This document shows, piece after piece, positions 1-64,000 of a stretch of DNA of 64,000 bases. The notes under the pieces are model-generated. The model searched no databases. It was not told where the DNA came from and was given only the letters and a program-made list of their open reading frames with translations. Position 1 is the first letter of the stretch, and each line of letters opens with the position of its first letter. The translations under genes and the position numbers were made by a program. Origin of the DNA: Selaginella tamariscina (Eukaryota > Streptophyta > Lycopodiopsida > Selaginellales > Selaginellaceae); the NCBI GenBank assembly GCA_003024785.1, contig PUQB01000029.1, forward strand, positions 596,530 to 660,529, given 5' to 3'.

Positions 1-3000
1 AGCCACTGCCGATACCAATGTAGTCCAGAAGAAGACAACCGCGCGCTGAGTCGTCCACCTCCCCCTGAACACCCCTGCGTTTCATGAGCGTTAAATGGCC
101 CACATGGTGCAGCCCCGAATGAAGTACCACTGACTCGACGACATCCCCAGCGGCTCTTCCATTGTATCTAAGGCGAGGCCCGGACTAAAACTGGGAAGGT
201 CTCTGTCCCCCTTCACAACCCACACGCCGGCTGACTTTGAAACATAAATCGCGTGCTCCCCAAGGCAAGCTAGCTCCCAGCTTACTAGCGCGTCCTGCCG
301 ACATACCTGCTTCACGACCCGCAGTGCATGAGCCCAGATTTCCTGCGCACACACGCACTCCCAGAAACAGTGCCGCTCCGACTCCAACGTCCCGCAAGCC
401 TCGCACCCCTGAGCCGAGAGCCCCCAGATATTCCCGTGCATAGCCAGACTGTTCTGGAAGAAGCATCCACATCATCGCCTTAATGGCTGCCGGCCACGGA
501 CCGACCAAAGCTCCCGCCCGAAATCCTTGCTCAACCCTCGCAGGAGACCAGCTGCATGTAAGTGATCAGCCAGCTTGGAGACCGGGCGCTTTACCCAGTA
601 GCAATCTGCGTCCCATTCCAGGTTGTAATTGAAGAAGCTGCTCCCCGATTCTCCTGCAGTCCACCTCCACGCCTTGGGATCGAAGTCAAGTTTTCCACAG
701 CCCCTTTGCGAAAAAGGTACAACACTCTCCACTCACCATGTCGGACGCTTGGATCCACACAGGGGTACTTGTTCGCCATGTCTACCACCCGTGCTAACCG
801 CGCCAATGACAGATCTGGCAACTGGGTGATCGCGATCTCATGTGGCTGCAGCAAACCGTCCTCTCTTGAGACTCGAAATCTCGCCCCTTCCATGCCTGCC
901 ACATCATACACAAACCACACCGTAGATCCCCCCTGTTCCTCAATGAGCAGCCAATCCCCTGTTTTGATCCCCTGCTCCTGCCAATCTCCATCTCCCGCAG
1001 CCCGATCGGGCATAACAAGGGTCTTGACTGCGTGTTGCATGGTCTCCGTTACCACACGTATCGGGTGATCCTCCCACCTTTGAATCCAATGAGCTTCCAA
1101 AGGCGTTTCTCCCACCTGCAAATCCTCTAGCTGTTGGACCCACCGCAACCCAGCCTTGTGCCACCGTCGGAAGCAATCCCGCATCGATTGCGGCATCCTT
1201 TCATCACCTAAGATCCAGCCCTCCTCTGACCGCATTAGCTCGTGAAGAAACACGGGGTGTCTCAGATATTCAGCGCGGCATCCGGGACAACGGGGTACAA
1301 AGCCCCTTGAGCTTCTCCCAGGTGCCGAGAAAGCTTGCCTGAAAAGGATTCCTTTGATTACCGGGAGCCGGAGCGCCGAAGCTGCCAGAAACCACACGCT
1401 GTCCTGTGCCCATTGCACCACTCTTCCAGATCCCCGGGCTGGCCGTACCCGCTCTAAGAAGTCTCGCAATAAGATCTTCCATGGTTGACTCCCGAGTGAC
1501 AACCCCCTGATCACCAACTTAACCAACAACGCTTGAGCTGCTTCCAACGGAGGGATCAAGCCCAGGCCACCTTCAGACTTCGGCATGGTGCACGACTCCC
1601 ATCTAACACGGGCTTGTAGCGCATGCGTTGGCCAGCTCCTTTCCAGATGTACGCGTGCCAGTAAAGCTTCAATTTTCTTCATTGTCTCCACGTTGACGCT
1701 CCATACACCTGCGAAAAACCAGAGGCTCCCAAGCAGGACGTTGTTAGTGACCGTGGCACGCGCAGGGAAGGACAATTTCCTTTTCCCCCATTGAGTAATG
1801 TGACTGGCCACGCGCTCTAGCACAAAGACACTCTGACGTACCGAATCGTATCGTGCACCAATCTGGAAGCCAAGGTATCTAGTGGTGGCTCCTCTCTCCA
1901 CCCATTGAAAGCCCCAGTCACGCCCCCAGGTCGGGGGATCCCCCTCACCAAGCCAGATCCCCTTGGACTTGCCCCCCAATTGGTTTTCGCTCCAAGCCGC
2001 TAAGTTGAAAGCGCTCCAGCAGGCGTTTAACCGTGTCTAGGTTCTCCTCCTCACCTGCTAGTAGAAGACCAGCGTCGTCCGCAAATAGGCTGTCCAGTAC
2101 CTCCTGCTGTATTCCCCTGTCTGCTCCTACCAGAACAAGCTGATCAGGAAGTGGTATGCCACGTGGACGCCTGGGTCTACGTGCCAAAAGGTGGGCGTGA
2201 AGCGCCTCTGCCTGCAAGGAATAGGTACGGGGCCAGCGGGCACCCCTGTCAAACAGACCTTCGCAGCTCGATCGTCCACTCATCCTTCCGTTTAGGATCA
2301 AGCAGCTCTTTGAGTGACGGTACAGCCGAGACACCCATCTCACGAACGTCCGTGGAATGCCCTTCTTCACCATCACTGCTTCCATGAACGACCAATCCAC
2401 TCGATTGTACGCCTTCTCCGCGTCCAACAGAAGCAAGCAGTGTCCTCGGCAAGCCCCTGTGCACGTTCCCCAGCCAACAACATCGTTGCCACGTTCTCAT
2501 ATAGTTGCCTCCCCTTCACGAAACCGCACTGGGACGAGCTCATAATCACCTGCATGATCGCCGCAACCGGTTGGCTAGTGTCTTGGCTACAATCTTGTAA
2601 CATGAGTTCATCATGGAAATTGGTCGCCAGCTGCGCACCAACGTGGGATCTGATGACCTTCCTTTGGCAGAGCTATCATACCCTTGCATACCTGCCAGCC
2701 CATGCGCCATCATCAGGCCTAGCACACGCGTCCGTCCATTCCCTGTGTACAGCCGCTCCTATCCAATTCCACGAGTTCGCGAAGAAGGACATTGGGATCC
2801 CATCCAGCCCGGTGCCCTGTCTCCACGGCACAATTCCCGCATCGCCAATCGCTCTCCTCCTCCGTGAATGGTTGGACTAGTCTCCGCTGCATCTCCGATG
2901 TCACACAAGGATCCACAGCTGCTAGAACCACATCACACGCCTGCCTTCGCGCAGCGGACCATGGCTCTGCAGAAAAGAGTCTCCTGAAGTATTCCACACC

Positions 3001-3228
3001 TACCTCCATCATCTCTTGCGGATCCTCGCGTAACCGCCCCTCATCGTCCTGGAGACCTACCACTGGCTTGCTCCTCAGTGTGGGCTTGATGGCGCGATAG
3101 AACTCTGCGTTCAGCCTCTTCTCATTGGAGTACCAGCGCTGCATCCGGAGTCGCATGCAATCACGAACCTTCAAGTCCTCCAGTCCTTCCAGGTGCTTCT
3201 TCACCACCTCTCTCCTAGCCACCACCAT
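1..3228 (-). pseudogene. LINE ORF2: reverse transcriptase and cysteine-rich C-terminus
   Basis: Segment 3,228-2,719 is the RT N-terminal region. Segment 2,436-1,945 carries LLLDAEKAYNRVDW (first catalytic Asp) and SLFADDAGLLL (the FADD form of the YxDD catalytic box). Segment 1,979-591 is the thumb and connection region. The zinc-finger-like domain of plant LINE RTs (zf-RVT) follows at about 410-330: GCEACGTLESERHCFWEC. At least three frame changes interrupt the ORF (near 2,600, 1,960 and 730). The C-terminal end runs past the window start; in the second copy it ends near 9,220. Confidence 0.8.
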
Positions 3229-3299
3229 CCGTTATCCGGGTAACGACACAGAAGCCGTTCGCACGCCGCCAGACTCCCGCGGACTGCTCTCACTGATGA

Positions 3300-4268
3300 T
3301 GCTTGGCCTTTTGATCTGCACGGCACCAACGAGACACTTCCTGGAGGAACTCGCTCAGAGGCCAACCGGTCCTTCTGGTCCTCTGAGTTGCCAAATCTCT
3401 TCCAGTTTCGCCCTCGTCTCCGGGTCACCTATATACCGAGATGTGATTGCCGCAGGACGCGAATCAAGATCCGGCCTAGCCATGATCCTTACGAAGAGCG
3501 AAACCGGCGCGTGATCCGAGAGAGTGAAGCCTTCCCACCTACGCATCCACCCACATTTCTCCAAGACCCACGCAGACCCGTATATCCTGTCCAGTCTCCT
3601 GTGGAGGACCTCTCCCCCCGGTGCGACCCCTGTTCGAGTAAACCGCGGCGTGTGTGCCCGAAAGGAAGAGGCCCCGAATACGTCCTGTATCCCCATCACC
3701 ACCTGCAACGTTCTCCATGCTTGTTGTTCCGCTTGTCCCACCGCTGATCCCACGTACCGCGTAAAGCCACTTGGTGTGCTCGTGTCCAGTTCCGACTCAA
3801 TCATGTTGAAGTCTCCAAGCACCACCCACTCGTCCACCTGAGCCGGCAATGCCCCCTGTAACGTGCGCCAGAACGTCCCTCGCTGCCCATCCTCATTTGG
3901 TGCATAGACGTTGAGTATCCCGACACGCGTGCGCTGCAACTGTAAACTAGATACTGTGCTCTGCCACGGATGATGATACCCTGTCTCTGTATTAGCCCTG
4001 CCCATCTACTGCTTACGCAAAGCAAAGTACCTCCTGTCCTCCCAACCGCGGGGTTCCACATCCGCGTATATCCTGGAAGGATCCAGCATCCTTCCCCCAC
4101 CATTGCAGCAGAAATGTGGTGCTCCTGAAACGCCGCTATGTCTACCTTCGCTGACTGACTACCCATCTCCGCCATGCAAAGCCCAAGACGCGCACGCCTA
4201 CGCTGCCCGTAGGTGTCCGAGTTGGCAAGGCCCCGCACATTCCATGTCATCACGTGCAGATCCGTCAT
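3300..4268 (-). pseudogene. LINE ORF2: AP endonuclease part
   Basis: A candidate ORF2 start at 4,268 gives the endonuclease signature MTWNVRGL, then the acidic-residue motif AFQEHH. After a frame change near 4,000 come LNVYAPN, VLGDFN, RLDRIYGS and TLSDHAPVSLF. These are the ordered catalytic motifs (Asn, Glu, Tyr, Asp-x-Asn, Ser-Asp-His) of the APE-type endonucleases of L1 LINEs, which nick target DNA to prime reverse transcription. All catalytic residues that I can read are kept even though the frame is broken, which suggests fairly recent decay. Confidence 0.8.
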
Positions 4269-4289
4269 GAGACCTACGGGAAGCTGGGT

Positions 4290-6713
4290 CAGGGATCTGA
4301 CCCGTGTCCTCGACCCACTCCAACGACTCTGGGATCTTCAGAAGTATGTCCGCCTCCAGTTCCGCAACCACGAAATCCTGCTCCGGTGGTTTGCTTGCTG
4401 GTCTAATGCGCATCGCGCCCGGTTGGGCTTGCAGAGCACTCTCCAGGAAAGATGTCAGTTGCGGCGCCAGGGGACGATTGCCACACACAGGTGCCAGCAA
4501 AGGCCCCGAAGCGCCATCGGGCAGCTTCATCATCAGCAGCTGCTTGTCCGTCATCCTAAGCGCCATCGCCATAGGTACAGCCTACATGGCTTCGAAGGCC
4601 ATGCAGGACCCATGGCCGCTTCTCTTCGCCGCATCCTCCTCCTCTTCCATCCTGTCTCTATGTGCCCGCTCCTCCGGTGTGAGGTGGTTCAGAAGGACAT
4701 GGACCTGGCCTGAGCTAGCTTCCGTCCGTGCCCGACTTCCACCCACTGTCTCTCTCGGCACTTTCGAGGGGGTGCCCGATCGCCAATCTCTTCCGTTGAT
4801 TCTGCATGCCGCCCTTATCTCCAAAAGGTCCTGCCAAGGTGGCCTTTCCAGTCCGCTGGGCCCACGTGCCCAATTTAGCCTTCACTCCTTTCACAGGTAT
4901 CCCCTCCGCTTTTCTCTTCTTCAGTCTGCTCTGACTCCTCTGCCGAGGTCTTGGCGTCACCGCCCGCTCTTCTCCTCCTCCTTTCCACCTCGTCATTCTG
5001 TTCTGCATGCTGAAGGGCGCCAAATCGACCACCCACCGTGGTCTGGACCGGGCGAACCGGGGTTTCCTGGTTCACAGATCGAGCCTTCTGCTTTCGTTGG
5101 ACCGGGGTCCAGTTTCCTTCTTCCTCGCCGTTCTTCTCAGGTACGTTCTCCTTCCCCCATGCCTGTCTCTTCTTCTTCGCTGCCAGGACAGGACATGAGG
5201 CGATCACGTGACCATTGACCTTGCAGAATCTGCAAGCGAGGCGTCCTCCACGCAGCGTCACTTTGATGTCTGCACCACGTATCCGCACTACCTTCGGTAC
5301 GTCCTCCACCTTCGTACCCCGCAACCTCAGTCGGACCGGCCCCTTCACCCCAGGCACCGTCTCCACAAAACCATACTCGTGCGCGCCAAAAGCCTGAGCT
5401 AGGCAACGCATCAGAGGTGCAGATCTGCAGCAGAAAGTCGGGATGTCCCACAATTCCACCTCCAGATCCTCTTCTCTTGCAAGGTAAGCTTCCTTCTCCT
5501 GCGGGCAGCACTCCGGGATCCACTTAAGGATCCTAGCCCAGTACGGTCCATGCGTAGTGATCTCTGTGCCAGGAAAGCTTCCATGCATGACGCATCACTG
5601 AGTTCACCTTCAAAGCATCCACGCCCCAAGTTCCGCATGGCCACCACCGAGCATTGCAAGCCAGGATCACCAAGAGAAGCATTGATCCAATCCCTGATCT
5701 CCGAGGTAGGCGGGATTTTACCTCCGAAGATAATGGTGAACATGGTCCCGCAAGACACCATCTGTTGGCGCTCAGCTTCCACCGCAGATAGCTCCTCCTG
5801 GGACAGATCCAAGACCACACGATGGCCCTCCTCCAGATCTTCCATGTGAGATACCTTCGCCTTGTCGATCTCCTCCACCTTTGTCACCCCCGTCAGCACC
5901 GGCACTCTCACCCTCAACGATTCAGGTAAAGACTCTCTTCCCTTCCATGCATTCCTCGGGGAGACTGCTTCCACAAGCTCCGCTGGTTTGTCCCTCAGGG
6001 ACACTACCGTTTCCACCACCGCAGGTCCCCCGTTACCCGAGCTCATCCTACGATCTCCGCCAACGCCATCTCCCTTCCCTGCTATTGGTCCTTGTCCCTG
6101 GTCTTCCCGAGAGGGCTGCTCCCCTGTTTGTCTGCTCCATTGTCGCTTATCTCCCTTAATGGCCCCTCCCGAGACCTGTCCACCTCTCTCAGACCCTGCA
6201 CAGCCTGCACCTGTCCCTTCTTCCCTCCCAGAACGGCCATTTCTTCCTCCGCTCCATCCCATGCACTTCGAATCACCTGGCTGTTCACCACTTCCTTCCT
6301 TCTAGCCTCCTCCAAGCTCACCACCACACGTTCCCCGACCGCTCGCAAGCACACACGGACCCATTTCTGACTTGTCTTCGAGCTGCTCCCTGCCACTTCC
6401 GCCTCACCAAGGTCAACCGCGGCCTCACCCGGCCCTGACAGAGGTTGACCACTGTCGCCGCAAACTCCTCGAGCATCTGACCAAGCTCCACGCGTCGTGT
6501 ACCACCATCGACTACCACACTCCTTGGAGAACCCACCGACATGCGTGTCGAGGCTTCATCCATTTCCTTGAGTAGCTCCTCCCATGCTGTGTCATCGGCA
6601 ATCGTTCCTTGCGTCTGTTCTCTCGCCTTCCATTCCCGCTCCGCATCCTCAGGATCTTCTGTAAAACTCCACACCGCTCTGGAAGGCAGAGGGGGATCCC
6701 CTTCCCCATCCAT
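4290..6713 (-). pseudogene. LINE ORF1 (gag-like, CCHC zinc knuckle)
   Basis: The reading frame begins near 6,713 and continues through at least four minus-strand segments (6,713-6,318, 6,262-5,411, 5,588-4,875, 4,572-4,198), so it is frame-shifted several times. The central part has the layout of the DUF4283-type RNA-binding domain of plant L1 ORF1 proteins. It is followed by a C-X2-C-X4-H-X4-C knuckle (CRFCKVNGHVIASC) at about 5,234-5,193. The tail is basic and low in complexity. An ORF1 protein would coat the LINE RNA. Assignment to ORF1 rests on the knuckle and on its position before the endonuclease. Confidence 0.65.
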
Positions 6714-6731
6714 AGTAACTCAAAATCTCCC

Positions 6732-7569
6732 TCAGTCCAGTCCCTCAAAAAAATCAGACTGCTTCCAACCAAACCTCTCCTTGCACAACGCCTCCAGTTC
6801 TTCCTGCATGTTCTCATTCTTGCCTCCCGGGATCTTCAACAGCTTCCATCCTCCCAACTCGCCCTGCATGAGAATCCTTGACCTGCTCCGCTCATCCATC
6901 CACATCAGCCAAACAGTCTGCTCCTGTAGGCTAGTGACACCCATCCCCCCCACAGAACCTTCAGAAATCTCTTCCTCCAGAGCCCGCACACTTCCTTCCA
7001 GCTCCAATGGGGGGGACTGTAGCACCGGCCTTACTTCTACCCTCTCCAAGTCAGCCTCCTCCTCCAGGGCATCATCGTCGACCACTCCTTTGGCTCGCTT
7101 AGCTAGCACGACCGCATAGTTTGACAACAGATCCGCGCGCTGATTCTGCTCCCTTGGCACGTGACTGATATCCACCTCCTGGAACGCGTCCAACAGTACA
7201 CATACCCGCTCGTGTAACACCTGCAGACCCTTCGTCCTCACGTTCACCTCTCCCTTGACCTGCTGCATCATCAGCTTAGAGTCAACCCGCACCTTAAGCC
7301 TCTTCACTCCTTCCTCGCGGGCCATCAATAACCCAATCGTCAGCGCCCAATACTCCGCCTGGTTATTGGTGGCGCGCTTCAGACCCTGCACCGTCTCCTT
7401 CACCAATTCTCCGCCCTCGACTCAAAGTGGCACCTGCACCCGCTGCGCCCTTCGGGTTCTCCTTGACCGCACCGTCTGTGTGCAACACATACCATTCTCC
7501 CATGGCTTCTTTCTGACGACACCTCTCTGCTTCATCCATTGCACCCTCCAAGTTCCTCGGACGAACCAC
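6732..7569 (-). pseudogene. LINE RNase H-like ORF (first ORF)
   Basis: Two overlapping minus-strand frames (7,569-7,363 and 7,406-6,732) together show an RNase H fold: LHTDGAVKENPKGAAGAGA at the start (first catalytic Asp in TDGA), then NNQAEYWAL (catalytic Glu), RVDSKLM (Asp), and HVPREQNQRAD near the end. The order and spacing fit the plant or archaea-like type I RNase H domain known from some L1 elements. A one-base frame change near 7,410 separates the halves. About 120 further residues follow the domain and match nothing I recognise. The stop at 6,732 lies about 18 bases before the next candidate start (6,713). In known plant L1s this domain is usually linked to the RT ORF, so its place here is odd. 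Confidence 0.7.
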
Positions 7570-7739
7570 CTCGAGATCCCAGAGACTTCGCAGTTCTCTG
7601 CAGGACCCGCTGATCGAAGCCGACGCGTCGAAAACACGGACCCTTCCTTACGCGACATCGCCTCCCTGTTCCCCTGTTTCCTCTCCCCTGTTTGGCAACC
7701 TAATCCGGAGCCCTGCTTCAGCTCCCCTGTTTTAACTCT

Positions 7740-8070
7740 GTAACCCTACCCAATGCCCTGATTCTGCTTCCCTGCTCCAACTCTGTTCCCCTGCCTCGGC
7801 ACCCTAACCTGCTGCCCTAATTCCACCCCCTGTGACCCTGTTCTACGCCAGAGCCCTAATTTCTACTAAGGAACCCTAATTATCCTGATGAACCCTAATT
7901 ACCCCTGTTTGAGCAATCTGACAAATCCCTCTCTCGCCCCAGATCCACTGCGAATCTAAGCTGAGCCTTACTACCCATCTGCAATTCCTCCTACGGCCCA
8001 CCAAGATCTGCCTCCAATTTCAAGAACCGAACAACCTCGCCCTGCACAAACCCTAAGCCGCGCCCCAGCG
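7740..8070 (-). promoter_or_regulatory. LINE leader rich in telobox-like AACCCTAA motifs
   Basis: This stretch upstream of the LINE ORFs repeats CCCTGTT and CCCTAA-type motifs. Clear AACCCTAA copies lie near 7,872, 7,893 and 8,055, and degenerate CCCTAA copies lie between about 7,797 and 7,856. On the element's own strand they read TTAGGG-like. AAACCCTAA is the plant telobox, a known promoter element. Its use as an internal promoter here is inference. Confidence 0.4.
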
Positions 8071-8360
8071 CCGACCACACTCCAATCTGCTGGTAAGAAC
8101 TGCAAATCGTGTCTGTACTCCCTACAACACCCTTCCCTGGATCATGCTAGACCTACCCATACACAAATCCTCTAAAATCTCCTACTGTGCTACCCACCGA
8201 CCCATCTTCACCAAAACACTAAGAAATCACCTAGAAAATGCATGGCGCCTGGAGGGCGCCACACAGCACGCATCCTAGACGGATTCTACATGCTCCAAAT
8301 GCCCAAATCTAGAAACTTGTCAAAAACGCTCCTCCTGCAATCCCCGCAATGCAATCCGCT

Positions 8361-8402
8361 GCAATCGTGTTGATATGACCCCGCAATCGTGTTGATATGA
8401 CC
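8361..8402. repeat. 20-bp direct duplication
   Basis: GCAATCGTGTTGATATGACC occurs at 8,361-8,380 and again at 8,383-8,402, separated by two bases. It lies between the 5' side of the first LINE and the repeat-rich block before the second. Confidence 0.8.
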
Positions 8403-8539
8403 CGACACTCGGACATGTTAAGGAAGTTTATGTGTTTATTCATGGAGCATATACAAGCACACTCTTCCTGGTTTTCCTTCTACGTTTGTGTCCTAGCCTC
8501 CTACCTATCTCTACTACTTTAGCAAAAATTGTATATACA

Positions 8540-8745
8540 AAGTGCCACGTCATCCTCCACGTCGGCTGCCACGTCATCCTACACGTCACCAGCCACGTCA
8601 TCTTCCACGTCATCTGCCATGTCTTTCTCCCCATGTCATCTGCCATGTCATCCTCCACGTCATCTGCCATGTCATTCTCCACATCATCTGTCACGTCATC
8701 CTCCATGTCACTCGCCACGTCATCCTCCACATCAAAGCAGTATTC
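8540..8745. repeat. 12-bp minisatellite of ACGTCA motifs
   Basis: About 16 tandem copies of a 12-bp unit related to CACGTCATCCTC and CACGTCATCTGC, alternating to give a 24-bp super-period. Each copy contains ACGTCA or a one-base variant, the core bound by bZIP (TGA/CREB-type) factors. The array lies between the two LINEs and may belong to the 3' region of the second one. Confidence 0.8.
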
Positions 8746-8892
8746 ACTCGGTATTCATAAAGTGTCCGCCTTGCTAACCAAGGAACCAGGTAACTAAGCC
8801 ATCATAAAGGAAGTCCTAAGACTCTGCCGTACAGCCCTTAATTAGAAAGAAGAGAAACTGTCTTCGTATCCTGGAAGGGTCCTGAGCAGGCT

Positions 8893-9078
8893 TAACTTCT
8901 CTCCCTGATGCTCCCATGGGGAGCAGAAAAGCGTGAAAGGGAGCGTAGCTTCCCCGCCTGAAGGATCGCTTCAGTATGCACAAGGATACGGGAGATTCTC
9001 AGTAAGCCAAACTTCTCTCCTTTGCGGTCCCCTGGGGAGCCAGAGAGCATGAAAGGGACGCAATTCCCCGCCTACAGG
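8893..9078. repeat. Two copies of a 70-bp unit containing a hairpin
   Basis: Unit 1 (8,893-8,964) and unit 2 (9,009-9,078) share AACTTCTCTCC at the start, a GC-rich palindrome in the middle (GCTCCCATGGGGAGC in unit 1, GGTCCCCTGGGGAGCC in unit 2), GTGAAAGGGA or ATGAAAGGGA, and TTCCCCGCCT at the end. The period is about 116 bp. Changes fall mostly in the palindrome loop, which suggests a conserved stem. Confidence 0.7.
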
Positions 9079-9219
9079 AACCATCCGTCACTCATTCATT
9101 CTACAAGACCAGGTCGCAAAGGGCACTCTCTCTAGGCTCGAAATCACTGACTCAATGCTCAGCTCATCAGACAACCTCACTGATACTTCTGCGTCTACTA
9201 ACTTTGCGGGCGTTCCTAA

Positions 9220-10839
9220 TCATGACACCAGCAGCCATCTAGGCGGGCTCCACCTCCACCTGACTTGGTTCTGCCTTTTAATCCCCAAGCATGGTATCCA
9301 CAGCCGCTCCATCAAGTCGTGTTCATTTAAGTCCCCCCTTTCGCGAGATATCTCATGATACGATGAGACAGACGAAACTAGCGTAGTCCAGAAAAATGTT
9401 ACTGCTCGCTGAATCGGCCACCTGCTTCCTTTGAATACGCCTGCATTCCGCGAACGCCAAATGGTTCCACAGTGCACAACCTCTCACGAAGTACCAGTGT
9501 ATCGAAGAAACCCCTGGTGGTTCCTCCACTATGTCCATGGTTAATCCGGGATTAAAGCAGGGGCGCTCCACACCATCAGCTTTCACGATCCACACTCCGA
9601 CAGACTTAGCTAAGTGAGATGCATGCTCCCCCAAACACGCAACTTCCCAGCTGATCAAAGCATCCGCTCGGCTCAGATGTTGCACCAACCTTAGAGCATG
9701 TGCCCATACCTCTCGTGCGCATATACATTCCCAAAAGCAATGGCGTTCTGTTTCCAGTGTACCGCAAGCTTCACAACCCTGATACGGCAGTCCCCTCACG
9801 TTACCTCGAACTGCTAAACTATCCTGTAGCATTAGCCACATCATGGTTTTGATATTTGACGGCCATGCGCCTGCCCACAGCTCCCTTCCGAAATCTCTGC
9901 TCAATCCGCGTGGTAATCCTGCCGCGTGCAGCTGATCTGCTAGTTTCGATACTGGTCGTCTGCCCAGGAATAGCCTCCTGCCCATGCGCGGCTCATAGCT
10001 GAAGAAGTCCCCCCCTGCTCGCTCGAATTCCAGCTCCAGGCCTTCGGATCAAACGTGAGCTCCTCTACTGCCTGCTTATGAAACCAGTACAATATCCTCC
10101 AGTCGCCGTGCCTGACCCTCGGATCCACAGTTAGGCGTTTCCGTTCCATGTCCACCACTCGCACCAGCTTGGCATGTGTTAAATCTGGCAATGGTTCAAT
10201 CCTCACTCGGTGGGGATGCAACAGCCCGTCCTTGCCCGCCTGGAATCTCGCCCCTTCACCGCCGATTCTGTTGTATATATGCCACACCTGATCTCCCAGT
10301 ACGATCCAATGTCCATCTGCAAATTCCTGCGTTTGCCATGCGCTTGACTGTCGCAACTTGTCTCGTGCCACCAGCAGCATCCTCACAGCTTGCCGCATTG
10401 ACTCTGTCACGGATCTCATCTGTGATCCTTCCCATTGTCCGATCCATCGTGTCTGATTCTCCTCTGTCGACGTCAACTCGTCCAATTGTTGCACCGTACG
10501 CAGCCCTGCTCTGTGCCACCGGCGAAACGTATCTCGAATTACCTGTGGTGATCTCTCATCACCCAATGGGTAGCCATCCTCTGAACTCATCAATGCTTGT
10601 AGAAAGATTGGATGCCTCGTATTCCGCTTTGCACCCCGGCATCTTTGGACGTAGAGCTGTCTTCAACTTTTCCCAACTGCTCAGCAGTTTGCCGCAAAAG
10701 GACTCGCGCACCACAGGCAGTTTCAATGTCGATGTTGCGAATATCCATCTCATCCCGTGCCCATTCTGCTGTTCGTCCAGTGGAGCGTGCCGGACGCACC
10801 CTCACCATTATATCCCTGAGCATGACTTTCCATGGTTGC
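9220..10839 (-). mobile_element. 5'-truncated LINE, relative of the first copy
   Basis: Minus-strand segments 10,823-10,559, 10,593-9,940, 9,985-9,353 and 9,477-9,220 match the last third of the first LINE's ORF2, including the cysteine-rich domain (GCEACGTLETERHCFWEC). The final ORF ends at 9,220 with a WRSRN-type C-terminal region usual in plant LINE RTs. Similarity to the first copy stops near 10,839, inside the thumb region, so the copy lacks ORF1, the endonuclease and the RT core. 5' truncation is typical of LINE insertion. It lies directly upstream of the LON2 exons and probably inside a LON2 intron. Confidence 0.8.
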
Positions 10840-10968
10840 GTACTATATTACGTAGTCGATTATTGATTTGTACACACACATATACATATATACTGTTGTT
10901 TACAACCACTATTACCACTAAGGATTTAGTTTATTGGATGAACTTAATTAAGACTTGGTTATTTGCAG

Positions 10969-12293
10969 CCACCTAAGTACGATGGGAAAGAAACATCAGA
11001 GAGAGTGTCTACACCAGGGGTTGCTGTAGGACTTGTGTGGACAGCTGTCGGTGGTGAGGTTCAATTCGTGGAGGTTACCGCCATGACCGGTAAAGGCGAC
11101 CTGCACTTAACCGGTCAACTTGGTGACGTCATCAAGGAATCTGCACAAATAGCCCTATTATGCCATATATTTGGTGTTAATTCTGTGATACCTGTTTAGA
11201 GAATTGGACATGTATGTATACTTTCCTCTTTGAGACACAGTCTGGCATGTATAAGCTTAGAAGCGAGTTTCGACTGTGTTATACATATATTGCGTATATG
11301 TGTCTAATATATATATATATTCATGCAGGTGAGAGCAAGAGCTGCAGAACTGAGGCTAGCGACCGGAGAGGAGAGAAGGTATTTAACATTTAAGTTATTA
11401 TAATTTAACATAATTAAATAGTCTTTGGTTTAATGGTATTGTTAAACTAACTTGAAATGTATCAATTTAAATATGACGTAGTTTAATGGAGTCTCGGGAT
11501 ATTCACATACATTTTCCGGCTGGTGCTGTTCCTAAAGACGGCCCGTCAGCAGGTGTTACCCTGGTTACGGCATTAGTTTCTCTATTTGGAAAGAGGTGTG
11601 TACGTGCTGACACCGCGATGACGGGTGAAATGACGCTCAGGGGCTTGGTTTTACCTGTTGGTGGCATTAAAGACAAGGTGTGTGTCTGCAACATTTATAT
11701 AGATACATGTCTAGGTACACATACATTTACAAATGGACATAAAACACAGACATAGATAATGTATGTCTGTCTAATACATGCTAGACATAGGCATACGTGT
11801 CTACTATGCACCTACAACTCTGTATTAAGGTTCATATATGCATATATTTATACACAAATATACATATCAATCTACATCACATACCTATCTATACATACAT
11901 GAAAGATTTACATAATGTGGATACGCTATAGCCCAGAGATGTAAAAATGTGAAAGTTCGTAGGTGTATATGTATATATAAACAGAGTAGTACATTTGTAT
12001 GTGAATATATACGGTAATGTGTTTGCAGATTCTGGCTGCTCACAGGTTTGGCATCAAACGTGTCATTCTTCCAGAGAGGAATTTCAAAGATCTACAGGAA
12101 GTCCCGCCTAACATACTTGCAAATGTTGAGGTAAATAAGTTTGCACGCTTTCTGCCTGCGTGCGTGGGTGTATGGGAAGATTAATTTTTGTTCACTGCTT
12201 GACTCGTAGATTTTATTGGCAAGACGAATGGAGGACGTACTACATGAAGCTTTTGAGGGAGGATGTCCCTGGAGAGTTAAATCCAGGTTGTAA
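10969..12293 (+). CDS. LON2: Peroxisomal Lon protease, last five exons (partial)
   Basis: ATP-dependent serine protease of the peroxisome matrix. Exons: 10,969-11,175, 11,329-11,378, 11,482-11,677, 12,029-12,130, 12,210-12,293. Phases join cleanly from exon 2 on, and all acceptors are AG. The translation covers the Lon proteolytic domain: GEVQFVE and [20 protein letters not shown] in exon 1, the catalytic serine in [26 protein letters not shown], the catalytic lysine in GGIKDK, then FEGGCPWR. The protein ends in SRL, a type 1 peroxisomal targeting signal, which separates LON2 from organellar LON1. Odd point: the end of exon 1 reads IALLCHIFG where the family has IALTW, so its donor (11,175 or 11,173) is uncertain; a changed splice site or a 6-nt microexon is possible. 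The ATPase exons are not in the window and should lie upstream, beyond the LINEs. Confidence 0.85.
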
Positions 12294-12436
12294 ATATGTA
12301 TATAGGAGGTATGTATTTGTGTATTTTTCTGTGTTATAAACTAATTTATTTGTATATATGGATTTGTATACAATACATAAGCTCGTGCGCGTGCACACAT
12401 GCACGATTTAGTCATAGTAATAATAACGTATATTTG

Positions 12437-12476
<40 letters not shown>

Positions 12477-12478
<2 letters not shown>

Positions 12479-13100
12479 GTTTTCAGCTTGTGGTGTGTGA
12501 CCAGACTCTGGTATCATCACTAGCTCTGCATGCTCATTAAGGTGGCTGCATTAAATTAAACAGTTAATATTCTTAATTAGCAACATTATTATTAGTTACT
12601 TATCTTAATTTACATACCCCTTCAAGCTATATGCTAGTTCTGGCAAGAAGATCAGGTCATGTTCGCCCCATATTAAGACATCCTATGAAAACGTGTCATA
12701 CGCTGGTACATATTTATATATTGTGCTTTGTACGTGCGTGTGTGTGTGTAGCACATATTTATACATTACCTTTGTCTTGAGAGAAGGCAATGGCGGTGCA
12801 TTTGGGGAACCAGCAATGAGTCCATCAAGTAATTCTTTTCTAAGTTCACGGTTTTGACCAAATATCTGACATTTTAATTGTTAATATTTATATTAATCTG
12901 CTCTAATCTGTTTGTTTTTTGACATGCACACACACACACACACACACACATGCACGTGTGTACGTACGTACCTCTTCAACAATGTCTTCTAAGAGGCAAT
13001 TTGGTAGAAATGGCTTCTTATATACAGCGAAGTGGATAAGTTTTCGAGCATCTTCATTTGTATCAGGTATCATTGACTGACTAACACTATACCTGCAGTG

Positions 13101-13133
<33 letters not shown>

Positions 13134-13418
13134 GAGGGAGACACACACACACACATATATACATACATATACACACCTCCAAATCTTTTAACAAATGTTG
13201 GTAAGTAGTTCGATCCATTGCAACTCCAGAGCTGCAGATAATTAATTTCTCTACTTTTTCAGGATAAAAGTGAGCCATCCAAAATGCAACCATGCCTCCG
13301 TAGCTCGTCCCAAGTATGTGAGTTTTACTTATATTCAACTCATCTAGTAGCTGCTTCATACATTCCGCTTGGTACGTTTCAGCCCTGTATGATATGTGTA
13401 ATATATAGTTTGTGTATA

Positions 13419-13472
<54 letters not shown>

Positions 13473-13949
13473 CTTTGTTTGTCTTGCGTGTTGGAGTTTC
13501 CAAAGAACAGTAGATTAACAACATAGAGGTTAAATTCTTTGTGAAGGGTTCAATTTGATCTTCCCATTCAAGCAATGCTTCGAATACAATTCCATGAATA
13601 AGCAGTAAGTTAGGCCTGTCTAGCTTCCTACAAAAGAAACATTTTATCATTTTATGTGTGCGTGCGTGCGTGCGTATGTGTGTGGTAGACTTTGAAACTT
13701 TTTTCCTTTCAGGGTTGCCAGAGTGGTAGAAGATTGATGGCAAGCAGCTACAGAACTACTTGCTGTGGTATAATCAATACATTTTCTCTCACTCACTCAC
13801 GCACGCACGCGCACACACACACACACACACCTGTTTGAAGGCAACTAACAATCAAGAGTGAGAGTGCTGTTGTGCAGGTCGGTTTGCTTTTGCTCGAGGC
13901 CGTATTTTTGCAATCTGAGCTTCACAAGGTTAAGTCCAAAACAGCCCAT
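12477..13949 (-). pseudogene. Alpha/beta-hydrolase, seven exons, two lesions
   Basis: Minus-strand exons: 13,949-13,831, 13,627-13,473, 13,384-13,175, 13,092-12,972, 12,865-12,770, 12,682-12,618, 12,545-about 12,477. The product is an MhpC-like plant alpha/beta-hydrolase: LLLIHG (oxyanion region), nucleophile serine in GTSYGG, the Asp of the triad in WGEHD, and the His in SGHTPQAEN. Substrate unknown. Two lesions: exon 1 has an in-frame TAG in LDC*LPSNR where relatives carry Trp (a TGG-to-TAG change would explain it), and exon 2 needs a one-base shift near 13,535 between the EPFT and LYVVNLLFFGN stretches. The last exon runs directly into a (CT)n(CA)n microsatellite, so the final 25-30 residues are missing or replaced. 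It faces LON2 tail to tail, about 185 bp apart. Pseudogene, or a gene with sequencing errors. Confidence 0.75.
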
Positions 13950-14429
13950 TCACTCAATTTTTTTTATTAATTATATATTCATTTTGTATATAAACTATAG
14001 TGTTAATAATACTATTATAATGTTAAAGTCAAAGGTGTAGGCTTGGCTAATGGTTGGAGCAGCTTCCATCGTATTACATCAGTTCTAGTTTAAATATATT
14101 AATGCACTATTCTTATTGTTTGACCGTTTAATTTGACTGGAATTATTTTATTATATTAAACGTATATTTTACGTATAGCTAAGATTGATTATTTATATTA
14201 TTTAATAGTACATTTGTTAAATGGGACACGTTTTGAAGGACATGCAGGACTGCTTATTTTAAATAGATTTCTGCACAAGGTCGTTCTTTTATAAATGTAA
14301 TCTTTTGATAAATATCTAAATTAATTTTTGTTGTTTATTTTTCATAAGAAATGTCTTCATTTATAAGAACATCTATTTATTCCAGATTAGGGTTAGGTCA
14401 GGGTTTCCAGGCAGCGTAGCGCCGAAGAG
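13950..14429. other. AT-rich intergenic stretch, no gene seen
   Basis: About 480 bp of AT-rich DNA between the hydrolase start codon and the Crinkler-type gene. It must hold the promoters of both divergent loci. I see no convincing TATA element, repeat or ORF. Confidence 0.5.
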
Positions 14430-16747
14430 ATGAATCTGGAAAAGAGCGTTTCACGGGCCGAATCAGGTAGGCAAATGCATTTCTGATTGCCGCATTCTTC
14501 CTGACTGGTAACTGTGTAGTTTTTGACCTCGATCCTGTGGTAACTGGCTCGCTTGATAAGTTTCTGAACGGAGAGTTCGAGTTGAAGGAGAAGGATGGAG
14601 TTCCGTTACTGGGCGGCCCGTCTATGTTATTGCACAAGCTGGATCACACAAATTTCTCTTCTCTTACGGAGCTCAAGTTGTCGCTGGATCATGCCGGTGC
14701 CAGCCGTACAGTACTTCTGGTGGGAACCTCTGGATGCGGCAAAACGAGAACATTGTACACATATCTCTATGAGGTACTGTTGTTATCTTGGTTATCTAGT
14801 GAATTAACAGTTCTTGTGCTCCAGACCTTTGGCCTCTTCTTCATTACAGATGCTAAAGGGAACGGGGCTCCCAAGACGTGCGATTCCTGACTACCAGGCT
14901 AGCATGTAAGTTAAAGGATGGCGACCACGAGCAGAACACAGCCAAGGTGCAATTCTTGGTCTGCATCCTGCTCGTGGCCAGGTTGAAGATTTTCAAGCAC
15001 TGTCAAGCACACGGCATAACCCCCAAGCAGTGGCTTCTGCTCCAGGCTGCACGGCAAGGCTTGTTTAGCAAAGATGGGGAGATGCTGCCAGACGTGTGTT
15101 ATATACAGTTTGCGCACGACTACAGACGGATCGACTGGGACAGGTGGGATGAGGTACATTCGGCCGCCGACGAGTGGCTGGATAAACTATGCAAGGAACT
15201 TGGGAGGATGCCTGACATCCTGCTTGACGAAGCTCAGGTGCTCCTCGACCTTTATATGGGGCGCGATTTCTTCGTTTCGGGCAGTCCTGCGCGAGAACGA
15301 AGGTCGGTGGCCAGGGATTTTATGGGAGCTTTGCACTCTCCAACCCCACTTCAGCAATCTCACAGACTAGTGGTGGCAGGCGTGGCGTTGCCGCTTATGA
15401 GCGCTCTGTCGGAAATAACGTCTGGAGTCTCAAAAGGCCTGGTAGACTCTCCAAAGTTGATCTCTCCTTTTGGTGTCTGGGACCTGAGCTCCATGGTGGA
15501 GTTTGTTAAGTTGGGCATTGGTTTTGTGGACCTTGCGGTAGTGGAGAAGTACGTGTTTCCTTTGTTTCGAGGCAGGTACGTTGTGTTAAATGTCTGAGGG
15601 AATTCCCAGGCTGATAAATGTTCTTACTGTCTGTAGGTACAGATTTCTAGCTACAGCATTGGAAATTAAGCTTGCGTCGGGGAAAACTCTAAGGGAAGCT
15701 TGCGACATACTGAAGGATGTAATCGGTCTGCCGGTTGAAGAAGCTAGGATGCGGACCAACTTCCCATTTGGCAAACCATGCACGACTCGATAGTACAAGT
15801 GGAAAGATACCCGGACTTGATATGGAGATGCGGAAAAGACTGCAAAGTGTGTGGTGGAACAGAGGGTTGTCCACCTGAGCGCATGAAATTGATCGAGTAC
15901 CTGGACCGCTCTACTGTTTTATACTTTCTTCGATGTGAACAATATTTCATCAGTGAGACCGAGCAGTGAGTAAGTTGATAGAGGCGGGAGTTGCTCGGAC
16001 TCGACCCGAAGGAAAAGGGGCTGTCATTGATGAGTTTCTGGTGCTGCAAGCATACCTTACACACAGGGGGGTAATAGATGGCTCCGCAGGATTGCCATGG
16101 ACCAGATTGTTCAAACGAGCACGAAGACAGGGAAGGGGGACATGTACCAGCCACTGGTTGCCCTTTGCTTTCTGGACATGTGGAAGAGGTGTAGTGGAGA
16201 ACTATCGGTCATCTTCAGTGAAGTTGCTGAGGACCCAAGCTGCCCCCAGTGGCTAACGGAAGAGCTAAAAGGAAGTGTCACACTGTTGGAGGGGCTTTGT
16301 CCGTTAGAATTCTCAAGGTCAAGAGAAGCGGCACGGGAAACGTTTATGGAGGCTCCAGAAGACTTTCCGACTGGGGGGAGTTTGTTGGTGCTTGATAAAG
16401 AGAGTGGTGAAGATATTGTTGGCAGGGGCAGGCACAGGGATGGTCGGTTTGTGGAGTTCGGTATACAGGCGAAGGGTGTTGAAGATCCCATGGGAGATAG
16501 GCAGTTAAGGCGAGCGTGCACATCCAAGAACTGTTCAACAATCTTTATCGGGTTCCTGGTAGTCTGTCCACGGCAGCGCGGCTCGCTGAAGTTTGTTTGT
16601 GGCCAAAATCCTGCCGATCCACTATCTTTCGAGTTGATGATTACAGTGGGAGAAGAGAATGCTGATTTACTTTTCACCCACAACGAGATGCTCCGACTCG
16701 GCTATGAGAAGCCTAGCAAGAGACCTAGGAGGACGACCAGCTTCTGA
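14430..16747 (+). pseudogene. Crinkler/RHS-type P-loop NTPase with nuclease-like C-terminus
   Basis: Candidate exons: 14,430-14,466, 14,520-14,773, 14,825-15,575 and 15,637-16,747, with GT-AG introns of 53, 51 and 61 bp and matching phases at the joins. The N-terminal half has a Walker A motif (LLVGTSGCGKT, about 14,710-14,745) and a Walker B-like ILLDEAQ (about 15,220). LFRGRY at the third junction is typical of Crinkler-RHS NTPases. The C-terminal segment (16,097-16,747) has FGIQAKG after an acidic region, resembling the Q-x-K core of a PD-(D/E)xK nuclease fold, and ends in a basic tail. Frame changes are needed near 14,880, 15,775, 15,965 and 16,095, so this copy is probably dead. Such proteins are known from oomycete and chytrid effectors and from some early-diverging plants and protists. 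The family call rests on motifs and layout only. Confidence 0.6.
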
Positions 16748-17300
16748 GTCCAAAGTATAATGTAGGTTTTTTTCTCTTAGTAAATCCGCCATTCCCAAAA
16801 ATTAAAAATGAAAAAAAAGATTAAATGAGCTTTATTTTTGTTAATAAATAAAGATATTGAATAAATTATATATATATAATATGCATAAGACATATAGTTA
16901 ATTAATGTCCTTGATAATTACCATTGTGTATTTGTACACACACATATATAGAAAGCGGCTATGCTGAATGTAAGTATTGTGTACACATATACGTTTTTAT
17001 GTAACTTTGTATATAATATTAATGAGTTATATACAATAAAAACAAATTAAATGAATATAATACATTAAAAACTATATATATGTATAAATAGAAATAGAAA
17101 CTTATAAATGAATGATCTACAATATATATAATATAAAACATTAGTGTACTATATTATATTATGTATAAAGTTAGAATCCAGTATATTATATGTAAAGTGT
17201 TAATTAGCAACTCTTTATTTTTAAAATATAGTGAGAATGTTAAAGAAAATGCGTTTTTAAAATGCATTTATATAGATTAAATTTGTATGTGTTATATAAT
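16748..17300. other. AT-rich intergenic stretch
   Basis: AT-rich DNA with TATA-type runs and no ORF, between the Crinkler-type gene and the first recognisable piece of the metallothionein/tRNA array. From about 17,160 it begins to resemble array unit sequence. Confidence 0.5.
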
Positions 17301-17679
17301 ATTACACTATATAATTTTCATAATATTAATTTTGTGCATAAAAATACAAGATACTTAATTATACACGCTACAGTATAATCTAAATACATACATATCTTAT
17401 ATTGTTGCATCCATACATATATCTCTAAACAAAAGTGCGTTTCATACGCAATTGTATATAGAGAGCACATATATACTCTAGTTAAGTACTTTTGTGTGTG
17501 CTTGTGTGCTCGCGCGTATATGTGTGTATTATGTCGTATATGTATCATATTATATATGTAATAAATAATCACGAATTCTACTCATGGTGTGTAAAAGATA
17601 GACACAACACAACACACGTAAAAGATAAGAAACTGTAATTTTGCAAGACTTTGGATTGTTATATATAAATACAACACAG

Positions 17680-18230
17680 ACATGTACAAGATCTGTGATA
17701 TATATATACACCTTTGTGCCGCACATGCACAAGTGCACACGCACACACGCACCAAACGAGATGGAAAGCTACTTGTAAGGCGTGTGAGAGAGAGAGATTG
17801 CGAAGATTGTATGCTTCATAACCTCCTCTCTCAATCATATTTAATTAACTTAATTAATTTAATAATTTCATATGCGTTGTGATCTACTCGGAACTTCACG
17901 TTAACAAGGATAAAGTAATATTTGTCTAACCAATTACGGGTTTTACGGGTCTGCATAAAGAAATTAAAGAAATTAGGAATAATCGTGTCCTACGCTTAAA
18001 AGATTAATGTCGGGGCTTATAAAGTTCCTTCTTAATTGGTGTTCTCGGTAGTTGACAAGGATATACACACCATTTATTTAAACTTATAAGACGATGTTTA
18101 AGCAAATGCATAAATAATATATTTGTTGCATATGTGTGTAATAAAAAACGCTGTTTCGTACTTGAGGTTTATTCTAACGTATAAGAATTTATAATGTTCA
18201 TAATTATATGAATAAGAAACATTTACACTT
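17680..18230 (+). repeat. Left arm of imperfect inverted repeat in the array
   Basis: It carries the metallothionein 3' flank (GATGGAAAGCTACTTGTAAG, 17,760-17,779) and the following unit sequence but no exons. Its reverse complement appears at about 19,140-19,850, for example TGTACAAGATCTGTGATATA here against TATCACAGATCTTGTACATG there. The orientation switch marks one end of an inversion in the array. Confidence 0.7.
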
Positions 18231-18885
18231 GCCAAAATATGTACTGTTCAAATTTGCATTGTTAAATTTAATTGATATTTGAAAGAAAATGAAGTCTCAA
18301 TACGGTTGTTACGGTAGTAAAATTCTACGTACTCAAGAACATAAATAATACACTTCAATTTATATTTCATACTTGATAATGTTTTATATTATATATCATT
18401 CATGTATAAGTATCTGTTTCACTTATATATATGCGTGTGTGTGTGTGTGTGTGTGTGTACAAATATACAGTTGGTAATTATCAAGTACATTAATATAGTA
18501 TATGTCTTATGCATATATTTATAATACGATACATATACGACATAATACACACATATGTGCGGTCTCACACACAAGTATTATATATGTACGTAACAGTTTT
18601 CGTAAATATATACGTAAGATATGCATATTTAGATTCTGTATTTTGATTGTAAATGTAAATATTATATAACACATAAAAACTATAGAGTTTAATATTATAT
18701 AACACATTAAAAATTATTTTAAATTACGAAGAAATGTATTTTCATTTAAAATAAAAATTATTTTAACAAAAGTATCATTTTAATTATAATTATTGGGCGA
18801 AAACTATATATATGTATCGACTGAAAATGTTGCTATGGACAGAAAACACACACAAACACATTAGAACAATCAATTAAACTATTAT

Positions 18886-18951
18886 TGTCAACAGTGGGTT
18901 TGAACCTGCACCCGGGCAAGCCATTTCAAGTCTATCTCCGGACACGTTGAC
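18886..18951 (-). pseudogene. tRNA-Ser(UGA)-like, D arm deleted
   Basis: Minus-strand relative of tRNA-Ser with the anticodon-loop sequence CTTGAAAT preserved. The stretch that normally forms the D arm (about 14 nt) is missing and the variable/T region is altered. Not expected to be functional. Confidence 0.7.
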
Positions 18952-19139
18952 ATAAATAATGAAGTCATCTGTTCATCAAACGTAGTATATGTAAATTGCA
19001 TGTAAATTTCTTTCTTTTTTTTAAACTACAAAATATAGATACTTATGATATACGAACTATGTTATTGAGTTCGAATCGTTGAGACATCATTTTCTTTCGG
19101 TATTAATTAAATTTAATAATGCAAATTGGAACAGTATAT

Positions 19140-19850
19140 ATTTTGACAAGAGTAAATGTTTCTTATATGAATAATATATATTTTGATAAAATCTTATTTG
19201 TTAGAATAAACCTTAAATACAAACCAGTGTTTTTAATTACAAACGTGTAGTAATTGTGACACATTTGTGAATATGTTTAAATATCGTTTTATATTCTGTA
19301 ACATGCAATATTATTTCGCTAAATTCCATATCCCTGTGAACTATCAAAACACCAATTAAGAAAGAACTTTATAAACCCCAAGATTAATTTTTTAAGCATA
19401 GGATGTAAACACACGATCGTTTCTATATTGGTTAGACAAATATTTACTTTATCCTTGTTAAAATGAAGTTCTGAGCAATCAATATATTACAAATCAAATC
19501 CTGATTAACATTGTGACACAGGGACACCTCCAGTATACAGCCCCGCATGATTAATTGGCAATTATCAAAACCCAAAAGAAACGAGTAGTTTTATATAGAA
19601 TACATTATATACATTAGATGATTAACCCAAAGGTCTCAAAATGCATATAATAGTACTAAATAATTAATTTAATCAAGTATGATAAAGACATAAACCTGAT
19701 ACAATATTTATACAAAGTATAAACCCTTTGCAATCTCTCACACATTACAGCTTTCCATCTCGTTTGCACGTGTGCATGTGTAAAGTTGCTGAAAGGTATA
19801 TATATATATATATATATATCACAGATCTTGTACATGTATGTGTCGTATTT
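19140..19850 (-). repeat. Right arm of imperfect inverted repeat in the array
   Basis: Inverted counterpart of 17,680-18,230; both arms carry the GATGGAAAGCT flank and the ACCAATTAAGAA stretch in opposite directions. From here to about 21,350 the unit sequence reads on the minus strand. Confidence 0.7.
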
Positions 19851-19894
19851 ATACATAGATATACACATTAAATTCTTTATTCAAAGATAAACGA

Positions 19895-20195
19895 CAGCTA
19901 CAAGTTTTCCCACACTTACAAAATGCCTCCCCTTATGCAATCACCTTAGCACAAGTACACACCTCACAATTGCAAATTACATGTTACTGTGTGTGTGTGT
20001 GTGTGTGTGCATGTGTTAGAGAGAGAGAGTCTAAGCTACTTTGTAAAGCAGTAGTCCCAGTCACTGTTGCTGCTTCAACAGAAGAATAATGTATACAAAA
20101 GAAATAAATCGCTAATAACACACATGCACACACTTGCAGTTGGATCCACAAGGGCAAGGACTTCCTTTAATATGATGCACCTCACACATATCCAT
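19895..20195 (-). pseudogene. Metallothionein copy B (variant N-terminus)
   Basis: Exon 1 (20,195-20,134) reads MDMCEVHHIKGSPCPCGSNC, then the usual donor region. The first half of the normal exon (MATVPVVGATCGCTAACPC) is replaced by MDMCEVHHIK. Exon 2 (about 19,985-19,895) keeps the C-N-C-E-V-C-T-C cluster but has a frame change and a stop (GCATAA) before the last cysteine cluster. The nearest relatives are the copies at 32,721 and 36,205. It lies inside the inverted part of the array. Confidence 0.7.
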
Positions 20196-20406
20196 ATAAA
20201 TATGAATGAACCTTTCACGAACACACATACAAACAAAAATACTGCAGAATATATTTCAGCAGTAAAAAAAAAAAGGACCAAATGTATAAACGAATAATGT
20301 GTCTATATAGAAATGATTCCCTTTTACATATATTTATACGTAATTATTTACTCAAAACATAAACCACTACCATACACGAGTAAACATGCTTCTAGCCGTG
20401 TCTATA

Positions 20407-20700
20407 GGCTTGGGGCAAGTGCACGTCTCGCAACTGCAGCTCTTCCCACACTTACAAAATGGCTCTCATATGCACTCACCTTTGCACACACAATTGGCAC
20501 CACACTCACAAAAAATCCCCTCGTGTCCTGTGTGTGCGTGAGAGTGTGTGTGTGTGTGAGAGAGAGAATCACATCTATGAAAGGATCGATTCTTAATAAA
20601 AATTCACACGCAGCACGCACGCAAACACATACTTGCAGTTGGATCCACAACTTCCATAAGGGCAAGCAGCAGTGCAGCCACAAGTAGCTCCAACTACTGG
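20407..20700 (-). pseudogene. Metallothionein copy A
   Basis: Minus-strand exon 1 (about 20,700-20,631) keeps VVGATCGCTAACP but has lost the start codon and first codons, and CPCGSPCPCG is shortened. Exon 2 (about 20,530-20,407) lacks several codons of the middle cysteine cluster. Its promoter block (TATTTGGCATGGGCAAGAGC on the plus strand) follows at about 20,780-20,880. Confidence 0.75.
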
Positions 20701-21296
20701 ATCTAATTAAACAAGATAGAGCATTAAACCAATATAAATTAGTGATGAACTTGTGTTGCTCCTCACTCTCTAATATACCAGGCTACATGCAAAGGACAAG
20801 CTTATTTGGCATGGGCAAGAGCTGCCAAGTGTTAAACCCAGGTTAAAACCCATATTAACGGCTTCAGGTTGTATTAACTCATTATTTTATTTCAATCCAA
20901 AGTTTTGCAAAATAACGTTTCTTATCTTTTATGTGTTGTGTGCGTGTGCGTGTTGTCTGTGTCACACCATGAGTAGAACTCGTGAATATTTATTATTAAC
21001 ACACAGATTTTAACTTAATTTATTTCTATTACGAAAAAACACATATTATTACATGATTCCAACACATCTTATATTGTATTATAATTGTATCTTTTAGATT
21101 TAGATATTGATTCAAGTATTTTTTGTTTTATTAACTTTAATGAAGCTACCTTTACATAAGCTGTATATACGTAATCAAATATATTCTGATTTTAACATAG
21201 ATATTTTCAAAATCTTTATTTAACATAGAATGTTAAAAATTAAAAAATAAAAGCTCACTTACTCTTTTCCGTGAATATTTGGGAAAAAAACTATTG

Positions 21297-21450
21297 TCGG
21301 TGAGTTACGAGAGCACTGGAGAAAGATTCTCACGTTCTTCCCTCAGCGACAAACGAATATGCCAATCGGACGGACGAAATGGCTTGTTCTGCTATCTTGC
21401 CTGATGAGGTTTGCCTTCCTTCATAGACTACATGGTCAGCTGACATTCTG
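21297..21450 (-). pseudogene. ABCB-type (P-glycoprotein) transporter exon fragment
   Basis: On the minus strand this non-AT-rich patch reads SGKIAEQAISSVRLAYSFVA, then EGRT, a stop, and ESFSSALV. IAEQAISSVR-YSFV is a hallmark of the first cytoplasmic loop of plant ABCB transporters. No other ABCB exon is seen. It sits where the inverted part of the metallothionein array ends (about 21,350-21,450), so it was probably carried in by the rearrangement. Confidence 0.65.
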
Positions 21451-22005
21451 CTGCTCTTTATATATGTATATATGTATGTGTACAAATACACAGCTGGTAA
21501 TTATCAATAAATTATATGTCTTATATTTAGTATACGACGTAATACACACATATGTGCGCTATCGCTTGCACACACACACACACACACACTGAGTGGAGTA
21601 TATATGTGCTTTTATATATAATTGCGTGTGAAACACACTTTTATATAGAGATATATGTATGAATGTAACAACTTTTTGTAAATATGTATTTTTAGATTCT
21701 GTATTTAGTAAATGTACGGTATATAATTAGGGTTTATTATTTATTAAACCACAAAAAATTTATAACACAAAAATTATTTAAATTACGAAGAAATGCATGT
21801 TTGATGTGTATTTTCTATTTTTAATTATAATTATAACTTTAGTTATGTCACACATTGGTGTGCGAAAACTATATATATGTATCTATTGACGTTCTTTATC
21901 AATCAATGGATCCGACACAACCACATATGTTTCTACTGAAAACGTTTCCGTTCTTTATCATCGATGGACAGAAACACACATTGGAACAATCAATTAAACT
22001 ATTAT

Positions 22006-22073
22006 CGTCAACAGCAGGGTTCGAACCTGCGCGGGCAAGCGCAATAGATTTCAAGTCTATGGACAAGTTGACG
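22006..22073 (-). pseudogene. tRNA-Ser(UGA)-like, D arm deleted
   Basis: The T arm is perfect (GCAGGTTCGAACCCTGC) and the anticodon stem-loop ATAGACTTGAAATCTAT is intact, as are the acceptor-stem ends. The D-arm segment (TCCGAGTGGTTAAGGAG in full copies) is almost completely missing. It shares this kind of deletion with the copy at 18,886. Confidence 0.75.
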
Positions 22074-22933
22074 TAAACAGTGAAATCCATATATTATGAT
22101 GTGAGTGTGTTATGAATGAGAGTCATTTTGAAACCTATATGTAAATTGCTAATTAATAAATCTTTATTATACAAAAATCATAATTATGAATTAAATTTTT
22201 ATAAATAGTGAGAATGTTAAAGAAAAACGCGTTATACTATATATCATGTGTCATGTATTCACAATTCGACGGATTCAATAAAATTCAGATAATTAATTAA
22301 AATAGCTGCGGATACGATAGCACAAATATTCAAAATGAATAGAAAAAGATTGCCTTTTAACATTCTATGTTAAATAAATAAAGATTTGAAAATATATACG
22401 TTAAAATGAGAATAACTCATAAGTCAATTACGTATAAACAGCTTTTATGTGTACACACGCATACAAATGTGAAGTTAATAAAATGAAAATACTTGAATCA
22501 ATTTCTAAATATAAAATAATACAACATCAAATGAAATAGTGAATTAATATTTAAAATTTTATTATAAAAATTTGATGTGATGATCCCGCTGCTTCTAACT
22601 ACAAAGAAGACTCCGGCGTTGAAATCGTATAATAATACGTGGTTTCTTATTTAAATATATAGTAGAATTCCTTAATAGAAAAGAACGGTGCGTTGATAAT
22701 AAATATTCACGAATTCTACTCATGGTGTGACACACACGACAAACTGTGATATAAAATAATGATATATGAATAAATACACACTTATTAAGAGTTAATACAA
22801 CCTGAAGGCCGCTAATATCTGCTTTATTGGGTTTAACACTTGGCACTGGCAGCTCCTAAATTTGCATGTAGCTTGATATATAATAGAGTAAATGTAAGTT
22901 AGTATCTTAAGTACACACACACACACACTCTCT

Positions 22934-22964
<31 letters not shown>

Positions 22965-22969
22965 TGTGC

Positions 22970-23119
22970 AGGAATGGACATGAGGGATTTTTGGGAGTGT
23001 GGTGCCAATTCAACTGTGATGTGTACACCTGTGCAAAGGTGACTGCATCTGGGGAGCCATTTTGTAAGTGTGGGAAGACTTGCAGTTGTTGCACTTGCCC
23101 CAAGCCTAGGCGCGGCTAG
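22970..23119 (+). pseudogene. Metallothionein copy C, exon 2 only
   Basis: Exon 2 with a start-proximal frame change (GGGATTTTTGGGAG) and part of the third cysteine cluster missing (CAGTTGTTGCACTTGCCCC). Exon 1 is deleted: the promoter sequence TAGCTTGATATATAATAGAG (to about 22,886) joins directly to the intron sequence AATGTAAGTTAGTATCTTAA. Confidence 0.75.
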
Positions 23120-23189
23120 AGGCATGTGTTCTTTGTGTATTGTAGTGGTTTATGTTTTGAGTAAATAATTTTATTGTGTTGTATCTACG

Positions 23190-23229
<40 letters not shown>

Positions 23230-23599
23230 GAATCACACACACACATACACGCCCAGGCACACAGGCACCCACCCACAAGTTCAGAGAAGATGGAAAGCTA
23301 CTTGGAAGGTGTGTGTAAGAGAGAGAGATTGGGTGTATACTTTCACAACCTCTTCTCTTAATCATACTTAATTAACTTAATTAATTTAGTAATTTTATAA
23401 CACCTCATATCATCTATGCATATAATCATAATGTATATAAAACTATTCTTTTTATTTTGGGTTTTCATAATTGCCAATTAATCATGTGAGGCTTATGCTG
23501 GAGGAGTCCGTGACAATGTTAATCATAATTAAAAGAATAATCTACAATAACTTCATTTTGTGTGAAACAATTTACAAGGATAAAGTAAATTATATACTA

Positions 23600-25690
23600 G
23601 ATTAGTTCCCTTGGGCAAAGGTAATACTATTTCATTTATCATGGTATTGGAGTAAGAGATTGTCAAAGAAATTATAAGTAAATTTTTATTTTTTAAATAT
23701 ACATCGGTATTACTGATTTATGACTTCCTTTACATTCCAAAACCATTATATTTCTAATACATTTAAATGTATAAATCATAGCATTATTGATGATCATCTC
23801 GAGCACCTTCGTTTTTAAAAGAATATGGATATAAATAAACATTAAAAATCTATTTGTGAAAGATAAGATTTAAAAAAAAAAATGCAAAATTATTACTTCA
23901 AGAATATAATAATGTGTCCATATACATAACAAAGATCAATAATAAGTCTCGTTTCATTTGGGCCAAGTAATGTTCATTTTACAAAAGGTAATTTATGTAA
24001 TAACTTTTTAAATAATTACTAGAAAATAAGATTTAAACAAAGCCATAACTAAAATATTTTATCTTATCTTTTATGTCCTTTATATACTATTAAATTAAAT
24101 TGATAAGGTCGAACATATTTCCATTTAATTATTATGTTAAACCACCATTTATTTCCTTGACGTATTAAGAATATACATAATTTTTGTTGTATCAATTAGT
24201 GATTTATTCAATATAAATCACATAACAAACATGTATTTTTATTATTTTATTTCTTATATTTTTTTTTTTTCTTTAAATGTAAGAATGAAAAAATACTCAA
24301 GTTACATTTTATAAACCAATGAATACATTTTATTTCAAGAATTAAAACATGCATTTAAAATAAAAAAAGTTTAGGAAATTATAAATAAGAAATTAGTGTT
24401 CCTTTTTACTTTCATTTTTTTTTTAAGTTTCTGTATTACAACTAAATAACATAGCAATTAAAAACAAATAAGACAAGAAGTATTAAAATAAACTTTAATA
24501 TTAAAATTATGATTTTAAAACAACTTGATGACAAGGACAAGTCTATTAATTTGGATATATATATGTACGAGATGAACTCAAATACTTTTATACAATTACA
24601 ACTTAAGCACTTAAATAAATTTATTCACATAACTCATGTAATTTTTATAACCTGAAGAATATATATCAAATGTGTTACTATAGTGTCTTAGTGCTTAGTA
24701 ATAACAAGTTTTCAATATGCTTCTATTATCAATATGATTTTAATTTTAAGTTTGTTGAGGAGTATTAATAAATTTAGATTGATTTGTCAAAATAAAAAGA
24801 ATTAACAATCAAGGTGATTTGAACCTTACCCATAAGGAAAGCTTCAAAAACATTATATTAAGTTTTTAAGGTAATTCTACTTAACTAAACCATATGAAAG
24901 AACTAAACAAAATTTTGGTACGTATTGTAACAAGTATTTTAATTTTGATCGGGATTATTTAATATTAAGATAGAACCTAAACAAAATGGTAAGTCATTTG
25001 TGGAACTTAATGAAGATGTAAAAAATATTTTATTTTTTTTAATTATATACATATATATGTAAATCTTACTTAAATAAGTGCATCGCATGAAACTTGTTGG
25101 TGGATTGATAGCGGGATAACACACCATATAAAAGAAATGTTTAAAAATTTAATTTTACATAAGTTTTCTATTATGATAACACTAGTAATAGTGATGTGTT
25201 AGAAATTATAAGTGTGAGTATTGTTTATTTTTTTCAATTGAGTCAACTTACAAAAGGTTTTTTATTTTTTCCATGTTATCTAGGAATTTATTATCAGTTA
25301 CAAAATTAGTTATATGAAATTTCATATAAATTGTCATATTAAAGGTGCTAATTCTAATTAAAGCAGAACATAAAAATGACAACAAGGTAATTTCAAGTAT
25401 ACTACACATTATTTGTTCAATAAGGTATCGACACACAATTTAAACATCTTATTATTAAATATAATCTTACTCAATTCTATACTAACCAAATCCCTTCTTT
25501 AAGTATGTACCACAAGCGATACATAGGGGAATATGGGTTTAACTTTAAATATGCCAACACACACCACCTCATTATTTAGATTAAATGTTGATATGTCTTT
25601 AAAGAAAAATATTTTACCAACCCTATTAGAGAAAGAAAAAATAATTTTCAAAATATGTTTTAAATAAAAAATCACATGCAAGGTCAATAA
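23600..25690. other. 2.1 kb AT-rich block unrelated to the array unit
   Basis: Unit sequence stops near 23,600 (AAGTAAATTATATAC) and resumes near 25,690 (TTTTATTATAAAAATTTGATG). The material between is extremely AT-rich, has no ORF above about 60 codons and no terminal repeats I can find. It may be an old, heavily mutated insertion. Confidence 0.5.
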
Positions 25691-25928
25691 ATTTTATTAT
25701 AAAAATTTGATGTTTGGAATAATAATGTGATATATGTATAATACATTAGTTAATGCAAACTGAAGGCCGCTAATATCTGCTTTACTGGGTTTAACCTGGG
25801 TTTAACACTTGGCAGCTCTTGCCCATGCCAAATAAGCTTCTTCATTGCATGTAGCTTGATATATAATAGAGTGAGCAGCAACACAAGTTCATCACTAAAT
25901 TTTATATTAATCTTGTTTATTAGAAAAG

Positions 25929-26313
25929 ATGGCAACTGTTCCTGTAGTGGGAGCTACTTCTGGGTGCACTGCTGCTTGCCCCTGTGGATCCAGCTGCAAG
26001 TAAGTGTGTATGTGTGTGTGTGTCAAATCTTATTAAGAATTTCATAGATGTGATTCTTCTTCTGTCGGAGCATCAACAGTGACCGGGACTACTTCTGAAC
26101 AAATGTAAGTTCCTATCTTAAGTTCTCTCTCTCACGCACGTACATACACCACGTGCAGGAGTGGACATGAGGGGATTTTTGTGAGTGTGGTGCCAATTGC
26201 AACTGTGATGTGTGCACCTGTGCAAAGGTGACTGCATCTGGGAGCCATTTTGTAAGTGTGGGAAGACTTGCAGTTGTGAGACTTGCACTTGCCCCAAGCC
26301 TAGGCGCGGCTAG
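25929..26313 (+). pseudogene. Metallothionein copy D
   Basis: Exon 1 (25,929-25,999) reads MATVPVVGATSGCTAACPCG then SSC; it lacks one Cys-Pro-Cys-Gly repeat and has Cys-to-Ser at residue 11. Exon 2 (26,159-26,313) has two single-base losses compared with the intact copy (in the T run after GAGGGGA, and in TCTGGGAGCC), which break the frame. The promoter block at 25,761-25,870 is well preserved. Confidence 0.8.
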
Positions 26314-26924
26314 AAGCATGTGTTCTTTGTGTATAGTAGTGGTATATGTTTTGAGTAGATAAGTTTATTGTATTGTACACGAGAGAATCATCACACAACC
26401 TTTCTGCAACTTTACACACACATATATACGCGCACGCACACACGCACCCACACAAGTTCGGAAAGCTACTTGCAAGGTGTGTGTGTGAGAGAGAGGTGTG
26501 CGAAGTATACTTTCACAACCTTCTCTTCTTAATCATGCTGAATTAACTTAATTAATTTAGTAATTCTATATGGAATTCTATGTTAACATATAAAACTATT
26601 TTTAATTATGTGGGCTGTATACTGGAGGTGTCCTGAATTTGATTTATAATATATTGATTGCTCAGAACTTCATTTTGTGTAAAGCAATTTGTAAGGATAA
26701 TGTAAATTATAAGTAAATACTTGATAAAAACTTATAAAATGATATTAAACATATTACAAACTATATACTTGTGGTACATATAAATTCATATTTATTATAT
26801 GTCTGTAATTAAAAACACCGTTTTGTACTTCTGGTTTCAACAAATAAGATTTTATCAAATATATACTGTTGATAATTAATCAATAAGAATTATTTACTTT
26901 ATATATAATATATATATATATATA

Positions 26925-27126
26925 TATTAAATACCTAATACAGTACGTACCGTAATATACGCATGTGTATATACGCACATGCGTAGTGACACATGGGTGG
27001 TGATCTGGCCCCCATGTGTCAGCGCCACGTGTCGCATGTGTGCCACGTGGCAGGAGACCTCCTGTATATAAGCAGGGTTTTTGTAAACTAAATATCAGAT
27101 TTTCATTTAATATATCTGCTCTTTCA
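26925..27126 (+). repeat. 5' LTR
   Basis: It matches the 3' LTR with only a few differences after the first 25 bases. It contains two perfect inverted repeats, ACGCATGTG/CACATGCGT and GACACATGGG/CCCATGTGTC, two G-box-type motifs (GCCACGTGTC and GCCACGTGGC) and a TATA box (CTGTATATAAGCAGGG, about 27,062-27,077). It ends in CTTTCA; the following TTGGTGGAGAAGTTGGG is the candidate primer-binding site. Confidence 0.8.
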
Positions 27127-27179
27127 TTGGTGGAGAAGTTGGGTATCCTTTCTTCCGCATTTTCTTTTTTCTTGTTTCC

Positions 27180-28259
27180 ATGACAATGAACATGGAGACG
27201 GCTTTTAGCATTATTGCTACTGCTATTGATGCACAAACTAAGTTGTTGGAGCGCTTCGTTGAGGGTCCGTCCTCCTCTTCCCCGTCTGAGCCTCATGCCG
27301 GGGGATCTGCTTCTAGTACTCCTTCATCTTCTTCACAGGCCACAAATCCGAGGGTTCGACCCCGATCTTTTTGTGGTGATCCGGGAGATGATGTATACCA
27401 CTGGTTTGATCATTTCCAAGTCATTGTTCGTTACCATGGTTGGGATGAGGCCCGTGCTCTCAGAGAATTCCCTACATGTTTGGAAGGCCCTGCGCTCAAG
27501 TGGTATAATGGATTGGCTGCGGAGATTCAAGCCAATAGTAATCGGTTAACGGAATGTCTCAAACGTACGTTTGGCAAAGTTGAGGATTCAGATGATGCTT
27601 TCCAACAACTGCATGCGATACGACAACATCCTGGTGAGTCTGTTATGCGGTTAGTATTAGGTTCGGGGATTTAGTTCGGCGTGCATATCCTAACATGCCT
27701 GAGCCTATTAAGCTCGGTATGTTATGGCCAACTATGCGACCCGAACTTGTTCGATTCGTTCGGGCTCTTCGTCCTACCACATTGGAGGAAGCTTTTGCAC
27801 TAGCTCAACGTTTTGAGTTGGTGCCTGGTGAGGGCCGTGTTCCCCTTGGGTTACCTGCTCCTCTTGTTCAGCGTGCTGATCCAATGGAGGTTGATGCTGC
27901 TGCATATGTGCCCGCACGACAAGCCTTTCGTGGTCGACCTCGGGGCCCACCCCGTAGACCACCTCCACGAAATCGTCCTGCACCTGCTCCAGTTCCTGCC
28001 CGTGGTGGTCAAAATCCACGGATTCGTGACAGGAGGAATCGGAACAATGCAGGTCAACCCAATCAAGTTCACTGCTGGGCCTGTTGGGCACCTGGACATA
28101 CTTGGCGGGCATGCGATGTGTATCCTGATTGGCGTCCACCCACCAGGCTGGCGACATATGTTCCGGGATGGTGTACCTGTGGCGGCCATTATGTCTGATG
28201 ATGAGCTTCCAGATGATGACGCTTCTCTTGCGGGTGGATCTGTTGCGGAAAACCAGTAA
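27180..28259 (+). pseudogene. Gypsy gag, frame-broken
   Basis: Segment 27,180-27,674 has the retrotransposon gag core (RSFCGDPGDDVYHWFDHFQV). After a stop and frame change near 27,674 the frame 27,695-28,198 continues to a proline/arginine-rich tail and a CCHC knuckle (CWACWAPGHTWRAC). Gag would form the particle and bind the RNA. Gag, protease and pol occupy different frames with several breaks, more than one programmed frameshift would need. Confidence 0.7.
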
Positions 28260-28750
28260 TCGTACGGGCGACGGAGGGATCCCGTGCGATGGAAACTCCA
28301 CCTCCATGTTTTTTCGCTATGCATATCAAGGGTTGCAAGTTCCACCAAATCATCCAGTTTTCACATTTTCTGCACGAGTGAATGATGTTTCAGTCACAGT
28401 ACTTGTGGATACAGGATCTAGTGTCTTCCATAACTACTTCTCTGGCGCATCGGTGCTCATTACCCTTGAGACGAGCAGATAAGGTCTTGCACATTTTATA
28501 TGGTAATGGGCAGTCTCGTGCAGTATCACAGTACACCACTTCGACTACTAGTTATGGGTGCCAACTGTAAGTTTCCCTCTGGGTCTCTTAGGGTTGTCCC
28601 TTCCCAGGTCTTTGACATCATTCTGGGATGTGATTGGTTAAAGCAGTCGAAAGGTACATGTGATTTTTCACTCTCTCCTCCTGTATTACGCTTGGAGTCT
28701 GTGTCTTTGCAGTCTGTTCCTTTACGTCCAGAGAAGTTTGTTGCTGTTTG
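28260..28750 (+). pseudogene. Gypsy aspartic protease region
   Basis: VSVTVLVDTGSS at about 28,390-28,430 is the retropepsin active site (D-T-G). FDIILGCDWL at about 28,610-28,640 is the conserved C-terminal protease motif of gypsy elements, in a different frame. Confidence 0.7.
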
Positions 28751-31711
28751 TATCACGCATACAGCTCCTTTGATTCCGGTCTTGGGTGGTGTTCATCTCA
28801 ACAGGTTCAAATGCCGGATCCGTCACCTGAGTGTCGAGCACACTGCATCGAACAACTTAAGAAACAGTATGCAAGTTTGTTCAAATTTGATCTGTCCCAA
28901 GGTGCACGTGTGAAGACTCGACACTGTATACCCACCGGCAATGCAAAGCCTTTCAAAGTCCCGGTTCGACGCAGGTCACCAAAGGAGTTATCAGCCATGC
29001 GAACAGCTGTTACTGATATGATTGGTAAACGAGTGTGTCGTCCGTCACGGAGTCCATGGGCATGTGAACCTCATTTGGTTCCCAAGCCTGATGGATCTCT
29101 CCGATTTTGTGTGGATTACCGACCTCTTAACGATGTTACCATCAAAGATGTCTATCCACTTCCGAACTCTGCCGATCTATTAGATCGTTTGGGTCAGAGT
29201 CGATGGTTTACTAAGTTGGATTTGGCATCAGGATATTGGCAGGTTCCTATGACTGAGGAGGATATTCCAAAAACGGCCTTCCGGACACCATTTGGTCTTT
29301 ACGAGTTTTTGGTCATGCCTTTTGGATTGACTTCAGCTCCTGCCACCTTTCAACGCATGATGGATGAGCTTCTTTCCGATATGCCTGATATCACTGCCGA
29401 TTTTATCGACGATGTGCTCATTCATGGGTCTGGTTCTTGGGAGGATCACATTCGTGATGTACGGCGCGTTCTTGATCGATTTCGAGAAGTTGGCCTGAAG
29501 TTGAAACTTGAAAAGTGTGTGTTTGGTTCGACCGACACCACTTACTTGGGTTACCGTATATCTCGAGAGGGTTTACAGGTGGATCCAATGAAGTTGCGAG
29601 CTGTTCGAGAGTTCCTCGTCCCGTACAGTACAGGAAGTCCACGTTTCTTGGGCACGGTGCAGTACTTGGGTCGATTCATCGATCATCTCACTGATCGAAC
29701 TGCCCCTCTTCGGGAGTTAGTTCGTCCACAGGTATCTTTCAGGTGGACTCGCAGGTGTCAGCAGGCATTTGACCAGTTAAAAGAGTTCCTGACAACTCCA
29801 CCATTGCTTCAATACCCAGATTTTACTCGTCCGTTCATTTTACGAGTAGATGCCTCAGATGTTGGTATTGGTGGTGTATTGATGCAAACTGATGCTGTGG
29901 ATTCTTCAATTCGACACCCGGTGGCTTACATTAGTCGAGTACTCACGCCGGCTGAGCGGAATTATTCCACTACTGAAAAAGAATGCCTTGCTGCTGTTTG
30001 GGGTTTTGAACGACTTCATGCCTACTTACATGGGAGTGAAACGCTTTTGGAGTGTGATCATGCTGCTGTCACTTCCTTATTAAAACGGAAGAATTTAGTG
30101 GGTCGCGTAGCCAGATGGGCATTACGTCTCCAGGTATATAACTTTAAGGTGGTGCACAGGCCTGGGCGAACAATGGTGGATGCGGATGCACTTTCTCGAG
30201 CACCCCTCTCCGATTCCACTTTGCCTGCTCATGCAGTAGCTGCAGCATTCGGTTTGATACAAGCCCCTCAGGTATTCGATGCCGACTTACCATCCTTGGA
30301 ACAGTGGCAGGATGCTCAAAAACATGAACCATGGACGAGGCAATTACGCGATGCGTTTGCAATTCCGTCTTCCGAACCTCGGTTTCGACAATATCATGCT
30401 CAGTTTCGACTTCAGGATGGTTTATTGTATTTTATTGGGACAAATCCAGAGGACAGATGGCGTTTGGCTGTACCCTCTACATATGTTCCACACCTTCTTC
30501 GAGCATATCATGATTCACCTATTGTTGGAGGTCATCTTGGTCATCAACGAGTGTTGGAGAAGCTGCGCCGATCATTTTATTGGCCCAGCATGCGTGGTGA
30601 TGTGATCAGGTATATTCAAAGTTGTCCCACTTGTCAAACTCGGAATTCCTCTACGACTCGGGCCATGGGAGTGTTGGAATCCATCAATGTCTCTCGCCCT
30701 TTTGAGTTAATTGCAGTGGATTTAATGGGACCTTTTCCACGTTCTTCTCAAGGTAACCAGTACATCATTGTTGTATCTGATTATTTAACTCGATGGGTAG
30801 AGGTTGGTGCTCTTCCGGATGCAACTGCCATGTCAACAGCTTTGTTTCTGTTCGATAATGTGGTTTTGCAGCATTCTTGTCCAGAGCGGATGTTATCAGA
30901 CAATGGCCCCGCTTTCATTGCAGAGGTATTCCGAGTGTTGTGTGAGAGGTTAGGGGTAAAACATTCATTTGCCTCTCCGTATCATCCACAAACTGATGGT
31001 TTGGTGGAGCGATTGAATCGGACCTTCAAGGGTATGATCTCGAAGTATGTGAACTTCAATCACACGGACTGGGATTGGTATTTGCGATGTTTGAGATTTG
31101 CTTATGTAACAGGCATTCAGAGTTCGATTGGTATCTCTCCATTCAAGGCATTGTATGGATATGATCCTAAGTTGCCTAGTGAATTGGGGTTATCATCGAA
31201 TCTGCCACGTGCCGAGGATGCAAAGATGTGGGCTCGACATTTGGATGCTGTTTTGCCTCTTCTGCGTGCAGAGTCTGCTGAACATCTTGGTCGAGCTCAA
31301 ATGCGGCAGCAATCTTCTTACAATGCACGACATCAAATTCCACCAGATTTTGCTGACGGTGACTTAGTCCTGGTACGTTTTCCCAAGCTGACTGCACCTG
31401 GGCTTGCAACTGGTTTATTACACAAGTGGCTTGGTCCCTACCGAGTACTCCGAAAGGTTGGTCCTCAGGTATATCAAGTAAAGTTGGTGGGATCTCATGA
31501 GGTTGAGATAGTTCACGTGGTTCGAATGAAACGGTTTGTCGTTCGAGACTCGTTGAGTACATTTGGTCATACCTTAGATGGCCCAGCTCACACGGATCCA
31601 GGACCATCAGATCCATCACCATCTACACACCGCAGAGGGGAGGATAGTGTAAGATACTATATTAGCAGTAACGTACCGTATATACGCATGTGTATATACG
31701 CACATGCGTAG
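28748..31711 (+). CDS. Gypsy pol: RT, RNase H, integrase
   Basis: Open for 987 codons. The RT has FCVDYRPLND, KLDLASGYWQVPM, FLVMPFGLTSAPATFQ and the catalytic FIDD (about residue 219). RNase H begins ILRVDASDVGIGGVL (about residue 367). The integrase has the zinc-binding H-x(n)-H-C-C region ending CPTCQTRN (about residues 595-633), then the DDE residues in AVDLMGPFP, LSDNGPAF and TDGLVERLNR (about residues 658, 717 and 754). The end resembles the GPYRVLRKVG domain. The stop lies about 60 bp inside the 3' LTR. Since gag is broken, pol expression from this copy is doubtful. The upstream start is not defined because pol is normally part of a polyprotein. Confidence 0.85.
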   Translation: MYHAYSSFDSGLGWCSSQQVQMPDPSPECRAHCIEQLKKQYASLFKFDLSQGARVKTRHCIPTGNAKPFKVPVRRRSPKELSAMRTAVTDMIGKRVCRPSRSPWACEPHLVPKPDGSLRFCVDYRPLNDVTIKDVYPLPNSADLLDRLGQSRWFTKLDLASGYWQVPMTEEDIPKTAFRTPFGLYEFLVMPFGLTSAPATFQRMMDELLSDMPDITADFIDDVLIHGSGSWEDHIRDVRRVLDRFREVGLKLKLEKCVFGSTDTTYLGYRISREGLQVDPMKLRAVREFLVPYSTGSPRFLGTVQYLGRFIDHLTDRTAPLRELVRPQVSFRWTRRCQQAFDQLKEFLTTPPLLQYPDFTRPFILRVDASDVGIGGVLMQTDAVDSSIRHPVAYISRVLTPAERNYSTTEKECLAAVWGFERLHAYLHGSETLLECDHAAVTSLLKRKNLVGRVARWALRLQVYNFKVVHRPGRTMVDADALSRAPLSDSTLPAHAVAAAFGLIQAPQVFDADLPSLEQWQDAQKHEPWTRQLRDAFAIPSSEPRFRQYHAQFRLQDGLLYFIGTNPEDRWRLAVPSTYVPHLLRAYHDSPIVGGHLGHQRVLEKLRRSFYWPSMRGDVIRYIQSCPTCQTRNSSTTRAMGVLESINVSRPFELIAVDLMGPFPRSSQGNQYIIVVSDYLTRWVEVGALPDATAMSTALFLFDNVVLQHSCPERMLSDNGPAFIAEVFRVLCERLGVKHSFASPYHPQTDGLVERLNRTFKGMISKYVNFNHTDWDWYLRCLRFAYVTGIQSSIGISPFKALYGYDPKLPSELGLSSNLPRAEDAKMWARHLDAVLPLLRAESAEHLGRAQMRQQSSYNARHQIPPDFADGDLVLVRFPKLTAPGLATGLLHKWLGPYRVLRKVGPQVYQVKLVGSHEVEIVHVVRMKRFVVRDSLSTFGHTLDGPAHTDPGPSDPSPSTHRRGEDSVRYYISSNVPYIRMCIYAHA

Positions 31712-31851
31712 TGACACATGGGTGGTGATCTGGCCCCCATGTGTCAGCGCCACGTGTCGCATGTGTGCCACGTGGCAGGAGACCTCCTGTATATAAGCAG
31801 GGTTTTGTGTAAACTAATCATCAGATTTTCATTTAATATATCTGCTCTTCA
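31648..31851 (+). repeat. 3' LTR
   Basis: It begins TGTAAGATACTATATTAGCA directly after the purine-rich tract and ends CTCTTCA. The inner 170 bp are almost identical to the 5' LTR, so the insertion is young. Confidence 0.85.
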
Positions 31852-32509
31852 ATCTATATATATATTTATTATATATATTATTGTTAATATATATACTGTT
31901 CAAATTTGCATAAATTCAATTAATACTGAAACAAATACGGTTGTTACGATGGTAACCACTTAACTTTATACATAATACACTTCAATTTATATGCATACGT
32001 GAAGGTTCTATTTATATAATGTATATCATTCCTTTATAAGTTTCTGTTCTACTTATACCTATATGTAGTTTTAATGTATATATTTATTTAGTTGTGTGTA
32101 TACATATATAAGCTATATAAAAACGTAACGATACCCAAGTGTATATGTGTACACAATACTTAAACCAAGGGCAGAGCCGCTCTCTCTATATGTATGGGTA
32201 TATATGTGTGTGTGTACAAATACACAATTGGTAATTATCAAGTACATTAATTAACAACATGTCTTATGCATATATTTATTACATAATACACACATGTGCG
32301 CACACACACACACACAAGTACTTCACTAGATATATATGTGCTCTCAATAAACAATTGCGTGTGGAACACACTTTTGTTTATAGATGTAACAATATTTGTA
32401 AATATATAAGATATATTGCATATTTAGATTATAATGTACCGCATATAATTATCTTGTATCTTTAGGCACAAAATTAATAGTATATAACATAAAATTAAAT
32501 ATGAACTAT

Positions 32510-32537
32510 TGTCAACAGCAAGATTCGAGCCTGCGCA
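32510..32537 (-). pseudogene. tRNA-Ser fragment (3' third)
   Basis: Only the acceptor 3' strand and T arm remain (GTCAACAGCAAGATTCGAGC on the plus strand). It joins abruptly to metallothionein 3' UTR-type sequence (TAGTAGTGGTTTATGTTTTG), so a deletion fused two neighbouring units here. Confidence 0.7.
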
Positions 32538-32720
32538 GCTATAGTAGTGGTTTATGTTTTGAGTTAATAATTATGTATAATATATGTACAAGGGAATCAT
32601 ATCTATATACATGAAGTTAAACACATTATTCAGTTATATATTTGGGTCTTTTCGCACTGCTTAAGTATCTCTGCTGGCTTTTTATGTGTATGTGTGTGTT
32701 TGTGAAAGGTTCATATTTAT

Positions 32721-32890
32721 ATGGATATGTGTGAGGTGCATCATATTAAAGAAAGTCCTTGCCCTTGTGGATCCAACTGCAAGTAAGTGTGTGTGTATGA
32801 TGTGTGTTTGTTGTAAATTTTATTAACGATTTATTTCTTTTGTAAACGTGATTCTTCTGTTGGAGCAGCAACAGTGACTAGGACTACTGC
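32721..32890 (+). pseudogene. Metallothionein copy E (variant exon 1, no exon 2)
   Basis: Exon 1 (32,721-32,782) is open: MDMCEVHHIKESPCPCGSNC, with a good donor (AAGTAAGTG). The intron begins normally, but similarity stops near 32,890 and no exon 2 follows. Together with the copy at 20,195 it defines a sub-family with a different N-terminus and a different upstream region (GTGAAAGGTTCATATTTATA). Confidence 0.7.
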
Positions 32891-33428
32891 TTTACACTGT
32901 TTTATAACAAATAAGATTTTTGTCAAAATACAAGTTTAATTAATACAAAAAGAAAATGAAGTCTCTGTTACGGAACTCAAGGACATAATGTAGTACACTT
33001 TAATTTATATTTCGTACGTGAAAATGTTTATATTATATATATTGTATATCATATATGCATAAGTATTTGCTCCACTTATATATATAATGTATGTATATTA
33101 TATTATATTTATTTAATTTGTTCCTAAAGGCATACGTGTATAACTCACTAATATTCATATATGTAATTATATCAAAACTTAAGTATACCCGTGTATATTG
33201 TACACAATATTTAAACCAAGGACATCATGCTGCTCTTTATATATGTATGGGTATGTGTATATGTATGTGTGTACAAACACGCAACTGGTAATTATCAAAG
33301 TACATTAATAAATTACATATCTTATGCATATATGTATTAATATGATATATATACAGCATAATACGCACGTATCTGCGCTCTTCGCACACACAAGTACTTA
33401 AGTGGATGTGAAACATACTTATATATAT

Positions 33429-33467
<39 letters not shown>

Positions 33468-33736
33468 ATGTAACAATTTTGTAATTCTGTATTAAAAATT
33501 GTAAAAATACCGATATATTAAGTATTTTGCACAAAAAAATATTTTAAGAAAATATATAACTTATTTAGTTATGTCACACATTGGTGTGCTAAAACTGGTA
33601 TGAATATATATGTGTGCATTATATATACAAACGAACATGGAAACTACAGATGCCTATATCTATAAATTTTCTGTGATGTCTGGACAATATATATGTATAT
33701 ACTGAAAACAATGGACACAATCAATTAAACTACTAT

Positions 33737-33818
33737 CGTCAACAGCAGGGTTCAAACCTGCACGGACAAGGCCCAATAGATTTCAAGTCTTATCTCATTA
33801 ACCACTCGGACATGTTGA
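33737..33818 (-). pseudogene. tRNA-Ser(UGA)-like, near full length
   Basis: Full length apart from single-base changes, including one extra A on the 5' side of the anticodon stem. The 5' end abuts a 460-bp insertion. Probably not functional. Confidence 0.65.
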
Positions 33819-34273
33819 AGGAATGTTTAAAATTTATTCATGGGCAAGTGTACATCAAAACATCCCAACGGATTTTATATAAACCTACTTTTATTCCCAT
33901 CCCCTAAACCCAATCATTGTTGAGTGTCCGAAGAAAAGTGATCAGTTCAACCTTTACGGATTAGTCTCTCACTCGGATATTGTCTCGAGCTTCGATCTCC
34001 AAACCACAACTCACAACACACCAAAGCAAAAAGCAAACAAACAAACGAGGCCAAACCAATTTGTAGCAGATGCCCAAAGTAGCTCCATGACAACCACTAT
34101 AACATACCACATACACATCCACCAGATCAAACATTAAATGCCCAAGGATATGCCCAATACGCATCAGAATGACTACTTATTGCAAACACACCAAACCTTT
34201 AAACAAGAACCATCGTTGCAATTACCTTATTAGAAGATACCTATTCAACCTTAAAGACGTAGTCGTTGAGACA
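33812..34273. mobile_element. Solo-LTR-like insertion at a tRNA-Ser copy
   Basis: The array unit is interrupted exactly at the 5' end of the tRNA-like copy by about 460 bp of unrelated, less AT-rich sequence beginning TGTTGAAGGAATGTTTAAAA and ending near TTGAGACA. Unit sequence (CATAACAGATTATATGTAAA) resumes afterwards. The TG...CA ends suggest a solo LTR. A sequence starting TGTTAAGGAAG and also containing TTTATTCATGG lies at 8,416. Confidence 0.45.
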
Positions 34274-35542
34274 CTCACCATAACAGATTATATGTAAATT
34301 GCTAATTAACTATAAATTATGAATTTTTTTTTTATAAACTACAAAATATAGTGAGAATGTTAAAAAAATGCGTTATACTGATGGCTTCAATAAAATTCAG
34401 ATAGTTAAAATAGCCGGGTCAACTCATACGGGAAATAGTTTGAATATTCAAAATGAAAAGAAAAAGATTGAGTGAGCTTTAGATCTTAATTTTCAACATT
34501 CTTTGTTAAATAAATAAAGATTTCGAAAATATATACGTACAGAATAAAAATCAAATATATTTGCTCATAAGTCAATTACGTATATACAGCTTTTATGTGT
34601 ACACACGCATATAAATGTAGCTTCATTAAAGTTAATCAAATAAAAATACTTGAATCGATGTCTAAATATAAAATATACAATTATAATACATTATAAAATA
34701 AAATATTTGAATCAATATTTAAAATTTTATTATAAAAATTTGATGTGTTCAATATAATAATATGTGGTTTCTCATAAAAATATATAGTAGAATTCCTTAA
34801 TAGAATTTTTTTTTTGTTAAACTCTAGTGTGACACACACAACACAAAAGATAAGAACTGTGATATAAAATAATGATGCATAATATAGTACATTTATATAG
34901 TATAAATAGTTATATAGTATAAATGTACTATATTATGTTTAAATGTACTATAAATGTAACTTTATACACATTTATATAGAAATGTGTAATGTTTTATATT
35001 ATATAATGTATATCATTCATTTATATTATACATATATATAGTTTTAATGTATTATATTTATTTGATTTGTTCCTAGAAGCATACGTAATTCTTAATATAT
35101 AAAGTTATATGAAAATGTAGTGTACGCATGTGTATATGTGTACACAATACTTAAACCAAACGCAACATAGCCACTCTCTGTGCATATATGTGTGTGTGTG
35201 TATGTGTGTGTGTGTACAAATACACAATTGGTAATTATCAAGTACATGAATTAACTACATGTCTTATGCATATATACATAGACAACATAATACACACGTA
35301 TTGGCGCACACACACTCACACACAAAAGTACTTAACTAGAGTATAACAATTATTGTTTAGAGATATATGTATGGATGTAACAACATTTGTAAATATATAC
35401 ATAAGATATGTATATTTAGATTGTGTATTAAGTATCTTGTATTTTAATAATATTTTATAAACAAAAAAATTTATAAAGTGTAATATTATATAATACATAC
35501 ACATTTAAATTATGTAAATGCCAGTAATTTAAATATTAATTA

Positions 35543-35624
35543 TCGTCAACAGCAGGTTCAAACCTGCGCGGGCAAGCCCAATAGATTTCAAGTCTATCTC
35601 CTTAACCACCCCGACATGTTGACA
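35543..35624 (-). pseudogene. tRNA-Ser(UGA)-like
   Basis: The acceptor stem, D arm and anticodon arm (anticodon TGA) are readable. The T loop has lost one base (GCAGGTTTGAACCTGC) and the D arm has a C-for-T change. Confidence 0.65.
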
Positions 35625-36204
35625 TAAACAATTAAGGAAGTCATCTTATGTAAATTATTAATTAGCAAATCTTTATTATATAAAAAACCACTACTTTTTT
35701 TTTTTATAGAAATTACAAAATATAGTGAGAATGTTAAAGAGAAATGCGTTATGTTTATATCTTGTTTTCGGTGTCATGTTTTCACAAATCGATGGATTCA
35801 ATAATATCAGATGATTACTTGGAACCATTGCGTCAACTCATAGTTTTTTCCCAAAACTTCAAATTAAAAAGAGAAAGTTCAAATGAGCTTTATTTCTTAA
35901 TTTTTAACATTTATGTTAATAAATAAAGATTTTGAATATAAATATAAATAAAAAAAGAAAAAAAAAGAAAAATATATACACACACGTACGTTAAAATATA
36001 TTACATACAGCACAAATGTAACTTCATTAAAATAATTAAAATAAAATACTTGAATCAATATTTAAATTTTATTACAAAAATTTATCTGTTGGTTGGAATC
36101 ATATACAATTAACTAGAATAATATTTGGTTTCTCATAAAGAACTTATTACGCGTTTTATCATTAACTTTTATATTGGTTTTGCTCTATCCTGTTTAATTA
36201 ATTA

Positions 36205-36575
36205 ATGCAACTGTTCCTGTAGTTTGAGCTACTTGTGAAGTCCTTGCCCTTGTGGATCCAACTGCAAGTAAGTGTGTGCGTGTGTGATGTGTGTGTGTGT
36301 GTGTTACAAATTTTATTAACGATTTATTTCATTTATAGACGTGATTATTCTTCTGTTAGAGCAGCAACAGTGACTGAGACTACTGCTTTACAAACGTAAG
36401 TTACTAGCTTAGTACTCTCTTCTCTCTCTCACACACACACACGCACGCACACATGTGACATGCAATTTGCAATTGCGAGGTGTGTACTTGTGCTAAGGGG
36501 TCTGCATAAGGGGAGCCATTTTGTTTGTAACTGTGGGAAGACTTGTAGCTGTCTTGTCCCCATTTGTATTTGAAT
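36205..36575 (+). pseudogene. Metallothionein copy F
   Basis: Exon 1 begins ATGCAACTG, one G short of ATGGCAACTG, and also carries an internal deletion and a TGA (GTTTGAGCT), so it is dead. Exon 2 (about 36,450-36,575) keeps the CNCEVCTCA cluster, then a stop, and ends in TAGCTGTCTTGTCCCC rather than the usual PKPRRG end. Polyadenylation-like AATAAA lies near 36,573. Confidence 0.75.
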
Positions 36576-37391
36576 AAAGAATTTACTGTGTGTATATAAT
36601 ACACATGTACAAGAGAATCACCTGTGTGTATATATACACACACATGCCTTTCTGCAACTTTACACACACATACATACACGCACACGCGCACACACACAAG
36701 TTCAAAAGAGATGGAAAGCTACTTGTAAGGTGTGTGTTGTGATTGTGTGCGAAGGGTTTATACTTTGTATAGATATATGAGAGGTGCATCATCATGTTAC
36801 AATTTACAACCTTTTCTTTCTTTTCTTTTGGTTTTTGATAATTGTAAATTAAGTATGCGGGGGATTGTATACTGGAGGTGTCCCTGTGTCATGATGTTAA
36901 TCACGGTTGAACACAATGTTTTAATTACATATTATATAATACACAACTAAATCTATACAATGTTCTAATATGTGTTTCTGTTCATTGATTAATAACTAAT
37001 AAGATTATAATTAAAAATGGTGTTTCCGTTAAAATTATTTTTTATATTTAAAATAAAATACACATCAACATACAAGATAATCATTTTTATGTGTTATATA
37101 ATATTAATTTTGTGCATCAAACATACAAGATACTTAATTATGTACGTTACATTTATAATTAAAATATATATATCTTATGTATACATTTACAAAACTCTAT
37201 AGTGTTTCACACGTAATTATATATCGTATATATTCTTATATGTAGTAGATAAAAATAAAATATATACCTCATATCCCTTACATATAGTGGATAAAAAAGT
37301 AAATATTTGATTATACGTTGTGTATTATATAATATGTAAATGAGAACATTGTAAATATTAAGTTGTGTAAATATTACCAAAAAACTAAAGT

Positions 37392-37471
37392 CGTCAACAG
37401 CAGGGTTCGAACCTGCGGGGCAAGCCCAATAGATTTCAGTCTATCTCCTTAACCACTCGGACATGTTGACG
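37392..37471 (-). pseudogene. tRNA-Ser(UGA)-like
   Basis: It has a perfect T loop (TTCGAAC) but lacks one base in the anticodon loop (ACTGAAATCT instead of ACTTGAAATCT), and the variable arm is shortened. Confidence 0.65.
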
Positions 37472-38343
37472 TAATCATCTGAAGCGCTCGTCACAACAGA
37501 TTATATGTAAACTATATATAAAATATAAAAAATATAAAAAATCATAATTATGTTTTTCTTTATAAACTACAAAATATAATGAGAATGTTAAAAAAAATCC
37601 GTTATATTTATATCTTGCGTATTCGCGATTCTAAGGCTTCAATAAAATTCAGATAATTAGTTAAAATCGCTGGGTCAACTCACACAGCAATAGTTTAAAT
37701 ATTCAGATGAAAAGAGAAAGACTGAGTGAGCTTTATTTCTTAATTTCTAACATTCTATGTTAAATAAATAAAGATTATAAATATATTACGTTAGAATCAG
37801 AATAAAATCAATATAATTTGGTCATAGTCAATTAGGTATAGACAACTTTTATGTGTAGCTTCATTAAAGTTAATAAAACAAAAAATACTTGAGTTAATAT
37901 CTAAATATAAAATATACAATTATAATACATATAAAATAAAATACTTGATATTAAATTTTATTATAAATTTGATGCGTTGAAATCACATAATAATATGTGG
38001 TTCGAAATATATTATAGTAGAATTCCTTGATAAATAATAAATATTCACGAATGGGTGACACAAACAACATGCCACACGCACACGCACACAACACATAAAA
38101 GATATGAAACTATTATTTAACAAACTTTGGATTGACAGAAAATAATGATATATATATATATAATACACGAGTTTATAGCCGCTAATATCTGGGGTTTAAC
38201 CTGGGTTTAACACTTGGGCAGCTCTTGCCCATGCCAAATAAGCTTCTCCATTGCGTGTAGCTTGATATATAATATAGTGAGGAGGAACAAGTTCATCATT
38301 AAATTTTATATTGGTTTCGCTCTATCTTGTTTAATTAAAAGAA

Positions 38344-38660
38344 ATGGCAACTGTTCCTGTAGTTGAAGCTACTTGTGGCTGCACTGCTGCTTGCCCCTGT
38401 GGAAGTCCTTGCCCTTGTGGATCAATTGCAAGTAAGTGCGTATGTGTGTGTGTGTGTGTGTCAAATCTTATTAAGAATTTATGATGTGATTCTTATTCTA
38501 AACAGTGACTGGGACTACTTCTGAACAAATGTAAGTTCCTATCTTAAGTACTCTCTCTCTCTCTCTCAAAACACACACACACACACACATTCTCTCTCTC
38601 ACGCACACACGCACATGTGCAGGAGCGAACATGAAGGGATTTTTTTGTGTGGTGCACAAC
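38344..38660 (+). pseudogene. Metallothionein copy G
   Basis: Exon 1 is open for 27 codons (MATVPVVEATCGCTAACPCG, then SPCPCGS) but has lost one base before the donor (GGATCAATTGC). Exon 2 is cut off after about 30 bp and joins 3' flank sequence (ACAACCTCCTCTC), so both later cysteine clusters are lost. The promoter block at 38,175-38,290 is intact. Confidence 0.75.
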
Positions 38661-39760
38661 CTCCTCTCTTAATCATCTTTAATCAACTTAATGCATATCA
38701 TCTATGTATATGATATATTCTTTTCTTTTGGGTTTTAATAATTGCCAATTAATCACGTGGGGCTGTATACTGGCATGATGTTAATCACTGTTGAAAGAAT
38801 AATGTAAATGGATTTGACTTCTAATATATTGATTGCTCAGAACTTTAATTTGTGTGAAACAATTAACAAGGATAACTAAATACTTGTTTTAAGTAAATAC
38901 TTACAAAAATTTATCAAATTATATTTGAACATCTATATACATGTATATTCATATTTATTATATGTTTGTAATAAAAAATTTAATTTAAATATATACCATA
39001 GTTATATCAATAAGAAACATTTTATTTTATTATATTGGTCAAAAGATACTGTTCAAATTTGATTGTTGGAATTAATACTGAAAGAACTACGGTAGTTACG
39101 GTAGCAAATTATACGTACATGTTTCGAACTCAGATCCCTCGCTAACGTTATACATAATATAATATAGTACTTCAATTTATATGCATATGCAATAATGTTT
39201 TATATTATATATAATGTATATCATTCATTTATATCATACATATATCTAATTTTAATGTATTATATTTATTTAATTTTTTTCCTAAAAGCATACGTGTATA
39301 ACTCACTAATATTCATATATAAAGTTATATAAAAACTAGTATACCCATGTGTATATGTGTACACAATATTTAACCCAAGGACATCATGAACGCAGCACTC
39401 TATACGTATGGGTATATATATGTGTATGTGTGCGTGTGTTGTGTATCAAGTACATTAATAAACTACATATCTTATGCATATATTTGTTAATATGATATAT
39501 ATACGACATAATACACATATACGCGCGCTCCCACACACACACACAAAAGTACTATAATTAAGGTATATATATGTTCTCTATAATATTTGATTGTGTATGT
39601 AGATTATAAAGTACCGTATATAATTAATTATCTTGTATTTTTATGTACAAATTAATATTATATAACACATAAAAGTAACATTAATAATACAAAAAATTAT
39701 AGATTACTTAACCCATACAAATTTAAATTATGTAAATGCCAGTAAATGAAATATTAATTA

Positions 39761-39833
39761 CCTCAACTGCAGGGTACGAACTTACGCAGAAGATTTCAAG
39801 TCTGTCTCCTTAACCACTCAGACACAGTGACTT
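39761..39833 (-). pseudogene. tRNA-Ser-like, strongly degraded
   Basis: Anticodon stem-loop and D-arm sequence are still recognisable. The acceptor stem no longer pairs and the variable region is lost. Confidence 0.55.
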
Positions 39834-40114
39834 AAACAATTAAGGAAGTCATCTGAAGCATTAATCTAGTATATTATATCTAAATTGTTAATTAGCAAAT
39901 CTTTATTATTTAAAAAACCATATTTTTTTTTTATAAATTACAAAATATAGTGAGACTGTTAAAGAGAAATGAGTTATATTTATATTTTGTTTTCTATGTC
40001 AAAATTCAGATGATTACTTAAAACCACTCAGTCAACTATATAAATTCAAAATGAAAAAAAAAAAAGATTAAATGAGCTTTATTTCTCAACTTTTAACATT
40101 TTAATATTTATTAG

Positions 40115-40167
40115 ATTAATATATATATATATATATATAATATATATATATATATTATATATATATA

Positions 40168-40218
<51 letters not shown>

Positions 40219-40222
40219 AATC
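40115..40222. repeat. (AT)n microsatellite, interrupted
   Basis: About 100 bp of nearly pure AT dinucleotides with a few TATT interruptions that themselves recur. Confidence 0.9.
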
Positions 40223-40551
40223 AAAATCTTTATTTATTAACATCGAATTCTACTCATGGACACAACACACGTAAAAGATAAGAAACTGTTATTTGCAAGA
40301 CTTTAGATTGATATAAAATAATATGTATAGTGCACAGTTATTACGAGTTAATACAACTTCAACATATGTGAAGGCCGCTAATATATGCTTTACTGAGGTT
40401 TAACCTGGATTTAACACTTGGCAGCTCCTGCCCATGCCAAATAAGCATCTCCATTGCATGTAGCTTGATATATAATAGAGTGAGGAGCAACACAAGTTCA
40501 TCAATAAACTAATTTATATTGATTTTGCTTTATCTTGTTTAATTAAGAGAT

Positions 40552-40919
40552 AGCAAATGTTCCTGTAGTTGGAGCTCTTTGTGGCTGCACTGCTGCTTGC
40601 CCCTGTGGGAACTGCAAGTGTGTATAAGTGTGTGTCAAATCTTATTAAGACTTTCATAGATGTGACAGCAACAGTGACTGGGACTACTTCTGAACAAATG
40701 TAAGTTACTATCTTAAGTACTTTCTCTCTCTCACACACACACATTGTCTCTCGCTCACGCACAACACGCACACGCACATGTGCAGGAGCGGACATGAGGG
40801 GGTTTTTTGTGAGTACTGTGAGGTGACTGCATCTGGGGAGCCATTTTGTAAGTGTGGGAAGACTTGCAGTTGCGAGATTTGCACTTGCCCTGCACTTGCC
40901 CCAAGCCTAGGCGCGGCTA
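40552..40919 (+). pseudogene. Metallothionein copy H
   Basis: The start codon is lost (AGATAGCAAATG), and exon 1 is shortened at CPCGNCK. Exon 2 lacks most of the middle cysteine cluster and has a duplicated end (CTTGCCCTGCACTTGCCCCAA), although the last cluster FCKCGKTCSCEICTC is intact. Promoter block at 40,370-40,480. Confidence 0.75.
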
Positions 40920-42311
40920 GAAGCATGTGTTCTCTGTGGTTTATGTCTCGAGTAAATAAGTTTATTGTAATGTATCTACGTATGACCTTTCTGCACACAC
41001 ATATGCACGTGCACGCACACACGCACACACGCACAAGTTCAAAGGAGATGGAGAGCTACTTGCAAGGTGCGTGTGTGTGTGAGAGGGAGAGAAATTGTGC
41101 GTGAAAGGTTTATACTTTCACAACCTCTTCTCTTAATCATCTTTAATTAATTTAATTAATTTAGTTTTTATATGCATATCTATGTATAATGTATTATATA
41201 TAAAACTATTTTTTTTTTTTGGGTTTTAATGGGCTGTACACTGGAGGTGTCCCTGTGTCCACAATGTTAAACAGTTAAAAGAACAATGTACATGGATTTG
41301 ATTTATAATATATTGATTGCTCAGAACTTCATTTTGTGTGAAACAATTCACAAGGATAAAGTAAATTAGGTAAATACTTGATAGAAACTTATGAATAACA
41401 TTGAAACGCACGTACAAACTACATACTTGTGGGTACATGTATTTACTATATGTTTATAATTAAAAACACTGTTTCTACTTCAAGGTTTCTATGTATTTAA
41501 CCAATAAGATTTTATCAAAATATATACTGTTCATAATTATATCAATAAGCATTTACTTTATTATATATATATATTTGTTAATATATATACTGTTCAAATT
41601 TGCATAAATTTAATTCGTACTGAAACAATACGGTTGTTATGGTGGTAGCAAATTATACGTACCATGTTTCGAACTCAAGATCCCTCACTTAACTTTATAC
41701 ATGGTACACTTTAATTGATATGCATACGTCAAAAGGTTTTATATTATATTGTATATCATTCATTATTAGTTTCTTTTCTATATGTAGTTTTAATGTATTA
41801 TATTGATTTAGTTTGCGTGTATACATATATAAGCTATATAAAAACGTGACCCATGTGTACAATACTTAAACCAAGGGCAGAGCCGCTCTCTCTATATGTA
41901 TAGGTATGTGTGTGTGTGTACAAATACACAATTGAAATTAACTACATGTCTTATGCATATATTTATTAATATGATACATATACGACATAATACACACATG
42001 CGCGCGCACACACACACACACACAAAAGTACTTAACTAAAGTATATATGTGCTCTCTATATACAATTGCGTGTGAAACACACTTTTGTTTATAGGTATAC
42101 AATATTTGTAAATATATACATAAGATATGTATATTTAAATTGCGTATTTAGATTATAATGTACCGTAAATAATTAAGTATCTTGTATTTTTAGGCACAAA
42201 GTTAAAGTATATAAAACATAAATTTAATATTATATAATACATAAAATTATATATTATATAACACATAGAAATTTAATTTATGTAAATGCCAATAAAATAA
42301 AAATTAATCAT

Positions 42312-42393
42312 CGTCAACAGCAGGGTTCAAACCTGAGCAGGCAAGCCCAGTAGATTTCAAGTCTATCTCCTTAACCGCTCTGACATGTTGACG
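42312..42393 (-). pseudogene. tRNA-Ser(UGA)-like, best full-length copy
   Basis: 82 bases with a perfect 7-bp acceptor stem (GTCAACA/TGTTGAC), anticodon TGA and all arms present. Flaws are one mismatch in the anticodon stem, one in the T stem and TTTGAAC in the T loop. It may be a marginal gene, but it is more likely a pseudogene. Confidence 0.6.
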
Positions 42394-42437
42394 ACATAGA
42401 CAATTAAAAAAGTATTAATCTAATATTTATATGTAAA

Positions 42438-43084
42438 AAAAATGTTATAATGACATAATGATTTACTAAAATGATCTAACACGTTAGCAATAATTAGTTG
42501 TGTAGTGGATTTTTGCCACGCAGTGAATATACCTCTCCTATATATATATATATATAAATAAAGAATCGTTGTCACCATCGGCTACTTCACTGTATATATA
42601 GGAATAAGCAAGCCAGAGAGGAGGAAAAACGCACTGTACACAATTAAACAAACTCTCTTGTGACGTTACAGCCAGCTCAAAAAAGTTTTATTTATTGTTG
42701 GCCAGCTGGGGGCAAGTCCACCGGTTGTGGCCAGGTTGATTGCACCTTTGCACAACCGTTGTCTACACTCCTGTGGTGTCAGAACTTGTTGGGGCAGTGG
42801 CGTTTGCAATGGCTGGGACGGCAAATGGGATAGCACTTGGGATTGCACCTGGGACGACGGTTGCCATCCAAGCTGTACCAATGCAAGCAATGGCAGTAGC
42901 AAGTGTCGCGCTTCCTCAGCCCTAGCCCCGTCCTCCACACCAATGTGGAGCCTCTGCTTGTGTGACTGCTGGACCTCTTGTTCTGTGTACTCAAACCCAG
43001 AGGGGTCTCGCAAGGTGGAGTGATGGTGTGATGCGTGGTCGCTCAATGACAGTGCTGACGTGTTAGGTCATTATAACATTTCCC
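42438..43084. mobile_element. MULE-like DNA transposon with TIRs
   Basis: A block of about 647 bp interrupts the array unit. Its ends are inverted: AATGTTATAATGAC at the left (from 42,441) and GTCATTATAACATT at the right (to 43,080), with a second inverted block CTAACACGTTAGCA / TGCTGACGTGTTAG further in. TATGTAAA flanks both sides (42,430-42,437 and 43,085-43,092), an 8-bp target duplication that could be 9 bp with one mismatch. The size suggests a non-autonomous hAT or Mutator-like element. The interior from about 42,660 is GC-richer than the array. Confidence 0.7.
42666..43046 (-). CDS. 126-codon ORF inside the TIR element, unknown
   Basis: Begins MSDHASHHHSTLRDPSGFEY and fills most of the element's interior. 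Gln/Leu/Pro-rich in the middle; no family recognised. It may be a captured host gene fragment, as in Pack-MULEs, or chance coding in GC-rich DNA: a 98-codon ORF also exists on the opposite strand. No splice sites or membrane segments are apparent. Confidence 0.3.
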   Translation of the reverse strand: MSDHASHHHSTLRDPSGFEYTEQEVQQSHKQRLHIGVEDGARAEEARHLLLPLLALVQLGWQPSSQVQSQVLSHLPSQPLQTPLPQQVLTPQECRQRLCKGAINLATTGGLAPSWPTINKTFLSWL

Positions 43085-43404
43085 TATGTAAATTGTTAAT
43101 TAGCAATCTTTATTATTTAAAAGACCACTTTTTCTTATAATCACAAAATATAGTGAGGATGTTAAGAGAAATGCTTATTTTTTTTGGGTGTCGTGTATTC
43201 ACAATTCGATGGCTTCACCGTTGCGTAACTCATCAATAGTTTTTTTCCAAAATTCAAAAAAACAATTAAATGAGCTTTAAATAATCTGTGTGTTTACAAT
43301 GAATATTCACGAATTCTACTCATGGTGTGTCGGCACCCCAGTAAGTTATCATTATTTATATCAATCCAAAGTCTTGTGTGTTATGTTGTTAATACAACTT
43401 CAAA

Positions 43405-43589
43405 ATATCTGGAGGCCGTTGATATCTACTTTACTTAGGTTTAACCTGGGTTTAACACTTGGCAGCTCCTGCCCATGCCAAATAAGCTTCTCCATTGCAT
43501 GTAGCCTGATATATAAAAGGGTGAGGAACAACACAAGGTTCATCTTTAATTTTTATATGGTTTTGCTCTATCTTGTTTAATTAAAAGAA
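43405..43589 (+). promoter_or_regulatory. Promoter of the intact metallothionein copy
   Basis: Conserved in at least six units: GGCCGTTGATATCT, a doubled TTTAACCTGGGTTTAAC, TGGCAGCTCCTGCCCATGCC followed by AAATAAGC, and a TATA box (TATATAAAA, 43,510-43,518) about 70 bp before the start codon. The dead copies have TATATAATAG here instead. No canonical animal-type metal-response element is seen. Confidence 0.6.
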
Positions 43590-44007
43590 ATGGCAACTGT
43601 TCATGTAGTTGGAGCTACTTGTGGCTGCACTGCTGCTTGCCCCTGTGGAAGTCCTTGCCCCTGTGGATCCAACTGCAAGTAAGTGTGTGGTGTGTGTGTG
43701 TAATCTTATTAAGAATTTCATAGATGTGATCTTCTTCTGTCGGAGCATCAACAGTGACCGGGAACTACTTCTGAACAAATGTAAGTTCCTAAGTTTTCTC
43801 TCTCACACGCACACTCTCTCTCACGCACGTACATACACACACATGTGCAGGAGTGGACATGAGGGGATTTTTTGTGAGTGTGGTGCCAATTGCAACTGTG
43901 ATGTGTGCACCTGTGCAAAGGTGACTGCATCTGGAGAGCCATTTTGTAAGTGTGGGAAGACTTGCAGTTGTGAGATTTGCACTTGCCCCAAGCCTAGACG
44001 CGGCTAA
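43590..44007 (+). CDS. Metallothionein, Ec-like (type 4-like), intact
   Basis: A cysteine-rich protein that should bind Zn, Cu or Cd in the cytosol. Two exons: 43,590-43,678 and 43,851-44,007, with a GT-AG intron of 172 bp and a clean phase (AA|G). The 81-residue product has 19 Cys in three clusters: CGCTAACPCGSPCPCGSNC, CECGANCNCDVCTC and CKCGKTCSCEICTC, separated by short linkers (KSGHEGIF and AKVTASGEPF), ending PKPRRG. Three clusters with a His just before the second resemble the plant Ec (type 4) class more than the two-cluster types 1-3. This is the only copy in the array with start, splice sites, frame and stop all intact. The 3' UTR has AATAAG signals (about 44,050). The intron keeps a well-conserved TGACTGGGACTACTTCTGAA-like stretch in all copies; reading it as an exon brings a stop in most copies. 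Confidence 0.85.
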
Positions 44008-45430
44008 AAGCATGTGTTCTTTGTGTATAATAGTGGTATATGTTATGAGTAAATAAGTTTATTGTATTGTAACGTAGAAGTACATCACACATATGTACAA
44101 GAGAATCACACATATTTTTCTGCAACTTTACACACACACACGCACACACACACACGAGTTCAAAGGAGATGCAAGGTGTGCGTGTGTGTGAGAGAGATTG
44201 TGTGGGAAGGGTTTATACTTTCACAACCTCTTCTCTTAATCATCCTCAATTGATTTGGTAATTAATGCATATCATTTATATAAAGTATTCTTGCCTTTTG
44301 CTTTTTGATAATTGCCAATTAATCCTGTGGGGGGTCGCTCATGTGTCACTATGTTAATCATGGTTGAAATAATTGGATTATGTGTGAAACGATTGAGGAT
44401 GATATAAACTTATAAAATGATATTTAAACATACGTACCAAACTATATACTTGTGGGTACATGTATATGTATATTTTACTATATGTTTGTAATATAAAACA
44501 CTGTTTCGTACTTATGGTTTCGATATATTCTAACAAATAAGATTTTGTCAAAATATGTATTACATCATTTAATTACATAATATTAAATATATACTCTTCT
44601 CATTGTTAAATTTAATTAATATTGAAAGAAATTGAAGTTTCAAAACGGTTGTGTTTCAAACTCAAGATCCCTCACAAACTTTGTACATAATATAGATAAT
44701 GTTTATATTTATCATTCATGTATAAGTATCTATTCCACTTTTATATATATATATATTATATATATATATATTATATATATAGTTATAATATATATAGTTT
44801 TAATGTATTTTATCTATTTAATTTGTTCCTAAAAAAATACGTGTATAACTCACTCATATTCATATATATAATTATATAAAAACATAAGTATACCCGTGTA
44901 CACAATACTTAAACCAAGGACATCATCTATGGATATGTATGTGTACAAATCACTTTTAATATATACAGAAGATATGTATATTTAAAATTAATGTACCGTA
45001 TATAATTAATATATTCTATTTTATGCACAAAATTAATTTATGTAACACATAAAAATTTATATAAAGTGGAATATTATATAACACATAAAAATTACTTAAA
45101 TTATGAATGTTGATGTGTATTTTCATTTTATATAGAAAAAAGTTATTTAGCTAAAACACAATTTTAATTATAATTATAACTTATTTAGTTATGTCACACA
45201 TTGATGTGTGAGAACTATATACGTATATGTATATACTGAAAACGTTTCTTTATCAGGACATAAACACACACAAACACATCTTAGAACATGTGTGTATAGT
45301 GGATAAAAAATTAAATATTTGATTATAAGTTGTGTACTATATAATATGTATGTGTATACTGGATAAAATTTAAATATTTGATTGCAAGTTGTGTGTATAT
45401 AAATATGTAAATGCCGATATAACAATATTA

Positions 45431-45496
45431 TCGTTGGACAACAGGGTTTGGGACAAGTTCAAGTCTTTATCTCCATAATCACTCTGACATGTTGAA
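45431..45496 (-). pseudogene. tRNA-Ser-like, last and most degraded copy
   Basis: Only the TTCAAGTC anticodon region and a GACATGTT-type 5' end remain. Weak unit similarity continues to about 45,970, where the array ends. Confidence 0.5.
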
Positions 45497-46956
45497 GTCT
45501 ATAAAGTCATCGTATATCATATGTAAATTGTTAATTAGCAAATCTTTATTATATAAAAACCACAATTATGATTATTTTTTTTATAAATTACAAAATATAG
45601 TGAGAGTGGTAAAGAGAAATGCGTTATATTTATTTATTTATATATTGTTTCGGTGTTGTTCAGAATTAGATGTTTCAATCAAATTCAGATAATTAATTAA
45701 AACTGCTCACCTAGATTATAGATAGTTGTTTTTCCAAATATTAAAAATGTTAAAAAAGATTAAGTTAGCGTTATTTCTTAATTTTTAACACTTTATGTTA
45801 AATAAATAAAAATATTGGAAAAATATATATACAGTTAAAATCAGAATAAAAATCAATATAAATACTCATAAGTTATAGCTTTCATGTGTACACATGCATA
45901 TAAATGTAACTTCATTAAAATTATTAAAATAAAAATACTTGAATTAATAATTAAAATTTGATTATAATAATTTATCTGTTGGAATCTAAAACAAATGCTT
46001 TTCATATGTAAATATTTATTTTTCTAGAAACAACACTCATTTGGCAATGTAGATGTGATTTTCAAATTTTATTTTATTTGTTTGTGTAAGTAATGAATCT
46101 GCACTTTCGTAATTAATTCCATAAAGACAACAATTTAACATATATATTTATAAGAAACAAATATGTTTTATTTGACTAATGTAAATTAAAATTAATAAGG
46201 GTTTATAATATTTAAAATACTTAAATTAAATATATATATCTAATAAATAATAAATATTTATTATTTGATGATGTAGATGTGCTTTTTAAATTTTATTTTT
46301 ATTATTATTTTGTAAGTAACAAATCTATACTTTCACAATTCATTCAATAAAAATAGCATTTCATAGAGTAGTAATATATATTTATAAGAATAAAATACGT
46401 TTTATTGATTAATGTTAATTACAATTAATAGGGATTTAAATTAATTAAACTAATTATATATATTTAATAAATCTTATTCTTGGGTTATAAGAATAACATT
46501 TTGTATCTGTATGAAGGATAAATTTGTGTTAAAATTAAATAATTTATATTAAATAACAATATTAATATATATTTAAGCTAGTAATATATATATGGTCAAC
46601 AATCTATTAAGGTATATCAAATAGATATCATGCTAATAATTAATGACTTTTTATCTTCTTTATTTTTATGTATGTATGTGAGTATCTACACACACACACA
46701 TATATATGGGGTAGAGTTAAAGCATATAACACTTCTTTTTTTTAATTAAAAATTTCTTACATTTATAAAGTAATTAGCCTGAGCACAAAGATTATGAATT
46801 ATTGCAGTTCGTAATCATAAACATATACCTTTGTAAAATTAAATTTATTTATATATATAATCATAAATCTGTTGATATAAATTTTAAAGAAAAAGCTCCA
46901 AGTAAGAAATCTTTTACAAACACACACACACACCAAATGCTATAAAAGTTTTATTA

Positions 46957-47324
46957 TTGCACATATTATTTTTTATCATTCAAAATATAAAATAATACTT
47001 TCTCTAAACGATGCAAATAAAATAAATATATATTTGGTGTGTTATACATAAATAACGTATTCAGATTAAAATCGTCATCAGCATATTATTTAGAAACGTA
47101 TAAATCACTTTGTTCCTTATTCATAAAATTAGAAAAAATCTATAATGCAACAATTATATAAATATATTAATATATCTATATTCATATTTTAAACCTCTAT
47201 ACAATATAGATTCATATGGATCAAATATACTCTACACACATATATACACATTCATATAATACTCAGAGACACTTACTAATTAGGAATTAATTAGGAAAGA
47301 TACATGTCATTTCTTTAAAATAAC

Positions 47325-47373
<49 letters not shown>

Positions 47374-47790
47374 ATATATATATAAAGTAATAGTGTGAAG
47401 TGACCTTTTTATTTAGTTTTTATAGCAAACAATGTAGTATTATTTTTATTAAGGGTCCTATTCTTGGAAAGTGAAACAATACATGGGTGTTTATATAAAA
47501 ACATATTTTATAAGATGTATTAAAAAACATTTATTATTTATTAATATAAAGTTCTTTTTTTTTAACTATCCATCCATCGTAATAAAGATATATGCACATT
47601 TTTATTTTTGTGAATATATATAAACCATATATTTGTGACTATGTTTATTTTTTTGGTTGTCTTGTTATATTTATGATGAAGTATTTAATCTTGTTTTGAA
47701 TTTAGAAAATAAAAAGTTAAATATTTATAAAAAGGACTCTACATTTTTCATCTTGAACGCCTACTAATTAAATCACTTAATGATTTATAA
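46957..47790 (+). repeat. Old tandem duplication, copy 1
   Basis: Direct counterpart of 49,071-49,690. Shared landmarks in order: CATTCAAAATATAAAATAAT, CTATATTCATATTT, GTGAAACAATACATGGGTGT, TTGTGACTATGTTTATTTT, TATTTATAAAAAGGACTC and TTTTTCATCTTGAA. The offset is about 2.0-2.1 kb, with indels. Confidence 0.75.
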
Positions 47791-48905
47791 TTAATGAGTT
47801 TTTTTTGTAGCAGAAGGTGAGGAGGATAAAAAAGTAAATTTAAAAAATTAAAAAAATTAAAAATAAAATATATATATATATATATTATTCATATAAATAA
47901 TTAATACATATTTAATTTTTTATAGGACCCTCAAATAAAGTGTTGCCTAGCTAAAGATATTCTTTTGTAATTTTATGACAAATAACAAGTTTTTAAAACA
48001 TATAAAGAATGACTTATATATATTATATGTATAAATGCATATGTATTAATAATTTATGTATGCATACAGTTTGTCCATTATTATGTACACCATGTATTAT
48101 TAAAGTAGTACCTAACACACAATTACATATACAATATGTGTTTATGTGTGTAATAAAACTTGGTTGAACATAAACTTTTTTAACATTAATATAATTTGTA
48201 TGGAATTATGTTTGTTATTTTTAACTATTTTGTACATATTTTTTTAATTAATTCATGTTCTAATAAACTAAGTTAAGGTTTTGTAGTTAAATCAATTGAG
48301 TTATGTTTTTTTAAATTAAATTATGTTCAATTTAACTAAGTTATGTATTTCTCAATTAAATCATGTTCCACTTAGCTAAGTTTTATTTTTTTCAACTAAA
48401 TCATGTTCTTTCAACCATATTATCTTATATTTTATGATAAATCATATTATTTTTAAGTTCATTTGATTTTAATTAGTTCTGAGATTACAATTTACTTTAC
48501 TTGAAGGAAAAAAATATAAAAACATATTTTAAATGTTTTATTAAATTTACAGTCACATTGTGCATAATATGTTTCAAAACCTTTTTATTATACACATGTG
48601 TATTAACTTATATAATAATTATTAAAGTGATAGTATGGCATTATATTTATAACACACACTAGACACATGCATATACATATTATTTTTATACTTTTATAAA
48701 TACATACTTACATCATTTATGATTTGTGCATCAATCTTCGATAACCAAACTTTATAACTATTCAAATATGAATTAATTTACACTTTTTTATTTTAAACTT
48801 CTTAAGATTCATCTTTTTTAAAGTGTGATAATACTTTAAACTATAAAAACTACACAAACTAAATGAAAAATAATAAATAATATATTAAAGTTTAAAACAC
48901 ACACA

Positions 48906-48941
<36 letters not shown>

Positions 48942-49070
48942 TGTTATACAATTATGTCTATATAATTATAATCATAAATATGACCTTTGAAATGAAAGTA
49001 ATAATCATTTACATAAACACATAAATTTAAAAAAATTATATATATATATATAATTATAAAAATTATATTA

Positions 49071-49690
49071 CTGCACTATTATTATTTGTCATTCATAATA
49101 TAAAATAATACTTTTTATAAGCAATGCAAATATAATAAATTATATATCTATATTCATATTTAACCTCCATATAATATAGATTTACATATGACCACAATGC
49201 AAATATTATTCTAACACACATGTATTAAGCACAACTATATAATATATATATACAAAGATAAATTGAATCCATAGGCTTATAACTAATTATTAATTAGGGA
49301 TTAATTATGAAAGATACATATAATTTGTTTAAAATATAAATAACTACATACTATATGTAGCTGACCCCTAATTAAAATAATATTACATTATTTATTACAC
49401 TTCACATGATTACTTTATTTATGAAGTTTTTATATATATAATAGTTTTATTCTTTTAAAGTGAAACAATACATGAGTGTTTATATTAAAAACATCTTTTA
49501 TAAGATATATAAATCATATATCTTGTGACTATGTTTATTTTCTTGTGTATTTTATAAATTATTTAATCTTGTTATACTCATTGTGAAGTATTTAATTTTG
49601 TTTTAAATATAGAAAAAATAAAAAGTTAATTTATATTTATAAAAAGGTCTCTTGACTTTTTCATCTTGAATGTTTAATAAATCATTTAGT
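49071..49690 (+). repeat. Old tandem duplication, copy 2
   Basis: The same landmarks as 46,957-47,790 in the same order and direction, at roughly 75-80 percent similarity by eye. Confidence 0.75.
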
Positions 49691-51754
49691 AATAAATGTC
49701 ATGATAATTATTAATATATTACATATTTTAAGAAGTTCATACTTTTTTAATAAATTTAATTCTAAAATAAAATATAACCATTAAATTAAAGTATATCCAT
49801 AAATGAACTATATTAATGTGTTTTTAACTATGGTTTAAGATTTTTATTCTTTTTAAAAAAAATTCTAATGAAATAAACAATATATGCACAATATATTATA
49901 TTATAATACCATATCATTTACCACATGTATATAAAATATTAAGTATAAATCAATACATATTTTAAAATATATATATTAAAAAAAAATTAATACATATAAT
50001 TAAATATACTCTTGATTTATATAAAATCTCCTAATTAAAAAATATATGCAATGAAAATTTATTTCTTCCATTATGCATATATTTTATTCACTTTTGCTTT
50101 AGTAAATGAGTATTTTATTATGATAATATACATTCAAGCCTCTTTAAAATTATAAAACTATTATATAAAAGTGTATGTTTGTGCCTTTTATATGCATCTT
50201 TTATACACAACACATCACATCTTTATATATGTTAATATTGTTACACAACATCATAAAAGAAAACATTACACATATACCTATAAAGAAAATATATATGTGC
50301 CACCACATACACAATTTATTTGAAAGTATATAAGTGTGTCCATTTTCATTATATGTACAAACATATAGAATTATTGTCCCTTACGTGTATAATAATAAAA
50401 AATATAAAGGACATCAAATAGATTATTATTTTTAAATATTTTGTGTTCATTTTTAATATTTTTAGTAATATCAAGTTTCTTAACAAGTTATTAAAATAGA
50501 TTCTCAACTTTATATAACATATAAAATCATGAAAAAGAAAATGAAGATTTTTTTAATATATATAATAAAGTACCAAAATGCAAATATAAAGCATTAGTTA
50601 ATAAGACTAAAGATCTATTTACCATAATTATATATATATTAAAAATATATATTATAAATGTGTGTATGCATTACATATATATGACCATTCAAATACGGAA
50701 AAAGTTGAAGCATTATAATATATGTAAAGTTAATTTAAATAAAGTATTAATAAATATATATGAACTATTAAACAATGTAAAGCTAAAATTGATATGTGTG
50801 TGTGTGTGTGCATCGTGTTGAAGATATATATTTACATAGGTCATACATACACAAATATATATATAACTTAATTTGTTGTAGATTTAAAGTTAATAATTTA
50901 TATTGGTTCTAATTATAAATTATATATACGTAGTAATAATATCAGATCTTTATTTGACTTTATCTTTATAAGGGTTTAACATTTATGATTTCATTATTAA
51001 ATCGTTAGTTTCATAATCATTATTATCATTTTCAAATATACATTCCTATAAAATAATATGTTATATCGTATATTATTATTATTAAATATTTGATATAATT
51101 TTTTTTAATGAACAAATCAAATGATTCATTTTTAAATTCTTATGCAGATTCATTTTTTGAAGATTAAAATGTGGCCTTATAAACAAAAATATAATTATGT
51201 ATGTACATATATTATAAATTATAATGAAACAATAAATAAATAATGTTATTTTTTTTCTTCTTCAAAAGAAACTAATATAAATTGTTAAATGCATTCACGT
51301 CTTAATTCATTTCATTTATTTTTTATACTATCTTTTAACATCTTGATTAAATAAATCATTAACCATGTTAATAATGCATATATAATTTCAACCACATTAT
51401 TCAAATTGCAATTGGAATTGAAATTTTATAATGAATATACGTTTAATAGAACACACATTTGCTCACACTTTATTTATTATGGAGATGATATTAAAAATTA
51501 AAATATGAGAAATTTTATTTATTCGATATGTTTAATTATAACATACGACTTTATGATTACAATGTTAAAATACAAATTAATACATCTTGTGTTTAAAATT
51601 AATTATGGTTCTAACTACGGTAGAATATAATTTTGACTTATTTCTTCACACACTAGTCCTTTTTCATTTAATACTTGGTTTCTCATGTTCCTCAATTACT
51701 AACTCAACTTGAGGGTCATAAACCCTAATGGTTAGTTCGAGGTCACAAGACATA

Positions 51755-51795
<41 letters not shown>

Positions 51796-52163
51796 TTACT
51801 TATTATATTAAAAAAAAAAGTGTATTATTGGCACAAGACCTTTTTTTTGTGGTAGAACAATAACTTAGGCATCTTATGCCTTATAGGGGCGCCACAAAAC
51901 ATAAATATATATGCAAAAAAATCTATTATTGGTATGAGATTTTTTTATTTTTTGAGTTTTTTTTTCATACTCAACTGGATGACCTTATTATGATTCAAAA
52001 TCTGTGGGTTAATTGACTAAATTTATCAAAATCTATATATAATACATACATATATAATTATATCCTCATGTACATATATATATATATATATTTAAATATA
52101 GCATTGTGCATGTTTTTATTAATTTCTTACAAAACTCATATCATTTTAATTTAAATAAATAAC

Positions 52164-52197
<34 letters not shown>

Positions 52198-52946
52198 CAC
52201 ATCTATACGTGTGTGGTACACACGAGAGACTTTCTAAAGACCATGCATATTATCCACATCAATGCCCTTGTTTGTGTTCTTTCTGCAAAATAAATAATTA
52301 AGTATATCAAATGTATATACTTGTACATATATATATAATATCTTATATGTAAATGAGTAACATTTTAACGAATGTTCTGCTCGCTCTTTATAAAACTTAA
52401 TAAATTAGGGACACGTGTTGTAATTTTTGAGGCAAGTTCTTTTGGTACCACCGAAAAAGTCATATATGTGCCACATTGTGTCGTGTAGATTACAAATAAT
52501 AAATAATTAATTAGTGGAAAAACAAACATATATTAAAATAAATAAATTTTTTAATTATATTGGTTGAAACAATTAATCACCCGCTAGTGGAAAATGGGTC
52601 TTAAACATATATGATTTTATAAGAAATCTGGGGTGAACCAGAAACACTCGTGCGTGATAACAATTTCTTAAATACTTAAAATCATCGATATACAGCATGT
52701 TGTGGGTATATGTATAATTAGTTCGTTAACAGCATATTAACCGCGCTAAAACACACACACATATTCGTTTTAAAGGTGGTACTTACCGTTCCCGTGATTA
52801 ATATATAATAGAAATAGGTAATATACATTTATATATATAGTAGATGTGTGTAAGTACACACACACATATATATGTGTATATAAAAGACATGTAGCATTGC
52901 ACATATGTGTGTATATATCGTTAAATATCCGGTCTCCTATATATTT

Positions 52947-53019
52947 ATCTGTTCAGGTTGTGGGTGCTTCGAGAGGAACGTGTATCTGTTCAGGTTGTGG
53001 GTGCTTCGAGAGGAACGTG
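52947..53019. repeat. 36-bp direct duplication containing a splice-acceptor-like site
   Basis: ATCTGTTCAGGTTGTGGGTG and the following 16 bases occur at 52,947-52,982 and again at 52,984-53,019. The preceding T-rich stretch and TTCAG look like an intron acceptor, and a donor-like GAGAAGGTACGTCTGTGTG follows near 53,132. The open stretch matches no family that I recognise. Confidence 0.6.
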
Positions 53020-53146
53020 CAGCTAAGCAATCTGCAAGGCGTTGAGAAAAAACAAACCTATAATTTACATAAACTTTACACATTAATTATATAATACTTA
53101 CACTATAGTGATGTATATAGGCTGGTCGTATCGTGGAGAAGGTACG

Positions 53147-53183
<37 letters not shown>

Positions 53184-53839
53184 GTATGTATTTATATACA
53201 TTTACATATATTGTATGTATACACGCTACATACAATAAGTGTGCTATGTAATATCATGTATACATAAGTGCTATATATATAGTATTATATTATTATATTT
53301 GTAAATTATAAAACTTACACTTTCCTTTTTCCCTTCATGAAGAACATTACCCGTGTTTCCGAGCATTCGACAGAATTCACAGCATAGTATATTTACAAAT
53401 TTTACATATTTACACAGGTTTGCATTTCTTTATGTATCTCGGCCTTGTATAGTGCAATATGCTGATCTAATGCAACACACACAGACGCACACCCCCCGCA
53501 CACGCACACGCGCACACACGCATTTATACGCACACACAACATCTATATTGTTTGTAACACATTTGCTCATCTTTATTGTTTGTGACGGTTATGTTGATAT
53601 GACGCAGTATGATCATGCCTTTGTAGCTTTGTATTAGACTTTTAATTAGATCTAACGCATATGTAAGATATATGTATATGGTTGTGTATATAACTGTGAC
53701 GAGAAACTCTATTATATGTTTATTTTTCTACAGTAATGCTCAATACACATATGTATTGAGCATTACTGTAGAGCAAACAATGTATTACACACGATACACA
53801 CACACACACACACTATATATATATAGTGTGTCTGCGTGT

Positions 53840-54770
53840 CTGCGTGTGCTCTTATGCCATCCTTTCAAAGCTCAAAAGGAGCAGACTCCAGGAACCGTTA
53901 TTCTGAGCAACGAGCCTGCATTATGTATGTGTGCCATGTGTATTTACTTTTCTATATGAAAGCATGTGAGATTATACGACAGCACACACACACACACACA
54001 CACAGAGGATGTGTATGATATGTATGTAATGTAACTATTGTATACCAAAGGAGTGTTGGGGTGCAAAAAGACACGGAATTTGCTCTCCAGCTCCACAGAG
54101 GGCAAGTCTTATGAGAATCCAGCATGTGATAAGCTGGAAAACAACAACACTGAGGTGTGCGTGCGTGCGTTTGTCTGTGTGAATATAACGTGGTTGTGAC
54201 ATATATCTATTAGTTCTGTATAATTATAACTAGCTTTACAACATATCAATAAAAACATATAATTGGTATCTAGTGTTCGACTATATTATTATGGTATGGA
54301 ATTGCACACTCAAATTCTGAGTATATGCTAGAAAAATGTATTTTCTAGCGTATACTCAGTTTAAGAATATTCTTTGTTCAACAAGAGTGGAAAATGATAT
54401 CAAATGTAAGTTAAAATTGTTTCATTTTTAATTAAGCAATAAAATTAATTAAATTCCATACTATAATGTATATAAAGATCTGTTGGTTGTGCACGCACAC
54501 ACACAGGTGCATGCATGCACGTCCCTTGCTGGAGAGAGAGAGTCTTATCTTTCGCCTGTAGACCTGTTTTTTTACAGGCACAATCAAATATATATTCGAT
54601 TCGTATAGTATGCATTATGTATCAACTATACTGAGAATATGATAAATATATACACTTAAACTTGTATGTATAGTAAGAGAAATATTGTATGTGCAAATGT
54701 ATGTATATCTGTGAATATGTACACGATGAACGGGAAAGTGACACGTAGAAATCCAGTATGCATCCACAAG
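53840..54770 (+). other. Exon-like patches of unknown identity
   Basis: Three less AT-rich patches stand out: about 53,850-53,940, 54,048-54,153 (open for 35 codons, reading GVLGCKKTRNLLSSSTEGKS at the start and ending GAG before GTGTGCGTGCGTG) and 54,727-54,771 (ends CACAAG before GTAATTACG). The last two end at donor-like sites. I could not link them to a family; they may be remains of the carrier gene's first exons or of another gene. Confidence 0.3.
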
Positions 54771-54964
54771 GTAATTACGTTTTAAGTTTAATTTAGCCTA
54801 CAAATCAACTTATATGTGTCACAGATTCTATATGAATGCATATACGTGTATATGTCCCTGCAGTAAAACACATTTCAGTATGCACATCAAAAAATGCAAA
54901 CATACACACTATATACATATCACACACGGCCGCCTCACACGCACACATAAAAGTTTGTAAGTAC

Positions 54965-55039
54965 CTGCATTCTGACCATTGTGTGGCCGATGCCACCAGC
55001 AATAAGGGCAGTCACAACCTTCTTATGCAATGGAAGATC
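54965..55039 (-). pseudogene. Mitochondrial dicarboxylate carrier, inverted exon
   Basis: On the minus strand it reads LPLHKKVVTALIAGGIGHTM then VRMQ, ending at a donor (CAG/GTAC). This is the repeat-boundary region of plant dicarboxylate/uncoupling carriers (LPLHRK...LIAGGIG...VRMQ), but it lacks the nine or so residues that normally precede MVRMQ. The downstream exons are on the plus strand, so it has been inverted. Confidence 0.65.
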
Positions 55040-55287
55040 AAATCGATATAGTTTTATATTTTAGACACAATTCACGGATCCATATGTGCATCTGCTGCAT
55101 AAGAGCGTTTGTGTGTGTACCTACGTGTCTGTTGAGTATATACATGGGCTATATAATACATGTAGAGAGAAAGAGAGTTACATACAAATGTAAAGTATCT
55201 GGACAATACATGTGTATATGTGTGTGTTTAAATACACACACAAATGTATATGTAATATATGTTTGTATATTACATGTTTGTATGCAG

Positions 55288-55959
55288 GCAGACAGTCGAC
55301 TTCCTCCACAGAACGCAAAACTATCGTAATTCTTTACATGCAGTCTCTCAAATAGTGAAAAATGAGGGTATCTTGTCTTGATGGAAGTTTTGCACTCACA
55401 CTGCAGGTTTGCAACACACACCCACACCCACACGCACACGTACACGCACACAAAGTCGATGACACACTGTTTATCACTCTGAGGTATTTTTCATCTTATT
55501 TATTTTGGTTATCTGTACTTTTATACAGCGAGCAATGGTAGTCGCCGCTGTACAAGTTGCTAGTTATGATCAGGTACTCATGTGTGTGTGTGCGTGTATA
55601 TGATACCATACATTTATGTTAAGTTTATGCATATATATTGTATATGTGTGTATTACAATCTCTCTCTCTCTCTCTCATATACGCACACACACATGCTAAA
55701 AATACAATATATTTGTTCAGGTGAAGGAAGCATTGATGTTTCATGGCGTTACAAGTGAAGGAATTACAACACATTTAGTAGCAAGGATTCTTAACATCTG
55801 TTGTTTCTGAACCAATAAATGTTATTAAAACAAGGATTATGAACATGAAGGTACACACGCGCGCGCACCCACGCACGCACGGCTGTATGTGTGTATATAT
55901 ATATAGGTGGTACCTGGTCAACCAGAAGACAGTTAAATCTGAAGGTTTGATTGCGTTAT
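55288..55959 (+). pseudogene. Mitochondrial dicarboxylate carrier (DIC/UCP-like), decayed
   Basis: Mitochondrial inner-membrane carrier of the SLC25 family. Plus-strand exons with plausible GT-AG sites: 55,288-55,406 (ADSRLPPQ, then after a shift RNSLHAVSQIVKNEGILS, then a stop), 55,529-55,573 (RAMVVAAVQVASYDQ), 55,721-55,850 (VKEALMFHGVTSEGITTHLV, then after a shift the carrier signature EPINVIKTRIMNMK), and 55,907-55,959 (VPGQPE, then after a shift QKTVKSEGLIAL). The signature P-x-N-x-x-K-T-R is kept. Stops, at least three frame changes, an inverted preceding exon and no final exon make it a pseudogene. Confidence 0.75.
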
Positions 55960-56333
55960 GTGTGTGTGTGTGTGTGTGTGTAATGTGCTGTTCATATACA
56001 TATTGTCACGTGATCTTTCAAACAATAATGTTTTATTTTATTTTATTTTACTTCTTTGTTGCCGTGTCCAGATAAAGCCAAGCATTGGAACTTAAAAAAA
56101 CAGCATGACATCTACTCTCTCTACATGTAGCGCTTAATAAGATACTCATTGTACATTAAATATTAGTAATTAGTATTAACATAAGTATTAGTTTTGGTAT
56201 TCAAATACTTACATAATGTATTAATTTATTAATAGGAATATACGACTATATGCAAAAGGACAAGAAGCATCTTGAATACAGACAGATAAGGACGATATAT
56301 ACATATTATATATAATTAGTTTCGTGTAATAGT
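55960..56333. other. Region upstream of the P450 gene
   Basis: About 370 bp with a GT microsatellite at its left edge; AT-rich and without an ORF. The P450 promoter must lie here. AT-rich TATATA stretches lie near 56,300-56,312, but I cannot pick out a specific TATA box. Confidence 0.4.
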
Positions 56334-56663
56334 TTGGTTATGGAGTTCACATTGCTAAGTGTGTCATTTGCAGCAATTGCTCTTTTAATTACATGGCTAT
56401 ACAATTTCAATACATGGTACTATGTACCGAAACTCAAGCCTGGGAAGCCACCACTCCCGCCAGGGTCCCTTGGTTTCCCGATATTCGGGAATATGTGGGA
56501 ATTTCTTCGTGCTTTTAAGTCGGATAATCCTGAAGCTTTCATTTCAAGCTTCATTTCCAAGTAAGTTCTTTATCTTCGTGTGTGTGTGTGTGTGTGTGTG
56601 GCATGCACGCTCGTGTGAGTTCTTATATGAGGCAATTTGCAATGATATAGTTATGACGTAGAT

Positions 56664-56697
<34 letters not shown>

Positions 56698-56705
56698 TTA
56701 TGATT

Positions 56706-56737
<32 letters not shown>

Positions 56738-56745
56738 TTATGACT

Positions 56746-56788
<43 letters not shown>

Positions 56789-56928
56789 AACAAACAAATG
56801 ATACAGTGATACAGACGTACACACGTACAAAAAGTCCACGTACAGACAAACTTCATGTCTTGAGAAGTTTCAAGTCAAACAGAACTGCTAAATCAAACTA
56901 AATGCATACCATATGTATCGTTTATGAA

Positions 56929-56990
<62 letters not shown>

Positions 56991-57127
56991 GGAGGGAGGG
57001 AGGAAATATAGATAGATACTACATAATAAAGATACAATGATTGTATAAATTTATATAATGTATCTCACACATAAGTTATGCATCTATACACACATACATC
57101 AATATATAATTGTATATATACATAAAA

Positions 57128-57162
<35 letters not shown>

Positions 57163-59672
57163 TTGCATATTCTTATGTATATGGTTTTTCAGGTACGGTC
57201 GAGGGGGCTTGTACAGAGCGTATATGTTCCGGCAGCCTACCGTACTGGCTACGACACCGGGAGTATGTCAAGCCGTTCTTTGTAATCGGCACACCTTCGA
57301 GATTGGTTGGCCGAAGAGAGTAGCGAAGTATCTAACTGGCGAAGGGACTTTAAGCACGGTAACTGGAGAGGAGCATATGAAGCTTAGTAAGCTTATTAAA
57401 CCTTCTATAAATTCACCACGGGCTATTGAGCATCAGTTGCCCTGTATTGAGAAGAATGTCAAGGAAACACTACGTGCATGGGCACAACAGGGGAACATTA
57501 CACTCCTTGACGAGGCCAGATTGGTAAGCGTGCGTGCGCGCGTGTGTATGTGCGTGTGCGTGTGAGTGTGAGTGAGAGAGAGAGAGAGAGAGACACCAGA
57601 TTGGTAAGCTCTATGTGTGTGTGTGTGCGCGAGAGAGAGAGAGTGGCCAACATAGAGATATCAATGATGCTATATATACTACACGTCTTCTATATATTGT
57701 GTGTGTGTATGCGTGCGTGCGTGCGTGGGTCATTTATATCCAAATGTAGTGTATACTTACTATATACTGAATTTTTGTGTAACAATATTTCTATTGTATA
57801 ATACTCTCTAATAACCATACCAATAATAAAATTAAATCAATATTATTGATGAAGTTTTATTAATTAATAAGTAATTTATTTATTAATCTTTTTGTTTAAT
57901 TATACAGCTTACTCTCAAGAATTTTCACCGAATACTTTTGGGAGAAGACACAGAACTGGACTTTGGAGAAGTGACTAAACTTGTACACAAGATGAACAGG
58001 GGTTTTCGAGCTTTCCCTTTATATATTCCAGGCACTGCTTATAGTGAAGCAATTAAGGTATTAATAATTTAATATTTATATATATACCTCTAAAAAGTAT
58101 ATATTTATTTTTTAATTATATATATTAATAATTCTTTTCAGTTTTTAATTAGAAAAACGTTCTTTTTAAATTTAAATTAGAAATTAAACATATAGTTATA
58201 ATATGTAATATTAATAAGTTTTCATTATACAGGCACGTAATATAATAAGAAATCAAATGTTAAATATACTTAATCAAAGGAAAACATGTAAAGAGAGGAT
58301 ATCATATGGGGACACACTAACAATGTTAATGGAAACTACAAATGAGAATGGGGAATATTTAAGTGATGATCAAATTGTTAATTTGCTAGTTACTTTCTTA
58401 AGTGGTGGGTTTGACTCAATTGCTCATCTTATTACATGGATGGTTATTTTACTCAAGGAAAATCCACGTGTATTTGATAAACTTAAGGTAAATTTATTTA
58501 ACTGGGTAATTATAACATTTATTAAGTTAATAATAAAATATATTATATTACTAGAATGTTTTCTATTTAATTTTTTAATATTTATCAAAGATGCTGAGAT
58601 TATTTGGTGATTCGGTTTATCCTTCAATATAAATGTTAATTATTTCTAAATTATAAATTGTTAATATTATTTTAAGTTTAATGTTGTGGTGATTATAAAT
58701 ACAGTACATCATGGTGTATAGTTTTAATAAAAATTAATGAACATTCTGATTATTAAAAATTAAAAGCACTTAAGTATATATTTTAAAACAGGCTGAGCAA
58801 GATGCCATTGCTCTGAATAAGATATCTGGCGAGAACCTTACAATATCAGACATCAAAAGTATGACTTATATGTCTCAGGTAAGTTTTATAATTTCCATAA
58901 TAACTTTGTCAAAATAAATAAATAAATAAATAAAATAAATAGAATATAATATATATATATAATATATATATAAACTTTGAATGTTGTAGGTTATGGATGA
59001 AACATTAAGACTGGTAAATATAGCTCCATTTACTTTTCGAGAGGTCCTAGTGGACGTGGAACTGAATGGTATGTATAAATTACACACACACACATACACA
59101 CGCACTGTGTATATATTTGCTTGATAGGATATACAATACCAAAAGGTTGGTTCGTGGAATCATGGGCGAGGCATATTCACTTGGATCCTCTTGTTTATAC
59201 TAATCCAAAGGAGTTTAATCCAGAACGATGGACTGTAAGTATTTAAGTATAATATGTTTATACTTTATATAATTAAATATTAAGTTAAATTATTTATGTC
59301 CGTGTATATATATATTTTATACTTAATATTACTTATTTATTTTAGTTAAATAATTACAGGATGTGAAGCCTCTTCCCAACACATTTCTACCATTCGGAAT
59401 GGGAAACAGAAAATGTCCAGGAATTAATTTAACGAGGTTTCAAAGTAGCGTCTTTCTACATCACTTAATCGTTCATTACAAGTAATGCTTGAATTATATT
59501 ATTTAATTATGTTAATGATATTTTTAATATTGTTATTAATGATATTTAATTATTATTATTAACTGTTAATTACAGATGGCAACCTTTGAATCCCAACTAC
59601 AAGCTTTCATATTTACCACATCCAAGGCCTTCCGACCATTATCCCGTGAAGATCATAAGAAGAGTAATGTGA
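56334..59672 (+). CDS. Cytochrome P450, CYP88-like (ent-kaurenoic acid oxidase-like)
   Basis: Haem monooxygenase of the ER membrane, CYP85 clan. Nine exons join in phase: 56,334-56,560, 57,193-57,523, 57,908-58,057, 58,233-58,487, 58,792-58,878, 58,990-59,068, 59,128-59,234, 59,360-59,481, 59,576-59,672; 484 aa (482 from the second ATG at 56,340). Features in order: N-terminal membrane anchor (about residues 3-25), proline hinge ([12 protein letters not shown]), [11 protein letters not shown]-helix [18 protein letters not shown] (K-helix ExxR), NPERW, and the haem loop [10 protein letters not shown] with the axial Cys. The end [15 protein letters not shown] is typical of CYP88 proteins, which oxidise ent-kaurenoic acid to GA12 in gibberellin synthesis. 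The I-helix has Asp in place of the usual His-Glu and lacks the usual Thr, so the substrate may differ. Several introns carry GT/GA or CT/CA tracts at their edges. All junctions are GT-AG. Confidence 0.9.
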
Positions 59673-60238
59673 TTCATATTAATAATCATTTAATTTTTTA
59701 AAATAAAAATAAAACCTTTTAAATTTGCCTAAATGAGATTTGTTTTACGTCTTTAATAAGCATTACAAAGCACAATGTATATGATGACGTGATATATTAT
59801 TAACTAAAACCATACCAATAATAAAATATTTAGTAAAAGAGAGTATATTAGGATTATATGAAAAATATAATAGTTTTATAATATAATTAAAAACATATTC
59901 AGTTCAGTTTGGTATATTTATTATATATATATATGTATGATATATAGTAGTTAAAAACTAATTACTTATTAACTTTCAAATTAATAAGTTGTGTTTATAT
60001 TATATGTGATTTAAAACCTTCTGAATTACTAATATTTTTAGATTGCCACTGATTTACGTTTGGAATGTTGTATATTGCACTTAACAATATTTTATTAAGG
60101 AGAGTGCTAATTTCATTATATTCATTCAATCACCACCATTTGGCATTTTAATGTCCACAATGATATAAAGTTGATGTATTTATAATATATACATATATAT
60201 ATTTATATGTATATATGTATGTATGTATGTATGTATGT
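59673..60238. other. AT-rich stretch after the P450 gene
   Basis: 3' UTR and intergenic DNA with AATAAA-like signals near 59,700, otherwise AT-rich. No gene seen. Confidence 0.5.
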
Positions 60239-60355
60239 TGAAACTTGGGAAATTTAAAAGCTTTGAATGGTATTATATAAAAATCCTTGATATAATCTAT
60301 GCTATTTGAGTACGTCATTGAACTTTGCAAAAGAACGACGTCAAAATAACAAGTG
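60239..60355 (+). repeat. 115-bp direct repeat, copy 1
   Basis: TTGAAACTTGGGAAATTTAA and about 90 further bases match 63,749-63,857. Both are preceded by GTAT tandem repeats. Confidence 0.8.
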
Positions 60356-60537
60356 ACCCCACATCTGCCACGTGTATAATCCGGGTTTCAACGGTAGGAT
60401 CTAGCAGAATCGACAAATGAAATTTTTATTCCCAATCTTTTAATATAAAAATCTATTTTTGAAATAAAAATCAACTTAAACTCTATTTTGGTAAACCAGG
60501 AGTTTACCACAAACTAACTATATGTTTACCATCGAGG

Positions 60538-61907
60538 CTAAGAGAAACATTTGCACATGTCCATCCCACTGTTCTTCCGTACGGGCAAGAACACGTCATC
60601 CCGTACAAGGTCCAACCGGTACAGGAATGGTACGAGCACTACGCAAGCAACGACAACAGGGATTGGTCCAAAAATCCACAGTAATAAAGGAAATGCAAAA
60701 TAAAAACCCCTCGTCCCCACTGTGTAGAAGTTCGATCCCCTTGCCAGCACTCTTGCAACATAGTCTGGTGTTATCTTCGAGTCCTCACTGAAAAAAACTG
60801 TGTGTGCGTGCGTGCGTGCGTGCGTGTGTGTGTGAGAGAGAGAGAGAGACGTACCTCACAGGTGTATTAATAAGAAAGTTGACGTGATTAGTGAAACGTA
60901 TGGATTGCATGTAACAAACAAACGAGAAGAGGAAGCAAGAAAGAAGGGCGACAAATTTCATCGACATTATAATGTCATTGTGTGATCCGAGAACTACAGA
61001 GCTTGAGAGACCTGAAAAGAACAATATATAAACACACACGCACGCACGCACGCACGCACGTACCCTGAAGAGGTCTTTTAACGCTGTATGTACTGCTGAG
61101 AAACGCAGCAAGTCCGGAGCTTAAAAGTATTGCGGTTGATGCCATGAGCGTTGAGGCCATTATTGAGTTCCTCAAAGTTTGCACAGCGAGTACATTCTTC
61201 TTATCATTATCCTATATGTATTAGTCAGCGTGTGTGAGTGCGTGTGTAAGTGTGTGTGTGAGAGAGAGAGAGGGAGCAGACGCGTTCACACAAAATAACC
61301 ATACAGAATATACGTATACAAACATGTATATACGCATGTAATATATATGTACTTACATGCACGCACAGACATCAGCATTGCCAATTTTATAGTTTACTTA
61401 AAGCAAGCCGTGTTGCTCGTGAGTCAACTGAATATATCTCAACTACCTGAAAAAGGCTTGTGTGCGTGCGCGTGTTTGTGTGTGTGTGTGTGAGAGAGAG
61501 AGAGAGGAAACTATCAAACATATTGCAAAAGATATGCTTAATGTGTACCAAAGAACAAAGTTTTTGCGTACAAACATACACAATTGTCATATATTTATAT
61601 ACACACACGCATACATATTGATGTATGATGAACATTTTGTTATAGAAAACTATTACGTAAATTTAAATAACAATTTTAAAAAAATCGTATCAAAAACCAT
61701 ATAGAACGATAATTAAATAGTTTAATAATTTACCTTCATAATACTATGAACCCAAGCAGTTCTTCCAGCGTGATTAACACCCATAACAGTCTGCAGAGGA
61801 TGCTTCTTCACTTTGTAATACAAATAAACATGATAAGCCAAGAGCGTAATTAATCCAATTGGTACCAAAATCAGATCGAAATATATACGCTTCCACATAT
61901 TTTCCAA
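60538..61907 (-). CDS. DUF599 family membrane protein
   Basis: Plant-specific membrane protein of unknown function. Four minus-strand exons join in phase: 61,907-61,734, 61,211-61,064, 61,011-60,855, 60,787-60,538, giving 242 aa, close to the usual length of the family. Recognisable segments: ILVPIGLITLLAYHVYLYYK (first membrane segment), HPLQTVMGVNHAGRTAWVHS, DNDKKNVLAVQTLRNSIMAS, LLSSGLAAFLSSTYSVKRPL, FLFSFVCYMQSIRFTNHVNF then LINTP, RGSNFYTVGTRGFYFAFPLL and LWIFGPIPVVVACVVLVPFL. At least four hydrophobic segments are present. The start is the ATG of MENMWKRIYFDLIL. An intronic stretch (61,387-61,450) opens after a TTTTTCAG-type site but is not part of the family protein. Introns carry GTGC/GT and CT/CA tracts next to splice sites. 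Confidence 0.9.
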
Positions 61908-61977
61908 TCCTGAGGCAAACTCAAAATACCTAATGTGAAACTAGTTTGACTCTAAGACGGCTTTGTACACGCATATT

Positions 61978-61987
61978 GCCACGTGGC
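61978..61987. promoter_or_regulatory. Palindromic G-box upstream of the DUF599 gene
   Basis: GCCACGTGGC lies 71 bp before the start codon, directly followed by GCGTTTTTTGGGCGCCC. CACGTG is the binding site of bZIP and bHLH factors in plants. Confidence 0.5.
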
Positions 61988-63216
61988 GCGTTTTTTGGGC
62001 GCCCAAACAAATGATTCGCTGTTGGTTTCCATTTAAGTTTCTATGAAGCAGACAATTACGTGTTCATTCAAGACTGTATTTAATTAATTAATAAATAGAA
62101 AAATTACATTTATACCTCTGAAATTTATCATATTCACTGCTGAAACTTCAATTTAAAACTTCATAAATTTTAAAATTAAAAATTAAAAAACATATTTAAA
62201 AAATCAATACAAATTTATAATTAATTTGTATTTTAATATATTTAGGTCCAAAATATAAATTATTATATCACAATATAATTATTTTAAATAATATTCCATT
62301 TTTACTATGACAATTTTTTGACATTTAATATTTAATAAACTTTAATTATTTCATTTGCAATATATTGTGAATTAAAATATATATTTAATTAATATTGTTA
62401 TTTTAAAAATTAAATATTATAATTAAAGTTTTAAAAGGGTATATATGTAAATTTAAATTTTTTAAAAGGGTATATATGTAAATATGATGGTATAAATGTA
62501 ATTTTCCCTTAATAAATTCAATATCTTCAAATAGCTAAAGCTTTATTCACCGTACATAGGATTATTCTTGAAATTAATTAAACATGTAAATGTTTACCGT
62601 ATTAGTTATATATATACAGGAATTTGTGTGTGCGAGAGAGAGAGAAAACCATCAAACTTATTGATGTTTAGTGTGTACCCAAGAACAAGTTTATACGTTA
62701 TATCTAACTACTTCAGTGCAAACATAAGCAATTCAAGGTTGAGATACACACACATTTTGTGTGTATGTCTGTTATACATACAAATGATGAACAATCTACA
62801 AACAAATTAATCTCAAACTTGTAGAGAGAGAGAGAGAGAGTATATAATTAAAAACATTTGGTAAACTATTAGATAGAAATTTGGCAAACCAAGCAATAAA
62901 AATCGCTATTGAATTAAATATCAGTTAAACCGTACATTAGCTATATAGATAAGATAGACACACACTATCGTCCTTTAATGCTTTAATGCCATGTATAAAG
63001 AAAAAGTTTAAAACTAAAGGACCTTTGAAACTTATTATCCGTTTACTCTGAAATTTACAGTTATATTATTGAAAACTGTTTTCTAAAACTATAAAACGTT
63101 TAAAAGTTTTATTGTACTTACAAATATTCCTTAGAATAATAAAATCACTTTAATACATTAATTTAATATCAAATTAAATCTTAAACCATAGGATCCAGCA
63201 CACGCACGCACGTTAA
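61988..63216. other. AT-rich intergenic stretch
   Basis: No gene seen. It has poly-A/T runs, a near-duplicate TTTAAAAGGGTATATATGTAAAT pair at about 62,430 and 62,464, and a short (GA)n run near 62,825. Confidence 0.5.
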
Positions 63217-63385
63217 GAGACCATAGCAAAGCAACTCATAAGAACGGGTATTGGTCCCATTATCCACAGCAGTAAAGGGATGGTAAGTAGAAACTTCTGG
63301 CTCCTATAGCTTGGAAATCTGTGGCTTTCACAAATATAGAATCCCTTCTGGAGGTATATTTATAAGGTAGCTCACCTGATCAAAT
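63217..63385 (-). pseudogene. DUF599 fragment
   Basis: On the minus strand it reads FDQVSYLINIPPEGI, then after stops and a shift GARSFYLPS, then LLWIMGPIPVLMSCFAMVS and a stop. These match the last third of the gene at 60,538-61,907 (NHVNFLINTP...GTRGFYF...LLWIFGPIPVVVACVVLV). The intron that separates these parts in the intact gene is absent, and about ten codons are missing. No other exons are seen. Confidence 0.7.
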
Positions 63386-63610
63386 CAATAATTAATACTA
63401 CAACCATGTGTGTGTGTATGCGTGCGTGCGTGTAAACACATGCACATAGGGAGAGAAGATGAGACGTATGTTTTGTTTTATAACAACCTACAATGATACT
63501 CTTGTTTTATATACCTGAATTCATGTTAAAAGTATACATATACATAATGAAAATTTATGTTAATAATATACATAAACATAATTATATATTAGGCTATTTA
63601 TAATACTGCA

Positions 63611-63613
<3 letters not shown>

Positions 63614-63691
<78 letters not shown>
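63614..63691. repeat. (AT)n microsatellite
   Basis: Nearly 40 uninterrupted AT repeats, followed by GTAT repeats (63,692-63,716). Confidence 0.95.
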
Positions 63692-63692
<1 letters not shown>

Positions 63693-63748
63693 GTATGTAT
63701 GTATGTATGTATGTATATGTTGAGAGATTTAATAACCAGACAAAATAC

Positions 63749-63857
63749 TTGAAACTTGGGAAATTTAAAAGCTTTGAATGGTATTATATAAAATATCCTT
63801 TATATAATCTTGGATATCTGAGTACATTAGACTTTGCAAAACAACGACATCAAAATG
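63749..63857 (+). repeat. 115-bp direct repeat, copy 2
   Basis: Matches 60,239-60,355. There the repeat lies about 180 bp beyond the 3' end of the DUF599 gene, so another DUF599 copy could begin just past the window end. Confidence 0.75.
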
Positions 63858-64000
63858 TGTGTGAATTTGAGAAGTCTTTTATTTTATTACAGATATTTAC
63901 AGAATTTGTTTTCATTAATTATGTCGAAGTCATAATTCAAGAGTATGAATTTTTTTATATTTAGAGTCATCTGAAGAACCGACATATTCTCAGAGTTTGA

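What the first reader, a model, noticed from the sequence alone, without database searches (positions are those of the whole stretch)
17300..45700. Tandem array that pairs a metallothionein with a tRNA-Ser(UGA) in each unit
Nine metallothionein copies and nine tRNA-Ser(UGA)-like copies alternate with a spacing of about 2.1 kb. The tRNA reads opposite to the metallothionein in the standard units. Tandem metallothionein arrays are known as gene-dosage adaptations to metals. I know of no plant array whose unit also contains a tRNA-Ser gene. The tRNA could have been a passenger, a boundary element or the source of the amplification. Protein shown directly; function inferred.
Basis: partly seen in the sequence, partly recalled or inferred. 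Interest (0 to 1): 0.85.

Follow-up and report, generated by a model that had tools for sequence, protein, structure and literature searches.

The report
Metallothionein–tRNA-Ser array hit by LINEs
In a plant genome that is probably the resurrection spikemoss Selaginella tamariscina, a metallothionein gene and a serine-tRNA gene were duplicated together many times and mostly decayed, and some of the tRNA copies became landing sites for LINE retrotransposons that often insert at the start of 5S rRNA and tRNA genes.

Summary
The window holds nine metallothionein-like and nine tRNA-Ser(UGA)-like sites (fragments counted) that share one ancestral unit. Clean alternation exists only at 35.5-45.5 kb; the left half is inverted, scrambled and interrupted by transposons. 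The array continues upstream, and contig C1337, probably the other haplotype, carries it collinearly. Most copies are decayed. Few metallothioneins are intact (three exons, plant PEC/type-4 family, dN/dS about 0.17). One tRNA, intact on C1337, equals tRNA-Ser(UGA) genes at unrelated loci. A SINE origin is not supported. The tRNA looks like a passenger; a simple gene-dosage reading is not supported.

The more novel result lies at the junctions. LINE 3' ends abut nucleotide 2 of tRNA-Ser at array sites. Three divergent LINE types share that 3' terminus. Of 95 flanks read genome-wide, 46 run into 5S rRNA (38 at exactly the same offset), 12 into a tRNA-like repeat, 3 into tRNA genes, 2 into tRNA-Ser heads and 32 into other sequence. 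I read this as an L1-like LINE lineage that prefers the starts of Pol III genes. My searches of open-access papers found none reported in plants.

The parts
43589..44007 (+). metallothionein copy; exons 1 and 3 open, exon 2 frame-shifted here (open on C1337, where exon 3 is shifted instead)
25928..26316 (+). metallothionein copy, three exons; two single-base gaps in exon 3 here, open on C1337
40549..40921 (+). metallothionein pseudogene (start lost, exon 3 partly deleted)
38343..38645 (+). metallothionein pseudogene (most of exon 3 lost)
36207..36552 (+). metallothionein pseudogene
32753..32896 (+). metallothionein exon 1 fragment
22977..23118 (+). metallothionein exon 3 without exon 1
20393..20697 (-). 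inverted metallothionein pseudogene
19894..20165 (-). inverted metallothionein pseudogene
37391..37471 (-). tRNA-Ser copy, 50.2 bits; two 1-base gaps here, intact (60.8 bits) on C1337
35543..35624 (-). tRNA-Ser(UGA) copy, 42.4 bits
42310..42392 (-). tRNA-Ser copy, 38.6 bits
33735..33819 (-). tRNA-Ser copy, 29.2 bits, with a LINE 3' end at its nucleotide 2
33820..34255 (-). truncated LINE (type D) inserted at the tRNA 5' end; limits read by eye from the empty-site comparison
22004..22072 (-). tRNA-Ser copy, 29.2 bits
39763..39831 (-). degenerate tRNA-Ser copy
45458..45496 (-). tRNA-Ser 5' half remnant
18884..18939 (-). degenerate tRNA-Ser remnant
32508..32538 (-). tRNA-Ser 3' fragment
1..8360 (-). 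LINE A (extends 433 bases upstream of the window, where its 3' end abuts tRNA-Ser C604:596047-596096); RNase H, APE-like endonuclease and RT pieces; 5' limit inferred
8361..8403 (-). two 22-nt 5S rRNA heads in tandem between LINE A and the tRNA-Ser head
8404..8419 (-). tRNA-Ser head, read as a target-site duplicate
8420..10662 (-). LINE B, 3' end at 8420; zf-RVT domain; 5' limit not determined
26941..31849 (+). LTR retrotransposon in the array (LTRs 97.3% alike), absent from C1337 at this place; described only

Best explanation
Array: a stretch holding a plant PEC-type metallothionein gene and, on the other strand, an ordinary nuclear tRNA-Ser(UGA) gene was duplicated in tandem many times (unequal exchange, inferred). 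Both genes were kept by selection for a time; then most units decayed and were broken up by inversions, an LTR element and LINEs. A few metallothioneins and one or a few array tRNAs look intact today. The tRNA is a passenger (inferred). LINEs: the tRNA copies are also targets. A lineage of L1-like LINEs (APE-like endonuclease, RT, RNase H) shares the 3' terminus CCATGAATAAA-N9-TTCC and inserts, by target-primed reverse transcription (inferred), preferentially at the 5' end of Pol III genes: chiefly 5S rRNA, also nucleotide 2 of tRNA-Ser(UGA) and other tRNA genes, often building stacks of LINEs. Shown: shared unit, decay, intact alleles, fixed junctions, empty and filled sites. Inferred: duplication mechanism, passenger role, TPRT, how the target is recognised.
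For: Shared unit; collinear second contig. Metallothionein: PEC family score 44.0, 46.3 and 39.1 bits against a cut-off of 31.8 for three copies; dN 0.05, dS 0.29 between the two open copies. tRNA: mean identity 0.69 in the tRNA bin against about 0.50 in the adjacent bins over 66 pairs; C1337 copy identical to tRNAs on C527 and C471. LINE: same terminus at tRNA-Ser nucleotide 2 at C604:596096, window 33819, C604:546.66 kb, C556:174872 and C1017:25062; empty sites at 37.4 kb, its C1337 allele and C604:592.6 kb. Of 95 flanks of three LINE types, 46 show 5S rRNA, 38 at exactly 16 nt after the box; shuffles gave 2 hits in 9,500; Rfam confirms six 5S and five tRNA matches in 20 loci given.
Against: 32 of 95 flanks are neither 5S nor tRNA-like, so the target is not exclusive; 12 more are a tRNA-like repeat that Rfam did not recognise in the three tested (L090, L121, L135). 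In 39 of the 46 5S cases only the head follows, then other sequence; I read these as target duplicates inside LINE stacks, but part of the head could travel with the element. Several flanks are duplicates of one locus. At 33.7 kb no target duplication was seen. LINE A's 5' end carries 5S heads although its 3' end lies on tRNA-Ser; this is not explained in detail. Endonuclease and RT scores are below Pfam's cut-offs (24.2 against 24.5; 20.3 against 29.6). Single-base gaps differ between contigs in both directions, so intactness calls are uncertain.
Confidence: 0.78

Rival explanations
1. Gene-dosage adaptation: the array is kept for metallothionein output and the tRNA serves as boundary or promoter element in each unit.
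For: Tandem metallothionein units exist, and the open copies are under purifying selection.
Against: Most copies have lost exons, starts or frames; most array tRNAs score low or fail; metallothionein exons occur without a tRNA nearby.
Confidence: 0.1
2. The tRNA-Ser-like copies belong to a tRNA-derived SINE.
For: tRNA-Ser-like matches are dispersed: 30 of 40 scored lie on 25 other contigs; nine of 20 read share long flanks with each other.
Against: No dispersed locus of the 20 shares a body with the array; flank sharing in the group of nine extends at least 300-400 nt on both sides for most pairs; 19 of 20 are tRNA-Ser(UGA) by ARAGORN.
Confidence: 0.03
3. The LINEs carry the tRNA and 5S heads as part of their 3' ends and spread them, instead of targeting them.
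For: 39 of 46 5S cases show the head only; LINE A has 5S heads at its 5' end.
Against: Array units without a LINE have the same tRNA in the same flank; different things follow the same terminus (5S, tRNA-Ser, tRNA-Gly, others); whole 5S bodies follow in some.
Confidence: 0.1
4. Assembly artefact: the repeated units come from misassembly.
For: PacBio/Falcon assembly of 300.73 Mb for an estimated 150-Mb genome in the likely species (PMC8558194, passage); indels look error-prone.
Against: Two contigs show the same order of units, and units within one contig differ by some 20-35%.
Confidence: 0.03

Closest known systems
Plant PEC (type 4) metallothioneins, Pfam PF02068
   Same: Cys-rich clusters; Pfam score above cut-off
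   Different: three-exon gene in a decayed tandem array with a tRNA gene in the unit
Plant tRNA gene clusters (Arabidopsis tRNA-Ser/Tyr, PMC12308677; tRNA-Cys, PMC10701932; abstract starts seen)
   Same: tandem tRNA-containing units
   Different: here the unit also holds a protein gene and is about 2 kb
Dictyostelid tRNA-targeted non-LTR elements TRE5/TRE3 and relatives (PMC5006619, abstract and passages)
   Same: APE-type LINEs that choose tRNA genes; one newly described element prefers about 4 bp upstream of tRNA genes
   Different: TREs insert about 50 bp upstream or 100 bp downstream; here the junction is inside tRNA-Ser and 5S genes and 5S dominates
tRNA-specific NeSL-1_TV and planarian LIN15_SM, LIN25_SM (PMC4640811, passages)
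   Same: LINEs specific for a tRNA gene
   Different: they belong with RLE-type NeSL relatives; this lineage has an L1-like APE endonuclease
Mutsu LINEs of 5S rRNA genes (recalled; the name appears in the listing)
   Same: 5S rRNA target (recalled)
   Different: animal elements of the Tx1 group (recalled); no relationship tested
Helenus-1_SMo of Selaginella moellendorffii (PMC10886601, passages)
   Same: tRNA-related mobile sequence in the same genus
   Different: non-autonomous LTR element with 120-bp LTRs and 85-bp interior; not looked for systematically here

Membership tests
Plant PEC (type 4) metallothionein | Pfam PF02068 score above the curated cut-off | tested here: met
   39.1, 44.0 and 46.3 bits against 31.8 for 3 of 3 copies given
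Plant PEC (type 4) metallothionein | metal binding | not testable with these tools
   no experiment
Nuclear tRNA-Ser(UGA) gene | tRNA fold and UGA anticodon | tested here: met
   35.5-kb copy, C604:592.55 kb and C1337:91.75 kb; other array copies fail or score low
Nuclear tRNA-Ser(UGA) gene | transcribed and used | not testable with these tools
   no RNA data
tRNA-derived SINE | shared tRNA-unrelated body at dispersed copies | tested here: not met
   no array flank matches any of 20 dispersed loci at E <= 1e-6
L1-like LINE | APE endonuclease and RT | tested here: inconclusive
   Exo_endo_phos 24.2 bits (cut-off 24.5), RVT_1 20.3 (29.6), zf-RVT 35.0 (27.5, LINE B), RVT_3 71.4 (21.6); endonuclease closest to L1 in the PDB
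L1-like LINE | placement in the L1 clade by RT tree | not tested
   no LINE reference set on hand
Target-specific LINE | same 3' junction in a multicopy gene in many copies | tested here: met
   46 of 95 flanks are 5S, 38 at one offset; but 32 of 95 are other sequence
Target-specific LINE | target-site duplication at both ends of one copy | tested here: inconclusive
   heads of 16-17 nt inside LINE stacks; no clear duplication at 33.7 kb
Dictyostelid TRE elements | about 50 bp upstream or 100 bp downstream of tRNA genes | tested here: not met
   junctions at tRNA-Ser nucleotide 2 and within 5S; some 17-22 nt upstream of a tRNA at L094, L097, L099

The most novel reading that the evidence does not exclude
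A land-plant LINE lineage with an L1-like endonuclease and an archaeal-like RNase H recognises the start region of RNA polymerase III genes in general (5S, tRNA-Ser, tRNA-Gly and others), perhaps at a similar distance from the transcription start, and lives as LINE stacks in 5S and tRNA genes. It would be the first Pol III-gene-targeted APE-type LINE known in plants.
Probability: 0.5. Interest if true: 0.75.

Novelty: new variant of a known kind. Interest (0 to 1): 0.6.

Why it matters
The array is a readable natural case of a protein gene and a tRNA gene amplified together and then decaying. The LINE lineage matters more: strict target choice is well described for LINEs of animals, protists and amoebae, but a plant LINE that enters 5S rRNA and tRNA genes at a fixed point would be new to me and would be another independent route to Pol III genes as safe harbour. 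Divergent subfamilies that share one 3' terminus and one target make the recognition step testable.

Tried and rejected
SINE origin of the tRNA copies: rejected on flanks. LINE carrying the tRNA along: made unlikely by empty sites, not excluded for the 5S heads. Helenus-type LTRs: considered after passages of PMC10886601; not searched for. Gene-dosage reading: not supported, most copies are broken. The first Pfam test used a peptide that mixed letters of two copies; it was repeated with the products. In one search one of seven gene models (C604:540.5 kb) was cut wrongly by my pattern and says nothing about that copy. Junction counts by pattern and a genome-wide 5S census did not complete.

Searches behind 'none found': LINE targeting; metallothionein, tRNA arrays; open-access PMC library only, Repbase not searched. 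Passages seen: PMC10886601, PMC4640811, PMC5006619, PMC3747384, PMC12477314, PMC8558194, PMC7329468. Other papers: listing and start of abstract only.
Full report
WHERE IT IS. The window is contig C604:596530-660529 of an unnamed assembly of 300,702,823 bases in 1,391 contigs. A table in PMC8558194 (passage seen) lists Selaginella tamariscina with an assembly of 300.73 Mb, an estimated genome of 150 Mb, and PacBio/Falcon. The size match makes this species likely; it is not proven.

OBSERVATION. Nine tRNA-Ser-like and nine metallothionein (MT)-like sites lie in the window if fragments are counted, and they share a unit. The clean pattern, MT on plus and tRNA on minus, is limited to 35.5-45.5 kb. 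To the left the array is partly inverted and split by an LTR element. Upstream the same contig carries more copies, MT pieces back to C604:529 kb. Contig C1337:79-98 kb carries the same units in the same order. It lacks the LTR element at 26.94-31.85 kb and the insertion at 42.44-43.08 kb, and has a 98.7% similar copy of the LTR element elsewhere, in the other orientation. With an estimated 150-Mb genome and a 300-Mb assembly, C1337 is most likely the other haplotype; a segmental duplicate is not excluded.

METALLOTHIONEIN. The gene has three exons. Of seven copies modelled, two are open throughout: C1337:85.2 kb (allele of the 26.0-kb copy) and C604:530.9 kb; one model (C604:540.5 kb) was cut wrongly and does not count. 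The two products and the exon 1+3 product of the 43.6-kb copy pass Pfam's PEC score. Between the two open copies dN is 0.05 and dS 0.29. The other seven window copies have lost exons or starts or carry stops. Single-base differences between contigs go both ways: 26.0 kb is shifted here and open on C1337; exon 3 of 43.6 kb is open here and shifted there, and exon 2 the reverse. This suggests assembly errors on top of real decay. A protein search of the genome gave 32 matches, 28 of them on C604, C1337 and C1281. C1281 has MT exons and no tRNA match in the 10 kb read.

tRNA. Rfam scores in the window are 50.2, 42.4, 38.6, 29.2 and 29.2 bits; the other four sites miss the threshold. The C1337 allele of the 37.4-kb copy scores 60.8 and equals the tRNAs at C527:507.3 kb and C471:804.8 kb, whose flanks are unrelated. 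The upstream copy at C604:592.55 kb scores 53.1 and is also called by ARAGORN. Over 66 pairs of 12 array copies (the C1337 allele among them) the tRNA bin averages 0.69 identity and the adjacent bins 0.49 and 0.50; among the seven better copies pairs range from 0.74 to 0.98. So the tRNA outlived its surroundings. A genome search with the tRNA scored 40 of 57 candidates: 10 on C604 and C1337 and 30 on 25 other contigs. I read 20 of these 30: ARAGORN calls tRNA-Ser(UGA) in 19. Nine of the 20 share long flanks with each other; none shares flanks with the array at E <= 1e-6, except that L055 and L063 share the LINE terminus with the 33.7-kb copy. This speaks against a SINE and for dispersed tRNA genes, one of which was caught in the MT unit.

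LINE JUNCTIONS. Several tRNA-Ser copies are preceded, at nucleotide 2, by CCATGAATAAA-N9-TTCC: C604:596096, window 33819, C604:546.66 kb, C556:174872 and C1017:25062. In the window this is the 3' end of LINE A, which fills about 1-8360 on the minus strand. In reading order its frames are RNase H, frames without a Pfam match, APE-like endonuclease, RT. The endonuclease is closest to L1 ORF2p among solved structures; the RNase H matches prokaryotic RNases H, one of them ST0753, and 'archaeal-like' is my reading, not a tree. Endonuclease and RT scores lie below Pfam's cut-offs. Behind LINE A's inferred 5' end stand two 22-nt 5S rRNA heads, a tRNA-Ser head, and the 3' end of a second LINE (B): two LINEs stacked at one array tRNA. 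At 33.7 kb a truncated third type (D) lies between the unit's flank and the tRNA, while the 37.4-kb copy, its C1337 allele and C604:592.6 kb show the empty site; no target duplicate was seen there. A and B are 65% alike over 680 nt near the 3' end; D shares only about the last 25 nt with A.

GENOME-WIDE TEST. Searches with the three 3' ends had 57 (B), 204 (A) and 262 (D) first-look candidates; 40 each were scored. I fetched 36, 39 and 20 flanks. Not fetched: the window's own copy in each search, the C1337 alleles of B and D, two B loci already held (L055, L063), and 18 further D matches. Of the 95 flanks: 46 5S rRNA (20 B, 14 A, 12 D), 12 a tRNA-like repeat (3 B, 9 A), 3 tRNA genes by ARAGORN (L099; L108 and L115, the last two with the same flank), 2 tRNA-Ser heads (L126, L133), 32 other (12 B, 12 A, 8 D). 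Of 43 5S heads found by pattern, 38 begin exactly 16 nt after the CATGAATAAA box; three more 5S cases were found by their body, one of them weakly (L109). Only seven of the 46 show 5S body; the rest show the head and then something else. Shuffled flanks (single-letter shuffles) gave 2 hits in 9,500. Rfam on 20 chosen loci gave 11 matches: 5S in L073, L082, L083, L093, L134, L138 (model start 9 or 10 in four of them) and tRNA in L094, L099, L105, L108, L115, the one in L105 facing the other way; nine loci gave none, L109 among them. Some flanks are duplicates of one locus (for example L116/L117, L122/L123, L148/L149/L160), so independent events are fewer than the counts.

HOW IT WORKS. Array: co-duplication of MT and tRNA, selection for a time, then decay; the tRNA is best read as a passenger. 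LINEs: nicking near the start of a Pol III gene and copying in from the 3' end (inferred from LINE biology). Whether the target is read as sequence (many junctions begin TCA) or through Pol III factors is open.

NOVELTY. Tandem MT genes, tRNA clusters and target-specific LINEs are known kinds. I know of no plant array with this unit, and searches listed none. Searches showed tRNA-targeted LINEs in amoebae, a NeSL element and planarians, none in plants. The library is open-access PMC only and Repbase was not searched, so this is weak evidence of absence.

Noticed in passing
window 42436-43083: Insertion of about 650 bases with inverted-repeat ends, absent from C1337, where the flanking matches overlap by 8 bases; looks like a hAT-type DNA transposon that differs between the two contigs.
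   Followed up: partly
L057, L060, L061, L062, L065, L067, L069, L070, L071: Nine dispersed tRNA-Ser copies lie in a larger repeat with related flanks on both sides; two (L065, L067) have an extra copy of the tRNA 3' half just downstream.
   Followed up: no
L074, L090, L101, L111-L113, L121, L124, L127, L132, L135, L136: A tRNA-like repeat follows LINE 3' ends in 12 of 95 flanks; three tested with Rfam gave no match.
   Followed up: partly
contigs C1223 and C867 of G000: Many 3' ends of LINE types A, B and D lie on these two short contigs, as if they were LINE stacks with 5S heads between them.
   Followed up: no
C1337:101114-106060: A copy of the window's LTR element, 98.7% alike and inverted, at a place where the window has none; two sites differ between the contigs.
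   Followed up: partly
window 8361-8403: 5S rRNA heads at the 5' end of LINE A although its 3' end lies on tRNA-Ser; possibly carried over from an earlier 5S site.
   Followed up: partly
window 13087-13755: Minus-strand frame with an alpha/beta hydrolase match, 43.6 bits.
   Followed up: no
window 14857-16747: Two long plus-strand frames (246 and 237 aa) without a Pfam match at E <= 0.01.
   Followed up: no
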